Assembly (NCBI GenBank): GCA_037176725.1
Contig: JAZBRS010000049.1
Span: 38,122,001-38,186,000 of the forward strand
DNA from: Posidonia oceanica
Lineage: Eukaryota > Streptophyta > Magnoliopsida > Alismatales > Posidoniaceae
Direction: 5' to 3'
Length of the DNA: 64,000 nucleotides
Under the pieces are notes generated by a model that saw only the letters and a program-made list of their open reading frames with translations, was not told the origin of the DNA and did not search any database. This document shows positions 1-64,000 of the stretch, in pieces. Position numbers and translations under genes: made by a program. Each line of letters opens with the position of its first letter. Within the stretch, counting starts at the first letter, position 1.

Positions 1-964
1 CATGAGGGACCTCGGGATGCAAGAAATGTGGGATGGGTCCTCGGCCAAGCTCAACGGCCGGCGGCCTCATTTGGCCAGAACCCATAACTGGAAAACGGAA
101 TTATAGATTAACAGAGGCATATCAGTAGTAAATACTATGTAACATGCATTGAAACTAATATTCACAGCATAATAACAAGGTTCTAAGCTATGGGGAAGGT
201 GGTAGTTACCTGTTTTGTTGTTTGGTGTGGCTTCCCTAGCGCCGGCGGCCTTCTCCAGTGGATTTGTGGTGGCCCAGGTGGCGGAAAGCGGTTGGGTAGG
301 TCTGGTTGTATCTCAGGAGGCTTGAGGTGGCCGGAGGTATAGGAATTTTAGAGGTTTGTAGGTGGTGTTTGCTCTAAAAAATCACAGAAATGGGTGCCTC
401 CTCCTTCAATGGAGAAGAAAAGATGTTTTTTATATGGCTGCATGGATTGAGAATGTAAGAAGTGGAAATGAGGGGTCTGACAATGTCGAAAATGTGTCTT
501 GGATAGAGGGCAAAAAGGAATTTGCACCTGGGAGTCGTTTGGGATTCCAAAATCAAAATCTGTTAGTCCCAGTGTGTTGGACGCCTACCTGAGCAACGTC
601 CAATGTAGGACGCTACCTCAGGTAGTGTCCAACACCCGAAAGAGCTGAAAGGTGTTAGACGTTGGATTCCATGCGTCCAACATAAGACTCGGGCATATCC
701 AGTGTCCAACGACCTAGAGAGTATTTTGGAATATTTTTTGGTGTTTTTTGGTTGGATTTTGGTTGGATTTTGGTTGGGCTTGAACTTGGATTTAGGCTTG
801 GTTTAGGGCAAGGCTTAGGTTTGGGCTTGGTTTTCGACAAGGCTTGGGTTTGGCCTTGGGTTTAGGTTTAGGCTGGGATTGGTGAATAGGTGGGGGCCTC
901 CATGACCGAGCACATCCTTGGGAGAAAACCGTCGATGAATGACTACAAAATCGGGGTGTAAACA
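1..964 (-). mobile_element. Ty3/gypsy LTR (minus strand), lower end not defined
   Basis: Read on the minus strand, an LTR starts at 964 with TGTTTACACCCCGATTTTG. This matches the LTR start at 29600 through the following ~75 bases (TAGTC, CGACGG, TTTTCTCC, CCCACC). It continues into a degenerate AACCCAAGCCTAA-rich tract (about 840-730) and a cluster of GCGTCCAACGT-like motifs (about 715-590), in the same order as at 29600-30020 and 9752-9330. A TATA-like ATATAAAAAA lies on the minus strand near 437-427. The 3' end of the LTR cannot be placed; bases 1-180 may already be internal or flanking sequence. No coding capacity is visible here. Confidence 0.6.
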
Positions 965-1350
965 CCGAGAAAGTGGGAGGTGCAGCAAAGATACGATCCA
1001 TGAACATTTGCAGGTCTGCTATTCCATATGGCAACGGGAAGTCACTATCTGGCCGGGACGCTCCAATCTGAGTTACACCAAGAAGGCCATGAACATCCTC
1101 CACCAGGATTGTCATCTCATAGCCCCCAAGGATCTGGACTCCAGAAAGTGCATAAGGCGTGAAGCAGAGGCCAGTCCAAGGTAGTTCCCAACAAGTCCAG
1201 GAGCCCATCGAAGCTTATACGTGTCAAAACAATCTTCCTTGCCAGAGCCCAAGGCACAAAGTCCTTCACCCAAGAAGAATAATAAGGGAAGTCATTGTCA
1301 AAGCAGGGTGTCTTTGTAAAATTAAGGATCTCTTGCAAACAAGAGTGAAA
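965..1350 (-). pseudogene. Plant mobile domain (PMD) gene fragment
   Basis: The minus strand encodes a fragment closely related to gene C (53023-54396). It shares the runs FTKTPCFDNDFPYYS, FDGLLDLLG, DWPLLHA, ILVEDVHGLLGVTQIG and DRIF..PPTF in the same order. PMD proteins are plant-specific nuclear proteins (MAIN, MAIL1 and the PP7L phosphatase partner group) also found inside transposons. The fragment changes frame once near 1140 and stops being homologous exactly where the LTR start at 964 begins, so the LTR inserted into it. At its other end it joins the 5' leader of the gag-only element near 1345. The N-terminus and the C-terminal half are missing. Confidence 0.75.
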
Positions 1351-2157
1351 CATGCCATGCACATGCTTTTTGCCTTATTGTGTGATTGTTTGCATGCCAT
1401 GATTTCCTGTTTCTCTCCCCTTCTTGCTTATGCAATGCCTAGGATAGTAGAAACATGCTTGCTCCCCTTTTGCTTAATCTAAAAGCTACAATAAAGCCAA
1501 GCAATGACATTTAAGCACAACTAGAGACAAAACTTGCAATTTTCCCCCTTTGGCTAAACAAAATGCAAGTAAGACACTTTAAAGCATATTTGCATGATTG
1601 ATGATACTAGAAAGCATGCATTCTCTCCTCTGAGTCCACCCACAGTCTGTGAAGGATAGTCCCAGTCGCTTGTTCCATTGCTTTGGCGTGGCATGAGTTG
1701 GTCTATCCCCCCTTGTCAGGGGTCGTGTCGGTGTTAGTAGAGGGTACAACCCACGATTTGGCTGGGTCGAGGCTCCTAACGCACCATCCTGTTACTGCCT
1801 GAGCTTTGGCCAGGATTTAGACGGGGACCTACTTTTTCTGACCTGGAGTCTGTCAATAAACCCATTACCCATGAGTGAGTCCGAGTAGGTAGCCTACTCA
1901 GGACATGCATGGTGAGAGAGCGCATAATAGGGCATTCATTTGCATGTGTGTCATTCATGCCACCCCGAAAAACTTATTTTTGCATCCAACCTCTAATGCC
2001 TTTGTTGTTTTTACAGGTAGGTGCGAGATCCGCTGCCAGGACTTCGAGCGTCCCTCTTCTATCTCTGAGCTATCTGTCGCCTCCGACAGTAGCTCTCCTT
2101 AGGTCTTGTGTCTCTGCTCGCAGCCGCAGACCCCTTTGCACTCGCTCGCTATCCGTT
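1351..2157 (+). other. 5' leader of gag-only element 1
   Basis: This 0.8-kb leader has no convincing gene. It aligns with 15270-16110 in element 2, including conserved blocks around 1630-1900 (for example GGTACAACCCA and GCCTGAGCTTTGGCCAGGATTTAGA). A pyrimidine-rich stretch ending TTTTTACAG at 2007-2015 resembles a 3' splice acceptor. The matching site in element 2 (TGCATGCAG at about 15944) suggests that the leader may be spliced. That is inference. Confidence 0.5.
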
Positions 2158-4443
2158 ATGGCCCAGCATACCGGCAAGCCTTCCTCCTCTTTGGCGTCGG
2201 AGGAGATACTGACTTCGGTCTCTCCTTCCCTTGCTTTGACGTCTGTTGTCTCTTCACCTCTTTTGGTACAGGAGACTTCCCAGCCCCTCTATTTGGAACC
2301 AGAGCTGACCCCAGTCGACCTGGAGCTTGTCACCGTGTCAACCACGGTGACCACCACTCAGGCTCTAGGAGCGTCACCTTCTGTTCCATCCCAGGGCCTT
2401 CCCACCTCGGGAATCCAGCCTTCCACGGTTGTCTTTTGTATAGGATCTTCCCGTCTTGCCCTCTCTATTTCCGTGCCCCCTTTGGCGGCCGATCTTTTGC
2501 ATCCCGGTCCATCGGTCGATGAGTCCCTCGCGTCACGAGCACGACACCTCATGGCTATGGCTGAGAGGTTGCGAGGCATGGCTTTTGCTCTCAACCCGAC
2601 TGTGTCCCAACCTTTTTGCTCGACCCCTGAGGTTTCGGTGCAGCCCACACTAGTTCAGCAGGCTCACCACACTGCACCTTTGCCCTTGCCGTCGCCCTGG
2701 CTCCTTATAGCTTCGGCGATGCTGGCGTCTTATCTGCCTCATGCATCTACACAGCACCATTCACTGCATGCTACTCCATCACCTGGTGGCCAGTCCCCTG
2801 GATTGGCGTGAGCGCAACACCCCTCAGGCATGTCGCCCGGTACCGTGCCGGTGCCACAGCTGCTGCTCCCCCGCACTACACCCTACACTACACAACATAA
2901 TATCTATCCTTCCCCCTTGCATCAGGTTCAGAACCCCGTATGCATCCCACAACACTATTCACTATCGCACGGGTTTGCTGGTCCTCACGCCTCGATACCA
3001 GATGGTGTGATGATGGATCCAGAGGAGCGCTTTCGCGCAACCCATATAGCATACGCGGCACCTGCCTTAGCTGCACCAGTCTCGACAGCAGCGACTTCTG
3101 GCACCCTCCCCTCCAGGATCGGTGACCTAGAAAAAGCACTTCATCAATTGCAAGGCATGGACCACCAGTCCTACCAATTTCGGAACCTCTGCTACTTCCC
3201 AGAGGCCGCACTCCCTTCGAAATTCTGCATCCCAGAGTTCAAAAAGTACAATGGTAGAGGCTGCCCCATCTTGCATCTGAAGGCATACTACGGGGACCTT
3301 GCTCAGCTTCAGGCTAACGACAGGCTCCTGATTCGCCTCTTTCAGAAGAGTCTAACCAGCTCCGCGCTCAAGTGGTTCACTTCCCTTGACATGGCCACGG
3401 TTCAAACTTGGAAGGATCTTTCCCAGGCTTTCCTTGAGTAGTATTCTTTCAACCTCGACTTGATCCCCAAGAGAGAGGATCTTGTCGCCATCCGGCAGAT
3501 GCCCTCAGAGCCATTCGGGGAGTATGTCGGTCGCTGGCGTTCCATAGCCGCCCAGATCAAAGGTAGACCCTCCGACAAGGAGTCTATCGACATGATCATC
3601 AAGGGAGCGCCGCCAGCGACTGGGACCCTGCTATCCATCCAACCAGTCACTAGTTTTGCATCGCTGGTTAGAGCTAGCGCCTAAGTGGAGAGCTCACTGC
3701 GAAGTGGGCATTTCCCCGCACTTTATGCATTGGCTAGGCAGGCCACCACCTCCAGTCGCCGCAACAACGACAACAACAACAACAACTCCACTCCCAGCTA
3801 CTTCGAACAGCACACCGTCGCGCACGTCTATTCTCCCGCAGAGCCTGCCTATGCAGAGAGTCAGCCAGACACTACCCCGCTAGATCTTGCACTTAGCTCT
3901 GCACCCACAGCACACACTGCCACCATCGAGCCAGTGCATCACGTCGCACAGGCTCAGCAAGGATTCTAACCAGGGCAAAGACGACCTCGTCATGCCGAGT
4001 GTGATTACACCCCTCAGGCCGAACCATTGAGTGTCATCTTCCCCCAGGTTGAGTCACTTCTGAGGCTCCCGGCTGTTCGTCCGTTACCGAATCCCCCTCC
4101 ACGGTGGCACGATACGAATCAATTCTGCAGTTTCCATTGGGCCACGGGGCACTCGACGGATGACTGCCTCACTTTACGGGATGCCGTTCAGCGCCTGATT
4201 GATCGCAAGACCATCAGCGTTGTCGCGCAAGAGGCAGTACCAACATCGACACATGCACATACACTTGCACCTGCACAAGCACACCTTAGTGTAGCCGGCC
4301 CTTCCTCTTCCGAGCCTGCAAGCTTCGAAGATGTCGGAACCTCGGGGGTCTTCTCCCTCACTCCAGTCTTCTCTCAATCCAGCTCCACCCCGGTGGATCC
4401 TTCCGATCCCATCGACGCAATCTCCTTTGCCCATTTTTCCTAG
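2158..4443 (+). pseudogene. gag: Retrotransposon gag, element 1 (in-frame stops)
   Basis: This gag-like reading frame is 762 codons long. The start at 2158 (MAQHT.KP.SS.A.EEI) is chosen because the gag at 16111 begins with the same residues. The N-terminal 200 residues are Pro/Ser/Thr-rich. The core (about 3020-3680) has the retrotransposon gag domain: FCIPEFKKYNGRGCP, a run of acidic and hydrophobic helices, LKWFTSLD and PFGEYVGRW. A zinc-knuckle variant CX2HX4HX4C (C-SF-H-WATG-H-STDD-C) lies near 4125-4170. The frame is unbroken by indels but has four internal stops: TGA 2809, TAG 3439, TAA 3682 and TAA 3967. Gag packages element RNA into particles; this copy cannot make full-length protein without readthrough. 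Confidence 0.85.
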
Positions 4444-7106
4444 CTCATCCGAGGGACACTCGGAGATGCAGCGGCAGCGTCAACAGCAGACCCGATCGCA
4501 GCACTATCCAGGCCAGTTTCTCTCCCAACCCTAGCAGCTCCAGTGCTCCCTACACTGCTATCAGTAGCTCCAGCAGCTCCAGTGCTCCCTGCACTGCCAT
4601 CAGCAGCCCCAGTGCTCCCCGCACTGCCATCAGTGGACCTCGTCGACATCACTAGCAGCGTAGGAGCGAACCCAGCACCTCCCTGCCGAGGTTGCTGACA
4701 AGTAAGTCCCTCTTACCTCTCTTTTGATTTCTGCATTGTCTTTTCTTTTCTTTTTGTTTTGTTTTGTTTTTGCGTTTTCTCGCCTTGTCAGAAAACCATA
4801 AAAAAACATAAAATCAGCAAAAACCTAAAAACATGCATTCCTTTTTTCATTCACACCGGGTTGGCAGCCCTAACTACTCGATTGATACCCGTTAAAATGT
4901 CACACCGGGCTAGCAGCCCTAACTGCTCGGCGATAGGTCCACCAACTTATCATCTTGCACATATCTATCACTCCCTGCACATGTACAAATCATCTTCTGC
5001 ATGTATATATCATTTCTTGCATCCTATAAAAGACAAAAGCACCAAAAAATCAAGAAATTCAAAAACAACAAAAATATTTTTTTCGCCTTTCTGCTGGTTT
5101 TCCCTTTTTATGTTTTCCTAAACCAAAAACCATAAAAATACAAAACCAATGCAAAAACCCAAAAACATGTTTGTCCCTTCCCCTTCTAAAAAATACAAAA
5201 CCCACAAACGTTTGTATAATCAGAAACCCGGCTTTGGACAAACAAGCAGCGCCGAGAGGGTGTCAAGCATTGACAATCTCAGGTAGAACTCACCCGAGCA
5301 GCGCCATCTCTTGCATGTGGCTACATAGTGAGACTAAGAGCAAAACAGAGCATCTCGCGGAGCTCAAAACTCGAAAAGCGAGATCCACCCTATCAAGAGA
5401 GTCCACCAGACATGGAGAGGACCAAAGTAGAGCAGAGCATAGCCAGAGGCTGCCTGTACATACAGCAGAGGCTAAGGGTGTACGCTCGCCGACCAACCGA
5501 ACTCTTAATGCCTCATTCGGGACCGCTACCCCAAGAGGGCGAAGACATGTATATCCAAAAGAATTGAGATCATGTGAGCAAAAAAAAATGATAACAAGAT
5601 ATGCATGCTGGGCATTAAAAGAAAAAATGAAGAAAGAAGTCGAAGAAAGAAGATGCCCATGAGAAGAGTGACTCGGACAAGCATTGAAGCCCCCTCAACT
5701 TTCAACTGCAAGCACCAAATTGTCAACTGCATGGGATACATTATCTGGAGGACCTGGCCCCACCCTCTGAGCGCAACAGCATGCACCAATCCCTCGTGCA
5801 AACAACAACACCACATCCCTGGCAGGCTAGATGCAAGTCCCGTCACTCAAGAGGGGAAAAGAAAAATCTATCCGAGAGTGTCAATAGCGGTAGTCGGTCC
5901 CCGAGGAATTGAGACGGAGGCTATAAAGCTACATCCAACGCATCTGCTCCACATGCAGCCAAAGGCTATGTTTTGCGAAGTTGAGGCCTCATCCCGAGCT
6001 AGAATGAGAGCACTTGACTAAGGTGCAGGGACTCTCGCTCATCAGTGAGATCCCACTTGAGGCGCCTCTATACCCTGATATCAGGAAGTCAAAGAATGCC
6101 CGAACCAATCAAGGCGTATGGGCAGTTATACCAGGAGGTCAAAGAGAGCCACCGACCACAACTCGGCATGGTGTTGCCCGAGGATCGAGAATCCCCTGAG
6201 TCAGAAAGTGCAGAAGCACCCTCTTGGCAACAGCTTCTTTTTGAGTCTAAAGCCACCAAAAACATGCATGCTGTAAAATCTGTTTTTCCTTCTCCCTATT
6301 TTTCGAAAACTGGAGTCAAGGACGAGCACTTTTTGCCTGACCTCGCTCAGAGGTTCCGCGTTTCTCAAATTTTGCTGCCCACCGCGTTGGGTAGGTCCGT
6401 GATGACCGGCATGTCCAACGTTTGCCACTTTGTGGCGTAGCATTGCATGCCCGCGCTGAGACCAATGCACACCCACCACGTTGGGTCCCCGTTTTCTCTC
6501 TGCATACCCCGCATTTTCCCCATCTCATCGGGCTGGCAGCCTTAACTGCTCGGTGATAGGTCTGTTAACTTATCACCCTGCATTTCCCTTTGCATTATCC
6601 CATTGCATTCCCCACCGGCATTGCACATCGCACGGTGAGCCCTTACACCCATCCCAATGCATCGGATTGGTACCCCTAACAACTCGACTGACAAACTTGT
6701 TAGTTTTGTCTCCACTTTGCATTTTGATGCCATGGGCGCTTTGGCTGTCCCCTGGTATCATTCATCGATACCAGGGGCATCTTTATTTGCTGCCCCATGG
6801 TATCACATCTCCATTTGCATCCGGGCTGACATCCCCAACTGTTAAGGGAACGTCTACGGACCCCTGCCACACCTTCGGGTTTGGTATTCCCTTTGCATCT
6901 GTGGTTACAAGTCATCCCACTTGTCACTACCTCTCTTGCCTGATAGACTCGCTGGCTTGTCATCGCCCTCGATACCAGGTGCATCTGGCAGCCCTTTGGT
7001 ATCGTCTCACCCTCATTGGGTTGACATCCTCAACTATCACGGGACGGTCCACGGACCTCTTCTGTACCTTTTGGTTCGGTATTCTCGCCCCTTTCCACCC
7101 TCATCC
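4444..7106 (+). other. Non-coding 3' region of element 1 with recurring hairpin modules
   Basis: No gene is supported here. A further open stretch (4441-4700) in the gag frame is Ala/Pro/Ser-rich with a repeated CAGCAGCTCCAGTGCTCCC unit. Bases 4740-5170 are A/T-rich and low complexity. From 4855 a hairpin module recurs: GGGCTNNNAGCCC followed by GTGATAGG...CTTATCAC (at about 4856, 4905, 6527 and 6650). A second module, GATACC-GGGGCA-loop-TGCCCC-GGTATC, lies at 6767-6804. The same modules reappear in element 2 (19970-20050 and 22210-22520). Confidence 0.5.
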
Positions 7107-7395
7107 GGGCTGATAGCCCTAACTATCTGATGATGAGTCCGTTAACTCCTCACAGGGTCGATAATCCCTAACTATCTGGTGATGAGTCCGTTAACTCCTC
7201 ACAGGGTCGATAATCCCTAACTATCCGGTGATGAGTCCGTCAACTCCTCATAAGGCCGATAGCCCTAACTATTCGGTGATGAGTCCGTCAACTCCTTGCA
7301 GGGCTGATAGCCTTAACTATTGGGTGATGAGTCCATCAACTCCTCGCAGGGCTGGTAGCCCTAACTATCCGACGATAGGTCCGTTAACTTATCAC
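7107..7395 (+). repeat. 48-49-bp tandem repeat, six copies, two hairpins per unit
   Basis: Six consecutive units start near 7107, 7155, 7204, 7252, 7300 and 7349. Each has GGGCTGATAGCCC (a perfect 5-bp stem in several copies), TAACTATC, then GTGATGAGTCCGTTAACTCCTCAC, which folds as GTGA-x-GAG / CTC-x-TCAC. The final copy reads CGATAGG...CTTATCAC, linking the array to the dispersed modules at 4905, 6550 and 22480. Confidence 0.85.
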
Positions 7396-7524
7396 CCTTT
7401 GTCATAGTGTAATAGCATTTTGTTGCATAGCATTAGTATCTCATTGCATGTCATCATGTAGCTTCCTTGTATCCCCCGTAGAGTCAGTCCTAATATTGCA
7501 TCTCATCATTACACGGACATCGCA

Positions 7525-7940
7525 CACCTAGGATTTGAATTCCTGGTTCGCGTATTGCCTAAGGTAGCATCCTCAGCCTCCGCAACTCTACGTAGCTTGC
7601 CTGCTTTGGATGACACCCGTGGTAGTGTGCGACCAGGATCGTTTTCTCAGTTTTGCGTGCCCGACGTCACACTATTTATACACTGCATTTCACTGCATAA
7701 CATTGCATCACATTGCATTCTTATTACGCTGCTACTCCTCTGTAGTCATTACCCCAACTCCCACATTCCATTTCCTGGATATGGCGTGCTTAGGAAATCG
7801 AACCCCTGATCGTGCATTGCTTAAAGTGATATCTTCAGCACTCCACAGCTTTTAAAGCTAGCCCGCTTAAGATGACACCCGCGATAGTGCACGGCCAGGA
7901 TTGCTTCCTTGGCATTACGTGCCCGCCATCGCATGCACAT
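7525..7940 (+). repeat. Diverged direct duplication, about 260-bp spacing
   Basis: Two adjacent segments share an order of short matches. The first (about 7530-7670) has ATTTGAATTCCTG, GTATTGCCTAAGG, GATGACACCCG, TAGTG, CCAGGAT and CGTGCCCG. The second (about 7790-7930) has AAATCGAACCCCTG, GCATTGCTTAAAG, GATGACACCCG, TAGTG, CCAGGAT and CGTGCCCG. Repeated TTGCAT words fill the gap between them. It is non-coding. Confidence 0.55.
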
Positions 7941-8385
7941 CCACAGCATCTTACTTTCAGCATTTTATTTTCAGCACCTGCACCGCCTTCGCTTCAAGCA
8001 AAGCTTAGCGAATGGCACACCTGCGCTAGAGCTGTACACCGCTCAGTGCACTTCGTCGACTGGCCTTCCTGCAATACCCAGCGACAACATTGCATTGCAT
8101 TTTCCGCCACACCACGTGCATGCATCACCCGCTTTCCCCCTAGTGGAGTATAACGCAATGAGCATTAGCATAAGCATCACATTTGCATTAGCACCGTACA
8201 CTAGTCTTTGCATTGGCACCGCATCCTAGTGTTTGCATACATCTGCATTGCAGCAACGAGTCATGATTTTCGGTGCATCCACCGAATAAGTGACTCATGC
8301 CAACAGTAACATTGGCCGCTTACCAGTGTCAGGAGGGGTGTCTTGTCAACCCTGAGCCACGGTCTTGCTACGCATGACCTCGCTC

Positions 8386-8398
8386 AGGGAGGGGCATC
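8386..8398 (+). promoter_or_regulatory. Polypurine tract of element 1
   Basis: AGGGAGGGGCATC immediately precedes the LTR start TGTAGACACCCC. The same tract and junction occur at 26532-26545, and close variants occur at 60884-60898 (plus) and 31571-31557 (minus). In LTR elements this tract primes plus-strand DNA synthesis. Confidence 0.85.
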
Positions 8399-8670
8399 TG
8401 TAGACACCCCATTTTGACACCTGGTGGCGGATTAAACTTGGAGGAACGAGCTTAGAAGCGGCGGATTCAACCTTTCCACCCAAACCCTCAAAACCAGCCT
8501 TTCCACCCAAACAGACCCAAAACCCCACTTTCAACTCTAAACCAACCCAAAACATTCCCAACTACCCAAAACCTACCACAGCAAATCCTGACTTAAGCCC
8601 AAAACCCATTGGTGGCTTAAGGACTAGGCAGTGGGCCTGGATTTCACTATTCAGGCCCAGTCCACTGAGT
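8399..8670 (+). mobile_element. 3' LTR of element 1, truncated
   Basis: It begins TGTAGACACCCCATTTTGAC right after the polypurine tract. It then shares with the 12535 LTR a C/A-rich stretch and the segment around AAGCCCAAAACCCATTGGTGG...GGGCCTGG. Homology on this strand fades around 8670, where sequence belonging to an opposite-strand LTR begins, so only the first ~270 bases remain. The right edge is approximate. Confidence 0.65.
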
Positions 8671-9752
8671 TGCATGTTTGGTCACCACATGGAGCTCTCT
8701 CACACACGGAGGGGGGGCTCAGGTTGGCTCGGAGGCTCTAGTTCTCTGGCTCTCTCTCGGATTTAGTTGGCACACTCGTGGAAGGCAACCGTTCTCGCCC
8801 TTTTTCTTGGTCCAAGCTTGCACACAAGGAGTCTCGTGGTAGGGCAAGGTGGGGAGGTCGTGGCAGGGTAGGGTGGCATGGGAGCGAGGTCATGGGGATG
8901 CTAGAGGTGACGAAAAAGTCAAGCAGAGGTGTTAGGCCGGCATGGAGGTTGTGGGTAGCAGTCCACGCGGGAGAGGGCTTAAACAGCCAGCTGGGGCATG
9001 GATGGGTGGCTCCAAGGAGAGGCACCGGCTCCTGGAGTGAGCCAGGTGATGGGGCTGTCCATGGGGAGCGCCGAAGCTCGGGGGGAGGTCGGCTACATAG
9101 GGCGTGAAGCGAGCTAGGTCGGCCTGCAACGACCATTGACCTAGGGGAGCCGCGCATGCAAAACACGAGGCAAGCACGTTGAATTGAAATCCGAGCCCAT
9201 TCCTCGCCTTTCGAACCACCGACGAGCTCAGGTTTGATGTGTTGGTGTTGGGGTAGAGGGGCATGAGTTCTTTGTGTTCTCGAACCGATTGGGAGCTCAG
9301 ATCAAAGCTCTGTCAGCCCCGATGTATACGACGCTTCACTGAGCTACGTCTTACGTAAGACGCTGGCTGACACAGCGTCCAACGTAGGATGCCTCATTCC
9401 TAGCGTCTTACATAAGACGCAGGCTGAGGCAGCGTCCAATAGTCTAGAGAGGATTTTTGGGTGTCTCTTTGAGATTTTTTAGGGTTGGCTTAGGTTGAGG
9501 CTGTGGTAAAGGTTTAGGCTTAGGTTCTGCATGGATTGGGTAGGTTTAGGTGGGGTTAGGGTTCAGGTTTAGGTTGGAGGTTTAGATTGGGGTTAGGGTT
9601 TAAGTTGGAGGTTTAGGTTGGGGTTAGGGTTTAAGTCTAGGTTGGAGAGTTTGGTTTAGGTCTGGGTTGGAGGTGGGGTACGTCGTGCCACGGTCCGAGC
9701 AAGCTCCCAGAGAAGTCCACCAACGACCAGTTGTCAAAACGGGGTGTCTACA
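8671..9752 (-). mobile_element. Gypsy LTR on the minus strand, start at 9752
   Basis: Read on the minus strand, the LTR starts at 9752 with TGTAGACACCCCGTTTTGAC. It runs through an AACCTAAACC-rich tract (9665-9480) and a cluster of GCGTCTTACGTAAGACGC-like motifs (9450-9330). It then enters GC-rich sequence with GTTGCAGGCCGA...TAGCTCG, shared with the LTR at 24090-24120. Its start faces the plus-strand LTR start at 8399. Its 3' end is approximate. Confidence 0.6.
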
Positions 9753-10091
9753 CCACGTGCACGGAATCCGGTCTTCTAAAACTACCAAGCTCCTCTTTCT
9801 TGTCTTTCTTAAGATAGGAGTGAGAGAGAAGGGAGGCCAAAAGTCTTGGGGTTTTGGGGACCATGACCTCTATTTATATAACTCTATAATTTTACATATT
9901 TTCAACTCGTCCCAGCAACAAATAGAAACGTACCCAAATGGTCTCTACACATTAACCAATATCACTTAAGATGTTAATATGCTCAATCCAAATCCACATA
10001 GATCACTTTTAGCGAGCCTAATCATAAAATAGCCTATAATACTTTAATTGATTTTATATTGGCTCATATTTAGTTGGATTTTAACCTACCA
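9753..10091 (-). mobile_element. 3' LTR remnant of a Copia element (minus strand)
   Basis: Following the minus-strand Copia pol fragment, a tract TTAAGTGAGAGAT (10104-10092) is followed by TGGTAGGTTAAAATCC at 10091, a typical Copia tract-LTR junction. A TATA box (TATAAATAG on the minus strand, about 9881-9873) lies inside. The LTR ends or is cut at the gypsy LTR start at 9752. Confidence 0.55.
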
Positions 10092-10470
10092 ATCTCTCAC
10101 TTAAGCCATACATAAAATTAACAATTAAAGCATTAAAGCCATATGAGCTCAAAAATGGCTATTTAAACAAAGACATCTTATAATCCGGTCTATTAACTGT
10201 ACCAACATTGGAACAAAGTGGTTTTCATTACTTTAGGTGTATTTTAACCCACAATGGTCACTAATGCTAATACAACCAATGACATGGATCAAATGTGGAT
10301 GTATAGCATAGCATTTAGGCGAAGTGATCTTAACACGTCCACATCCAACTGGTTCAAATTTTAGTGAGATCAACATAAATATCTAGAATATAAATAACTA
10401 AAAACTTTATTTCTGTAAAAAAACAATGTCCATTGCAACAGAGCATCCAAATACAAACTCCTACTAAACT
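10092..10470 (-). other. Spacer between Copia pol and its LTR
   Basis: This A/T-rich, non-coding sequence lies between the end of the Copia RNase H region and its polypurine tract. No gene or repeat is recognised. Confidence 0.5.
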
Positions 10471-11125
10471 GATACATCATCAAATAGTACAACACCCATA
10501 TGAGCAACATGCTCATGAAAGACCTTGGGTGGTACTCCCTTAGTTAGCAGATCTGCAATCATGGAGTTTGTGCCAATATGCTATATAGACAACTGGTCAT
10601 CCAAGATTCTTTCTTTCACAACAAGGAACTTAATGTCTATATGCTTAGACTTTGATGAGATCCTGTTGTTATTGGAATATAGCATCACAGATTTATTGTC
10701 ACAATATAGCATGAGTGGTCTTTCAATTCCATCTACAATCTGTAGACCCGTGACAAAATTCCTTAGCCATATTCCCTGATTGGATGCCTCATAGCATACT
10801 ATATACTCAGCTGCCATAGTAGAAGGAGCTATAAGTGTCTACTTGACACTTTTCCATGATATAGCTCCACCTGCTAGCAAGTATACATAGCCTGAAGTGG
10901 ATCTACGACTATCTTAGCATCTGGTGAAATCGGAGTCAGAATACCTAATGATCTCCAACTGATCCAATTTCCTATACACTTCGAGAACGATCCCGAAGTA
11001 ATTGGATTCCTAATACAAATGAAGCTTCACCAAGATCTTTCATCTCAAGTTTGTTTGAGGGAAATTTCTTGGTATCTTTAAGTAAGTCCATATCATTAGT
11101 GGCAAGAAGTATGTCATCAACATAT
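10471..11125 (-). pseudogene. Copia reverse transcriptase/RNase H fragment
   Basis: The minus strand encodes the C-terminal end of a Ty1/Copia polyprotein. The RT part carries YVDDILLATND (catalytic YVDD at 11124-11113) and EMKDLGEASFVLGIQ. After several stops (around 10990-10900) follows RNase H with MAAEYI, EASNQ.IWLRNF, DNKSVM and SKHIDIK, and then IADLLTKG close to the end of pol. A Copia LTR starting at 11126 cuts the gene one base upstream of the tyrosine codon of YVDD, so gag, protease, integrase and most of RT are absent. It is non-functional. Confidence 0.85.
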
Positions 11126-12274
11126 TGTTGGCAAAATTGCCTCATCTCTATGTTGATGAAAACAAAATATATTTGTGAGCTAAACTTCGTAATAGGTCAA
11201 GGAAGAGTTCTCATGGACTTTCGAAAAAGAAGAAGGCGAAATTGGCATGGAAGAAATTGATGTGGAAGTTTAAGGCGACTTAAGTCATGCTTAAGTCAAA
11301 TCAATTGAAGAATTGGAGACCAAGTTTCTAATGTAATTAAAGAGTCACGTAAATGTAATATGGTGTATTCTAGGAACTTGTAATAATCTCCGAAACACCC
11401 CCATAGTGCCTTAGGAAAATAGCCAAAGCCCCGAAACAAACCATTCATTAATTACACTTTATATAGAGCTAAAATAGGGTATTTCGGCATATTGAATAAT
11501 TTCGATATAGCGAAATTTGGGCATTCAGGGTTTACAACCTAATCGGCATACCAAATCATCTTCGGTCTACCAAATTTCTCGTCTGTTGTAAACATTTGCT
11601 GTAATCGATCGACCGAATTATTTTCGGTATGCCGATTTACTAACCGTTAGGGTAAAAATATAGATGTTAGACACATACTTTCTACCCTTGGTTTCTATAT
11701 ATAGACACCCTATTTGACACATAAAAAATACACATACACTAGAGCTTCAAGTCCTATCATTTTGAGAGTTGTTTTCAAGCATTCCACTCCCATCTTTTGA
11801 GAAGTGCTTCCAAGCAAAATCCTAACTAGTGTTTATCCCATTTTAGCAAGAGTGCTTCATTGCCATCCTTCTACCTTGTCAAAAGAGTTTGGGTGATTGT
11901 ATAAAAGAATCAAATTGTAACAATTCAAGGCTTATTGCTTCTCGAGCTGTGAGGAGCACAACACCGCGGTTTTTTTAGGGCTTGGTGAGGGTTCGTCAAG
12001 GTTTGTAGTAGTGGGATTTTGGCCAGGTAAGAAGATCGAATAGGGAAACTCTCGAGGAGTGGACTAAGCTGGGGAGGTTGAACCACTATAAATCACTTGA
12101 GCACATTAATTTCTCTCATCCCCTCCTTTGCATGTTCATAGTTTAATATCCAAATCCTTCACTTTATTTCATTTACTTATATATTACTTATGTTTGTTGA
12201 ATAAGAAGTTTAAATTCCACATTTTCCCTTAATTCTCTATTCACCCCCCTCTTGAGAAGTCTAAGATCCTAACA
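11126..12274 (+). mobile_element. Copia LTR, copy 1 (1149 bp)
   Basis: It starts TGTTGGCAAAATTGCC and ends GATCCTAACA, matching the solo LTR at 22739-23972 at both ends and along its length (TTTGTGAGCTAA, TAGGTCAAG, CTCATGGACTT, GGTTGAACCACTATAAATC). A palindromic TATA region TCTATATATAGA lies at about 11693-11704. The five bases before it (CATAT) are not repeated after it; instead a 5'-truncated copy of the same LTR follows directly. It is therefore not a simple solo LTR. Confidence 0.8.
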
Positions 12275-12534
12275 ATTGGACATTCATTATTGGGCTAAAA
12301 CAGGACATTTCGACATATCGAATATTTTCGATATACCAAAATTTAGGTTTACAGAGGTTCTGACAGAGAACCAATTTGGCATACCGAAGCCATTTCGGCA
12401 TACCAAATTGTTCGTCTGAATAGAACAATTGTGTGTAAATCAGTTCACCGAATTAATTTCGGTATGCCGTTAGGGAAAAAATATAGACGTAAGACACATT
12501 TTTTCTACCCTTAATTCCTATAAATAGGACCCCC
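12275..12534 (+). mobile_element. Copia LTR, copy 2, left part
   Basis: This aligns with about 11446-11695 of copy 1 (ATTCATTA, GGCTAAAA, ATTTCG, TTCGGTATGCCG, TTAGGG, TATAGACGTAAGACACA). The copy lacks its first ~320 bases. It is cut at CTATAAATAGGACCCCC by the 12535 element and resumes at 29009. Confidence 0.75.
12530..12534 (+). repeat. Left target-site duplication CCCCC of element 2
   Basis: CCCCC directly precedes the LTR start at 12535 and is repeated at 29009-29013 directly after the 3' LTR end (GGTCACA). Sequence on the two outer sides belongs to one Copia LTR, which supports this as the 5-bp duplication made at integration. Its low complexity is a caveat. Confidence 0.75.
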
Positions 12535-14998
12535 TGTAGACACCCCAATTAGACACCATTCGTCGGCGGACCCCTCTGGTAGTGCTTGCTAGGGATGCGA
12601 CGCGGTGGACCCCACAATTTCACCAAACCAAACACTAAACCGGGCCAACACCTTAGAACTCACCATAACCCTACGAACCACAAGCCTTCAAAGCCCAAAG
12701 CCCATTGGTTGCCCAGGAATCCAAGGAAACGGGCCCAGAATCCCTGCAACAAACTCTGCATAGGTCAACCATGGAAACAGGCCACAGTTTGGTACCGCTG
12801 CTTTGTGTCGCGTTTGCCATGGATCAGTGCTCGTTGCCGGCAGTTCGGGCTAGCCGTGCATGTGGAACGGCCGACACTTGCATGGATCTCAACACATGCA
12901 TTGGAGTACCCTGACCATCATGCCCTCGTCCAGGATCAAAATACCAATCCACCCTTCTCATTTGAATCACAGCCGCCCATTGACACTCAACCCGCGCGCG
13001 TGCGACCGTGCACTGTACTGGTAGTCTCGTGGCTGGCTTGCTTTCGGCGCCATGCCCTGCCACCCTGCAACACGTCGTCGCTGTGCCATGCCATGCCACC
13101 CTGCAGCACGTTGCACTGCTCCCGACCATCCTCGCACCAACCCTTGTAGCACACCACCTGCTACAAAAAGCAACCGGTAGCCCCTAAGGCAAGGCAGGGC
13201 AAGAAGGAGGGGGCGGGCATTCGACAGCAACCTAGATTCTCCTGTGCGTGCGAGAGAAAATCGGAGAGCACCCGAGCACCACTGCAGCCCTCCGCACACC
13301 ACCACCGAGCATCCCACACGGCCGCTGCACTGCAAGCACAACTGACCGACCTGAATCGGCACAACCCGAGCATCCATCCCTCTGAGCATCAACAGAACAA
13401 CCTCCGTGCATCAACCAACGCATCCCAGCCTTGCCTCCGCCCCATCGTTGCGTCCAACACCACTGTCGCCTGGTGCACGCCCGCCGCAAGCCGCCGCCAT
13501 CTGGAGGCATATCCACGTGCCAACACGGGCAGATAATTCTTCCCAGAGCTTCGTACTTACTCTCTCTAGCTTTGTAGCCTTTATATGTGTGAATTCGCCC
13601 TCGTTTGCTGAGCTTTATCTTGCCTGTGTCTCTGTTTTCTCCAGCGGTGGGTTCACCGGCCGTGTGAGGTCGTTGGCTGTTGAGCATGGCTGGGGATCCA
13701 CCACACCTGCATTGTGTTCTCCACTCTCCCCCGCATTCTCCTAGCGATGCTCCGATGGAGATCGACCTCGTAGCTCGCGGTCGAACTCGCGATCGACGAG
13801 CAAGCGACGAGTTCTAGCGAGCTTGGCGGGGAGGGAGGTTGAGTACTTGTTTTCGTGCTTTCTCTCCTTGCATCGCATCCTCAGCCCTTCCTTGACCTCC
13901 CACTTCCTTCCCATAGAGCCACGGTTGCGTCCCGTGGGCTCCTGATCCTTCTCAGGGCCGGCAAACATGCCCATTTTCGGCGATGTGAAGTGGAGGTGGG
14001 GGAAAGAGATCCGAGCGATCGTATTGTGTTTTCTCTGCATAGTTTTGATCTCTAATATGCCCTCTTACTTTTTGGATCGATGCTTGCATGCTTTGAATCG
14101 ATTCCATTGCATGGTTGAGCGATGAAACTCATCTGTCTGGACTGCAAAGCTCCCTACGTGGGTTCCTTCCGTGGGTTGCCCACGCGAGTACCTTCCGCAG
14201 TTTGCCAGATTTAGATCGGATCAGGAGTAGAACACTTGCATGTCTTGCATTTCTTTGGTTTTGATCTTGTTTATGCATGCTCTGATCTACTCCATCTGTA
14301 TGTTTTCTACTTGCATTGCATGGCTCCTTCGACGTTTTGATTCTCGCTTGCATCCATTAGGGCAGTGAAGCTTACTGTCTGGAGTTCATTTGAACTGAGG
14401 CGCGATGATCCAGTGGACATCCTTAACGGATTGTTCCAGCGTGATTCTCATGCGCGAGTGCCCAGTTCAAAACACTGACAGCGTTGCTAAGTGTTTAGGT
14501 CGCATGTTTTGTTTTCATCATGCATCATGGCATATAGGCATGCATTAAGGCATACATCATTAGCAAGGCATAGCACTCATTGCCCATGGGCGTATATTAA
14601 TTGGCATTCAATTGCCGACAATAACCGCACAAGCGAGCGAAAAGCCTAGAAAGACTGACTTCCGGGCGCATGGGGGTGCCTAACCCCTTCCTCATGCGTA
14701 ACAGAACTCCTTACCCTTTCTCTAGCCCACAGTGACCATTGTGTCTGCATCCATTGGCCTGGATTATGCATTTTTTGCAACATTGCACGCATTAACATGC
14801 TTTCTTCTCGATTTTCCTTGTCTTTCTAATAAATAAACTAAGTGGCGATTCCATTTTCTTATCCATTGTTTTTCTTTGCCTTTTCCGATGTTTTCGAGTC
14901 GAGTGTACTTCTTCGGATTCACCATTCTGCTGTGACCCTATTGGTCAGCGCGCGTCGGCCCTGATCCCACGCTTTGTCCCATCACCGGCATGGTCACT
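12535..14998 (+). mobile_element. 5' LTR of element 2
   Basis: It starts TGTAGACACCCCAATTAGAC and ends ...CCGGCATGGTCACT, aligned along its whole length with 26545-29008 (for example CATTCGTCGGCGGACCCC, TGACCATCATGCCC and GATCCCACGCT). A TATA-like TTTATATGTGTG lies at about 13580. Several open frames on both strands (12586-13149, 12967-13392 and others) are GC-rich LTR sequence without recognisable domains; the matching frames in the other LTR differ in length, so I do not call genes. Confidence 0.85.
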
Positions 14999-15003
14999 AG
15001 AAC

Positions 15004-15021
15004 TGGCGACTCCCTAGGGAC
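15004..15021 (+). promoter_or_regulatory. Primer binding site (tRNA-Arg type)
   Basis: TGGCGACTCCCTAGGGAC lies five bases after the 5' LTR. TGGCGACTCC is the complement of a 3' end ...GGAGTCGCCA, as in plant tRNA-Arg(ACG) with CCA; the second half fits with mismatches. Arg-primed elements are typical of the Ogre branch of Tat. Confidence 0.75.
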
Positions 15022-16110
15022 AAATTGACTTTGGCTTTCGATTCGGCTTTTCCTCGTTTGCATGGTTCTTTCCTGTGCTTGCCTTGCTTGCTTGCCTTTA
15101 TGCTTATCCATGCCTAAATATTCGCTTGACACAATAATGCATGCTTTTTGTAAGGTGAGTGCTTGCTTTACACATATGCCATGCCACCACATTTGCACAT
15201 GCCTTGCTACATGCTTTTGATGTGATGGATGCTTTTTTTTCTACTTTCACCATGATGTTCACGACACTTGCACATGCCATGCACATGCCTTTTGCCTTGA
15301 TGTATGATTACTTGCATGCCATGACTTGATGTCTCTTTCCCCTTTTGCATATGCCATCTCCAAGATATTAGAGACACGCTTGCTTCCCTTTGGCTTAATT
15401 TAGAAGTTGCAAATAAAGCCAAACAAGAACATCTAAGCACAACTAGAGCCATACTTGTAATCTTTCCCTTCGACTAAATAAAAAGCAAGTAAAACACATC
15501 AAAGCACATCTGCATGACTGATCATATTAGAAAACTTGCATCCTCTCATCCCTAAGTCCACTCACTTAGTCTGAGAAGGGCAGTCCCGGTCTCTTGTTCC
15601 ATCGCTTTGGCGTGGGGCGAGTTGGTCGGTTTGTCCCCCTTTTTCGGGGTCGCGTCGATGTTAGTAGAGGGTACAACCCATGCTTTGGCAGGGTCAAGGC
15701 TCCTAATGCACCACCCGCTCGTAGCCTGAGCTTTGGCCAGGATTTAGATAGGAACCTACTTTCTAACTAGAGTCCAAACCCATACCCACGAGCAAGTCCG
15801 AGTAGTTGGCCTACTCAGGACATACAGATGGTGAGAGAGCGCACGATAGGGCATTCATCTGCATGTGTGCCATTCATACCACCATAGCAAGCTGCATTGT
15901 GGCTTAGTCGAAGTCCTGATCTGATTTTGTTTTGCCTGCATGCAGGTACATGCGAGGTCCTCAGCCGGAGCTCGAGCGTCTCTGTCATGGGCAGCTATCT
16001 GTGGTCCCCCTTTCTTCCTGAATTGTTTGTCGCCTTCGACGATAACTCGTCTTAGGACTCGTGCGTCTGCTTTTCGCCGCAGCGCTATCCTTACCCGCTC
16101 GCGATCAACC
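15022..16110 (+). other. 5' leader of element 2
   Basis: About 1.1 kb lies between primer site and gag, with no gene. It is rich in TGCTTGC/GCATGC words (15060-15320). The block 15540-15860 is strongly conserved with 1620-1920 of element 1, which suggests a cis-acting (packaging or splicing) role. A possible splice acceptor TGCCTGCATGCAG ends near 15946. Confidence 0.5.
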
Positions 16111-18390
16111 ATGGCCCAACATACCAGTGAGCCTCTTCCTTCTGTTGCCTTGAAGGAGATCCCAGTCTCGGTCCCTCCGACTTCTGCAGCTTCCCCTTCC
16201 CGCCATGCATTCCACTTTAGAGTGCATGACGATCCTCTGCTTACCCCGAGAAATCGGCGGACTCTAACCGGTATGGAGCCCGTCACCGAATCTGTTGCGG
16301 TGACTACCACTCAGGCCCCAGAAGTCCTTCCTCTCGTCCCTCCCTTGGGCATTCCAATTTCAAGAATTCAGTCGGCCGCGGCTATCTCTACTGTAGGGTC
16401 TGCCCCTTTCGACTCTTTTGCTCTCGTGCCCCCTTTAGCAGTCGTCCCTTTGCATCCCAACTCGTCGGTCGACGAGTCCCCGGCCATGCAAGCGCAACAT
16501 TAGATGGCTATGGCACAGAAGTTGTGAGGCATGGCCCTTCCTCTTGGTCTTGCTTCCTCGCTTCCTCCTCTTCTGACCCCTGAGGTTCCGGTGCAGCCCA
16601 CTTTAACCTTGCAGGCTCACCCCACTGCACTTCTGCCCCTACCATCGCCCCAACTCCTCATAGCTTCGGCGATGGGGGCACCATTTCTGCTTCCTGCACT
16701 CACATTGTACAGTTCACAGCATACAACTCCATCACATGGTGGCCAGTGCCCTAGATTGGCAAGAGCACAACACCTCTTGACTCCCTTACCTGGAACCGCG
16801 CCGGTGCAACTGCTGCTGCTCCCACACATCGCACCATACACAGCACAGCTTGCTATTCATCCATTCCCTTTGCATTAGTAGATATAGGCTCAAGCATGCA
16901 TGTCACCACACCTTGCACCCTTGCACGAGTACGCCAACCCTCACACCTCGACACTAGGTGGCGTGGTGGTGGATCCGGAGGAACGCTCTCGCGCGACCCA
17001 TACAGTGTACGCGACACCTGCCTCGGCTACATCAGCGACTTTAGATGCCCTCCTTGCTAGGGTCAGCAATCTAGAAAGAACACTTCGTCAAGTGCAAGGC
17101 GGGGACCGCTAGTCCTACCAATTCCGGGACCTCTGCTACTTTCCAGAGGCGACACTCCCTGCGAACTTCTGCATCCCAAAATTTGACAAGTATAATGGTA
17201 GAGGCTGCTCCGTCTCCCATTTGAAGGCGTGTTACAGCGACCTTAATCAGCTTCAGGCTGGCGATAGGCTGCTAATCTGCTTGTTCCAGAAGAGTATGAC
17301 GGGGCCTACACTCAAGTGGTTTACATCCCTCGACATGATTACCGTCAAGACTTGGGATGACCTCAGCTGGGCATTCCTGGAGCAATATTCCTTCAACCTC
17401 GACTTGATGCCTAAGCGTGAGGATCTTGTCGCAATCCGGCAGAAGCCCCACGAACCATTCGGGGAGTATGTCGGTCGCTGGTGCACCTTAGCCTCCCAGG
17501 TCAAAGATAGACCCTCGAACGAGGAGTCTATTGAGAACATCATCAAGGGAGCGCAGCCAGCGACTGGAGCTCTACACTACCTGCAACCCATCACTAGCTT
17601 TGCATCACGAACCCGAGCTGGCGCTTGCATGGATGGCTCGCTGCGGAGTGGGATCTTCCCCGCGCTCACTGAATTCGCAAAGCAAGCTACCGCCTCCAGT
17701 AGCAACAACAGCAACAGAAACAGCAGTAGCAGCGGCAACAAAGGCAACAACGGCTTCGATGTCAGCTACTACAAGAGGCTGACCGTCGGCTACATCAGTT
17801 CGCATGCAGAGCTTGCTCGTGCAATGAGCCAGTCTGGCTCGCCTCAGCTTGCATCTACACCTAGCATTCCATACACTACACAAAGCACTACCATCGTCGA
17901 GCCAGTGCATCACGTCGCGCTAGCTTGGCAAAGACAGCCGCCGAAGCAAAGACAAGGCTGCCGCACTGAGAGTGATTTCACCCCACTTGGTGAACCACTG
18001 AGCGGCGTCTTTCCTCAGCTTGTGTCACTTCTGAGGCTCCCGAAAACTCATCTGCCACCGAACCCACTTCCACAGTGGTACGACATGAGTGCGTACTGCG
18101 ATTATTATCGAGCCATGGGGCACTCGACGAATAATTGTCACACTCTCTGGGACGTCATTCAGAACCTCATTGACAATGGAGTCCTTGTTGTTAATGCACA
18201 GGAGGCAGTACATCCACCTGCACCTGCACACCGTAGCATAGCCAGCCTGTCCTCACCAGAGCCTACAAGCTCCGGGGATGCTGGGACCCCAGGGGTATAA
18301 CTTCTTGCTCCCGTCCTTGCTGATTCCAGCCCTTCCTCGATGGATCCTTCTGATCTCATCGATGTGGTCTCCTCTCCAGGTTCTTCCTAG
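16111..18390 (+). pseudogene. gag: Retrotransposon gag, element 2 (in-frame stops)
   Basis: This 760-codon gag frame starts MAQHTSEPLPSVALKEI, as in element 1. After a Pro/Ser/Thr-rich N-terminal third comes the gag core (about 17120-17660): SYQFRDLCYFPE, FCIPKFDKYNGRGC, LKWFTSLD, EQYSFNLDLMPKRED and PFGEYVGRW. A Ser/Asn-rich linker follows at 17690-17760. The zinc-knuckle region near 18090-18135 keeps C, H and C but has Tyr where element 1 has the first His (C-DY-Y-RAMG-H-STNN-C), so metal binding is probably impaired. There are no indel frameshifts, but seven internal stops: 16501, 16525, 16876, 16879, 16885, 17110 and 18298. At 16876, 16885 and 17110 element 1 has CAG; at 16525 it has CGA. 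Confidence 0.85.
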
Positions 18391-20090
18391 CTTCGTCCAT
18401 GGGGGCCTGACCTAGAGTTTGCTTGTCTGCCAAGCACCAGCCCGAATCTGCAAGTGCAACACCGTGGATCCCAACAACGGACAGTAGCAACAATCCCAGC
18501 AGCATTGTCGGCAGTCTAAACAACCAGTAGTGGTACCACCAATGCAGTTAGTGGCCCCATCAGCCCGAGCAGCAATACAGAGCAGCACAGTCGGCAATAA
18601 AGCAGCAAGCCGTGGGGATCAGAACCATATCCTTTTGTTTGTTTCTTTATTGTTTTCTTTTCCTTCAAAAAAAATCAAAAATCAGAAAAACAAAAAAATC
18701 AAAAGGCAAAAACACAAAAAATAAAAAACCTAAAAAACAACAAAAACATCTGCATGCCAACATTTGCCCGATGACGAAAATCGGAAAAGCAAGCCTGCTA
18801 AAGGGAGAGAGAGCTGTCCCATCTCAATTGACGACCAGGTAAGTGAGGGAGCCACCACCCACCGCGAGTAGGATGAAGTGTCCAAACTCCGTAAGGGGCC
18901 TGCACCTTCCAGAGGGAGACAAAATGCTAAGGTGACTAAGCGAGTGAGTCGAAAAATACATATTCACATGGGCATAAAAGAGAATATGCAGACAGAAGGT
19001 GAAGACAGAAGTCAGCCCGTGAGAGGGACGTGCGGAGTAGCCTTACCCCCACCAAACCTCGGAGAGGAGTCGGAGCATGCACCTGAGCAGCCTACATCCT
19101 CAAAGGGACTAGCCACCCCTTTCTGCAACAATAGCCTCCAGCCTAGACCAGGCTCCCATTACCTCCAGGCCAGGGGTAGAGCGAACCCAAGCATCTATGA
19201 GGGAGCAAAAAAGCAAAAAGCCTCAAAAAAGCAGGTGCAGGGCCCTTAAGATTTTGGCATGGAGCCTGATCCATCATCCACCGAGAGCATGAGCACCACC
19301 ACCCACCAAGGAGAGCCACTTGCAGCTTGTGAATCCTAGTAGGGTCACTTGAGTCGAGGGCGTCCTCCTCCTTTTCTGCAGGCATGAATGCTTTCCAGTA
19401 ACTGAGGGCAGACAATAAAAAACTACTCATAATAAATCAGCTTGCTTGATCAATACCGTTCTTGCTTGCTTATGCATAACCCAGTAGGTTCTATTCCAGC
19501 ATTTTTTGGCCAGGGGCATGTCAATTGCTCTGGTTGAGGCATATACATCAGAGCAATGGTAGAACAAGCTTGGTACAACCAACATTGCAGACTTTGTATC
19601 TTTAACCAGGGGCATCTTTGCTGCCTTGTGAAGGGAGGACCGCTCCAAGAAGCTCAGCACAGAATTGCACGTCCAGAGCAGCACTACAGACATCTAATGC
19701 TCCACAATCACCAGGCATGGGCAACAAGCATTTGGCAAGCAACGACACTCTCTCAGCAAGCAGTTAGCAATCAGCATATCCACCTTTGGAGGCGAGCATC
19801 TGCAAACAAGCATCATTCAAGATGGTCAGCTTTCAGTAGCAACGGTCCAGGGTGCACTTGCAGTCAAAACTCATCCTTGGCAGACCTTTATCGGCTAAAC
19901 CAACAGGCTTGGTCCTCTTGCATTCGCATCATTCTGTCTCTCGTCCGCCCACGAAGCCGACCTATCTATATCTTGATACCAGGGGCATGTCAATAGTTCT
20001 TCGGCATCATTCCCTCGATGCCAAGGGCATCTCATTTGTCCTTAGGTATCGTCTTGCCTTCCCTACCTGCCATTTTGTCGGCGACTATAT
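18391..20090 (+). other. Non-coding 3' region of element 2, first part
   Basis: No gene is supported. 18640-18760 is A-rich low-complexity sequence, as after gag in element 1. 18840-19250 matches 5270-5900 of element 1 in scattered words. Modules of the GATACCAGGGGCAT type occur at 19975-20050, leading into the 50-bp array. Confidence 0.45.
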
Positions 20091-22020
20091 CTCGGTTAAC
20101 AAATTTGCAATCCTGCTCTGCGATTTGTTGTCGACTGCATCTCAGTTGATGAATTCGCCATCCTGCTCTGCGATTCGTCGCCAACTGCATCTCGGTTGAC
20201 AAATTTGCCATCTTGCCCTACGATTTGTCACTGTCTGCGTTTCGGTTGACAAGTTCGCTATCCTGCTCTGTGATTTGTCACCGACTGCATCTCGGTTGAC
20301 AAATTCGCTATTCTACTCTGCGATTTGTCGCCGATTGCATCTCGATTGACAAATTCGCAATCCTGCTCTGCGATTTGTCGTCGACTGCATCTCGGTTGAC
20401 AAGTTCGCCAACCTACTCTATGATTTGTCGCCGACTGCATCTCGGTTGACAAATTCACCATCCTGCTCTGCGATTTGTCGCCAATTGCATCTTGGTTGAC
20501 AAATTTGCTATCCTACTCTGCGATTTGTCACTGACTGCATCTCGGTTGACAAGTTCGCCATCCTACTCTGAGATTTGTCGCCGACTTCATCTCGATTGAC
20601 AAATTCGCTATCCTGCTCTGCGATTTGTCTCAGATTGCATCTCGGTTGACAAGTTCGCCATCTTGCTCTGTGATTTGTCATTGATTGCATCTCGGTTGAC
20701 AAGTTCGCCATCCTACTCTGTGATTTGTCATTGACTGCATCTCAGTTGACAAGTTCGCCATCCTACTCTGCGATTTGTCGTCGACTGCATCTCGATTGAC
20801 AAATTCACCATCCTACTCTGTGATTTGTCGCCGACAGCATCTTGATTGACAAATTTGCTATCCTGCTCTGCGATTTGTTGCCGACTGCATCTCGGTTGAC
20901 AAGTTTGCCATACTGCTCTGCGATTTGTCACCGACTGCATCTCGATTGACAAGTTTGCCATCCTACTCTGCGATTTGTCACGAACTGCATCTCGGTTGAC
21001 AAATTCACCATGCTACTCTGTAATTTGTCGTCGACTGCATCTCGGTTGACAAATTCGCTAACCTGCTCTACGATTTGTCGCCGATTGCATCTCAGTTGAC
21101 AAATTCGCCATCTTGCTCTGCAATTTGTCGCCGACTGCATCTCGGTTGACAAATTCGCTATCTTGCTCTACGATTTGTTACAAACTACATCTCGGTTGAC
21201 AAGTTCGCCATCCTGCTCTGCAATTTGTCATCGACTGCATCTCGGTTGACAATTTCGCTATCCTGCTGTGCGATTTGTCACCGACTGCATCTCGGCTAAC
21301 AAGTTCACCATCCTACTCTGCGATTTGTCGTCGACTGCAACTCAGTTGACAAATTCACCACCCTGCTTAGCGATTTGTCATTGACTGCATCTCGGTTGAC
21401 AAATTTGCCATCCTGCTCTGCGATTTGTCACCGACTGCATCTTGGTTGACAAGTTCACCATCCTGCTCTGCGATTTGTCGTCGACTGCATCTCGGTTGAC
21501 AAGTTCGCCATCTTGCTCTGTGATTTTTTGTCACCTACATCTCGGTTGACAAATTTGCTATCCTGCTCTGCGATTTGTCGCTGATTGCATCTCGGTTCAC
21601 AAATTCCCCATACTGCTTTGTGGTTTGTAGCCGACTGCATCTCGATTGACAAATTCGCCATCCTGCTCAGCGATTTGTCGCTGATTGCAACTTAGTTGAA
21701 AAGTTCGCCATCCTACTCTACGATTTGTCGCCGATTGCATCTCGGTTGATAGATTTGCTATCCTACTCTGCAATGTGTCGCCAACTGCATCTCGGTTGAC
21801 AAATTCGCCATCCTGCTCTACGATTTGTCGCTGACTGCATCTCAGTTGACGAATTCGCCATCCTACCTTGCAATTTGTCACCGGCTACGTCTCGATTGAC
21901 AAATTCACCATCCTACTCTGCAATTTTTCACCGACTGCATCTCGGTTGACAAATTCGCTATCCTACTCTACGATTTATCGCCGACTGCATCTCGATTGAC
22001 AATTTCGTCGACTGCATCTC
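20091..22020 (+). repeat. 50-bp tandem array, about 38 copies, hairpin in every unit
   Basis: The unit is close to TGCATCTCGGTTGACAAATT followed by CGCCATCCTGCTCTGCGATT and TGTCGCCGAC. The landmark TCCTGCTCTG (or a close variant) falls every 50 bases from 20111 to 21961, so about 38 units follow each other with no net indel. Each unit holds an inverted repeat, GACAAATTCGC and GCGATTTGTC, a 10-bp stem with one bulged T and a loop of about 11 bases. Three or more decayed units follow to about 22140. Because 50 is not a multiple of 3, short minus-strand frames cycle through it; these are not genes. Confidence 0.95.
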
Positions 22021-22554
22021 AGTTGTCAAATTTGGCGTCTTGTCTTACGTCCTTGTCATTAGTTGCGTCTCGGAGGACAAATTTGCTATCCTTCCTCGCG
22101 TCTTTGTCACCGTCTGCGTCTCGATCGGCAAAGTTTGCCTCCTGCTTTGCTCTTGCTTCCCTCTCTTGGATCCTCGCACCGTGCAGACGAGGTCCAGCTT
22201 ACCCCTTCTGCTTGGGCTGGAAGTCCTAACTGCTTGATTGGCAACCGTCAAGATGTTTGCTCGGGCTGGCAGTCCTAGCTGCTCGATTGACACTCATCTT
22301 GTTGTATAGCCTTCTTCTTGATGCTAGGAGCGTTTCGGCTGCCCCCTGATATCTCCATTTCGTTACCAAGGGCATCTTTTTCGCTGCTCTACGGTATCGT
22401 ACCCCCTTTTCTTTCAGACTAATAGCCCTAACTATCCAGATGACACCCGTCATAATGTCTGGCGCCCTTTCAACGGGCTGCAGCCCAAACTATCCAGTGA
22501 TAAGTCCATCAGCTTATCACGCACCTCATTATAGCATAGCACTTTGTCACATGT
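22021..22554 (+). other. 3' region of element 2 between array and nested LTR
   Basis: Diverged remnants of the 50-bp unit (to about 22140) are followed by hairpin modules: GGGCTGGNAGTCCTAACTG at 22210 and 22264, TACCAAGGGCATC...GGTATCG at 22360-22400, and GTGATAAG-loop-CTTATCAC (perfect 8-bp stem) at about 22497-22520. There is no gene. Confidence 0.5.
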
Positions 22555-22733
22555 TGTAGACACCCCGATTTGATGCCACTCATCGGCGGATTTCTTTTGG
22601 AGGTGTTTGCTCGGATCGCGGCATGGCGGATCCCACCACTTCACCAAACCAGACCCCAAAACCTAACCCAACACCTCAAATGTCATCAAAACCCATCACA
22701 CCACAAGCCTTCATAGCCCAAAGCCCACTGGTG

Positions 22734-22738
22734 GTCCA
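22734..22738 (+). repeat. Target-site duplication GTCCA of the Copia solo LTR (left copy)
   Basis: GTCCA at 22734-22738 is repeated exactly at 23973-23977. Joining the flanks restores the host LTR order seen at 12700 and 26720 (AAGCCCA.TGGTGG.CCA, then AAACGAGCCCAGAAT). Confidence 0.9.
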
Positions 22739-23972
22739 TGTTGGCAAAAATGCCTCATCTCGATTTTGATGATAATAAAACATATTTGTGAGCTAACTTT
22801 CTTAATAGGTCAAGAAAGAAGTTCTCATGGACTTTGGAAAAAGAAGGGATATTGGCAAAGAAGAAATCAATAAGGAAGATTAAGGCAATTCAATTGAAGA
22901 TCAAGTCAAAACAATTGAAGAATGAAGACCAAGATTATATGTATTTAAGAGTCATGTAAAAGAGTATGTTGTATTCTAGGAACTTGTGATTATCTCCCAA
23001 ACACCCCCATAGTGTTTTAGGAAAATAGCCATAAGCCCAAAAGCAAACCATGTTTAGCAAGAAGCACCCCATGCTTATTGCGCATCTAGAACATAATTAA
23101 CACATGTCTATTTTGAGAGGATTTTATAGGTGTTTAACACATGTCCTATTTTGAGAGGAATTTATAGGTGTTTAACACATGTCTAAATTAGCTCATTAAT
23201 TCCTATAAATAGGACACCCCTAAATTAACACATGTTTATTTTGAGAGGATTTTATAGGTGTTTAACATATGTCTATTTTGAGAGGATTTTATAGGTGTTT
23301 AACACATGTCTATTTTGAGAGGAAATTAGAGGTGTTTAACACGTGTCTAAATTGTGAGCTCATTTTACACATGTTTATTCTAACGCATGCCTTTATATAG
23401 GACATCACTATACTCATATTTCACACCAGAGATTAGACAAGTATATTGCACATCATATACAAGTTGTTGAGCTAAATTCCCATCCTTTGTTAAGCATTCC
23501 ACTCATATCTTTGAAAGACATTTCCCAAGCTAAGAGAGTATCAATTTCACCTACCAAAAGTGTTTTGGGAGATATAGAAAGAGTTGAAAAAGAGTTGTAA
23601 TTTTCCTTTCTTAAGTGAGTTTCTTCTTCAGGAGTGAGAAGGGTTACCGCGGTTTTTGCAGGGGTTTGGCGTGGTCTCGTCAAGGTGTTCGGCAGGATCT
23701 TGACCCGGAACAAGATCAAGGTTAAGGAAACTCTCGAGGGGTTTTCTCGAGGAGTGGACTAAGCTAGGGAGGCTGAACCACTATAAATCCTTTGAGTATA
23801 TTCTCATTGCCTCTCATCCCCTTCTCTGTATGTTATTAGTCTAATATCCAAAATCTAGCTCTACATTTCATTTACTTGATAAATTACTTAAGATTGTCAA
23901 AGTTAGTTTAAATTCAGCATTAAATATCAAATTCACTATTCACTCCCTCTAATGAAGCCTAGAATCCCAACA
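22739..23972 (+). mobile_element. Copia solo LTR (1234 bp)
   Basis: It starts TGTTGGCAAAAATGCC and ends AATCCCAACA, related to the LTR at 11126-12274. It contains an internal repeat: the phrase TTTTGAGAGGA.TTTATAGGTGTTTAACA recurs at least five times between 23110 and 23345 (about 50-60-bp spacing). A TATA box TTTATATAGG lies at 23393-23402. The exact GTCCA duplication shows insertion followed by LTR-LTR recombination. Confidence 0.9.
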
Positions 23973-26117
23973 GTCCAAACCCTTAGGAAACGAGCCCAGA
24001 ATCCACTGCAACAGACTCTGTCTAGTTCAACCGTGGATTCCCTCCGCGGGTATGTCCCGCATATTTCATGTAGGGATGCCCTGGGTCAGAGGCTGTTGCA
24101 GGCCGATCAAGCTCGTCGTGCATTCACCATAGCCAACCCTCGCTTGGATTTTGGGACACGCCCTGAGGACCTCGATCACCAGGCTCGCACCAAGACCCAA
24201 ATTCACCCTCGATCGCACCCACTTGAGCCCTAGCCGACCGTTTATTCCCGTCCCACACATGCGTCTGTGCACAGTACCAGCAGCTCCTCCTAGCGTGGCC
24301 GTGCACTGTACCAGCTCGCTTTCGGTGCTCTGCACAACCAGCCTTCATGACCCTACCCTGCCACCCTGCAGCCACAACCCGACATGCCACCTCCAGCCTC
24401 GTGAACCCCCTGTGTAGGCGTGGCCAGAGCAAAAAAGGGGGCCAACCCATTCGAACCACCGACAAAGGCCATTCCCTAGGATCCCACAGGCCACTCTCTC
24501 CTAGCAAAACCCAGAGCTCTCGCATCTCCTTGGCATCCTTGCTCTTGCATCCCTGAGCCCAGCAACCATCTTCACAGCCCCTCACCGCCACTCGTCGCAT
24601 CCGAGCAACCCCACGGTCGTTGCATTGCGAGCTCTGGCCGACCAACCCAGAGGAGCCACAGCTCGTGCCTCCACCTCTCCGGGCACTGCACAAATGATCA
24701 CTGAGCATCAACAAACATGTCCCAGCTCCATCGTCATGTCCAGCGTCGTTGCCGGCTTGAGCACACTTGCCGCCAACCACCGGTGTCGTGAGGCCCGTCC
24801 ACGCACAGGCCTAGGTATACAACTCGTCTCTGAGCTTTGTTTTTGCCTCCTCTAGCTTCCTAGCATTCTACTTCACTGTTTAGCCTTGTTTTCTTCACCG
24901 GTTTGCTTCCCCATTTGCCGACGGTGGGTTCTCCAACCATGTGAGGCCATTGGCCATTGAGCACAGCCGGGGACCCATCTCCACCCTTGCATTGCATCCT
25001 TGGTTCCTCCTCGACCATCCTCATCCTTCTCAGAGCGTCGCAGCCGCGTCACGGGGGCTCCCAATCCTCCTCAAGGCTGGCGGACACACTCATGTCCGGT
25101 AGTGAGAAGTGGAGGTGGGGGAAGAGATCTGAGCCATTGTTTTGTGTTTTCCTTGCTTCGTTATGATATCTGTTATGCCATCTAGCTCTGTTGATCTTCG
25201 CTTGCATAGCATGATTTGGCGATGAAGTTCATCAGTCCGGCAGCCAGATCTGCTACGCGGGATCCATGCACAGGTTACCTACGTAGATTCGATGCATGGT
25301 TTTGGCAGAAGCCAGACTAGCTCAAAACAGAGCACTTTGCATGATTCATATATGTTTTTCCGCATCTGATTGCTCTCATTGCATGCCCTTGCATCCCTGC
25401 ATGTTTCTCGATTGTCGCTTGCCGGTCTTACGCCCTTGCATCGTCGGATTTGAGCAATGATCTTCACTGTCTGGATTGGTGAACATCTCCCGCGGGATGG
25501 TCTCGTGTGTAACCCTTGCAGGTTGCACGCTCGGTTTTCATAGTGTCCAGATAGACTCTGAACTAAGCATTTGCCTGGCTTGTTTTCGTCGCTTTGGTTT
25601 TGATCTTGCATATTCGTATTCTGGGCTTGCATCCTCATCATGGTTTCAACATGCATCACATCATTTAGGCACATCTTAAAGCATTCATCATGGCATGGCA
25701 TTTAACATCAAGCATACAATGAAGGCATGGCATCATCGCCCTCGGGTGTACATTATTGGCATTAATTGCCAGTATTCCCACACATGTGAGCGAATAAGCC
25801 TAGAAAGATCGATTTCCGGGTGCATGGGGGTGCCTAAGACCTTCCTCATGCGTAATAGGAGTCCTTACCCTTTCTCTGGCCCGCACTGACCATTGTGTCT
25901 CATCCATTGTCACGAGTCATACATTCTGCATTGCATTGCACGCATTTCATGCTTTCTTCCTGGTTTTTCTCGACTAGGTGGCGACTCCCTTTCTGCTTTA
26001 TCTTTGTTTTCTCTGTCCGTTTTTCGATGTTATCGAGTCGAGTCCTTCTCGGATGCATCACTCAGCCATGGCCGTCGCCAGCTCGCCCCCCGCGAGCCAC
26101 GCGGATGCATGGTCACA

Positions 26118-26531
26118 CATGCCATTGCATTCCAATGCACTCCTGCATCTAACGTCGCGCTAGCATCACATGCTAGATAGCCGCATCAACATCGCACACC
26201 TTGCATGTACCCCAGCAACACATGCACAACATTAGCATCATCGTCGCTTAGAGCCGCACTGAGCTCAGTGCACGCCAACATCATCCGCATCACTCACATT
26301 AGCATCGCGCGAACCCGCACATACCCCCAACGGAGTTCAACGCACATGAGCACTAGCACCATCAGCATCCGCATCAGCATTCGCATTTGGTATCGCGGCA
26401 ACGAGTAATGACCTTCGATGCATCCACCGGATAAGTGGCTCACGCGAATAGCAAACACCACTCTCCCACCGGCCTCAAGTGGGGTGTCTTGTCAGCCTTG
26501 AGCAGCGGCCATGGTTCCCTCAACCTCGCTC
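26118..26531 (+). other. Last part of the 3' region of element 2
   Basis: This stretch is rich in GCATC/CACAT words and has no gene. Its end (from about 26395) matches element 1 at about 8250-8385: GCAACGAGT, GATGCATCCACCG and GGGGTGTCTTGTCA. Confidence 0.5.
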
Positions 26532-26544
26532 AGGGAGGGGCATC
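26532..26544 (+). promoter_or_regulatory. Polypurine tract of element 2
   Basis: AGGGAGGGGCATC precedes the 3' LTR start at 26545 and is identical to the tract of element 1. Confidence 0.85.
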
Positions 26545-29008
26545 TGTAAACACGTCGATTTGACGCCATTCGTCGGCGGACCCCTCTGGATGTGCATGCT
26601 CGGGATGCGACGCGGCGGACCCCAACATTTCAGCAAACCAAACCCAAAACCTGGCCAACACCTTCAGAACTCACCAAAACACTACGAACCCCAAGCATTC
26701 AAAGCCCAAAGTCCATTGGTGGCCCAGGAATCCAAGGAAATGGGCCCAGAATCCCTGCAACAAACTCTACTTAGGTCAACAGTGGAAACAGGCAATGGTT
26801 TAGTACCGCTGCTTTGTGCCACGATTGCCCTAGATTAGTGGCCGCTGCCGGCAGTTCGGGCTGGCTGTGCATGTGGAACGGTTGACGCTTGCATGGATCT
26901 CGACACATGCCTTGGAGTACCCTGACCATCATGCCCTTGTTCAGGGTCAAAATCCCAATCCACCCTTCCCATTCGAATCACTGCCGCCCGTTGACACTCA
27001 ACCCGTGCGCGTGCGACCGTGCATTGTACTGACAGCCCCGTGGCTAGCTTGCTTTTGGCGCCATGCCCTACCACCTTGGAGCACATCGTCGCCGCACCAT
27101 GCCCTGCCACCCTGCAGCACGCTGCACCGCTCCCTACCACCCTCGCACCGGCCCTTGCAGCACGCCACCTCCTGCAAAAAGCAATAGGTAGCTCGTAAGG
27201 CAAGGGAGGGCAGGAAGGAGGGGGTGGGCATTCGGCAGCAACCCAGACTCTTTTGTTCGTGCAAGAGAAAACTGGAGAGCACCACCGCAGCCCTCCGCAC
27301 ACCACTGCCAAGAATCCCACATGGTCGCCCCACTGCAAACACAGCCGATCGACCTGAATCGGCACAGCTCGAACATCCATCCCTCTGAGTGTAACCCGAA
27401 CAACCTCCGCGCATCAACCAACGCATCCCAGCCCCGTCTCTGCTCCGTCGCTGCGTCCAGCACCGTCACTGCCGGGAGCACGCCCGCCGCATGCCGCCAT
27501 CGTCGGGAGGCATATCCACGTGCCAACACAGGCAGCCAATTCTTCCCAGAGCCTTGTAGTGACTCTCTATAGCTTCATAGCTTTTATATGTGTGAAATCG
27601 CCCTGGTTTGCCGAGCTTTATCTCGCCTACATCTCTGTTTTCTTCGGCGGTGGGTTCACTGGCCGTGTGAGGCCGTTGGTCGTTGAGCACGACCGGGGAA
27701 CCACCACCATGCTCGCATTGTGTTCTCCACTCTCCCCCGCATTCTCCCAACGATTCTCCGACGAAGATCGAGCCTGTTGCTCGCGGTCCAACTCACGGCT
27801 GACAAGCAAGTGACGATTTCCGGCGAGCTTGGCGGGGAGGGAGGCCAAGTACTCATTTTCATGCTTTCTCCGCTTGAATCTCTTCCTCAACCCTTCCTTG
27901 ACCTCCCACTTCCTTCCCATAGAGCCGCGGTCGTGTTTCATGGGCTCCTGATGCTTCTCAGGGCCAGCAGACAAGCCCGTTTCCTGCAATGTGAAGTGGA
28001 GGTGAAGGAAAGAGATCCGAGCGATCGTTTTGCATTTTCTCTGCATAGTTTTGATCTTTGATATGCCCTCTTGCTTTTCGGATCGATGCTTGCATGCTTT
28101 GAATCGATTCCATTGCATGGTTGAGCGATGAAACTCATCTGTTTGGACTGCAAAGCTCCTTACGTGGGTTCCTTCCGCGGGTTGCCCACGCGGGTACCTT
28201 CCGTGGTTTACCAGATTCAGATCGGATCAGGAGTAGAACACTTGCATGTCTTGCATTTGTTTCTTTGGTTTTGATCTTGTTTATGCATGCTCTGATCTAC
28301 TCCATCTGCATGTTTTCTATTTGCATTGCATCACTCCTCTGACGTTTTGATTCTCGCTTGCATCCATTAGGGTAGTGATGCTTACTGTCTGGACTACCCT
28401 TGAACTGAGGCGCGGTGATCCAGCGGACATCCTTAATGGATTGTTCCGGCGAGATTCTCATGCGCGAGTGCCCAGTTCAAAACACTGACAACGCTGCTGA
28501 GTGTTTTGGTCGCATGTTTTGTTTTCATCATGCATCATGGCAGAAAGGCATGCATTAAGGCATACATCATTAGCAATGCATAGCACTCATCGCCCTTGGG
28601 CATATATTAATTGGCATTCAATTGCCGACATTAACCGCACATGCGAGCGAAAAGCCTAGAAAGACCGACTTACGGGGGCATGGGGGTGCCTAACCCCTTC
28701 CCCCTGTGTAACAGGAGTCCTTACCCTTTCTCTAGTCCGTAGTGACCATTGTGTCTGCATCCATAGGCATGGATCATGCATTTTTTGCAACATTGCACGC
28801 ATTAACATGCTTTCTTCTCGATTTTCCTTGTCTTTCCAATAAATAGACTTGATGGTGATTCCGTTTTCTTATCCATTGTTTTTCTTTGCCTTTCCCGGTG
28901 TTTTTGAGTCGAACGTCCTTCCTCGGATTCACCATTTTGTCGTGACCCTATCAGTCGGCACGCATCGGCCCTGATCCCACGCTCCGTCCCTTTGCCGGCA
29001 TGGTCACA
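26545..29008 (+). mobile_element. 3' LTR of element 2
   Basis: It starts TGTAAACACGTCGATTTGAC and ends CCGGCATGGTCACA. It pairs with 12535-14998 over the full length with visible substitutions, so the insertion is not recent. TTTATATGTGTG at about 27588 is the matching TATA-like site. Open frames inside are LTR sequence and are not called as genes. Confidence 0.85.
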
Positions 29009-29599
29009 CCCCCATGACACGAAGATCATCCCTTCTCTTGTACTTCAAGAGCTATCTTTTTTAGAGTTGATTTCAAGCCCAACACATTGTAGAGCTTCAT
29101 TCCCATCATTCTCTATAGCATTCCATGCCCATATTGTGAGGATATTTCCCAAGCAAGAGAGCTTCACTCACGTCCCTTTCACATTGCCAAAAGAGAGCTT
29201 GGGAGATTATAGAAAAGAGTTGTAAGTTGTAATTTTCCATTTCTAGTGTAAGTTCTTCTTTTGTTGTGAGTAGGAAGACCGTAGTTTTTGTGGATCTTGG
29301 CGAGGTTTCGTCAAGGAGTGTATCGGCGCAATCTTGGCCTAGGAACAAGATCGGATTAAGGAAACTCTCAAGGGATTCTTGAGGAGTGGACTAAGCCAGG
29401 GCGGCTGAATCACTATAAATCACTAGTGCACTTCAATTTCTCTCATCCCCTTCTTTGTATGTTTGTAGTTTAACATTCAAATCCTTCACATTATTTCATT
29501 TACTTATATATTGCTTGTGCTTGTCAAATTAAGTTTTAAATTTCATATTTTTCCATAATTCTCTATTCACCCCCCTCTAGAGAAGCCTTAGATCCTAAC
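29009..29599 (+). mobile_element. Copia LTR, copy 2, right part
   Basis: This continues the LTR cut at 12534. It shares with copy 1 AGAGTTG.TTTCAAGC, GGTTTCGTCAAGG, GAAACTCTC, GAGTGGACTAAGC, CACTATAAATCACT and GAGAAG.CTAAGATCCTAAC. It begins with the right copy of the CCCCC duplication and ends where the next gypsy LTR starts at 29600. Confidence 0.8.
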
Positions 29600-30180
29600 T
29601 GTAGACACCCCGATTTTGTAGTCCTTCGTCGGCGGTTTTCTCCTAGGAATGTGCTCGCTCGTGGCAGCTCCCACCTTGTCCAAAACCCAAACCCAAACCT
29701 AAGCATTGTCCAAAACCCAACCCTAAACCCAAGCCTAATCCTAAAACCAATCCAAAACCCAAGCCTAAACCCAAGCCTAATCCCAATATCAAGCCTAATC
29801 CCAATACCAAGCCTAATCCTAAAACCAATCCCAATACCAAGCCTAAAACCCAAGCCTAAGCCCATTCCAAGCCTAAGCCCATTACAAGCCCAACCAAAAA
29901 ATCAAAAAGACATCCAAAATCTACTCTTGGTTGTTGGACGTTGGATATGCTCGTGTCTTATGTAAGACGTAGAAATTCCAGCGTCTAACGCCGCCAGTCT
30001 CTTTGGGGCGTAAGACGCTGCCTGAGACAGCATTGTGGATGTGGATTGGGGGGGTGTTTTAAGAAGATGTCGATGCCTCCACGTACGTCGTCAACTTTGT
30101 TGTGATCGCCACTCGCGTTTGGGTAGACAAGACACTTGGGGGGAGATTATGAAGATGCCGGTCCTCGGACCACTAGATCG
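29600..30180 (+). mobile_element. Gypsy LTR fragment, plus strand
   Basis: It starts TGTAGACACCCCGATTTTGTAG, followed by TCGTCGGCGGTTTTCTCC, a degenerate CCCAAGCCTAA tract (29680-29900) and motifs such as GCGTCTAACG and GCGTAAGACGC (29930-30020). It matches the minus-strand LTRs at 964 and 9752. The 3' border with the following minus-strand LTR is not resolved. The Leu/Gly-rich minus-strand frame over the tract is low complexity, not a gene. Confidence 0.6.
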
Positions 30181-30661
30181 ACGGTCGGATGTCGTCTAGC
30201 GGCTCCCTCGTGTTACGTAAGCTCTTTCCTTCCCTTCAAAACAAAATGACATAGATCTAGATTAGTTCAAGTGTAGTAGTCAGTAACAGAAGTAAACGAA
30301 ACGACATGACTAAAAGAAACAAATACTAACCGAGGGTTGTTCCCCGCATGCATATGCTATGGGTTCTATGCTAAGGAAAGTAAAAAAATGCGATGAAAAA
30401 TTAGATTGGAGGAAGATACTGCCTTTCACTCTTATGCTGAATGCAATGAAGTTGAAAGGAGGCACGGTCGGAGCTTCGGCTTAGCTGGGGATACTGGAAT
30501 GAAGATGGGAATTGGATTTACCTCTTCTGAAAGGTGGGAGATAGAGCTTCTGGGTTGAAGGCTCTAGCTCTGGAAGGTGGAGACTTACCACTGACAGGGT
30601 GATTCCTCTCTTGGAAATTCCTCTCTCAAAAATTCCGACCCCCAAACCACTGGCCTAGCGG

Positions 30662-30675
30662 GTCTATTTATAGAC
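30662..30675 (-). promoter_or_regulatory. TATA box inside an inverted repeat (left Tat LTR)
   Basis: On the minus strand TATAAATA (30672-30665) lies in the palindrome GTCTATAAATAGAC: GTCTAT and ATAGAC pair around a two-base centre. The position between the motif-rich U3-like part and the downstream sequence fits an LTR core promoter. Confidence 0.55.
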
Positions 30676-30709
30676 TCTAGGGGGTGAGGATAGTTGGAGT
30701 TCAGAAAAT

Positions 30710-31200
30710 TCTAGAAAAAGTGGCAGTTAGGGTTAGTCACCGGTTAAGTTGGCGACTAAGGCTAGCAACCGCCCAATCAAATGTGGGAAGACCCGGGAAT
30801 GAGGCCACGACTATTAGTCACCGATTGAGTTGGTGCCTAACGGTCGAGGGGGTCGTGGGAAATAACCGTGGAAAAGCAGTTCAAAGGAGCCACGATCACT
30901 AGTCGCCGGTTGAGCTGGCGCCTAATAGTCGAGGATCTTGGGAGATAACTGCTGCAGTTCCACAATCGCTCAGTCGCTGGATTAGTTGGCGTCTGAGGGT
31001 TGAGCGGGATCGTGGGGAACAACCGCTGTAGTCCACGATCACTTAGTCGCCAAGTTAGTTAGCGTCTAAGTGGGTTGCCTCCACAGATGGCAGTTGAATT
31101 GGCCGCCTCCGCCATTGGCAACTGACTTAGTCGCCTGCATAGCTGGCAACTGCCCGAGTCGCCTCTCCAACTAGCAACTAGCTGAGTCGCCTCTCCAACT
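30710..31200. repeat. Cluster of AGTCGCC / GGCGACT inverted repeats
   Basis: At least five copies of AGTCGCC (or AGTCACC, AGTCGCT) are followed after 9-10 bases by GGCGACT, GGCGCCT or GGCGTCT: near 30736, 30815, 30902, 30971 and 31046. Spacing is 70-90 bases. Further AGTCGCC words follow to 31190. Confidence 0.7.
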
Positions 31201-31557
31201 GGCAACTAGCAAGCTTAGGTCAGCCCTCTTTCCGGGTTTTGGCCAGAGAAAACAAGATAGAAGGCCGGGAAACTACAGATAGTCTACGAAATCAAGAAGG
31301 CATCTCTGTTAACTCAAATCTGCCACAAATCTGAGTAGAAGTAAAGGATACCCAGGGTACTCGGACTTGCCACGAGCCTGAGTGAGTTTGCTCTACCACA
31401 GCCAACAACCTGAGTCTAGGTAGGATCCAGTGATGCTTTGAAGAAATCAAGGAACATTTGGAAAACGTGTTATCAAAACTTAGGCACGAGATTTGGGGCA
31501 CCTCAAGGTTTCTATCCTTAAGAGAACTCTCAGAAATGCAAAAATAGGATATCTACA

Positions 31558-31571
31558 GATGCCCCTCCTTA
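31558..31571 (-). promoter_or_regulatory. Polypurine tract of the left Tat element
   Basis: The minus strand reads TAAGGAGGGGCATC and then TGTAGATATCC, the same junction as at 8386, 26532 and 60884. It places the 3' LTR at lower coordinates and the internal region at higher coordinates. Confidence 0.8.
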
Positions 31572-32591
31572 GCGTTGATCTTGGAACATGATCGATTCCA
31601 AGGTAAGAACGATGTCCTATTGAGCATTTCCTGAAAAGGGGAGCTCCATCTCAAACAATTTGCCACTGAAGTAGCCAAAGGAAAGATAAAAAAGTGGGTT
31701 TAAATTGCCATCAAATTGGAGACTCAGGCATGGAGGGGTCAAGTCAGTTTCGACACTTGTGTCGCAGCCGAAGTCAAGACCAGGTCAACCATGTAGAGGT
31801 GTTCCAACAAGGCAAGAACTGAGGAGGAAATCGCAGGATGTTATTCCAACACGATCGAAAGGAGAGTGTGACATCTTGTTTGAGACTTCACTCAGATTGG
31901 AATTGATAAGAGGATAGGTATGAACTGGGTTGGCTCTAGGAGAATCATATGCTTAAAGGGTTTCTAACACTCTTGAAGAACAGTGCTCCGTCCGTGCTCC
32001 ACTTCCAATGATATGAGAAAGTGCATGGATGCATGATTCAAACAAACAAATGTAGATGCAAGGTCAACACGCGATGCAATGAATGATCCATATGCTAGGT
32101 TAGGCCGGCGGGGTACGATTGGTCCCAAACTATATGGACATGTGCAAAATGAATGAATGCAATTCGTTGTGGTCAAGTATTTTCCGTTCTCAAGTGTGAC
32201 CAGCACTCTCTGGAAAGAACCGTCGTCCCACAGCTCGATTTGGCAAGTAAAGAGGTTCCGTGCAAAGAGAACCGTTTGAGGGAGTGAACCCTTCATTTGC
32301 CAATCCGATATGTCGTCAGGTGTTCGTAGTGGTTGCGGTGGACGGTGTGTGAACTCAAGGCAAGAGTTCACTCCTCGGCTTCACAGTAGTAGATGGTCTG
32401 TTCTATTGGGTTAGTCGCCTCTTGACTAGGCGGCTAAGCTAGTCACCGATTGTTAGGGCGACACACGATCTCCTCGCTTATTTAGTTCAGAAATCGTTTT
32501 AAACCCTAATTCCTTTGATAAGGGGAGATAAAAGACGGCCGTCCTTGCTTTTTAGGAAGCATTCTGCACAATTAAACTCCTTATCTTGATC
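31572..32591. other. Spacer with no gene, left Tat element
   Basis: No domain or repeat array is recognised between the tract and antisense gene A. TTAGTCGCC-N9-GGCGGCTAA, a 9-base inverted repeat, lies at 32411-32437, about 160 bases before gene A. A 110-residue minus-strand frame (32499-32831) overlaps gene A and has no known domain. Confidence 0.45.
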
Positions 32592-33951
32592 ATGAAGCTT
32601 CCTTCCTTCTCTTCTTCGACCTTCCAAGTGAAGAGGATGGTTGATATCCCCAACCATTTGATGAAAGCTATCCGGGATGACCAAGTATGTTCTCCTATTT
32701 GTCTTTGCATGCTTTTCTTTGTGGTTTTGCCTCTGAATGTTGCTTGTTTTGGCCATAGTGAACCTCACGGGATGCTTGGACTTCCACAATTCTTTCCAGT
32801 ATACTCTACCGTGGGTGGCTGGCTTGATCAATCAAGTAGAGGATAACAAGCATCTCTTCGGGTGCAGTGGTTTCGACAAGCTACTTGATCTGATTCGCAC
32901 GCCTGTGCCTTGGCCATTGTTGCATGCTTTGATGGCTTTCTGGAATGGCTCCTCCAATACTTTCAACCTTCCTTGTGGGGAGACTTTGATCACATGTGAG
33001 GAGGTGTCTTCTTTGCTTGGGTTGGCAGTGGAATCTACTGAAGCAGCAGATGATCGTTTCGCCATTTTTGTTGAGACAGTGGGCTCCAAGAAGATAGGTG
33101 GGTATTTAGCAATGGATCAGGAGGTTAGCAAGGCTTTGATGCACTCGGGGAGACTCTTTCTTCGAGGCCTGTGGGAGGTTCTTAGCACCAGGCAACTTGC
33201 TGAGACTAAGCTGAGGAAGTGCTTGTTTGTAGTAGTTGGTGGCCTTTCCTTGTTTGCAGACGCAAATTTCACAATGGATCTTCACCATGTGGATTTCCAA
33301 ATGTTGGTGGCTGTTCGTTCAGACTTGTGCTTGGCTCCTGCCGAATTGGCTTACACCATGGAGGGGCTCACCAGTGCCTCTTGTTTAGGGAAGTTCTTTG
33401 GCTCTCCACTGCTGCTGCACAGGTGGTTCATGTCCCATTGTTGCTATGATACAGATTTTGCCGGCCTGAGCTTCCATGACTGCGTTCTCCGCCTTGGATG
33501 CTTGTCACTGCTGGATTTTGACTTTGTTCTGAAGTTGCTTGGAGCTCATAAGGCACGGGTGATGAGCACAATTCATAGTGACCTTGAGCTTGTCCTGGTG
33601 GGTGCTACATTGTTAGTGTTGTATCCCATCCATCGTTGTCCACGTCTGTTGAATCAGGAGCTAGTTGTCTAGGCTGATGTAGTTCTGACCCCTCCGATCC
33701 ACGTTCGCAAGGAAGACGGTGATCGAGATGAGAGGGTGGTCCTGGAGTACATAGCACGCTGGGTTCACATCGGCAGGCGAGTGTCTCTGAGTGCGCCTCG
33801 GCTTTCTGCAACTGCTCGGGAGTCCCAGGAGTCGAAGTACGTGAAGTGGTATGCACAGTGCTGCCCCACTCCTCAGAAATATGCTGATGACAGGCGGGAA
33901 TTCCTGAAGATGCTTGGGCTCAACCGCTCGAGCATGGCAATGCATGGCTGA
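32592..33951 (+). pseudogene. Gene A: plant mobile domain gene, antisense in the left Tat element
   Basis: Exon 1 (32592-32684, MKLPSFSSSTF...IPNHLMKAIRDDQ) ends in a GT donor. The second exon follows an acceptor at 32758 and codes for the PMD core: FDKLLDLIRTPVPWPLLHA, ETLITCEEVSSLLGL, CLFVVVGGLSLF, FFGSPLLLHRWF. The C-terminal part includes VVLEYIARW and YVKWYAQCCP and ends at 33951. The exon join is out of phase by one base, and an in-frame TAG (33670) interrupts the C-terminal third, so it is probably dead. Gene E has the same exon-1 phrase and intron position. PMD proteins such as MAIN/MAIL1 act in nuclear silencing and gene expression; the function here is unknown. Confidence 0.75.
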
Positions 33952-34221
33952 TTATGTTTTAAATTTTGATTTTAAGTCTAGTTGAATCATGTCTTAGTTT
34001 TTAAGTTCAAGTTTGGGTTGAATTATGTTTTAGCTTTTGAGTTTAAGCTTGGGTTGAATTACATTTTAGTTTCTAAGTTGTGTTTTGTCGTTTTCAATGC
34101 ATAAGTTTGTATTAGAGGGAAATTAAAGGAAGAAACTCTCTGTCCTCATTAGTCGCCGCTAATAATGGCGTCCATTCCAGTCGCCTCCTTTTAGGACGTC
34201 TAGGTTCGTGCCTTTCTAGAA

Positions 34222-37200
34222 TGTTCAAACTGAAGCGGGAAGGTCGGCGGGTGAAGAAGCTGAAGGGTCAGTTGCCTGTTGCGGAGGCGTCTGAGCGAGT
34301 CGCCGCTTCGCGTGGCAACCAGGGTGCGAGTCCTGTAGCAAACCTCCATCCAGCGGCATCTTTTGGTGGTGCGGCGGCGTAGTCCGGCGTGCTCCGGCGG
34401 TGCGGGTGGTGGTGATCTTCTTCCTCCTTCCTCCTCTCTGATGAGCGACAGAGAGGGAGACGTCGTGGGTGGTGACCCTCTTCCTCCTTCTTCCACCCTG
34501 ATGAGTGATAGAGAGGGGGACGTCGGCATCGAAGGTGGCAATGCGGGCGGTGGTGCCGACGGCGGTGACAGCGATGCAGGCGACCGGTCTCGTCGGCAGC
34601 AGAGGTAACCCTCTTTTCTTTTTTTTGGGTTGATTCTTCCATTGTTAAGTTTGGGTTGGATTTTTAGGTTTTGGAATTATGGAAATTTAAGCTTAAATGC
34701 ATGTGGAAATTTAAATTTTGTTCCGTTATATGGAAATTTGATGTTTGATTTCAGTTATTATGTAAATTCAGTTTTAATTTCGGTTTATTATGGAAATTTT
34801 GATGTTTAAATGCATATGGGAATTTAGGTTTTAAATGCATATGGAAATTTTTAAATTTAATTTAGGCTTATTGTAGAAATTTTAATTTTTAGTTTAGTTC
34901 AATGAATTCTGCTTTTTAGTTTAATTAATTAGTTTTTAGTTTAATTAATTCAATTTTTAATTAAAAACTCAGTTCTTAGTTTAAGATTCAGTTCTTAGTT
35001 TAAAATCTTTTTAATCTAGTTTTAGCTTCATTATAGAAATTTTAATTTCAGTTTAAGATGTAAATTTAGATTTTATGTAAATGGGAATGGAAGTTCAGAT
35101 TTTAATTGTGGAAATTGTAATTTTAATTTCAGTTATTCCGTTTAGTTTTAACTTCAGTTATTAGAGTTTAATGAATTCAGTTTCTTTAGTTTAATTAAAA
35201 ATTCGATTTGAAGTTTATGGAAAATCTGAATTTTCGAGTTTTAATTGTGGAAATTTAGACTTAAATTTAGTTTGGTTTAAGTTAACGGAAAACTGATTTA
35301 AATTCAGTTATTGGATTCAGTTATTTAAAGATATGTTTTAAATGTTAAATTTCTGATGTGAATGTGAAGTGGAAATGAAAATTTTGATGTGAATGTGAAA
35401 TGTGAACGGAATCCTTTTTGATGTGAATGTGAAAGGGAAATGGAAATTTTTATGTGAAATGTGAATGGAATATTTTGATATGAATGTGAAATGTGAATGA
35501 AAATCTATTTCTATGGAGATTTGAATGTTCATTTATTCCTTACTTTATGTATGTTGTTGATTTGTAGGAAAATAAAAAATTTTTAGTTGAAATTATAGGG
35601 GAGGTTGTGGCTAATTTTTCCTAGAAATTTAAGAGATTTAATAATTCTTTTTTAATTTGAGGAGTTAATTTCTGAATTAAAATGTGGATGGAATCATTTA
35701 ATGGATTAACTTGGAATTGAGAAATTAATTAAGGATTTTTGAAGTTAGTGATGGATTCGTTTAAAACAAAAGGATTAATATTGAGTTAAGAATTGAAAGT
35801 TAAATCTTAAGGTTTAGAGACTTTTGGGTTTTAAGGTTCGAATTTAAAGTTTGAATCTTTAAAGATGAATTTTGAAGGTTGGATTTTAAAGTTGAATTTT
35901 AAAGTTGGATTTTAGAGTTTGAATTTTTAGAGTTTGAATTTTTAAGTTAAATTTTTAAGTTGAATTTTTAAGGATTGATTTAAAGGGATTAACTTTAAGG
36001 ATTGAATTTCTTAACTTAAAGATTTTAAGGATTGAATTTTTAAGGATTGGTTTAAGTTAAAATTTGAAGATTAATTTTAAGGGTTAATTTTAAAGATAGA
36101 CTTATGTCTTAAATGGTTTACATGCCTCGTTAATTAATTAATGAGCTAACTTTTAATGGCTGATGTGTCTTGCTTAATTAATTAAGGTAACTTTTAATGG
36201 TTGATGTGTGCTATTAATTTAAGCATTAAAGAGTTAGATTAATTAACGAGAGAGGCAATTTTCTAAAGAGTTGGACAACTAAAGAGGGAGGTGATTAATG
36301 CAATTGTTCACCTTAATTAGGCAGGGAGGTAGATGATTAAAATTTTAATTGGTTAATTTAAGTTTTAATTGGTTAGATAAAGCGATTGATGATTAAGAGT
36401 TTTAATCGATCAATGTTTTGGTTGATTGATGATCAAGAGGAAGATTATTGATTAGTTAGATTGGTGCTTTGAAATGTTTAATGTTTAGGGAGATTAGTTA
36501 ATGTTCAAGAAAATGATTAAGGAGATTATTAATGACTTTAACTGACTATGCTCTGCTCGTGACACTATTTCATGGTTTCTGACGAGGAGGCTGAGACGGG
36601 GAGGGACGAGGCTGGTCCTTCTACTGCGGAGGCGAGCTCCTCTCGTCCTCGCAAGCTCCAGATGAGGCGTCCACATGCGCCGTCTCCTGTCCAGCCTAAG
36701 GTTGGTGGCGGTGGTGGGGGTGACCCTGGTTCAGGTGTAGTCCCTTCACCTCCTAAGAGAGCCTGTATAGCAGCAGAGCTCGCAGAGCTAGGCCAGGTGA
36801 GGTTATTTCATGTGTTTTTTTTTGGCTTTTATTAAGTTACTTTGCTTGATTTTTATTAAGTCGTTAATGTTTTTAATGTTTTCTTTTATGCCAGATGCCA
36901 TTGCCGAGCCGGGCGCGCTCCAGCTGGGAGGACTTGCATGAGACGTACATCAATCTCCTAGAGTTCCAACAGGCGAGACTTGCGAGGATGGGCTTCGGCC
37001 ATTTTTTGGAGATCATGCCCTTTGAGATCCACCTTGGACTCTTGGTCTCTTTTGCCGAGAGGTTCAACAACAGTTCCGGTAGCTTCATCCTTCGCGTGGG
37101 TGAGATGATGATCACCCTGGAGGACGTAGTTCGGCTGGTGGGCCTGAGGGTTGACGGAGAGCCCGTGGTGGCGGTTTTGCAGCACTGCTACGCTGATGAG

Positions 37201-39441
37201 CTGGAGGCCTGTTATGGTGCACGACCTCCCCCTTCTGGTCGCTACCATATGCATGTCAACGTCAAGTGGCTGAAGGACCGACTGGTCGACCTTCTTCTTG
37301 CTGATGAGGTGACTCTGGACATAGCGGACTAGCAGCTCCGGGCCTTCTTGTCTATTCTGTTTCATAGACTCTTCTTCGGCACGTCTTCACAGATGCTTCA
37401 TGTCGGTTTTGCCCTTCTCCTTCTGGATGTGGAGAGGATTGGTAGATATTCCTAGGGTTCAGCCGTGTTGGTCTATTTGATCTCTTGGCTGGAGTCCTTT
37501 GCTACGGGCCAGACCCGCTCTCTCTCGGGCTGTCTACCCCTTTTTTAGGTTTGTGCTTTATTGATTTGCCTGCCTTCTGTTTGTTTAACTATTGTTGACT
37601 TTGAACTGTTTCTTTGTGTGACAGACCTGGATTTTTGAGCACTTCGTGTACCTTCGACCCAGAGTCCCAGGAGATGTCCCCGTCGTGTTTCTCTGGGCTC
37701 GACGGTGGAGTGATATGCAGTTGGCTCCAGAGCAGCTTTGCCTTGTGGGACATCTGGGCCGCTTCCTGTTAGAGATCCTCCCAGAGGAGTGGGTGAGTTT
37801 CAGTGTTTAGACCCTTCTTTCCCTACATAGTTTGTTGGTTTCTGACTGATTTGTGCTTGTAGGTTGTCTGGAGACCCTACTCTGAGGATGAGCATGCCGC
37901 TGAGGAGCCCGTGGTGCACGGTTCCCACTTGTTTTTCCGGGAGTGCTGGCTCTTTAGCCTTTTCTGGTGTTACTATAGCCAGGTGGGCCGTGTCCTACGA
38001 CAGTTTGGCCTTCGACAAGTTGTCCCAGTGTCAGGTCCTACGGATTGCTCTCTGGGATCTATTAGAGGAGGTCGGACTGATGCTCCTCAGTGGTTTGCAG
38101 AGCAGCTCGAGAACTGGCGCTCGGGTGGCACAGCGCCCCTTTCTAGTGGTTCGGCAGAGACGGAGGCGGCGTGGAGGACCTGGTTTGATTCTAAGTTTGG
38201 CCATCTGATTGTCTTCCATCGTGCTGTGTTTTATGGTCGCTCCAACATACCGATAGGCGTTGATCCTGGTGTAAGCATTGGTGACCTTCGGCATGAGTTG
38301 GCTACTGCCCACAGCCGCATTGATGAGCTCGTAAGCAATTCCTTTTGGTGCTGTTTTATTTTACTGCTCATTTACTTGTTCATTTGCTTACGCACCTCCC
38401 TTGTTTGTGCCAATGGACGCTTCAGAGGGGATGACTGAGGTGTTCAGGACTCAGCAGCAGCAGCACTCCTTGAGAGTTGCGGAGTTAGTGCGGGAGAGGG
38501 ACGAGCTCCTGTCCCAAATGGATGAGCTTCGAGCATGAGTGAGTCTCATTTCCCTTTTTTAGTTGTTTGTGCCTGTTTCTGCTTGTTTAACTATTTCTTT
38601 GCTTTGATATAGGCCAAGGGTGCCTCGACAAGTGCAGAGCTTGCCCCTGCTGCCACCACAGGTCCAGCTGCTTCCCGTGCCGAGGGCATACTTGCTGAGG
38701 AGGTCCGGGCTCACGATTCAGAGGTACTACCACACTTTTCTTGCTTTAAGTGATTGTAAATACATGTCCTCTAACTCATATAGTTTCATTGTGCAGATTC
38801 AGGCGATGATGGATTTGATCTATACACCTCCAGCCACCGGTCCCACTCAGAGCCAGCTAGATGATGCCTTGGGGCGTGTCGAGGTGTTACAGGGGCATCT
38901 CAGTCAGGTGGAGAGGGAGCGTGATAGCCGTATCCAGGAGTTGGAGGCCCGTGTGGCTGCATCTGATACAGCCATGACTAGGGTTCAATTTGAGGCTTCC
39001 TCCATGAGAAGGGTACTTCTGTTCTGCTTTGATACTTTAGTTGTAGCTAGTTTTTCTGCCTTTCTTGCTGATAAACTGCTTTGACTCCGTGGTTTACTGT
39101 TTCTTGTTGCAGTTGAGTGACTTTCGGGCTCAGCAGCTGCGGGACATGGAGGCGTGACTGATGCAAATGGAGATGGCAGTTGCGACAGTTCTTCCCGGTT
39201 CTGATATAGCTGGTCTGATGCTGGCCCTTGTTGCTGCAGCTCCTGTGGGGTCAGGGCATTCTAGGGCTCTGACAACTGAGTAGATTTCAAGAGCGCGCTC
39301 TTCTCCTCATCTTGAGATGGTTCGTTCTATACTGAGGGCATCTCGGGAGAGGACCCATTGTGGGGTGGCGTCTTCAGTTGCACAGCCTACGCCGAGGCCT
39401 CCAGATGGTGGACGTGAGGGTAGCGGCGAGTCTTGCCACTG
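34222..39441 (+). pseudogene. Gene B: multi-exon PMD gene with coiled-coil tail, antisense in the left Tat element
   Basis: A probable 5' exon (to 34606, before GTAACC) is Gly/Asp/Ser-rich and carries a 60-base duplication coding PPSS.LMSDREGDV. After an A/T-rich gap comes an acidic exon to 36796. Further exons by GT-AG signals are 36895-37548 (PMD core, MGFGHFLEIMPFEIHLGLL, GEMMITLEDVVRLVGL), 37625-37792 (TWIFEHFVYLRPRVPG), 37863-38330 (PYSEDEHA..., FFRECWLFSLFWCYY), 38428-38538, 38613-38723, 38797-39012 and 39113 onward. The last exons are Gln/Glu/Arg-rich and predict a coiled coil. Stops TAG 37330 (gene D has CAG), TAG 37454 (gene D has TGG), TGA 38536, TGA about 39155 and TAG 39281 disable it. 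This is the architecture of PMD transposon-type genes; a host origin is possible. Confidence 0.7.
34607..36560 (+). other. A/T-rich low-complexity stretch, probable intron of gene B
   Basis: Nearly 2 kb is dominated by TTTAATT, GAATTTTTAAG and GGAAATTT words in slowly changing order, including a run of GAATGTGAAATGTGAATGGAA-like units at 35340-35500 and TTTTAAAGTTGGA-like units at 35850-36060. No gene is supported. It lies between two candidate exons of gene B. Confidence 0.5.
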
Positions 39442-40016
39442 AGCTTGTACCTTTCTTTTGTTTCTGTCAGAGTCTGTACTTTTCTTTTGCCAGAGTCTGT
39501 ACTTGTAAAGATGTGAATATTCATATGAAATGTTTTCTGCTTTGTTTTCCTGCACATGCTTTCTTTTCTTGTTAGTAATCACGAAGCATATCTTCCTTGG
39601 CGAAAGATTTGGTTAAGTTGATTAATTAATCAAAGAGAAGATATGTTAAATGAAAAGGTTTAGGCTAAGTTAATTAATTAAGAAGATGTAAATGTTAATG
39701 CAAAGAAAGCATGCTTATTTAAAATGGTTGGAGGGAATTAATTTCTGGCCTCAGCTAAAGAGATGGAAATCAGAGCCCAGTAGACACTGATTGTGAGTCA
39801 TCCGTGGATGCTCTAAAGATCATTATGTGAGTAATGTCTTTGTTGAGAGAACGCACCCAAGCCGTGAGACACGCTTGAGTAGGACGCTAACTATGAATCC
39901 TGATGAATTGATGGTTGCATCATCGGCCAGATTAATTCCAGTTTTCCTACTTACTAAGTTCTCACTTGTAGGTAGGTTGGATGTCTTGTTTTTATGGTTT
40001 TTGTTTTTTGGGATTT
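39442..40016. other. Intergenic sequence between gene B and the poly-T array
   Basis: No gene is recognised. It is A/T-rich with TTAATTAATTAA words (39610-39680), and is presumably 3' untranslated sequence of the minus-strand element. Confidence 0.4.
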
Positions 40017-40175
40017 TTGGGTTATGTAATTTTTTTGGTGTTTTGAGTTATGTGATTTTTTTTGGATTTTGGGTTATGTGATTTTTTTTGGATTTTGAGG
40101 TATGTGATTTTTTTGGATTTTGGGTAATGTGATTTTTTTTGGATTTTGGGTAATGTGATTTTTTTGGATTTTTAA
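40017..40175 (+). repeat. About 27-bp T-rich tandem repeat, six copies
   Basis: The unit is GGGTTATGTGATTTTTTTT followed by GGATTTT, with small changes in T-run length. An equivalent repeat of opposite orientation, (A)AATCAAAAATCCAAAAAATG, occurs at about 52168-52236 downstream of the right element's pol. Both elements therefore carry it at the same place relative to pol. Confidence 0.8.
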
Positions 40176-40892
40176 TTTTTCTAATGGGGAAAGATGAGTA
40201 CCTACTTTAAGCATTAACCTTGGGACTGTTTCAACCAAATGAGTGGGCCCTACATTCGTGGACGTGTCCCTTGGGCCATGCCTGTACCCTTTTAGAGACT
40301 TTGGTCCACACACCAGTCCTTACTTGGGTTGCTACTCCCTGGGCCTTTTTAGTCCTTGACCACCTGGGGTTGCTTACTCCTTACCTGTTAGTGGGAATAG
40401 GATAGGGGAGGTTTTGGGATACAGTGAACTCTCGGTTTTGGCTTAGGCCTTGACTCCCACTTGCCTTTCTTTGGTCCTCAATGCATCTTTCTAGGGTTTA
40501 TACTTTTAGATGCATAGACAGCTTTTGCCATGCTCTTTTCCGCTCTTTGGACAGCTCTTTGCTGACCTCTTTTAGTTGGACAGTTTCTTTTACTGTCTCC
40601 TTTCGTTTGTTCCTTACTTGGACAGCTTCTTTGCTGCCTTCTTTCCTCTCTGTATGGGCGGTTTTTGCCGCCGTCTTTTCTGGACGCTTTCTAGGTTACT
40701 TGACAAGCAGTTTGTACTCTAAGCCTCTGCTCCAAGCCTACTTTTCCCTTACCTCCCCGTGCAGTGTGTATGTGGAGACAGAACAAGGTATGGGTCCCCC
40801 CAGGTGTTCCACTTCCTATTGGCTTTGGGAATCTCTCTCCTTTCTGGCTTGGTGTTAGGCCCTAGGTCTTTTCAATGATATAGGCATGCTGA
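40176..40892 (-). other. 3' untranslated region after the left Tat pol
   Basis: On the minus strand this matches 51500-51930 of the right element in words such as GCAGCAAAGAAGCTGTCCA, repeated two to three times in each. There is no gene. Confidence 0.5.
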
Positions 40893-43800
40893 TCAAGGGT
40901 AGTACCTTTTCAGGTGCATTGCGTTCCAAGGGTCAGGAAGATCTGTTCCGTTCTGGGACAATCGATAGGCATTCCCTGGATATGCAGCAACCACTATGTA
41001 GGGCCCTTCCCAGTTTGGCTTCAACTTTCCCTTAGGGTGGGGCTTATTGTAGGGCAACACTTCTTTAAGCACTAGATCACCAATTTTAAATTTACATTCA
41101 ATTACTTTCTTTTGGTAAGCCTTGGTTAACCTTTGTTGGTAGACACGCATATGCTTGGCGGCTGCTAGCCGTTTCTCATCAAGGAGTTCCAAATGAAGGA
41201 GTAAAGCTTGCCTCTTTTCTTCAGCAAACATTCTCCTATCAATCTTAATTCTTAATGAGGGGATCAAGATCTCGTATGGGACCACTACTTTCATACCAAA
41301 GGCTAAAGCATAGGGGGTTTGACCCGTTGCCGTCCTTATGGTGGTGTGGTATGCCCACAACGCATTAACAAGCTTATCTGACCAATCCGATTCCTTAGCG
41401 TCTTCTACCGTCTTTTTAATGATTTTGATTAAGGTTTTATTAGTAGCTTCTGCTTGACCGTTCCCTTGTAGGTAATACGGGGAAGAGTGGTGTAGAGTGA
41501 TACCGAATTTTTGGCATAACCGCTTGAACTCTTCTGAGATGAAGATCGGTCCGTTGTCTGCTACTAAGGCTTTAGGCACCCCAAACCTTGCAATGATATT
41601 TCGCTGTACAAATCGGCACAGGGTTGTGGCTTTGATGTTCACGAACGCCTCTGCTTCTGCCCATTTGGTGAAGTATTCCGTCGCCGTTAGGATGAATGTG
41701 TTGCCCTTTCCCTGATGGATGGGTCCCATCACATTGAAGGCCCACATAGAGAAAGGCCATGGTGTTGATAAAGCGTGAAGCGCTGAAGTTGGAGCATGAA
41801 TCTTGTTGGCGTGCAGCTGGCAGCTCTTGCACTGCTTGACTTTACTTACGCAGTCAGCTTCCATGGTAGGCCAGTAATACCCCCTTCTGATGATCATCTT
41901 AGCCATGAATTGGGAGTTGATGTGGCCCCCGCAGACTCCCTCATGTGTTTCCTTGAGAATCTCGGCTAACTCAGATGCATCCACACATCGGAGTTCAATC
42001 CCTAAGCTGTTCTCCGGAAGAGTGTGTTGGCTCTGATGTAGTACTTCGTAGCCATCCTCCTCAGTGCTTCTCTATCCTTGGGAGTTGCATCGGTCGGGAA
42101 GGTGCGATCTTGTACATAATTCTGTATGTCATAATACCACGGGTTGCCATCGTCATTTACTTCTGTAGCTCCTTGATAACAGACCTCTGTGCACATTAAG
42201 CTTTCCTGGTTTAGTTCCTCTCTGAGTGTTTGAACCCATTCGGTGGCAGACTCCACTGTTGGTGAGTTGATTCTTCGCACCGTGATGGTTTGCTTGTTTG
42301 TCTCTAAGCTGAAGGGGAGCGAGGATGCCAATGAGGCCAATGAATCAGCCAGGATGTTGTTGCTTCTAAGTGCATGCACATACATAGCCCTGTCAAATTT
42401 CTTCAGTAAGGCTTTAGCTAGGTTGCGGTATTCCTGCAGCTTTGGCGAGAGGGTCTTGTATTTGTTGAGGACTTGCTGTATGACAAGCTGTGAGTCCCCA
42501 AGTACTTTTAGTCTTCTTGCCCCTAGATCGAGAGCCATTCGGAGCCCTAGAATGAGTGTCTCGTATTCTGCAATGTTATTACTCGCTGAGAATAGTAGTT
42601 GGGCTGCAGCGGGGAGAACAATACCCTCTGGGGTGAGGAGTGTTGCCCCTATTCCGGCGTCCTGTGAATTAAGCACTCCATCGAAATGGAGGGTCCATTC
42701 TTTGATGAGTGGCACGACACTACTGATTGCCAGTATTTCCTCGTCTGGGAAATCTGTTGATATTGGCTGATACTCTAACACAGGTAGTCCGGCGAGTTGA
42801 TCCGCGATAGCTTGCCCCTTGATCGCCTTCTGAGTGATGAACTGCAGGTCAAACTCAGTAAGGAGCATTTGCCATCGTGCTAGCCTTCCGGACAATGCTG
42901 GTTTCTCGAACATGTACTTGATAGAATCCATCTTGGCTAAGTAGCAGACTTTGTGTGCTAGAAAGTAATGCCTGAGCTTCTGTGAGGCCTATACTAAGGC
43001 TAGGCAATGTCTCTCGATCTGGGAGTACTTCCTCTCATATTCAATGAACGTTCTACTGAGGTAATAAACCGTTTTCTCCTTCCTTCCAGTCTCATCATGT
43101 TGTGCTAGGACGACACCCACCGAGTTATCAGTAATGGCCAAGTAGAGTAGCAATGGCCTCTTGGGGACTGGAGCAGTCAATACTGGAGAGTTGAGGAGGT
43201 AGAGTTTTAGCTCATCAAAGGCCTTCTGACAAGTATGATCCCACTTGAATTCCGTGCCGCCTTTTAAAAGCTCATAGAATGGTCTACACTTTTTCGCATG
43301 CTGAGAGATGAATCTGCGGATAAATTGTAGCCTCCCTATGAGTCCTCTGAGCTCCTTGACATTCTTTGGCGGTGGCATGGCTGTTATAGCTTTAGCTTTG
43401 GTGGGATCCACTTCTATGCCCCTTTTGCTTACTATGAAGCCGAGTAGCTTTCCGGCAGTGACCCCGAAGACACACTTCTTGGGGTTCATTCTGAGATTGT
43501 ACTGGTCTGCTCTTCGGAGTACTCTTTCTAGTGCTTCAAAGTGTCCCTCTCTTGTTTTTGACTTTACTATCAAATCATCCACATAGCACTCCATGCAATC
43601 ATGTATCATGTCGTGGAAGATTGCCATCATAGCCCTCTGATAGGTGGCTCCAGCGTTCTTTAATCCGAACGGCATGACTACATAGCAGTAGGTTCTCCAT
43701 GGAGTGGTAAATGAGATTTTCTCTTGATCTTCTTCTGCGAGTTTAATTTGGTTGTAACTGGAGAAACCGTCAATGAATGAGAGCATCTCATGGCCTATAG

Positions 43801-44030
43801 TGTTGTCTATGAGGATGTCCATGTGGAAGAGGGAAATCATCTTTTGGGCATGCTTCATTGAGATTCCTGTAGTCAATGCACACGCGCACTTTGCCATCTT
43901 TCTTCATTACTGGAACTATGTAGGCAATCCACTCTGGATACACCACAACTCTAATGAACTTTGCCTTGTGTAGTTTGTCTATCTCTTCTTTGACTTTTAG
44001 AGCGAGGTCTGGACATAGACCCCAAGCCAA
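40893..44030 (-). pseudogene. pol: Tat pol: reverse transcriptase, two RNase H domains, integrase
   Basis: Domains in minus-strand order. RT starts within the polyprotein at LALKVKEEIDKLHKAKF (44003), with CIDYRNLN, DGFSSYNQIKL, MPFGLKNAGATYQ and the catalytic motif YVDD (about 43580). A first RNase H/connection follows (PLLLYLAITDNSVG, YYLSRTF). The second, archaeal-type RNase H (about 42700-42300) has D in LHFDG, E in IAEYE, D in GDSQLV and D in ILADSL. Integrase has the HHCC zinc part, DNG and NGQAEATNK, and a GPY-type C-terminus ending at 40893. The first catalytic Asp is Asn (MWAFNVMGP). There are frameshifts near 43825 and 42010 and a TAG at 42988-42986 where the right element has TGG. 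It is inactive. The N-terminal 25 residues of the longest frame are not pol. Confidence 0.9.
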
Positions 44031-45124
44031 CCTTCCATGACCTAAGCAAGGAGGTCATGAAGCAAGGTGAAAGCTGGGTGACATTTGCCAACAGATGGCG
44101 GGAAATGGCGGTCAGATCAGGACTGACCATTCTGGAGAGACAGGTGGTCCAGACCCTCATTGCAAACACCACTAGACCGATGAAGAAGGGGCTCGTAAAT
44201 GCCTACTGTCCCAATGTGACGGCCTTATATGAAGTGGCGGCCTCCATTAAAGAAAATCTTCATGAATTCATGGAGGAGCCAAAGAAGAGCCAGAAAACAC
44301 AGGTAGTAGAGGGCGTGACCAGAGTCGTCAACAAGATGGGCTCCGCACCCAGGCCATTCGAACAAAGGGCTATACTAGCTTCACAACAGCCAACCTAGAG
44401 CCACCCTCCTCCTCAGCAACAGCAAGCATGAAGCCACCCTCCTCCTCAGCAACAGCAAGCATGGAACCGCCCTCCTCGGCAACAGTAGGCATGGAATAAC
44501 CCTCCCCCTCAGCAACAAATCTGCCCTATGTGGAATGCTCCCCGGCAGCAATGGACTAGGGGCAATCAAAATGGCCAGGCCAACAACAGAAATCCCCCCA
44601 AGAACACTGGGAACGGGAGCAGTTATCACAATGTTCCCCCTCCATTGCCACGCAAAAGGGGAAGAAGAGACCATTACCCTCCTCTACCGGTCACACTGGC
44701 AGATATGTTCATAGAGCTAGAGGATGCAAAAGCAATCGAATTCCTGCCAGCCAGGCCTAAATTGCCAAATTATGACCAGAACAAATACTGCCCGTTCCAT
44801 AGAATGCATGGTCACAACATCAATGACTGTTGGACTTTCAGAGACATAGTCTATGACATGGTAGAGGCAGATGTGTTTGAATGGAATGTCCTGGTGAAAA
44901 GAACCAAACAGAGAAAGCAAACAGGGACGTCTCAATAGGTCTACAGCGACCCTCTCCCCAAGCACCAAGTCATGGCATTCCAGGACGAACAGCTCCCTAA
45001 TCTGCTAATGTCAAAAGACTGGGACAACCATGTCATACTAGAAGTGGACTAGGACAGCCAAGTTGAGCATTGGGGAATAATCTCAGTTGATGATTCGGAC
45101 AACGAGGCAGACGAGGAGCTAACA
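44011..45124 (+). pseudogene. gag: Tat gag, 5' truncated
   Basis: The frame begins inside the gag domain (FHDLSKEVMKQGESWVTFAN, then RWREMAVRSGL) and continues through a Gln-rich linker with about four copies of a 30-base unit coding QQQQAWxxPP (44397-44520). It reaches a zinc knuckle CX2HX4HX4C near 44787-44830 (CPFHRMHGHNINDC). Stops at 44396, TGA about 44429, TAG about 44488, TAG 44936 and TAG about 45050 interrupt it, but the frame is unbroken from 44057 into the protease. Gag would form the particle and bind element RNA. The N-terminus is missing at the 44005 junction. Confidence 0.8.
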
Positions 45125-47680
45125 GTGAAAGATCTCCTTAGCCAGTTCAACCTCACAGCAGTAGTGGAGGGACCACAAGAGGATATGAAGGAAGAAAGCC
45201 AAGTTCAAAAAGCCAATCAGCAATTTGAACGGGAAAATATAGACTTCAAAGACTCGGAGCTTCCGCCCCCACATAAGCAAGAACTGCCACTTGTCATCAC
45301 AGTGGGCATCAATGATAATGTGCTGCAAGGAGTATTGGTCGACACTGGAGCAAGTCGAAGCCTCAGTTCTCTCTCCACACTCCAGAGCTTAGGACTAAAT
45401 GAGGGCGAGCTAGATAGAACTCCATTTATGTGCACTGGGTTTGATCAAAAGGAGAAATTGGCACTAGAGACAATACCCATGGAAATCACAGTCGGTCCTT
45501 TGACCAGTATCACTTCGGTGATCATTATGAAGGAGGAAGTCCTGGAGCCACTCATCCTAGGGAGGTCTTGGCTAGCAGAGGTCGGGGCCGTAGCATCTTC
45601 AGTTCATAAAATGCTAAAATTCAAATACCAAGGAGCGGTCATCAACATTCCAGCTAATCGACCGAGGATTCTATGCACATTCAAGATGCCCGAGCCACAA
45701 ATTGCAACCCTTCAGAAAGAGGAGGAGTCACGACGTCTGCCGTGGAGAAAATCACCACTGTGGGATCCCAAGCCGCTATCACCACCAGTCTCCCCAATCT
45801 TCAGAGCAGCTAGGCCACCATCAAGTCAATTGCCGGCCCTCAACACTTCAGTATTCCGGAGCACTACTACTCCATCATTTCCATTCTTCCGAGTGCCAAT
45901 AGAGCAGCAAGCTAGGGCCACAAAGCCACCAGAGCTTGGCGGACCTATACGGAGGGAGTCCATCTTCGCCTGGCCGCTCAAGAAAGGAGCATCCAGCGAC
46001 CTGTGCAAAGGAAATGAGGCTACTGCGCCCATCGCCAGAGGAGGGAGGCTATCAAATCGAATCATACCACCAGCAGAGCAAACAGAGCCGGTCAGACCTG
46101 AAGTAGGACCCGGGTCGGTGGAATATGACATCCTAGAGCAATTAAAGAAGACGCAGGCCAGGATCTTGATCTATGACCACATAAACAGCTCAAATCAACA
46201 CCAGAAGGCTCTGCAAGAAGTGCTAAAGAAGGCCCAAGTTGCCCCGGATATGCCAGCGGAGGAACTCCATATTATAGCTACAGCGGCCTTTGTAGAGCCT
46301 ATCATTACATTTGCTGATAGCGAGTTGGCGCCAATAGAGAGGAGAAAAGCACCATTGAATGTAACCATTTCTATAAACAAATACTTAATTTCTGAAGTGC
46401 TCATAGATACTGGTGCATGAATGAACATTTTCTCGTTAAATACAATACGAGCCTTGGGCGTAAATGAGGCTTCCTTAACCTCCATTGATATGACGATTCC
46501 CGGGTATGATGACAGCAAAAGAAAAGCACATGGCAAGTGGACCACAAAGATAGGGATAGGACCAGCTCAGGTTCTAATCCAACTAATCGTCAAAGACATC
46601 AATGTCCCATATCAGATCATCCTAGGGAAACACTAGCTGGACAGTTTAAAAGGAGTATCATCTCCTCGGCACCAATGCCTGAAATTCCCTCACGATGGGA
46701 AAATCATCAAGATAGCAGGAGACATACCAGGCCAAGAAGCAGAGGCGAATGTGATATACCTGCCAAACTAGTTCAGTGTGTGAGAAAAGCCGATCCGCAC
46801 TGAAAAGGGCAAGAACGTAGTATCTATATTTGAGCTAAGAAACAAGTGGGCCAGGCCTAAGCTATCTCACAAGAAGAAGGAACCCTCAAAAAGCAATAGA
46901 CCCTCTATGAATGTGGGATGGGAGATCATGAGGAGAATTGACTACAAGGAAGGCCAGGGCTTAGGCCCAGAAGGAAAGGGAATGAAGGAGCCAGTAAAGG
47001 CCTGTGACAGAGAAGGATGGGGAGGACTCGGTTTCGACCAGTTCCCTAATGGACAACCATTACAGTGGAATATACAAGGACATTTTACCAGTGTAGAGAT
47101 CTTCGACCCGAATTCATCCCCCCTGGGAAATATTATTTTGGCACAATCAACCAAACACACTCTCCAAAGTGCAGAGGACACAGCCAACGTAAACATTTCC
47201 GGCTTATTCCAAACACTTGAATTGCCAGCAGAGCCTAACGAAGGTCAGACTGCAAGGGAGTTGACAGCAGAGCCTCACGAAGGCCAGACTGTAGCAGTAG
47301 AACCTCACGAAGGTCAGACTGCAGAAGAGTTTCCAGTAGAGCCTCATGAAGGTCAGACTGCAACATCACTGCCACCACCGTTAGGCGCATCGGCCCCCGA
47401 ACCTCCGGATCGGCCACCTCTTTCTTCTTCTCCCTCCTCTTCCGGCACCGCCGCTTCCAAGCCTCCGCCTCCTCCAGCTCCGGACATCTCTTCCTCTTTG
47501 GAGCAAAGGTCGGGGCAAACTCTACGCAAGTCACAACGACTTGTAGACAGGGTCCGCCGCCTCACGGCTGATCTCTCTGAAGGTCTGCAGCCTCAAAGAC
47601 CTGAAGTTGACCCCGATCTAGGGGCCGATCATGAGCTTCTCAAAGATGATGGGAACGTCGACCATGACGAGCCCGCCTAG
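45125..47680 (+). pseudogene. Tat protease region: two retropepsin-like domains plus G-patch
   Basis: It continues the gag frame. The first aspartic protease-like domain has LVDTGASRSL (about 45340) and a hydrophobic EPLILGRSWL (about 45550). After a Pro/Ser-rich linker a second one has VLIDTGA (46400-46420), interrupted by TGA exactly where the next residue is normally Ser, then IILGK followed by TAG (46634) at a usual Trp. A G-patch-like segment follows (GWEIMRRIDYKEGQGLG...GWGGLGF, 46913-47035). G-patches bind RNA and are known from some plant Ty3 polyproteins. Then come four EPHEGQT-type repeats and an acidic/Pro tail ending at TAG 47678. The tandem protease arrangement is unusual; one of the two may be a degenerate copy. 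Confidence 0.75.
47225..47370 (+). repeat. Coding repeat EPHEGQT, four copies
   Basis: Four units code (A/V)EP(H/N)EGQT with linkers of 2-7 residues; the nucleotide core is GAGCCTCACGAAGGTCAGAC. It is in frame with the protease region and so expanded in multiples of three. Function unknown. Confidence 0.85.
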
Positions 47681-50600
47681 AAAGGCTCCTACCTCTACTG
47701 ATGGAGGTAACTCTAGGGGCATCCCCCTAGATACTGTAAATAAAATTTTGTTTAATTCTACATTGTTTTCATTTCCAAGAAATAAAAGTAATTTACTTTC
47801 TATTTTCAATAAGGGAGAGGATCACCATGTTAGTTCTAGCAGCTCGCGGTCAACTTCGACCATCGCTTCCAAAACTGTGCGCGTGTGTCAATACACGGAG
47901 GCATTGCCTCAGGAGCTGGCTATTGCTAACATGGTCTTCCTAGTAGAAGAATTTGATCGGTTTGGGACGTGTGCAGGAATGGAGACATATGAGCTGGTTA
48001 ACTACAGTGATGAGGAAGAAGATCAAGAGGCTGACTTAGACCTCCTTAAGCACCTCATGGACAAATATGATGAGCAAACCAAGGTAGCTGAAGAAGAGAC
48101 CATGGAGGTCAACCTGGGAACCATCGAAGAGCCAAAACCAATACTCATAAGTGCAAGCCTGAGCCCAAAAGAGCGGAAGGAAATGGTCCAAATCTTGAAA
48201 GAATTTGTGGATGTGCTGGCCTTCAAGTACGAGGATATGCCTGGTCTACAATCAGCCCTAGTAGAACACCTGCTTCCACTAAACTCTGGAACCAAACCCG
48301 TCAAGCAGAAGTTGAGGCAACTAAGGCTGGAGCTCGCCCTCAAAGTCAAAGAAGAAATTGACAAGCTCCATAAAGCGAAGTTCATCAGGGTGGTTGTGTA
48401 CCCCAGTTGGGTCTCAAATATAGTACCAGTGGCCAAAAAGGATGGGAAAGTTCGGGTTTGCATTGACTATCGCAACCTCAACGCCGCCTGTCCCAATGAA
48501 GACTTCCCTTTGCCACATATTGACTTGCTAGTGGACAATACAGCAGGATTTGAGATGCTATCTTTCATGGATGGTTTCTGCGGTTACAACCAGATTAAGT
48601 TAGCAGAGGAGGACCAAGAGAAGACGTTGTTGATCACACCATGGGGGCTTACTGCTATGTAGTCATGCCATTCGGTCTCAAGAACGCCGGTGCAACATAT
48701 CAGAGTGCGATGATGGCCATCTTCCACGACATGATGCACGATTGCACGGAAGTGTATGTTGACGATATCTTGGTCAAATCATGAACAAGGGAGGCACACT
48801 TTGAGGCACTAAGAAGAGTACTGAGCAGAGCAAGGCAATATTAGCTAAAAATTAACCCAAAGAAATGCGTGTTTGGGGTAACTGCCAGGAAGCTACTGGG
48901 CTTCATCATCAGCAAAAGAGGAGTCGAGGTGGACCCACAGAAGGCTAGAGCAATAGCACAGATGCCCTTGCCCCGAAACATCAAGGAACTCAGAGGACTT
49001 ATCGGCTACTTACAGATCATCAGGAGATTCATCTCACAGCACGCAGATCGATGTAAGCCGTTTTATGAGTTACTGAAAGGAGGAAGGGAATTCACTTGGG
49101 ATGAGAAATGCCAAAAAGCTTTTGATGAACTCAAACTATACCTCATGAACCCCCCAGTCTTGTGAGCGCCTATGTCAGGGAAGCCTTTGCTACTCTATGT
49201 GGTAGTCACTGCATCATCAATAGGGGTAGTGCTAACTCAACATGATGAGGATGGGAAGAAAGATAAAGCTATCTACTATCTGAGTAGAACTTTCCTGGGT
49301 TATGAAGAGAAGTATACAGCCATAGAAAAGCACTGCTTGGCCTTGGTATGGGTATCTCAAAAGTTGAGACACTACTTCCTAGCCCATAAAGTCTGTCACA
49401 TCGCCAAGATGAACCCAATCAAATATATGTTCGAGAAGCCAGCCCTCCCTGGAAGATTGGCAAGGTGGCAACTCTTCCTCACTGAATTTGACTTGCAATA
49501 TGTGTCCCTGAAGGCGGTCAAGGGGCAAGCCATTGCAGATCACCTGGCAGAATTACCAATAGAAGATTATCAACCAGTCCGAACAGACTTCCCTGATGAG
49601 GAAATACTGGAAATACAAGCTACCGAGTCTCCCACTCGACAATGGACTCTCTACTTTGATGGAGCACTCAATAGACAAGGGGCAGGCATCGGAGTAGCAC
49701 TTCCCACTCCAGAAGGAGTTCTCATTCCTCGAGCTGTACAGCTAAACTTTGCTGCAAATACCAACAATGTTGCAGAATAGGAGGCCTTGATCCTCGGATT
49801 ACGCCTAGCACTGGAGCTAGGGGCAAAGTGGTTGAAACTCATCGGAGACTCCCAAATGGTTCTAAGACAAATTTTGAACAAGTATAGAACCCTCAACCCA
49901 AGGCTAGAAGAGTACAAAGGCATTGCACGCCTCCGATTGGCGCGGCTTCAGCATGTGGTGTATGTCCACACCCTTCGGAGTCATAACCTACTAGCGGATG
50001 CCCTCGCTTCGCTGGCTTCCACAATCGAGTTCCCCATCAATATCTAGGAGCAAACAATAATGGTTCTACAACACAGGATGCCTGCCATTGACTCAACTGA
50101 GCCATGGGCCGTGGAGCTTAAACAGAAAGCTGGAGAATTAAGGGTAGCCACGTTTGAAGTTTGCTACAATATAGAGGATGACGGGAACCCATGGTTCTTT
50201 GACATCCAGAACTACATTTAAGACGGGATTTTCCCCAACTACGCAACTTCACAAGACAAAGAGGCAGTTCGGAGGATGGCTACAAGATACTTCATGAGAG
50301 CCGGGGTCCTTTTCAAAAGGTCTTTCAACGGAATAGAGCTGCGCTGTGTCACTTATGAGGAGGTTGAAGTTATCATCGGAGAAATGCATGAAGGCATATG
50401 TGGAGGACACATTAGCTCTCAATTCATGGCAAAAATGATACTGCACAGAGGGTACTACTGGCCCACAATGGAGGCAGATTGCGCAAACAAGGTGAGAAGG
50501 TGCAGGCAGTGCCAGATCCATGCAGACAGAATACATGCACCTGCTTGAATCCAACTCAAACGGTGTGGCCCTTCTCCATGTGGGCATTTGATGTCGTAGG

Positions 50601-51418
50601 ACCATTCGACACCAAAAGGCAGAATAGGTTCATCCTCACAGCCACTAAGGACTTCACTAAATGGGCTGAAGCAGAAGCGTTCACTGAAATCAAAGCTTCA
50701 AATCTTTGCAAGTTCATGCAGAAAAATATCCTCTCAAGGTTCGGGATCCCAAAGAAATTAGTAGCAGACAATGGCACAAGCTTCGTATCGCAAGATTTCA
50801 AAAAGCACTATAAGAAGTTTAAGATTGAATTGCATCATTCGTCGCCATATTACCCCCAGGGTAATGGGCAAGTTGAAGCCACAAATAAAATGTTAATCCG
50901 AATCCTTAAGAAAACGGTAGGAGGAACCAAGGGACATGACTAGACAAATAAGCTAATTGATACCATATGGGCCTATCAAACCTCCATAAGAATGCCTACG
51001 GGCCAAACCCCGTTTACGCTTACTTGTGGTATGGAGACAGTAGTCCCATTTGAGGTCATGGTCCCCTCATTCAGGGTACAACTTGACGATGAGATAACTG
51101 CCGAGGATAAGAGACAATTATTAAGTCTACAGTTGGATTTGCTAGATGAGAAGTGGTTGCAAGCAGCTGAGCATGCCCGTCTCTACCAAGAACGACTTGC
51201 AAGAGCATATAAGAAGAAAGTAATTGAACATAAATTCAATGTTGGTGAATGGGTGCTTAAAGAAATCCTTCCTCGCAAGCATGGGAAACTGAGACCAAGA
51301 AGGACCATACTTGGTGGTTGAGGCATATCCGGGCAATGCCTATTGTTTGGCCAGAGAGGATGGCACTAGGCTTGAATATCCCTAGAATGCACTGCACCTC
51401 AAGAGGTACTACCCTTGA
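47631..51418 (+). pseudogene. pol: Tat pol: reverse transcriptase, two RNase H domains, integrase
   Basis: The start at 47631 lies in a different frame from protease, with a 50-base overlap. An acidic N-terminus leads to RT (VVYPSWVSNIVPVAKKDGKV, CIDYRNLN, MPFGLKNAGATYQ, YVDDILVKS near 48757). First RNase H lies around 49180-49400. The archaeal-type RNase H (49640-50020) has D of YFDG, E of NNVAE, D of GDSQMV and D of LLADAL. Integrase has the zinc region (HEGICGGH...CRQC), D of MWAFDVVGP, DNG, NGQVEATNK and a GPY-like end. Frameshifts lie near 48645, 50550 and 51295. In-frame stops are at 48782, 48842, 49163, 49778, 50045, 50219, 50941 and 51382. Integrase triad residues are intact here, unlike in the left copy, but the gene is dead. 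Confidence 0.9.
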
Positions 51419-53022
51419 TATGCACACTGAGCCATTAGACTACCCGTGCTTAAGGGCCTACTGCTGTTGAAGCCTAGGAATCATGCCTTAGCCTCACCCC
51501 ACAAACACTTCATGGAGAAGGAAAGGAAATGGTCCAACACTGAGATAGAGGCAAATCATAAGGAGCCCTCTCCCAGTTCATGAATAACAAGTCTACACAC
51601 ATCCCTCGAGTCAGACACGTTACCCTAGTACAAATCGGGTAGGCGTCTAAGGCCAAAACCTAGAAGCGCAGAAAAGAGGGGAGTGTACCAAATAAAAGAG
51701 TGTCTCGGTTCGTCAAGGAATGAGTATCTACTGACTGAGCACTCAGAAGGGGTGAGACTACTTGCCAAAATACCCAGAAAAGAAAACAAAAGGGTCAGCA
51801 AAGAAGCTGTCCATGTGCAAGAAAAGAAAGAGAATGGAAAAGAAGGCAGCAAAGAAGCTGTCCAAGAGTCAAAACTGAAAAGCTGGGGAATACTAAGCGT
51901 AGTAGGAATCAACCTTGAACTAAGAGGGGTTTAGGCTTCAAATTTTCAGCCGACATCTTAGGATAGGGCATGGACTTTCCTTCCACCCACATCCCACACT
52001 GTACACATTAGAGGCAAGGGGTAGAGGCCTAGGTCTAGGGGCAGTTAGGTGCCAAAGCAAGCCCGAGATATTTTCTGACTTCGAGATGCACAAGGGACCA
52101 AACTGTCAAGGTTCTCCAGCCATGAGGTCTCTAGTTTCCCAACTTCCCAGAGCATTCTTCGTCTCCCATAAAATCAAAAATCCAAAAAATGATAAAATCA
52201 AAAATCCAAAAAATGATAAAACCAAAAATCCAAAAATAGTGAGTAGGGTAAAATCTACCCAACCAACATCACCTCATGAAACTGATAACAAGGCCAATGA
52301 TGTGAAAATTTAGGACATTTTACGACTCCACGTCGTACTTGACCCCTCTTATTCAAGATGGTCACATGATATTCGCCTACGAGCTAAGACTAGGATCTCG
52401 AGAAGAGACAGTCCCTCGTCTGGCATATCATCTTTAGACAACAAAGCTGAGGCCAATACTTGTTATTCAAAACCTAAGTTTCCCTTAACTTCTCCATTAC
52501 ATTAAGACTTCTTTTTTCCCATTCATAGCATTAGGTTTGCTTAAAGTATGCATTGTATATAGGTTGTTACCAAGTGTAACCATTTTGATTTCACAGTATT
52601 AAGGATGTTTCTGAGTTTCCAGAAGTCACTTTCGACTAAGGGCAATAATCCCCCTAGATGGATTAACAAATTTGCTGAGGTTGTGTAGGAGAACAGTTCA
52701 GGGGCGTTAAACGAGCAAATACCAGCGTCCAACATTAGACGCACTATCTGAAGCGTATAACGACCAACAAAGGGATATCGGACGCCTGTCATCACGCGTC
52801 CTACGTTATAAGTGCCAGTTTAAGCGTCTTACATTTTAACTGTGACTTAAACTACAGAATTTGGACAAAGGGCCTTTGATCAAATATCAAAGCCACTAGG
52901 GAGTATTTCTAAACTCAAAACAGTCCAAAACACATGAACAAGGATGAAAAAAAAAATGAAAGTTATATTTATTCCTTTAAAGAGATACATGGTCCCCAAA
53001 AATAAAATATTACAATAATTGC
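51419..53022 (+). other. 3' untranslated region after the right Tat pol
   Basis: No gene is supported. It contains repeated GCAAAGAAGCTGTCCA (about 51797 and 51851), an A-rich repeat AAAATCAAAAATCCAAAAAAT (52168-52236), and at 52700-52830 a cluster of GCGTCCAACATTAGACGC-like words. The A-rich repeat and the AAGAAGCTGTCC words match the left element at equal distance from pol. Confidence 0.5.
52700..52830. promoter_or_regulatory. AACGTT/GCGT motif cluster downstream of gene C
   Basis: Words include GCGTCCAACATTAGACGC, GCGTATAACG, GCGTCCTACGTTATAAG and GCGTCTTACA, the same family as in the LTR at 61110-61430. It lies past the 3' end of gene C, and could instead serve a plus-strand function. 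Confidence 0.45.
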
Positions 53023-54366
53023 CTATCTAATCATCTTCTTCCTTTTCCTGCACAGCACGCCCGTTGATTCAACCCACTCCTCGGGTTTGGGCAGTAGTTT
53101 TGAATACCACCTCCAATGCGCATCCTCCCGTGGTAGGCAGCAAGCCGAGGGAGCAGCTGATGGCCCCTTTGAATCATCATGGCGATCCAAAGACGACCAA
53201 AGAGCCCGAATGTAGTACACCATTACTACATCAAATGGAAGACTACGCTCCCGAACCCGAATGCGAGGAATAAAGCTCAGCCGAGGTGGCACCCCTTTCT
53301 TCTGCCCCACCATCTCAAAGCAGCGATGGGAGTTGTACACCACAAAGTGGGTGGGCCCTATCAACTCCAACTCAACTGAAGAACCTCGCACCTGGTGCTT
53401 ATGATAAAGGGATGTGGAGAGCACGAAGATGTCAATAGGGGCAGAGGACAAATAGCAAACCCTTTCCTCGATCAAATCTGTCTTCACAGGCCCAAGTCTC
53501 GGGAAATGGACCTGCAGCCACCTGGAAAGAAGGAAAGGAGAGCCTACAAGATCCCCTCCGGTGGAAACACTGGTCAGACCGAGATATGTAGCAGCAAGAA
53601 TAGCAACTGAAGGAGAACGCCAGAAGTGCTCAGTAAGGCCTATCAAGAACTCAGTGTGATAGACATCCAAGGAGAAGTCCTTGGTGACAAATAAAGTGAG
53701 GCCTCCAATCAATAAATGCAGACACACTAGTAGCTGATCCTGAGAGGCAGAGTCTGCAATCCGCCGGAAGCTGAAGTACAGATGTGCCAAGTTAAGCCTG
53801 CGACCTCTAATCACTGGGAAGGTAGGCGGAAGGGTGAAGATACGGTCTACGAATGTTTGCATATCTGCTGTTTCATATGGCAATGGGAAATCAATATCTG
53901 GCCAGGCCGCTCCAATCTGAGTCACACCAAGCAGGCCATGAACATCCTCTACTAGGATTGTCGCCTCACAACCCCCAAAGAAGAAAGTGTGAGTCTCAGG
54001 ACTCCAGAAGGCGCATGAGGCATGAAGCATGGGCCAATCCAAGTTTGTGCCCAATAAATCCAAAAGTCCATCAAAGCGCGTACGGGCCAAAACAGATTTC
54101 CTTTCTCGAGCCCAAAGCATAAAGTCCTTCACCCAAGTAGAGTAGTAGGGGAAGTCATTATCAAAGCAAGGTGTTTTGGTAAAATGGAGGATTTCCTGCA
54201 AAAAAATAGAAAGCATGTGGAACAAAGGAGTGTGAAGGGACCAATGAAGAAGATCATACTTTCCCATTTTGATAAGGGATATCATATGCCCTTCAATCTC
54301 TTCCAAAGGTCTTGCAACACCCTTCTTGTTGTGCATGAAGACGTTGGGAACTGAACTAGAAGCCAT
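53023..54366 (-). CDS. Gene C: plant mobile domain protein, single open exon, antisense in the right Tat element
   Basis: This frame of 447 residues from Met at 54366 (MASSSVPNVF) has no internal stop; an upstream Met at 54396 is also possible. I prefer 54366 because the ten residues before it are a hydrophobic run without counterpart in relatives. The PMD region spans roughly residues 60-330: FDGLLDLLGTNLDWPMLHAS, EATILVEDVHGLLGV, LLVCLHLLIGGLTLF, GDLVGSPFLLSRW. The C-terminus is basic (CRKRKKMIR), possibly a nuclear signal. Plant PMD proteins act in the nucleus in silencing and mRNA control. The gene runs opposite to pol, 1.6 kb beyond its end. A motif cluster (54600-54715) lies upstream and another (52700-52830) downstream. 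The fragment at 965-1350 is a close relative. Expression is untested. Confidence 0.75.
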   Translation of the reverse strand: MASSSVPNVFMHNKKGVARPLEEIEGHMISLIKMGKYDLLHWSLHTPLFHMLSIFLQEILHFTKTPCFDNDFPYYSTWVKDFMLWARERKSVLARTRFDGLLDLLGTNLDWPMLHASCAFWSPETHTFFFGGCEATILVEDVHGLLGVTQIGAAWPDIDFPLPYETADMQTFVDRIFTLPPTFPVIRGRRLNLAHLYFSFRRIADSASQDQLLVCLHLLIGGLTLFVTKDFSLDVYHTEFLIGLTEHFWRSPSVAILAATYLGLTSVSTGGDLVGSPFLLSRWLQVHFPRLGPVKTDLIEERVCYLSSAPIDIFVLSTSLYHKHQVRGSSVELELIGPTHFVVYNSHRCFEMVGQKKGVPPRLSFIPRIRVRERSLPFDVVMVYYIRALWSSLDRHDDSKGPSAAPSACCLPREDAHWRWYSKLLPKPEEWVESTGVLCRKRKKMIR

Positions 54367-54599
54367 GAAAGCAAAAGAGAGGAAAGGAAGAAGCACAAAT
54401 CAAGAAGAAATCAGTAGGGAGGAAAGGGGCAAGTATGCATGAAAATCCAAGGGGTGGCCAAGCTTTTATAAGCACAAGAGGGCCATCAGAAATCCCACAC
54501 GCGGGCATTGAGAAAATTTCGCAGCATTCCGGAAGATTAGCCAAGAACAGGAAAGGAAAGAAAGGATTCTGGGCTCGCTTCGTTGTACGCGAGATAGAG

Positions 54600-54715
54600 C
54601 GCATCCAACGTTAGCCACGCTACTTAAAGCGTATAACGTTTGGATCAGCTACCCGGCGTTGGATGTAGAAATTGAAGCGGATAACATTGGCCGCACCAGA
54701 TGAGGCGTATAACGT
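54600..54715. promoter_or_regulatory. AACGTT/GCGTATAACG motif cluster upstream of gene C
   Basis: Within 115 bases: GCATCCAACGTTAGC, GCGTATAACGTTTGG, GGCGTTGGATG, GCGGATAACATTGG and GCGTATAACGTTTTA. The core is AACGTT preceded by GCGTAT or CATCC. It lies about 230 bases upstream of the gene C start. A regulatory role is inferred from recurrence and position only. Confidence 0.5.
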
Positions 54716-55149
54716 TTTATCAGTGACTTAAGTCACTGAACTTGGCTAGATTACCCCCTAATCCGTGATAGAGTTGCATGAGCCTGGTTTACCCACCCCA
54801 AGGGTTTAACTAAGTTGGAATACATGTGTGAGTGTTGGTTTCATTTTTTTTGGACATCCGGGCCAGTCGGAATCTCTGGTTGCTCATTTCATCAAGTAAA
54901 TGGCTCATTAAGGCATCGACGACTTCAAAATTCAATTTTTAAGCTTCCAGGTGAAATCTTTCCCTATAACTATGTCATTTACATACTACGTCACTTGAGT
55001 ACGCTGGTTTCATGTTAATTTGGATTAATGGCCATTATTTTACCATATTGGTTGCTTAAGCTCATTTTAGCTTTGAGAAAGGTAGTTTAAAAGAAGTATT
55101 TGACAAGTTTGCTGAGTGTGCAGAAATCTATATCATTTCAAAATATACA
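54716..55149. other. Spacer between genes C and D
   Basis: No gene or repeat is recognised. It is A/T-rich and lies between the gene C motif cluster and the broken end of gene D. Confidence 0.4.
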
Positions 55150-56807
55150 ATTGTTCTACAAGGTCGTAGAAAGGCGAAGTGGTCCCACGTCCACATCTGC
55201 ACGCAAAACGAGGAAGCTTTTAGCAAGAATATAATATCCAGTGCAAGCTCAAATATACAGATTTTACCTGAAGGAATGGCAGGTTCCCGCCTAGCTGGCG
55301 AGAACTGCCGTCAGTAAAGCGGAAGAGGGTGGAGTACAGGTGCGCCAAGCTGGCCGCACCCCAGGCGTACTCTCCCACGCGCTCCAAGTCCGCCAGGAGA
55401 GGAAGGAACCACGCCGAGAGTTTCGAGGAGGAGTGCGAAAAGAGCACCTCCCCGAACAGCACTAGGAGGAAGGCCCGTAGCTGCTGGTCGGCCTCCACGC
55501 CCGGTCCGGCTACTGTTTCTACCAGCTCACTAACTCGGCGAACCACGGAAGTGATCACCACAAGCTGCTCCCCGCTCATGGCTAGCTGACGTCCAACAAG
55601 CTCCTACGCCAAGGTTGAATAGCCCGAGCGCACCCGTCCCGTCACTGGTCTGCCTGTGACCCAGAAACCGGTCAGCCACACCATGTCCTCAAGGGAGAGG
55701 ACAAACTCGCCCGCCCTTGTGACGATCGAGCTCGTGCGGAAGTTCCACCGCTCTGCAACAGCTTCCAAGAACATCGGACGGAGAGGAAAGTCCGGGATGG
55801 ACTGGAAATGCCCAAATCCCATCTGATCCAAGCGCTCCTGCTAGAAAGTAGCCAACAAGGCGTAGGACCGGTGGACTTGACCCCAGTAGCTACGGGTCAC
55901 GGTTGGTGCTCGACTCTGCAAACAAGCAAGAGAATCATCAGTCAAGATGAAATAATTGGATAAAATAAAGGAAAAATGAAAAGATGTCTACCTGCCCCCT
56001 CAAAGCTAGTGTGGTAGTGGCGTACTCCGATTGAGACACGTCCCTACGCAGTCCTGATGCCTGCACCTCGTCCTGAGGGATCTGCTCCCGCCAGTAGTTC
56101 GGGGGATCCCTCACATCGCCCACTGCCTCCCGTCGAACGAAGTCGACCATGTTCCGCCACCAACTGTCGTCCTCACCAAATTGCGCAATGAAAGGATCGA
56201 CCGGCCCCACCTCTGGCACCTCCGCGGGCCCTGCCTCGTCCAGGCTAACCTCGGGACTCGTCTTCGAGAGCGTCTCCTCTGAGTCCTCGTAGCTGAAAGA
56301 GCTGCTGGAACTAGAGTCCGCCTCTGCCGTCGTCTCTACGGCCTCCTCGGAACTAGAGTCTGCCCCCATGGCATCCCCACTAGCCGTCGCCTCAGCATCC
56401 ACGGCGTCGCCATCGGCTGCCACCTCGGCCTCTACGGTACCACCACCAGCAGCCCCCATCTTCGCTCCCGCAGCCTCGGCATCAATGTCGGTCGTCACCT
56501 CGGCCCCTGCCACGTCACCACCAGCCGCCACCGTCTCTGCTGCAGTCCGGCATGCCTCCACGGCCGCCCCAGAAGCCACCTCCGTTTCAGCAACCTCGGT
56601 CACCACTCCCACAGTGGGAAAACCAGCCCCCACAGACGCAGCCCCGCCTGCCACGGCCCCGTCGACGGCCTCCGCAGCCCTCACCACCGTCTCCCCCGTA
56701 GCTGGGCCGGCTACCGGCATCTCCGACGAAGGCTCATCGAAAGGCAAAGGCCTCGTCCGAGCCCTCTTCGCTGTCTTAGTGTAGAAGTGGGAGATTCTCT
56801 TTTCCAT
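55150..56807 (-). pseudogene. Gene D: PMD gene, truncated, antisense in the right Tat element
   Basis: Exon 1 (56807-55992, start MEKRISHFYTKTAKRARTR) is a long low-complexity Ala/Glu/Val/Thr/Ser region followed by DDSWWRNMVDFVRREAVGDV and LALRGQ, then a GT donor. Exon 2 (55915-55268) codes the PMD core: QMGFGHFQSIPDFPLRPMF, GEFVLSLEDMVWLTGF, DQQLRAFLLVLFGEVLF, SLAHLYSTLFRF. A third exon begins near 55195 (TWDHFAFLRP, matching gene B exon TWIFEHFVYLRP) and breaks off at about 55150. Stops are TAG near 55843 (expected Gln) and TAG 55606-55604. It is the counterpart of gene B in the left element, with the same exon order; the 3' exons are lost. Confidence 0.7.
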
Positions 56808-56929
56808 TGGAGTGATCTCGCCGGAATGGGAAGAAAGATCGTCAGAGAACTCTCTGGCGCCGGAGAAGAAGAAGAGAAGAGGAGTAGGTGACCACCCATG
56901 GCGTAGGACAAGGGTTTTATACCATTCAA

Positions 56930-57085
56930 CGTTATCTGCGTGAATTGCCGCATCCAACACATCAGGAAGAAGGAATGTTATACGCATCCTTTGGCCCGTC
57001 CAACGTTTTGAGAGTTAAAACATTATCCGCTGGTTTCCCAATGTACAACGTTGGCCGCTCCATTTTCAGCGTACAATGCTTTAAG
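56930..57085. promoter_or_regulatory. AACGTT motif cluster upstream of gene D
   Basis: CATTCAACGTTATCTGCG, GCATCCAACAC, GTTATACGCATCC, CGTCCAACGTTTTG, ACATTATCCGC, ATGTACAACGTTGGCCGC and GCGTACAATGC lie within 155 bases. The nearest is about 125 bases upstream of the likely start of gene D. This is the densest cluster in the window. Confidence 0.5.
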
Positions 57086-57256
57086 TTCAGGGAAGTGTTC
57101 TGAATTCTGATGCTTTCATTCAACTCATACAAATTCATTTAAAAGAGACAAAAGAGACGAAATAAATTTTATTGATGATAAATGATACATTTCTAACTAC
57201 ATTTTCTGTCTCTTTGAAGGAAATTCAATGAACAACTTAGGCCGCACGCCCTCATA
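57086..57256. other. Short spacer between genes D and E
   Basis: This A/T-rich spacer holds the 3' end of gene E transcription, judged by orientation; no polyadenylation signal is clear enough to call. Confidence 0.35.
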
Positions 57257-58555
57257 CTAAGCGTCATAAGTAGCAAGAGAGATGGCTTCGCGGTCCACGT
57301 TCGAGTTCTCCCATGCAGAAAGGACTCGGTTTCGCCCCTTCCCATCCCAAGTGCCAGCCTGATAGAAAACCTGAATGATGTCCCCGGGGGTGTCCCTCAA
57401 GCGCAGGAGAATCATGTCGGAGAAGCAAGGCAAGGGAGGTATATCCCGAGGAGTACCCAGCATCCAGAAGCATCGCTGAGGGTTGTACCTCACAAACTCG
57501 GTCGCCCCAATCAGCGTCAGGAAGTACTCTAGGTCAGACACTGTCCTGAAAGATGAGGGAGGATTGAAGGAGTCCATCTGGGACTTGACCTCACAAGCAC
57601 ATAAACGGCGAATGTACTCCTCCAAGGGAAGGCTAGCATCAAAGGCGGGAAGAAGAAAATGCTCCTCTAACCAGCGCAGAACTAGGAAAGGCGAGCCGAA
57701 GAATGGTCCCCAGAGGCAGGCACTGGATAAGTCCCGGATGGTAAAAGCCAAAACAGACTGACTCAAGCATTTCTCTGGATTGCGAATGCAGATGCACATG
57801 AGCTCAGCATGGTAGGCACTAATGGTCAGAGCTTCATTTGAGAAGAGTACCAGTCCCCCGATCAGAATAAAGACGCATTCCAAGCAGGAAGCCTCGGAGT
57901 GGATACTGTCGTGCTGTTTCCAGAAGAATTTCCACAAGGAGGAAAGTTTGATACTGCCATCTAGCACCAGGTCCTTCGGCACAACAACAGAGCCAAAGAT
58001 GCGCTTTGAGAGAGAAAAAGAGCCTACCACCCCGATTGGCAAACGGTAGGCATACCTGCAGTAAATGGACGGGTCGGCCTGTCGAATACCTAAAAGGGCG
58101 CTCACCTCCTCCAAAAGGATGGTCAACCCCCCTGAAGAGGAAAGAAACGTGTGAGTCAAAGGATTCCACAGCCCGCAAAGGCCGAAAAGCACCTTCCAGT
58201 CAATAGGCTGCTGCAACTGGCGAAGGGCCTGACAATGACCAGCCTCCTCCAAGCATTCCTGATACCTCTTCAAAGCCCAAGAGCGGAATTATTGAACCCA
58301 GTCCAACTGATAGGCTTTCGAGTCACTGTTGTTGTTAACAGAGGATAGGGGCTATGAAGTAAGAAAAATCAGCAGAGATAAAGAAATATGAGAATGGGAG
58401 TATGGGGTAATGATGAAAATGGGAAGTACCTTCTCATGCACCAAAAGGTTCACCAAATGATTAGGTATAGCCTCCAGCCAAAGTTGCACCATGTTGGAAG
58501 GAGAGGAAAAGACGGCCACTTGGAAGGCATGGAGCGGGATATCACTCAAATCCAT
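57257..58555 (-). pseudogene. Gene E: PMD gene with one intron, antisense in the right Tat element
   Basis: Exon 1 (58555-58430) codes MDLSDIPLHAFQVAVF...AIPNHLVNLLVHEK and ends at a GT donor; the phrase IPNHL is shared with exon 1 of gene A. The intron ends at an AG before 58351. Exon 2 runs to the stop at 57257 with the PMD core (IDWKVLFGLCGLWNP, GGLTILLEEVSALLGI, CVFILIGGLVLF, FFGSPFLVLRWLEEHF). An in-frame TAA near 58290 interrupts exon 2 close to its start, so it is listed as a pseudogene; the remaining 338 residues are open. The intron phase is zero, as at the gene A donor. A motif cluster lies 200-280 bases upstream. Confidence 0.7.
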
Positions 58556-58754
58556 GAGGAGAAGCACAATCCCTATCAAGTGAAAAATCAATAAAGAAAG
58601 GAAGATCGATGTTTGAACTACAAGATCCATGCCAAGATGGGGTCTAATATAGGCCGTGGAGCCTTCATCGGAATAGAAACCCAAAGAAAATCGGAGATTT
58701 ACTGCCAAAACGGTGGTGCCCAAACTGGAAAGACAGTCAGCTTGTCTCGCGACA

Positions 58755-58835
58755 TTATACGCAGCCGTTTTGCCATCCAACGTTAGCTGTGGCGTTTTAC
58801 CCGTCCAACGTTGAACGCTAAAAATCCAACGTCCA
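58755..58835. promoter_or_regulatory. AACGTT motif cluster upstream of gene E
   Basis: CATCCAACGTTAGC, GTGGCGTTTTAC, CCGTCCAACGTTGAACGC and ATCCAACGTCCAAC fall within 80 bases, about 200 bases upstream of the gene E start. It belongs to the same word family as the clusters before genes C and D. Confidence 0.5.
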
Positions 58836-58920
58836 ACAAATCAAAGCAGAATTGAGAGCAAATCAAAGAACCCTGGAGCACGACCGGGCCAACAAAGCAA
58901 GCAAAGCCAAAGAAGTATCC

Positions 58921-59466
58921 TTTTCAACCCCCTTGGGCAATCCCCTTGGCGCGTCATGTTTTTATTTTCGACCCCCTTGGGCAATCCCCTTGGCACGTCA
59001 TGTTTTTATTTTCGACCCCCTTGGGCAATCCCCTTAGCACGTCATGTTTTTATTCTCGACCCCCATGGGCAATCCCCTTGGCACGTCATGTTTTCGACCC
59101 GCTTGGGCAATCCCTTTGGCACGTTATGCTTTTATCTTCAACCCCCTTGGGCAATCTCCTTGGCACGTCATGCTTTTATTTTCGACCCCCTTGGGCAATC
59201 CCCTTAGCACGTCATGTTTTTATTCTCGATCCCTTGGGCAATCCCCTTGGCACGTCATTTTCAACCCCCTTGGACAATCCCCTTGGCACGTCATGCTTTT
59301 GTTTTCGACCCCCTTGGGCAATCCCCTTGGCACGTCATGCTCTTGTTTTCGACCCCCTTGGGCAATCCCCTTGGCACGTCATGTCATTATTTTCGACCCC
59401 CTTGGGCAATCCCCTTGGCACGCCATGTTTTGTTTTCGACCCCCTTGGGCAATCCCCTCGGCAAGT
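58921..59466 (+). repeat. 44-bp tandem repeat, 13 copies
   Basis: Unit: TTTTCGACCCCCTTGGGCAA then TCCCCTTGGCACGTCATG plus a short T-rich linker that varies in length (copies of 38-44 bases). Length changes are confined to the linker. All three plus-strand frames stay open over long stretches because the unit lacks stops, giving overlapping frames up to 233 residues. A diverged copy (GACCCCCGCGGGCAATCCCC) occurs at 60682-60760. I do not call a gene. Confidence 0.95.
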
Positions 59467-59480
59467 CTATAAAAAAAAAG

Positions 59481-60070
59481 ATCCCCGAAGCATAACCGGG
59501 ATACTAAACCAAGGATCCCCGGAGCAGAACCGGGATAACAAAGCAAATCGATCAAAAGCAGGCCCCCCAGAGCACAACCGGATAAACAAAGCAAGCCCCG
59601 GAGCACAACCGGATAAACAAAGCAGACCCCAGAGCACAACCGGATAAACAAAGCAAACCCAGAGCACAACCGGACAAACAAAGCAAAACAATCCAAAAAC
59701 GGGTATCCTGGAGCGCAACCGGACAAACAAAGCAAACCCAATCAAAGAAAAGATCCCCGGAGCATAATTGGGACACCAAAGCAAGGATCCCCAGAGCATA
59801 ACCGGGATACCAAAGCAAAGATCCCTGGAGCATAACCGGGATACTATAGCAAGGATCCCCGGAGCACAACCAAGATAACAAAGCAAACCGAACAAAAGCA
59901 GGTACCCCAGAGCACAACCGGATAAACAAAGCAAGCCCCGGAGCACAACCGGATAAACAAAGTAGACCCCGGAGCACAACCGGATAAACAAAGCAAACCC
60001 GGAGTACAACCGAACAAACAAAGCAAAACAATCCAACAGCATGTACCTTGGAGCACAACCAGGTCAACAA
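59481..60070 (+). repeat. About 30-34-bp tandem repeat, roughly 18 copies
   Basis: Unit: GATCCCCGGAGCATAACCGG then GATAC.AAAGCAAA, with a shorter subtype CCCCGGAGCACAACCGGATA. The ATCCC.GG...CCGGGAT part forms a 7-bp stem with one bulged C around a loop AGCATAA. The subtypes alternate in blocks, and the block order at 59490-59740 recurs at 59750-60060, so a ~300-bp higher-order duplication is likely. Minus-strand frames up to 202 residues are by-products of the repeat. Confidence 0.9.
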
Positions 60071-60078
60071 AGCAAAGC

Positions 60079-60460
60079 CAACGGTATTAGTGAACCCACT
60101 GTTCATTAACTCCCGGGTCAGAAGATAATGGTCCCTGTCGAGAATGTAGGCAACATTCAATGAAAGGACACTTGATTCTGACGAATAAAGTTAACGGTAT
60201 TAATGGACTCATCGTTCATTGATTTCGGGTCACGAGATGACGGTCTCTGTCGAGAATGTAGGCAACATTCAATGAAAGGACACCTAATTGTGACAAATAG
60301 AGCCAACGCGGTCGGCAGAGAAGAGGTCATTTTCCCTTTTGCCTGGGAGCATCATGGACCTCTCGCTCACCAACCCGCATATCATGAGACGACGGTCCCC
60401 TAGGAGAGTGTAGGCTACGCTCGAGGAAAGGGCACCTGATCATGACAAATTGCATTCACA
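60079..60460 (+). repeat. 113-bp repeat, three copies
   Basis: Copies start near 60080, 60193 and 60306. The first two share AACGGTATTA, GTTCATT, TGTCGAGAATGTAGGCAACA and TCAATGAAAGGACAC. The third is diverged (GAGAGTGTAGGCTACGCTCGA, AAAGGGCACCTGATCATGACA). GAATGT-AGGCA-ACATTC forms a 6-bp hairpin in the first two copies. Confidence 0.8.
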
Positions 60461-60883
60461 CATGTGTCAGTCCACCTTAGGTGGTGAGAAAAATTCCTGA
60501 GCCAACCCACTATACAAATTAAAGCCGGCGATGATGGAGGAACCTCATTACCTAGGGTCATGCATTGCAGATCATGACCCCCTCTTTCACATTCCCATCA
60601 GCACGCATCCTTGCATAGCACATTGTATTGCATTCGCATTGAGTGGTCGTCGGAATCATTAGCTATCCATCCTTTTAGTTTGACCCCCGCGGGCAATCCC
60701 CGTGGCATGTCGTTAGTTTGTTCCCCTTCGGCAATCTCCTTGGCCGTGTTTCTTTAGCCGACCCTTATTGTGTCTCGTCCAAGTCTATGGCAGCAGGCAT
60801 TGGATTTCATTTAAGATCTCCAGTTAGCGCCGCACGGGGGTATCGTCTCGCCTTGTAGATAGCTTCGTGCCGAAGCCATCTTC
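60461..60883 (+). other. Last part of the right Tat 3' region
   Basis: There is no gene. It contains a diverged pair of the 44-bp unit (60682-60760) and a GTATCGTCTCGCCTTG phrase also seen at 20044 in element 2, followed by the polypurine tract. Confidence 0.45.
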
Positions 60884-60897
60884 AAGGAGGGGCAATC
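60884..60897 (+). promoter_or_regulatory. Polypurine tract of the right Tat element
   Basis: AAGGAGGGGCAATC is followed by TGTAGATACCCC, the counterpart of the tract at 31571-31558 on the other strand. Confidence 0.8.
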
Positions 60898-61104
60898 TGT
60901 AGATACCCCATTTTGGCACTCCCTTCATGTTAGTATAGTCTCTTGCATTAGGTCGCTCTTAGAAGCCCTCTGCCCAATCCAGAATGTCTCACTTGAGCCA
61001 AATGTTTTCTCTCCAGTCCATAATGTTATCCTCATCTAAGCCCCAAGTGTCGGCAACTTGAGTGTTCTTCATGTCCTGACCAAATTTGGAAATTGAACTA
61101 ACTG

Positions 61105-61200
61105 AGGGTATTGTACGCTGGCTTCTTAGCATACATCGTTGGCCACTGGTTCTCCAGCGGCTAACATTGGCCGCTGGTTTTCCAGCGTCCAACGTGGCAA
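61105..61200. promoter_or_regulatory. AACGTT/CGTTGG motif cluster in the right Tat LTR
   Basis: TACGCTGG, CATACATCGTTGGCC, GCGGCTAACATTGGCCGCTGG and CAGCGTCCAACGTGG lie 290-380 bases upstream of the TATA box. This is the same vocabulary as beside genes C, D and E. Confidence 0.5.
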
Positions 61201-61369
61201 CCCAGTCAGCCTAAAGCTTTCCTTATTTGGCCAAATCCACAAATCATTTTTTGCCTTCTTTGGAACCTGTTGGCCAGTCAAAGCCATCAAAGCCGAGTTT
61301 AAACACACTTAATGACTCCTTAATTGGGGAATCTTCTCTGATCCTGGCAGTTATGCCTCGGAGGTCGTT

Positions 61370-61435
61370 ATACACTGGGACTCTCGCTTATAACGTTATA
61401 CGCTGGTTTTCCAACGTATAACACTTCTAAAACAG
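61370..61435. promoter_or_regulatory. Near-perfect palindrome cluster in the right Tat LTR
   Basis: GCTTATAACGTTATACGC is palindromic except for one base, followed by CCAACGTATAAC. It lies 50-115 bases upstream of the TATA box. Confidence 0.55.
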
Positions 61436-61476
61436 GAAATTTTGCTGACTTGGCATTTGTGTCCTTTTTTGTTCCT

Positions 61477-61500
61477 CCCCTGCTTCTATAAAAGCAGGGG
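61477..61500 (+). promoter_or_regulatory. TATA box in the loop of a perfect 9-bp inverted repeat
   Basis: CCCCTGCTT (61477-61485) and AAGCAGGGG (61492-61500) are exact inverted copies around CTATAA. TATAAAAG therefore spans loop and stem. It is the likely core promoter of the LTR. Confidence 0.7.
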
Positions 61501-62215
61501 TACCTCCACAGGGTTGAGGCCGGATTTTTGGAATTCACATGCTCTCTTGAGATTAAAATTTTAGAGAAGTGAGGTCCTTGAGAATTGAAAGAGTAAAGAG
61601 AGATTTTGAAAGGCGGAAAGTCTTCGAAAAGCTTGAGTGTCCCTTTGTCGTTGTTGGCATCATGTCAACGTATTTTGCACTTTGTACATAGATAAAGGGG
61701 ACTCTATTTTATTGTTTTCTTTTCTTTTCTCATATCACATGTTTAATTCCATAGCATAATCAAGCATTTTATTTTGAGTTCATATATTGTTGTAGCTAAG
61801 CATACATCTTTATTAGTTGCAACCGGGGGGATCAAACCCCTCGGGTATGTATTTCATTATGTTTCTCCATTTTCTTTTCTATTTATTCTAGATAAGTTAC
61901 TACATGTATTGATTCATCTTTGCATTATTTTTTGTTTTGCTAACATTTGTCATACAATGAGGAAGAAAGAAGAAGAAGCTCACCAAGCACGGGCACCCTT
62001 GGGCAACGCTGCCGTTGTCCCAAGGTAGCTAAACCCGCAACCATATCACATCTCCCCAAGGCGTCTCGAGGGCCGGTGAAAGCAAACTGAGAGTGGCGAT
62101 CACACCAATTCCATCACCTGTGGAGTGACGGAGTTGGATACAAAAAGGGGTCCCCGAGAAAGAGCAAATAGAGCCAAAAGAACAAGCCTCTTCTCCTCCA
62201 AAACCCCCATATCCA

Positions 62216-64000
62216 CAACTGACAATGTATCCCAGGAGTTTTCTAGATGACACGCCGAAGACGCATTTGTTGATTGAGCCTGAGCTTGTAGCGCCTGAGG
62301 CGGTCGAATAGCTTCTTTAGGTAGGCGAGGTGATCCTCGGACTCTCGGGATTTGGTAATCATGTCGTCCACATAGACTTCGACCTCTTGGTGCATGAAGT
62401 CGTGGAACAGAGCAGTCATAGCTCTTTGATAAGTCGCCCTGGCATTCTTCAGTCCGAATGGCATCACTCTGTAGCAGAAGACTCCCTAGGGGGTGATAAA
62501 AGATGTCTTCTCCATGTCTTCTTCTGCCATTTTGATTTGATTGTAGCCTGAAAAGCCATCCATGAAGGATAGCATCTTGTGGCCTGCTATATTGTCTACC
62601 AGGACATCTATGTGTGGCAAAGGGAAGTCGTCCTTGGGACTGGCTTTGTTCAGGTCCCTGTAGTCGATGCACATGCGGACCTTTCCATCCTTCTTGGGCA
62701 CAGGCACGACGTTTGCAAGCCGTTCTAGATACAAGACAACTTTGAGGAAGCTGACAATATGCTGCTTCATGATTTCTTCTTTTATCATCACCAACCACTG
62801 TGATCACCATCTTCTGAGCTTTTGCTTGACCGGCTTCACATCTGGATTCAGCGGTAGCATGTGTACCACTATCTCGACATTTAGTCCAACCATGTCATCA
62901 TAGCTCCAAGCGAAAATGTCTGCGTATTCCATGAGGAATGCAATGAATTCTTCTCGGGCTTGGGGAGACAATCTAGTGCTGATGCGGACATGCTTAATGT
63001 CTTCGACTGTGCCGATATTGATGACCTCTGTTTCCTCTTCAACATGGAGGTTTGGTCCTTCCGGATCTTTATCGAAGGGCTAGAATTCAGGCGACGGTTT
63101 GTCATTCTCCTCTATGCTTGCCTCATCTTCATCTTCGAAGGTGACAAGCTCAAAGAGGATCTCCTTTTCGAAGGTTGGATCCGTAACATCAAAGGAGCAT
63201 ATGTGTTCTGCCTCTCGACCCTGATGGCACTTCAGGATGGTTACGCTTACCTGAGTGTTTCTGTATCCTCTGTGTGTGACCTCTGCTCTGATGGCTTCTG
63301 GATCTGCTGATTGACCAGGTCCTTCTGCCTCTACTAGCACTGTCGTTACTACTATTGATCTGGCGGTCACTGTCAGTGATTCCTCCTCTGCGTCTTCTAA
63401 TGTGCTTGTAGGGAGTGTGCTGGATTGGTGGTAGTCCTCTAGCTGATTGACCGGATTGCTTCCACCTATTGTATTGCCTACGTTGGGCATGCACAGTACA
63501 AACCATCTAGACCCGTCTCCCGGCTGTGGAGTTATCAACTCAACTGGTCTAGTGGATGGTGATGATGCTGACTCCTCCAGGACCATGATGGCTAGGTAGT
63601 CTTGCTACTGGCGGGGTTCTGTGGGATTGTGATCTATCATCACTGCCTTCCCCTTTCTCAGTGCGTTCTACTCAGCGGCATCCTCTGCTAGAACCATGAG
63701 CTGCTCCTGGAATAACAACCCCAGGTCTCCAAGCATGTTGTCTATCTGGGCTTCTATGACGGAACCTTCGTCCTCGTCCGAGGCGAGATCAACATAGTGG
63801 GCGCTATGTGGCTGCTGAGCCTATTGCTCGCTGCTTCCTTCTTCTGGGGCAGCTGCTCTGGCTACTAACTAGATTGCTGGCCAAGGCGCCTGCTGTGACA
63901 AGAGCACCATCTGTATTGGCAGGGATGGAAAACAGATAGACCTACTGCTTGGGAAGGCCGATAGCTGGACAATCGCGCCGAGCGATGCAATGCCTGTGGG
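62216..64000 (-). pseudogene. Third Tat polyprotein fragment (protease-side linker to RT), runs off the window
   Basis: The minus strand codes an acidic linker (63586-63080), then RLSPQAREEFIAFLMEYADI, FAWSYDDMVGL, VKPVKQKLRR and RT: VVPVPKKDGKV, CIDYRDLNKASPKDDFPLPH, DGFSGYNQIKMAEED, MPFGLKNARATYQ and YVDDMITKS. Homology ends at SSRKLLGYIVS (about 62216). There are stops (62908 region, 63080, 63690 region) and a frameshift near 62260. It belongs to a different Tat branch from the two elements at 31-61 kb: the linker AWSYDDM.GL and MCIDYRDLNKA differ. Upstream, to 64000, the frame is open with scattered stops and probably represents the gag-protease end. Confidence 0.8.

Follow-up and report, generated by a model that had tools for sequence, protein, structure and literature searches.

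The window analysed here is a stretch of 64,000 nucleotides from Posidonia oceanica (assembly GCA_037176725.1, contig JAZBRS010000049.1, positions 38,122,001 to 38,186,000), which contains two inverted Tat retrotransposons that meet head-to-head at about 43.95 kb and both lack their 5' ends. The pol region of the left element (40893–43903, minus strand) encodes reverse transcriptase, RNase H, a second RNase H and integrase, and its 3' LTR (30034–31557, minus strand; 1,524 bp) starts with TGTAGATA at 31557. The borders of this LTR are the exact limits of homology to the copy in locus L036 (7819–9354), around which no clean target-site duplication was seen. The right element comprises gag-pro-pol, including a G-patch domain (43994–51321, plus strand), and a 3' LTR (60899–62180, plus strand, far end approximate). 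Polyproteins of the Tat lineage of Ty3/gypsy contain a second RNase H (aRH), which in the Ogre and Retand elements of angiosperms separates RNase H from integrase. The left element has precisely this order (RT_RNaseH, RVT_3 with 77 bits, integrase); RVT_3 was not detected among the broken ORFs scanned in the right element. The distance from pol to the polypurine tract, given as 9.3–9.5 kb in the first-pass annotation, was re-measured: it is about 9.3 kb in the left element (from the end of the integrase ORF at 40893 to the LTR start at about 31557) and about 9.5 kb in the right element (51321–51419 to about 60898). This length varies, with the span from exon 1 of the first gene described below to the integrase end being 6.6–8.5 kb among the 10 left-family copies, in plus orientation, that reach the integrase end, and 8.3 kb in the window.

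In both elements, the interval between pol and the polypurine tract is occupied by genes encoding the plant mobile domain (PMD; PF10536, curated Pfam cut-off 34.9 bits), and the profile matches are antisense to reverse transcriptase, RNase H and integrase, as had been proposed. The left element carries genes A and B. Gene A (32592–33951, plus strand) has an exon 1 at 32592–32684, a short intron and an exon 2 extending to about 33951; its window copy, in which the frame is interrupted by a stop and the splice acceptor is altered, scores 31.4 bits, and two open copies score 39.2 and 38.5 bits. Two exons of gene B (34222–39442, plus strand) match PMD, with 55.3 and 20.3 bits, and the PMD exon of an open copy elsewhere scores 99.4 bits. 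The gene possibly consists of a 5' exon, an AT-rich intron of about 2 kb, several short PMD exons and a coiled-coil-like 3' part, with candidate splice sites present in copies. The right element carries three genes on the minus strand. PMD-like gene C (53023–54366; exon 1 54366–54260, a 64-nt intron, exon 2 54195–53023) scores 34.3 bits, below the cut-off, and has a small deletion in exon 1. Its window copy is open through the intron, yet the intron is evident in 6 other copies, and an intronless gene was therefore rejected. Gene D (55155–56806) matches PMD with 55.7 bits but is truncated, its 3' half missing in the window and traceable in 6/6 right-family copies. PMD-like gene E (57255–58555; exon 1 58555–58430, an intron, exon 2 to about 57255) scores 24.3 bits, also below the cut-off, and contains an in-frame stop. 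Open second exons of A and C occur in other copies in the genome, and a homologue search returned one protein of 249 aa, 89% identical to C and encoded on a 932-bp contig. A search for a solved structure returned none.

Genes A, C and E align at 27–34% identity and, by our reading of the copies, share an intron position, and B and D are 31–36% identical across the part that aligns. Judged by these alignments, the five genes form two paralogue groups, A/C/E and B/D, in agreement with the earlier suggestion that the cargo of the two elements is homologous. The two groups seem to be older than the divergence of the left and right families, as judged from an in-house PMD tree of 12 sequences. A MULE transposase adjoins a PMD in locus L004. 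Since the PMDs of L004 and L002 are only 14–27% identical to A–E (the low end being E) and no palindromes of the kind described below were found in L001–L010 at the thresholds used, an origin from a PMD-MULE was set aside. Whether Gypsy-borne or genic PMDs came first is left open in the available text of Ikeda et al. 2017 (PMC5418596).

The gene arrangement recurs in scattered copies. The left-family order LTR-A-B-pol was found in 20 stretches of the same genome, 16 of which include the integrase, with the PMD genes on the opposite strand in 16/16, and the right-family order LTR-E-D-C-pol was found around C in 6 stretches, often partly deleted. Because order and strand recur, the PMD genes are taken to be part of the elements, and their being independent chromosomal loci was rejected; the outcome that would have spoken against the first-pass annotation thus did not arise. 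The introns persist as well: that of A is present in 20/20 copies, with the in-frame acceptor AG retained in 17/20, and that of C in 6/6, consistent with antisense introns escaping splicing of the genomic RNA.

Selection was assessed by pN/pS instead of the dN/dS originally proposed. In-frame values were 0.245 for A, 0.31 for B exon 2, 0.26 for C, 0.15 for D and 0.22 for E, compared with 0.34 for integrase; one further B exon, at 0.53, was indistinguishable from its own out-of-frame controls. The values for A and C are biased downwards because the copies were collected by protein similarity, and low pN/pS was also seen in the reverse frame with common third positions. For A, C and D, synonymous changes are more frequent among variants shared between copies than among singletons (Fisher p = 0.00015, 0.00038 and 0.0052, respectively).

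Both LTRs, and the surroundings of all five PMD genes, contain inverted half-sites that are specific to each family and spaced on a 28-bp lattice, a feature absent from the first-pass annotation. The left LTR array (30733–31209) consists of inverted half-sites TTAGTCGCC at multiples of 28 bp; further sites form a pair upstream of gene A (32411–32465) and occur both ahead of gene B and within its 5' part (34149–34322), the latter group at 34149 and 34268 with at most 4 mismatches and at 34177 and 34296 with 5. The right LTR array (61107–61425, half-site AACGTTNNACGCTG) ends 61 nt before TATAAAAGC, and related arrays lie upstream of genes C (54579–54716), D (56974–57080) and E (58751–58840). A palindrome pair between C and pol, downstream of C (52703–52764), is also found in 6/6 right copies, and TATAAAAG is located 104–105 nt 5' of the gene C ATG in 7/7 sequences. 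The distance from array end to TATA box is 61 nt in the right LTR, 108 nt in C, 52 nt in D, 99 nt in E and 60 nt in the left LTR; the TATA box is weak in A and absent in B.

When the whole window was scanned, a 34-bp right palindrome (at most 6 mismatches) gave 12 matches, each of which falls within the right LTR or next to C, D or E, and a 27-bp left palindrome (at most 4 mismatches) gave 12 matches, all in the left LTR, which holds 8, or at A and B. At no more than 3 mismatches the left LTR array accounts for 6/8 matches (shuffles, 0). Reversed and complemented palindromes gave 0 matches in the whole window, and neither gag-pol nor the 3' tandem repeats yielded paired sites. Since the half-sites were originally noticed by visual inspection of the window itself, shuffle tests on them are not independent, and words learned in one region and scored in another provide a fairer test. 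Words derived from the right LTR were enriched upstream of C, D and E (0/200 shuffles each) and showed no enrichment in gag-pol, and words derived upstream of the genes were enriched in the right LTR (1/200). Left-LTR words were enriched before A and B (2/200 each), and left gene-flank words also inside gene B with its AT-rich intron (0/200). No strong enrichment was seen across families (best z 2.3). A periodicity at lag 28 was detected in 13 of 1,274 scan segments, 12 of them within the LTR/PMD-flank set, which makes up 9.5% of segments, and other lags gave at most 4 segments in that set; the lag scan missed the right LTR and the regions preceding A, B and C. Across copies, motif columns are hardly more conserved than their surroundings (identity 0.906/0.888, 0.894/0.860, 0.905/0.892 and 0.854/0.875). 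Self-BLAST of the window (at least 80 bp, E ≤ 1e-5) gave no match between LTRs and gene flanks, so that the arrays are not duplicated LTR pieces and only the dispersed motif is common to both.

As far as our literature searches reach, palindrome arrays shared by LTRs and PMD flanks are new. PMD genes in Gypsy elements are already known, according to the portions of the papers available (PMC5418596; PMC6317226), and a PMD is given there for 57% of Ogre elements (Neumann et al. 2019, PMC6317226). Like Ogre-type Tat elements, the elements described here have PMD-coding extra ORFs and, on the left, the order RNase H, second RNase H, integrase, but they differ from the descriptions consulted in having 2–3 PMD genes per element, multi-exon, antisense and of two paralogue groups, and in the arrays common to LTR and PMD genes. 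Ogre elements are further marked by a tRNA-Arg primer site and by an intron that separates gag-pro from pol; the copies gathered here covered the 3' region. Retand/Grande elements, too, carry an antisense coding region, accompanied by tandem repeats, in the stretch from pol to the 3' LTR; in the text seen, however, theirs is mostly TRP28 (97% of clusters) and their pol-LTR region is 2.9–6.6 kb, compared with about 9.4 kb here (Vicient 2025, PMC11963269; PMC7264820). None of the 20 ORFs scanned here matched TRP28 (PF04195) at E ≤ 0.01, and Retand membership was set aside on this ground. The PMDs of Ikeda et al. 2017 are likewise Gypsy-encoded across angiosperms, and the sections of that paper at hand raise anti-silencing for MULE-borne PMDs (PMC5418596). 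The anti-silencing VANC proteins are described, in the parts available, as binding arrays of short motifs that lie in non-coding DNA of the transposons encoding them (PMC5735166, PMC10398659). The likeness lies in an element protein gene together with family-specific arrays of short motifs in non-coding regions, both of which are found here; VANDAL, however, is a DNA transposon. In a VANC-like system the element's protein would bind the motif and remove silencing marks; binding was shown for VANC and is a prediction here.

These data suggest an element-encoded self-regulatory circuit, probably anti-silencing and similar to that of VANC/VANDAL, to which we assign a probability of roughly 0.5. 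The elements are best read as Ogre-type Tat retrotransposons whose long 3' region serves as an antisense accessory module, with an A/C/E-type gene adjoining the LTR, a B/D-type gene in the centre and, in the right family, an extra A/C/E-type gene adjoining pol. Each PMD gene looks like its own transcription unit, presumably transcribed antisense to pol, and the palindromes in the LTR stand ahead of a TATA box from which gag-pol would be transcribed. We infer that one or more PMD proteins, or a complex with host factors, may recognise the palindromes of their own element, and this recognition would activate or de-silence the LTR and sustain PMD expression. The antisense placement would keep the PMD introns in the genomic RNA.

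Alternatively, the palindromes may be sites for a host transcription factor used in parallel by the LTR and the PMD promoters, with the PMD proteins acting in a different step, for instance nuclear import, integration or chromatin targeting. A TATA-bearing promoter architecture common to LTR and genes requires just one common activator, no evidence links the palindromes to any PMD protein, and a nuclear accessory protein with its own promoter is described for Grande in the text available (PMC7264820). However, the half-sites are family-specific despite a similar lattice geometry, and if one host factor were responsible, its site should have stayed constant, which makes this explanation somewhat doubtful. 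The same circuit could also operate with the opposite sign, the PMD proteins repressing or limiting their own element in the manner of the host PMD proteins MAIN and MAIL1, which the available passages present as silencing factors (PMC5418596, PMC7156037). Auto-repression likewise predicts common sites at LTR and PMD promoters, but the abundance of copies in this genome is weak evidence against strong self-limitation, and we regard this sign as unlikely. It is quite unlikely that the PMD transcripts act mainly as RNA, giving rise to dsRNA or siRNA that tunes the element, with the proteins playing a minor part: the antisense genes do overlap the genomic RNA by position, and tea-plant PMD genes yield 21-nt phasiRNAs according to the text seen (PMC10673657), but RNA alone requires neither the in-frame constraint, which matches that of integrase for most exons tested, nor the conserved splice sites. 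Finally, that the PMD genes are functionless hitch-hikers and the arrays leftover promoter duplications is scarcely credible, as coding constraint in other copies and the sharing of nothing but a dispersed motif outweigh the decay of all PMD copies in the window.

The self-regulatory circuit could extend further, to a co-diversifying trans/cis system in which antisense PMD proteins act as sequence-specific regulators on the palindrome lattice of their own family and MAIN/MAIL1 share ancestry with parasite-borne anti-silencing machinery, a suggestion we make tentatively. The relation of element-borne PMDs to these host silencing factors is an open question in the available part of Ikeda et al. 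(PMC5418596). The palindromes common to LTR and PMD promoters offer a concrete candidate target that differs by family, for which two proteins and two DNA probes would suffice to examine binding and its specificity directly. PMD-coding extra ORFs in Ogre-type Tat elements were reportedly described by Steinbauerova et al. in 2011, and to our knowledge Gypsy-borne PMD genes have appeared in print since that year with no function given. The retention of introns in antisense genes points to a route by which a retroelement may keep spliced accessory genes. A 22-bp form of the palindrome has 100,167 matches in the 2.96-Gb genome, counted at any distance from PMD genes, compared with 3 for the reversed control; if the co-diversifying system is real, such sites would number around 100,000 in the genome.

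The window, part of a contig of the 2.96-Gb genome, contains a back-to-back pair of Tat retrotransposons. The left element extends on the minus strand from reverse transcriptase (RT) to integrase (43903 to 40893), with its 3' LTR at 30034–31557, and the right element extends on the plus strand from gag to integrase (~43994 to 51321), with its 3' LTR at 60899 to ~62180. The 5' ends of both are absent, and the two join at ~43.95 kb. The left element has a second RNase H placed between RNase H and integrase, as described for Ogre and Retand (PMC6317226). The right element carries a G-patch domain (46784–47680); plant Gypsy elements with this domain are on record in passages of PMC9289625. Other features include 44-bp and other tandem repeats at 58874–60081, in the interval from gene E to the right-element polypurine tract, a 50-bp tandem array at 19974–22000 (37 reference-length copies in register), and a further Tat pol fragment on the minus strand directly beyond the right LTR (62100–64000, RT-like at 62361–62749).

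The first-pass annotation had placed plant mobile domain (PMD) genes antisense to pol in both elements, and this holds for A and B on the left and for E, D and C on the right, all on the opposite strand. In a survey by Steinbauerova et al. (2011), PMDs reportedly occurred in extra ORFs of Tat elements, with varied position and orientation. In the window, B and D pass the Pfam PMD cut-off, as does A in both open copies scanned; C and E fall below it and can be aligned to A at 27–34% identity. A tree of 12 PMD sequences, which are few and make it a guide only, separated A, C and E from B, D, MULE and genic PMDs (support 0.97), and grouped B and D together (0.93) as well as C and E (0.89). Counted inwards from the LTR, A precedes B in the left element, and E, D and C follow one another in the right one, which puts one gene per group at an equivalent place in both families. 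PMDs in Gypsy elements (PMC5418596, PMC6317226, PMC9289625) and antisense ORFs downstream of pol (PMC11963269, PMC7264820) have already been published.

Drawn from tens of thousands of first-look candidates, scored matches in the genome numbered at least 127 for gene A and at least 92 for gene C. Twenty left-family stretches were picked from the gene A matches, so that A is present by construction, but B, integrase and LTR are not. All 20 contain both A exons and two B exons in the same order, the LTR start precedes A in 17, and the integrase, reached in 16, is opposite in strand to the PMD genes in all 16, consistent for this family with the proposed recurrence of the PMD genes at the same place and strand. 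Among six right-family stretches picked from gene C matches, DNA matches revealed the D exon in 4, E in 2 and the integrase end in 5, and the 3' part of D was detected at the protein level in all 6. The complete order E-D-C-integrase was found in one (L032); given the missing genes, several right copies are thus considered partly deleted.

With copies matching less than 60% of an exon left out, A exon 2 (21 sequences) had a frame-0 pN/pS of 0.245 and C (7) one of 0.257, both ratios being lowered by the gathering of these copies through protein similarity. The sets gathered without such selection gave 0.311 and 0.534 in B exons 2 and 4 (21 sequences each), 0.153 in a D exon (5), 0.220 in E (3) and 0.337 in integrase (10). 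The other two forward frames gave 0.72–2.08 (B exon 4, 0.62–0.75), and the reverse frame with common third positions was also low (0.23–0.53). Shared variants showed a synonymous excess over singletons in A (p = 0.00015), C (p = 0.00038) and D (p = 0.0052), which was not significant in B exon 2 (0.37), B exon 4 (0.17) or integrase (0.088). A exon 2 was intact in 10 of 21 sequences and integrase in 1 of 10.

The intron position is common to A, C and E. The A intron is kept in all 20 copies (donor GT in 19, GC in 1), with the in-frame AG acceptor, as read from the alignment, retained in 17; the C intron is kept with GT and AG in all 6, and for B, candidate splice sites are shared by most of the copies in which they were located (10–20 per site). 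The sequence TATAAAAG sits 104–105 nt upstream of the C ATG in 7 of 7 sequences, TATA boxes of D and E occur in the 2 of 7 with a placeable start, and no canonical TATA box lies within 260 nt of A and B in any of 21 sequences. AATAAA was found downstream of C in 5 of 7 sequences and of E in all 3 located.

Family-specific half-sites, TTAGTCGCC on the left and AACGTTNNACGCTG on the right, were spotted by eye in the LTR and upstream of the PMD genes. They form inverted pairs with a constant offset of 18 nt on the left (9 pairs) and 20 nt on the right (15 pairs), and both families show same-strand pairs 28 nt apart (6 left, 19 right). Their density per kb is 9.1 (left) and 16.3 (right) in LTRs and gene flanks, compared with 1.6 and 2.6 elsewhere. 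As the half-sites had been picked from the data under test, words learned in one region were tested in others against 200 shuffles. Right-LTR words were over-represented before C, D and E (0/200 shuffles each) and not in gag-pol (115/200), gene-flank words were enriched in the right LTR (1/200), and left-LTR words upstream of A and of B (2/200 each). As counter-evidence, the B gene was likewise enriched in words from the left gene flanks (0/200), and cross-family tests were partly borderline (best z 2.3). Of the 1,274 scan windows in a motif-free scan, 13 showed lag-28 periodicity at z > 3, 12 of them within the LTR/PMD-flank set of 121, where each of the remaining 54 lags reached at most 4 (top, lag 56). 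The signal came from the left LTR, the C downstream flank and the D and E flanks, with none in the right LTR or upstream of A, B and C.

Scanned over the entire window with up to 6 mismatches allowed, the 34-bp right palindrome matched 12 times, 4 in the right LTR and 8 beside C, D and E; at up to 7 there were 17 matches, one of them outside (29959), adjoining the left LTR. For the left palindrome (27 bp, up to 4 mismatches) there were likewise 12 matches: the left LTR holds 8, the flank before A 2 and the 5' part of B another 2. Allowing 5 mismatches gives 17, of which 2 fall elsewhere. Shuffled controls gave no match in the window, nor did reversed and complement controls, except for one each with the left palindrome at 5 mismatches. 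From array end to TATA box, the distance is 61 nt in the right LTR, 60 in the left LTR, 108 for C, 52 for D and 99 for E; A has a weak box at 12 nt and B none. A third kind of palindrome (GTAAGACGCTGG / GTTAGACGCTGG) occurs singly at 9361 and 29959–29990 and perhaps belongs to a third family.

The 20 left copies had 26 palindrome matches before A and 47 before B (19 copies each), and 10 elsewhere, namely 7 in an LTR within L014 and 3 flanking A and B in L015, a shifted stretch; the reversed control gave 1. In all 6 right copies, arrays lie both upstream and downstream of C (control 0). Motif columns were scarcely more alike across copies than neighbouring columns. CpG retention was higher in the motif than in its surroundings in 3 of 4 flanks (0.84 vs 0.48, 0.80 vs 0.70, 0.77 vs 0.54), with no rise upstream of C (0.77 vs 0.75). 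Genome-wide, the 22-bp right palindrome (up to 2 mismatches) had 100,167 matches versus 3 for its reverse, counted as sequence matches alone, irrespective of PMD neighbourhood.

The palindromes common to the promoters of the LTR and of the PMD genes suggest that these may be under common regulation. Since the half-site varies by family while the lattice is kept, we favour an element-encoded factor as the putative binding regulator. PMD proteins, the sole extra element proteins seen in the window elements, would be candidates for this factor, with a putative role in anti-silencing or activation by analogy with VANC, which binds motifs arrayed within its own transposon (excerpts of PMC5735166 and PMC10398659); for VANC binding to such arrays is described, whereas here the arrays are known from sequence and binding is putative. 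In a mirror reading, the PMD proteins would repress instead. Tea PMD genes give siRNA, according to a passage of PMC10673657. We found no report in the open-licence literature linking palindrome arrays to PMD genes.

PMD-related sequences were also observed in other settings. A gene-C-like fragment on the minus strand at 792–1342 (78% DNA identity over 988–1342) adjoins the start of another element, and a 249-aa protein (P0001) encoded on a 932-bp public contig is 89% identical to C. Inside a right-family E gene lies a left-family-related LTR (L036:7819-9354, 77% identity), apparently a solo LTR, with no clean target duplication. In stretch L004, a MULE transposase is next to a PMD. On contig C62 (~0.36–1.87 Mb, stretches L004–L009), PMD matches keep to one strand for long distances and are mostly spaced ~25.4 kb apart, resembling a tandem array.
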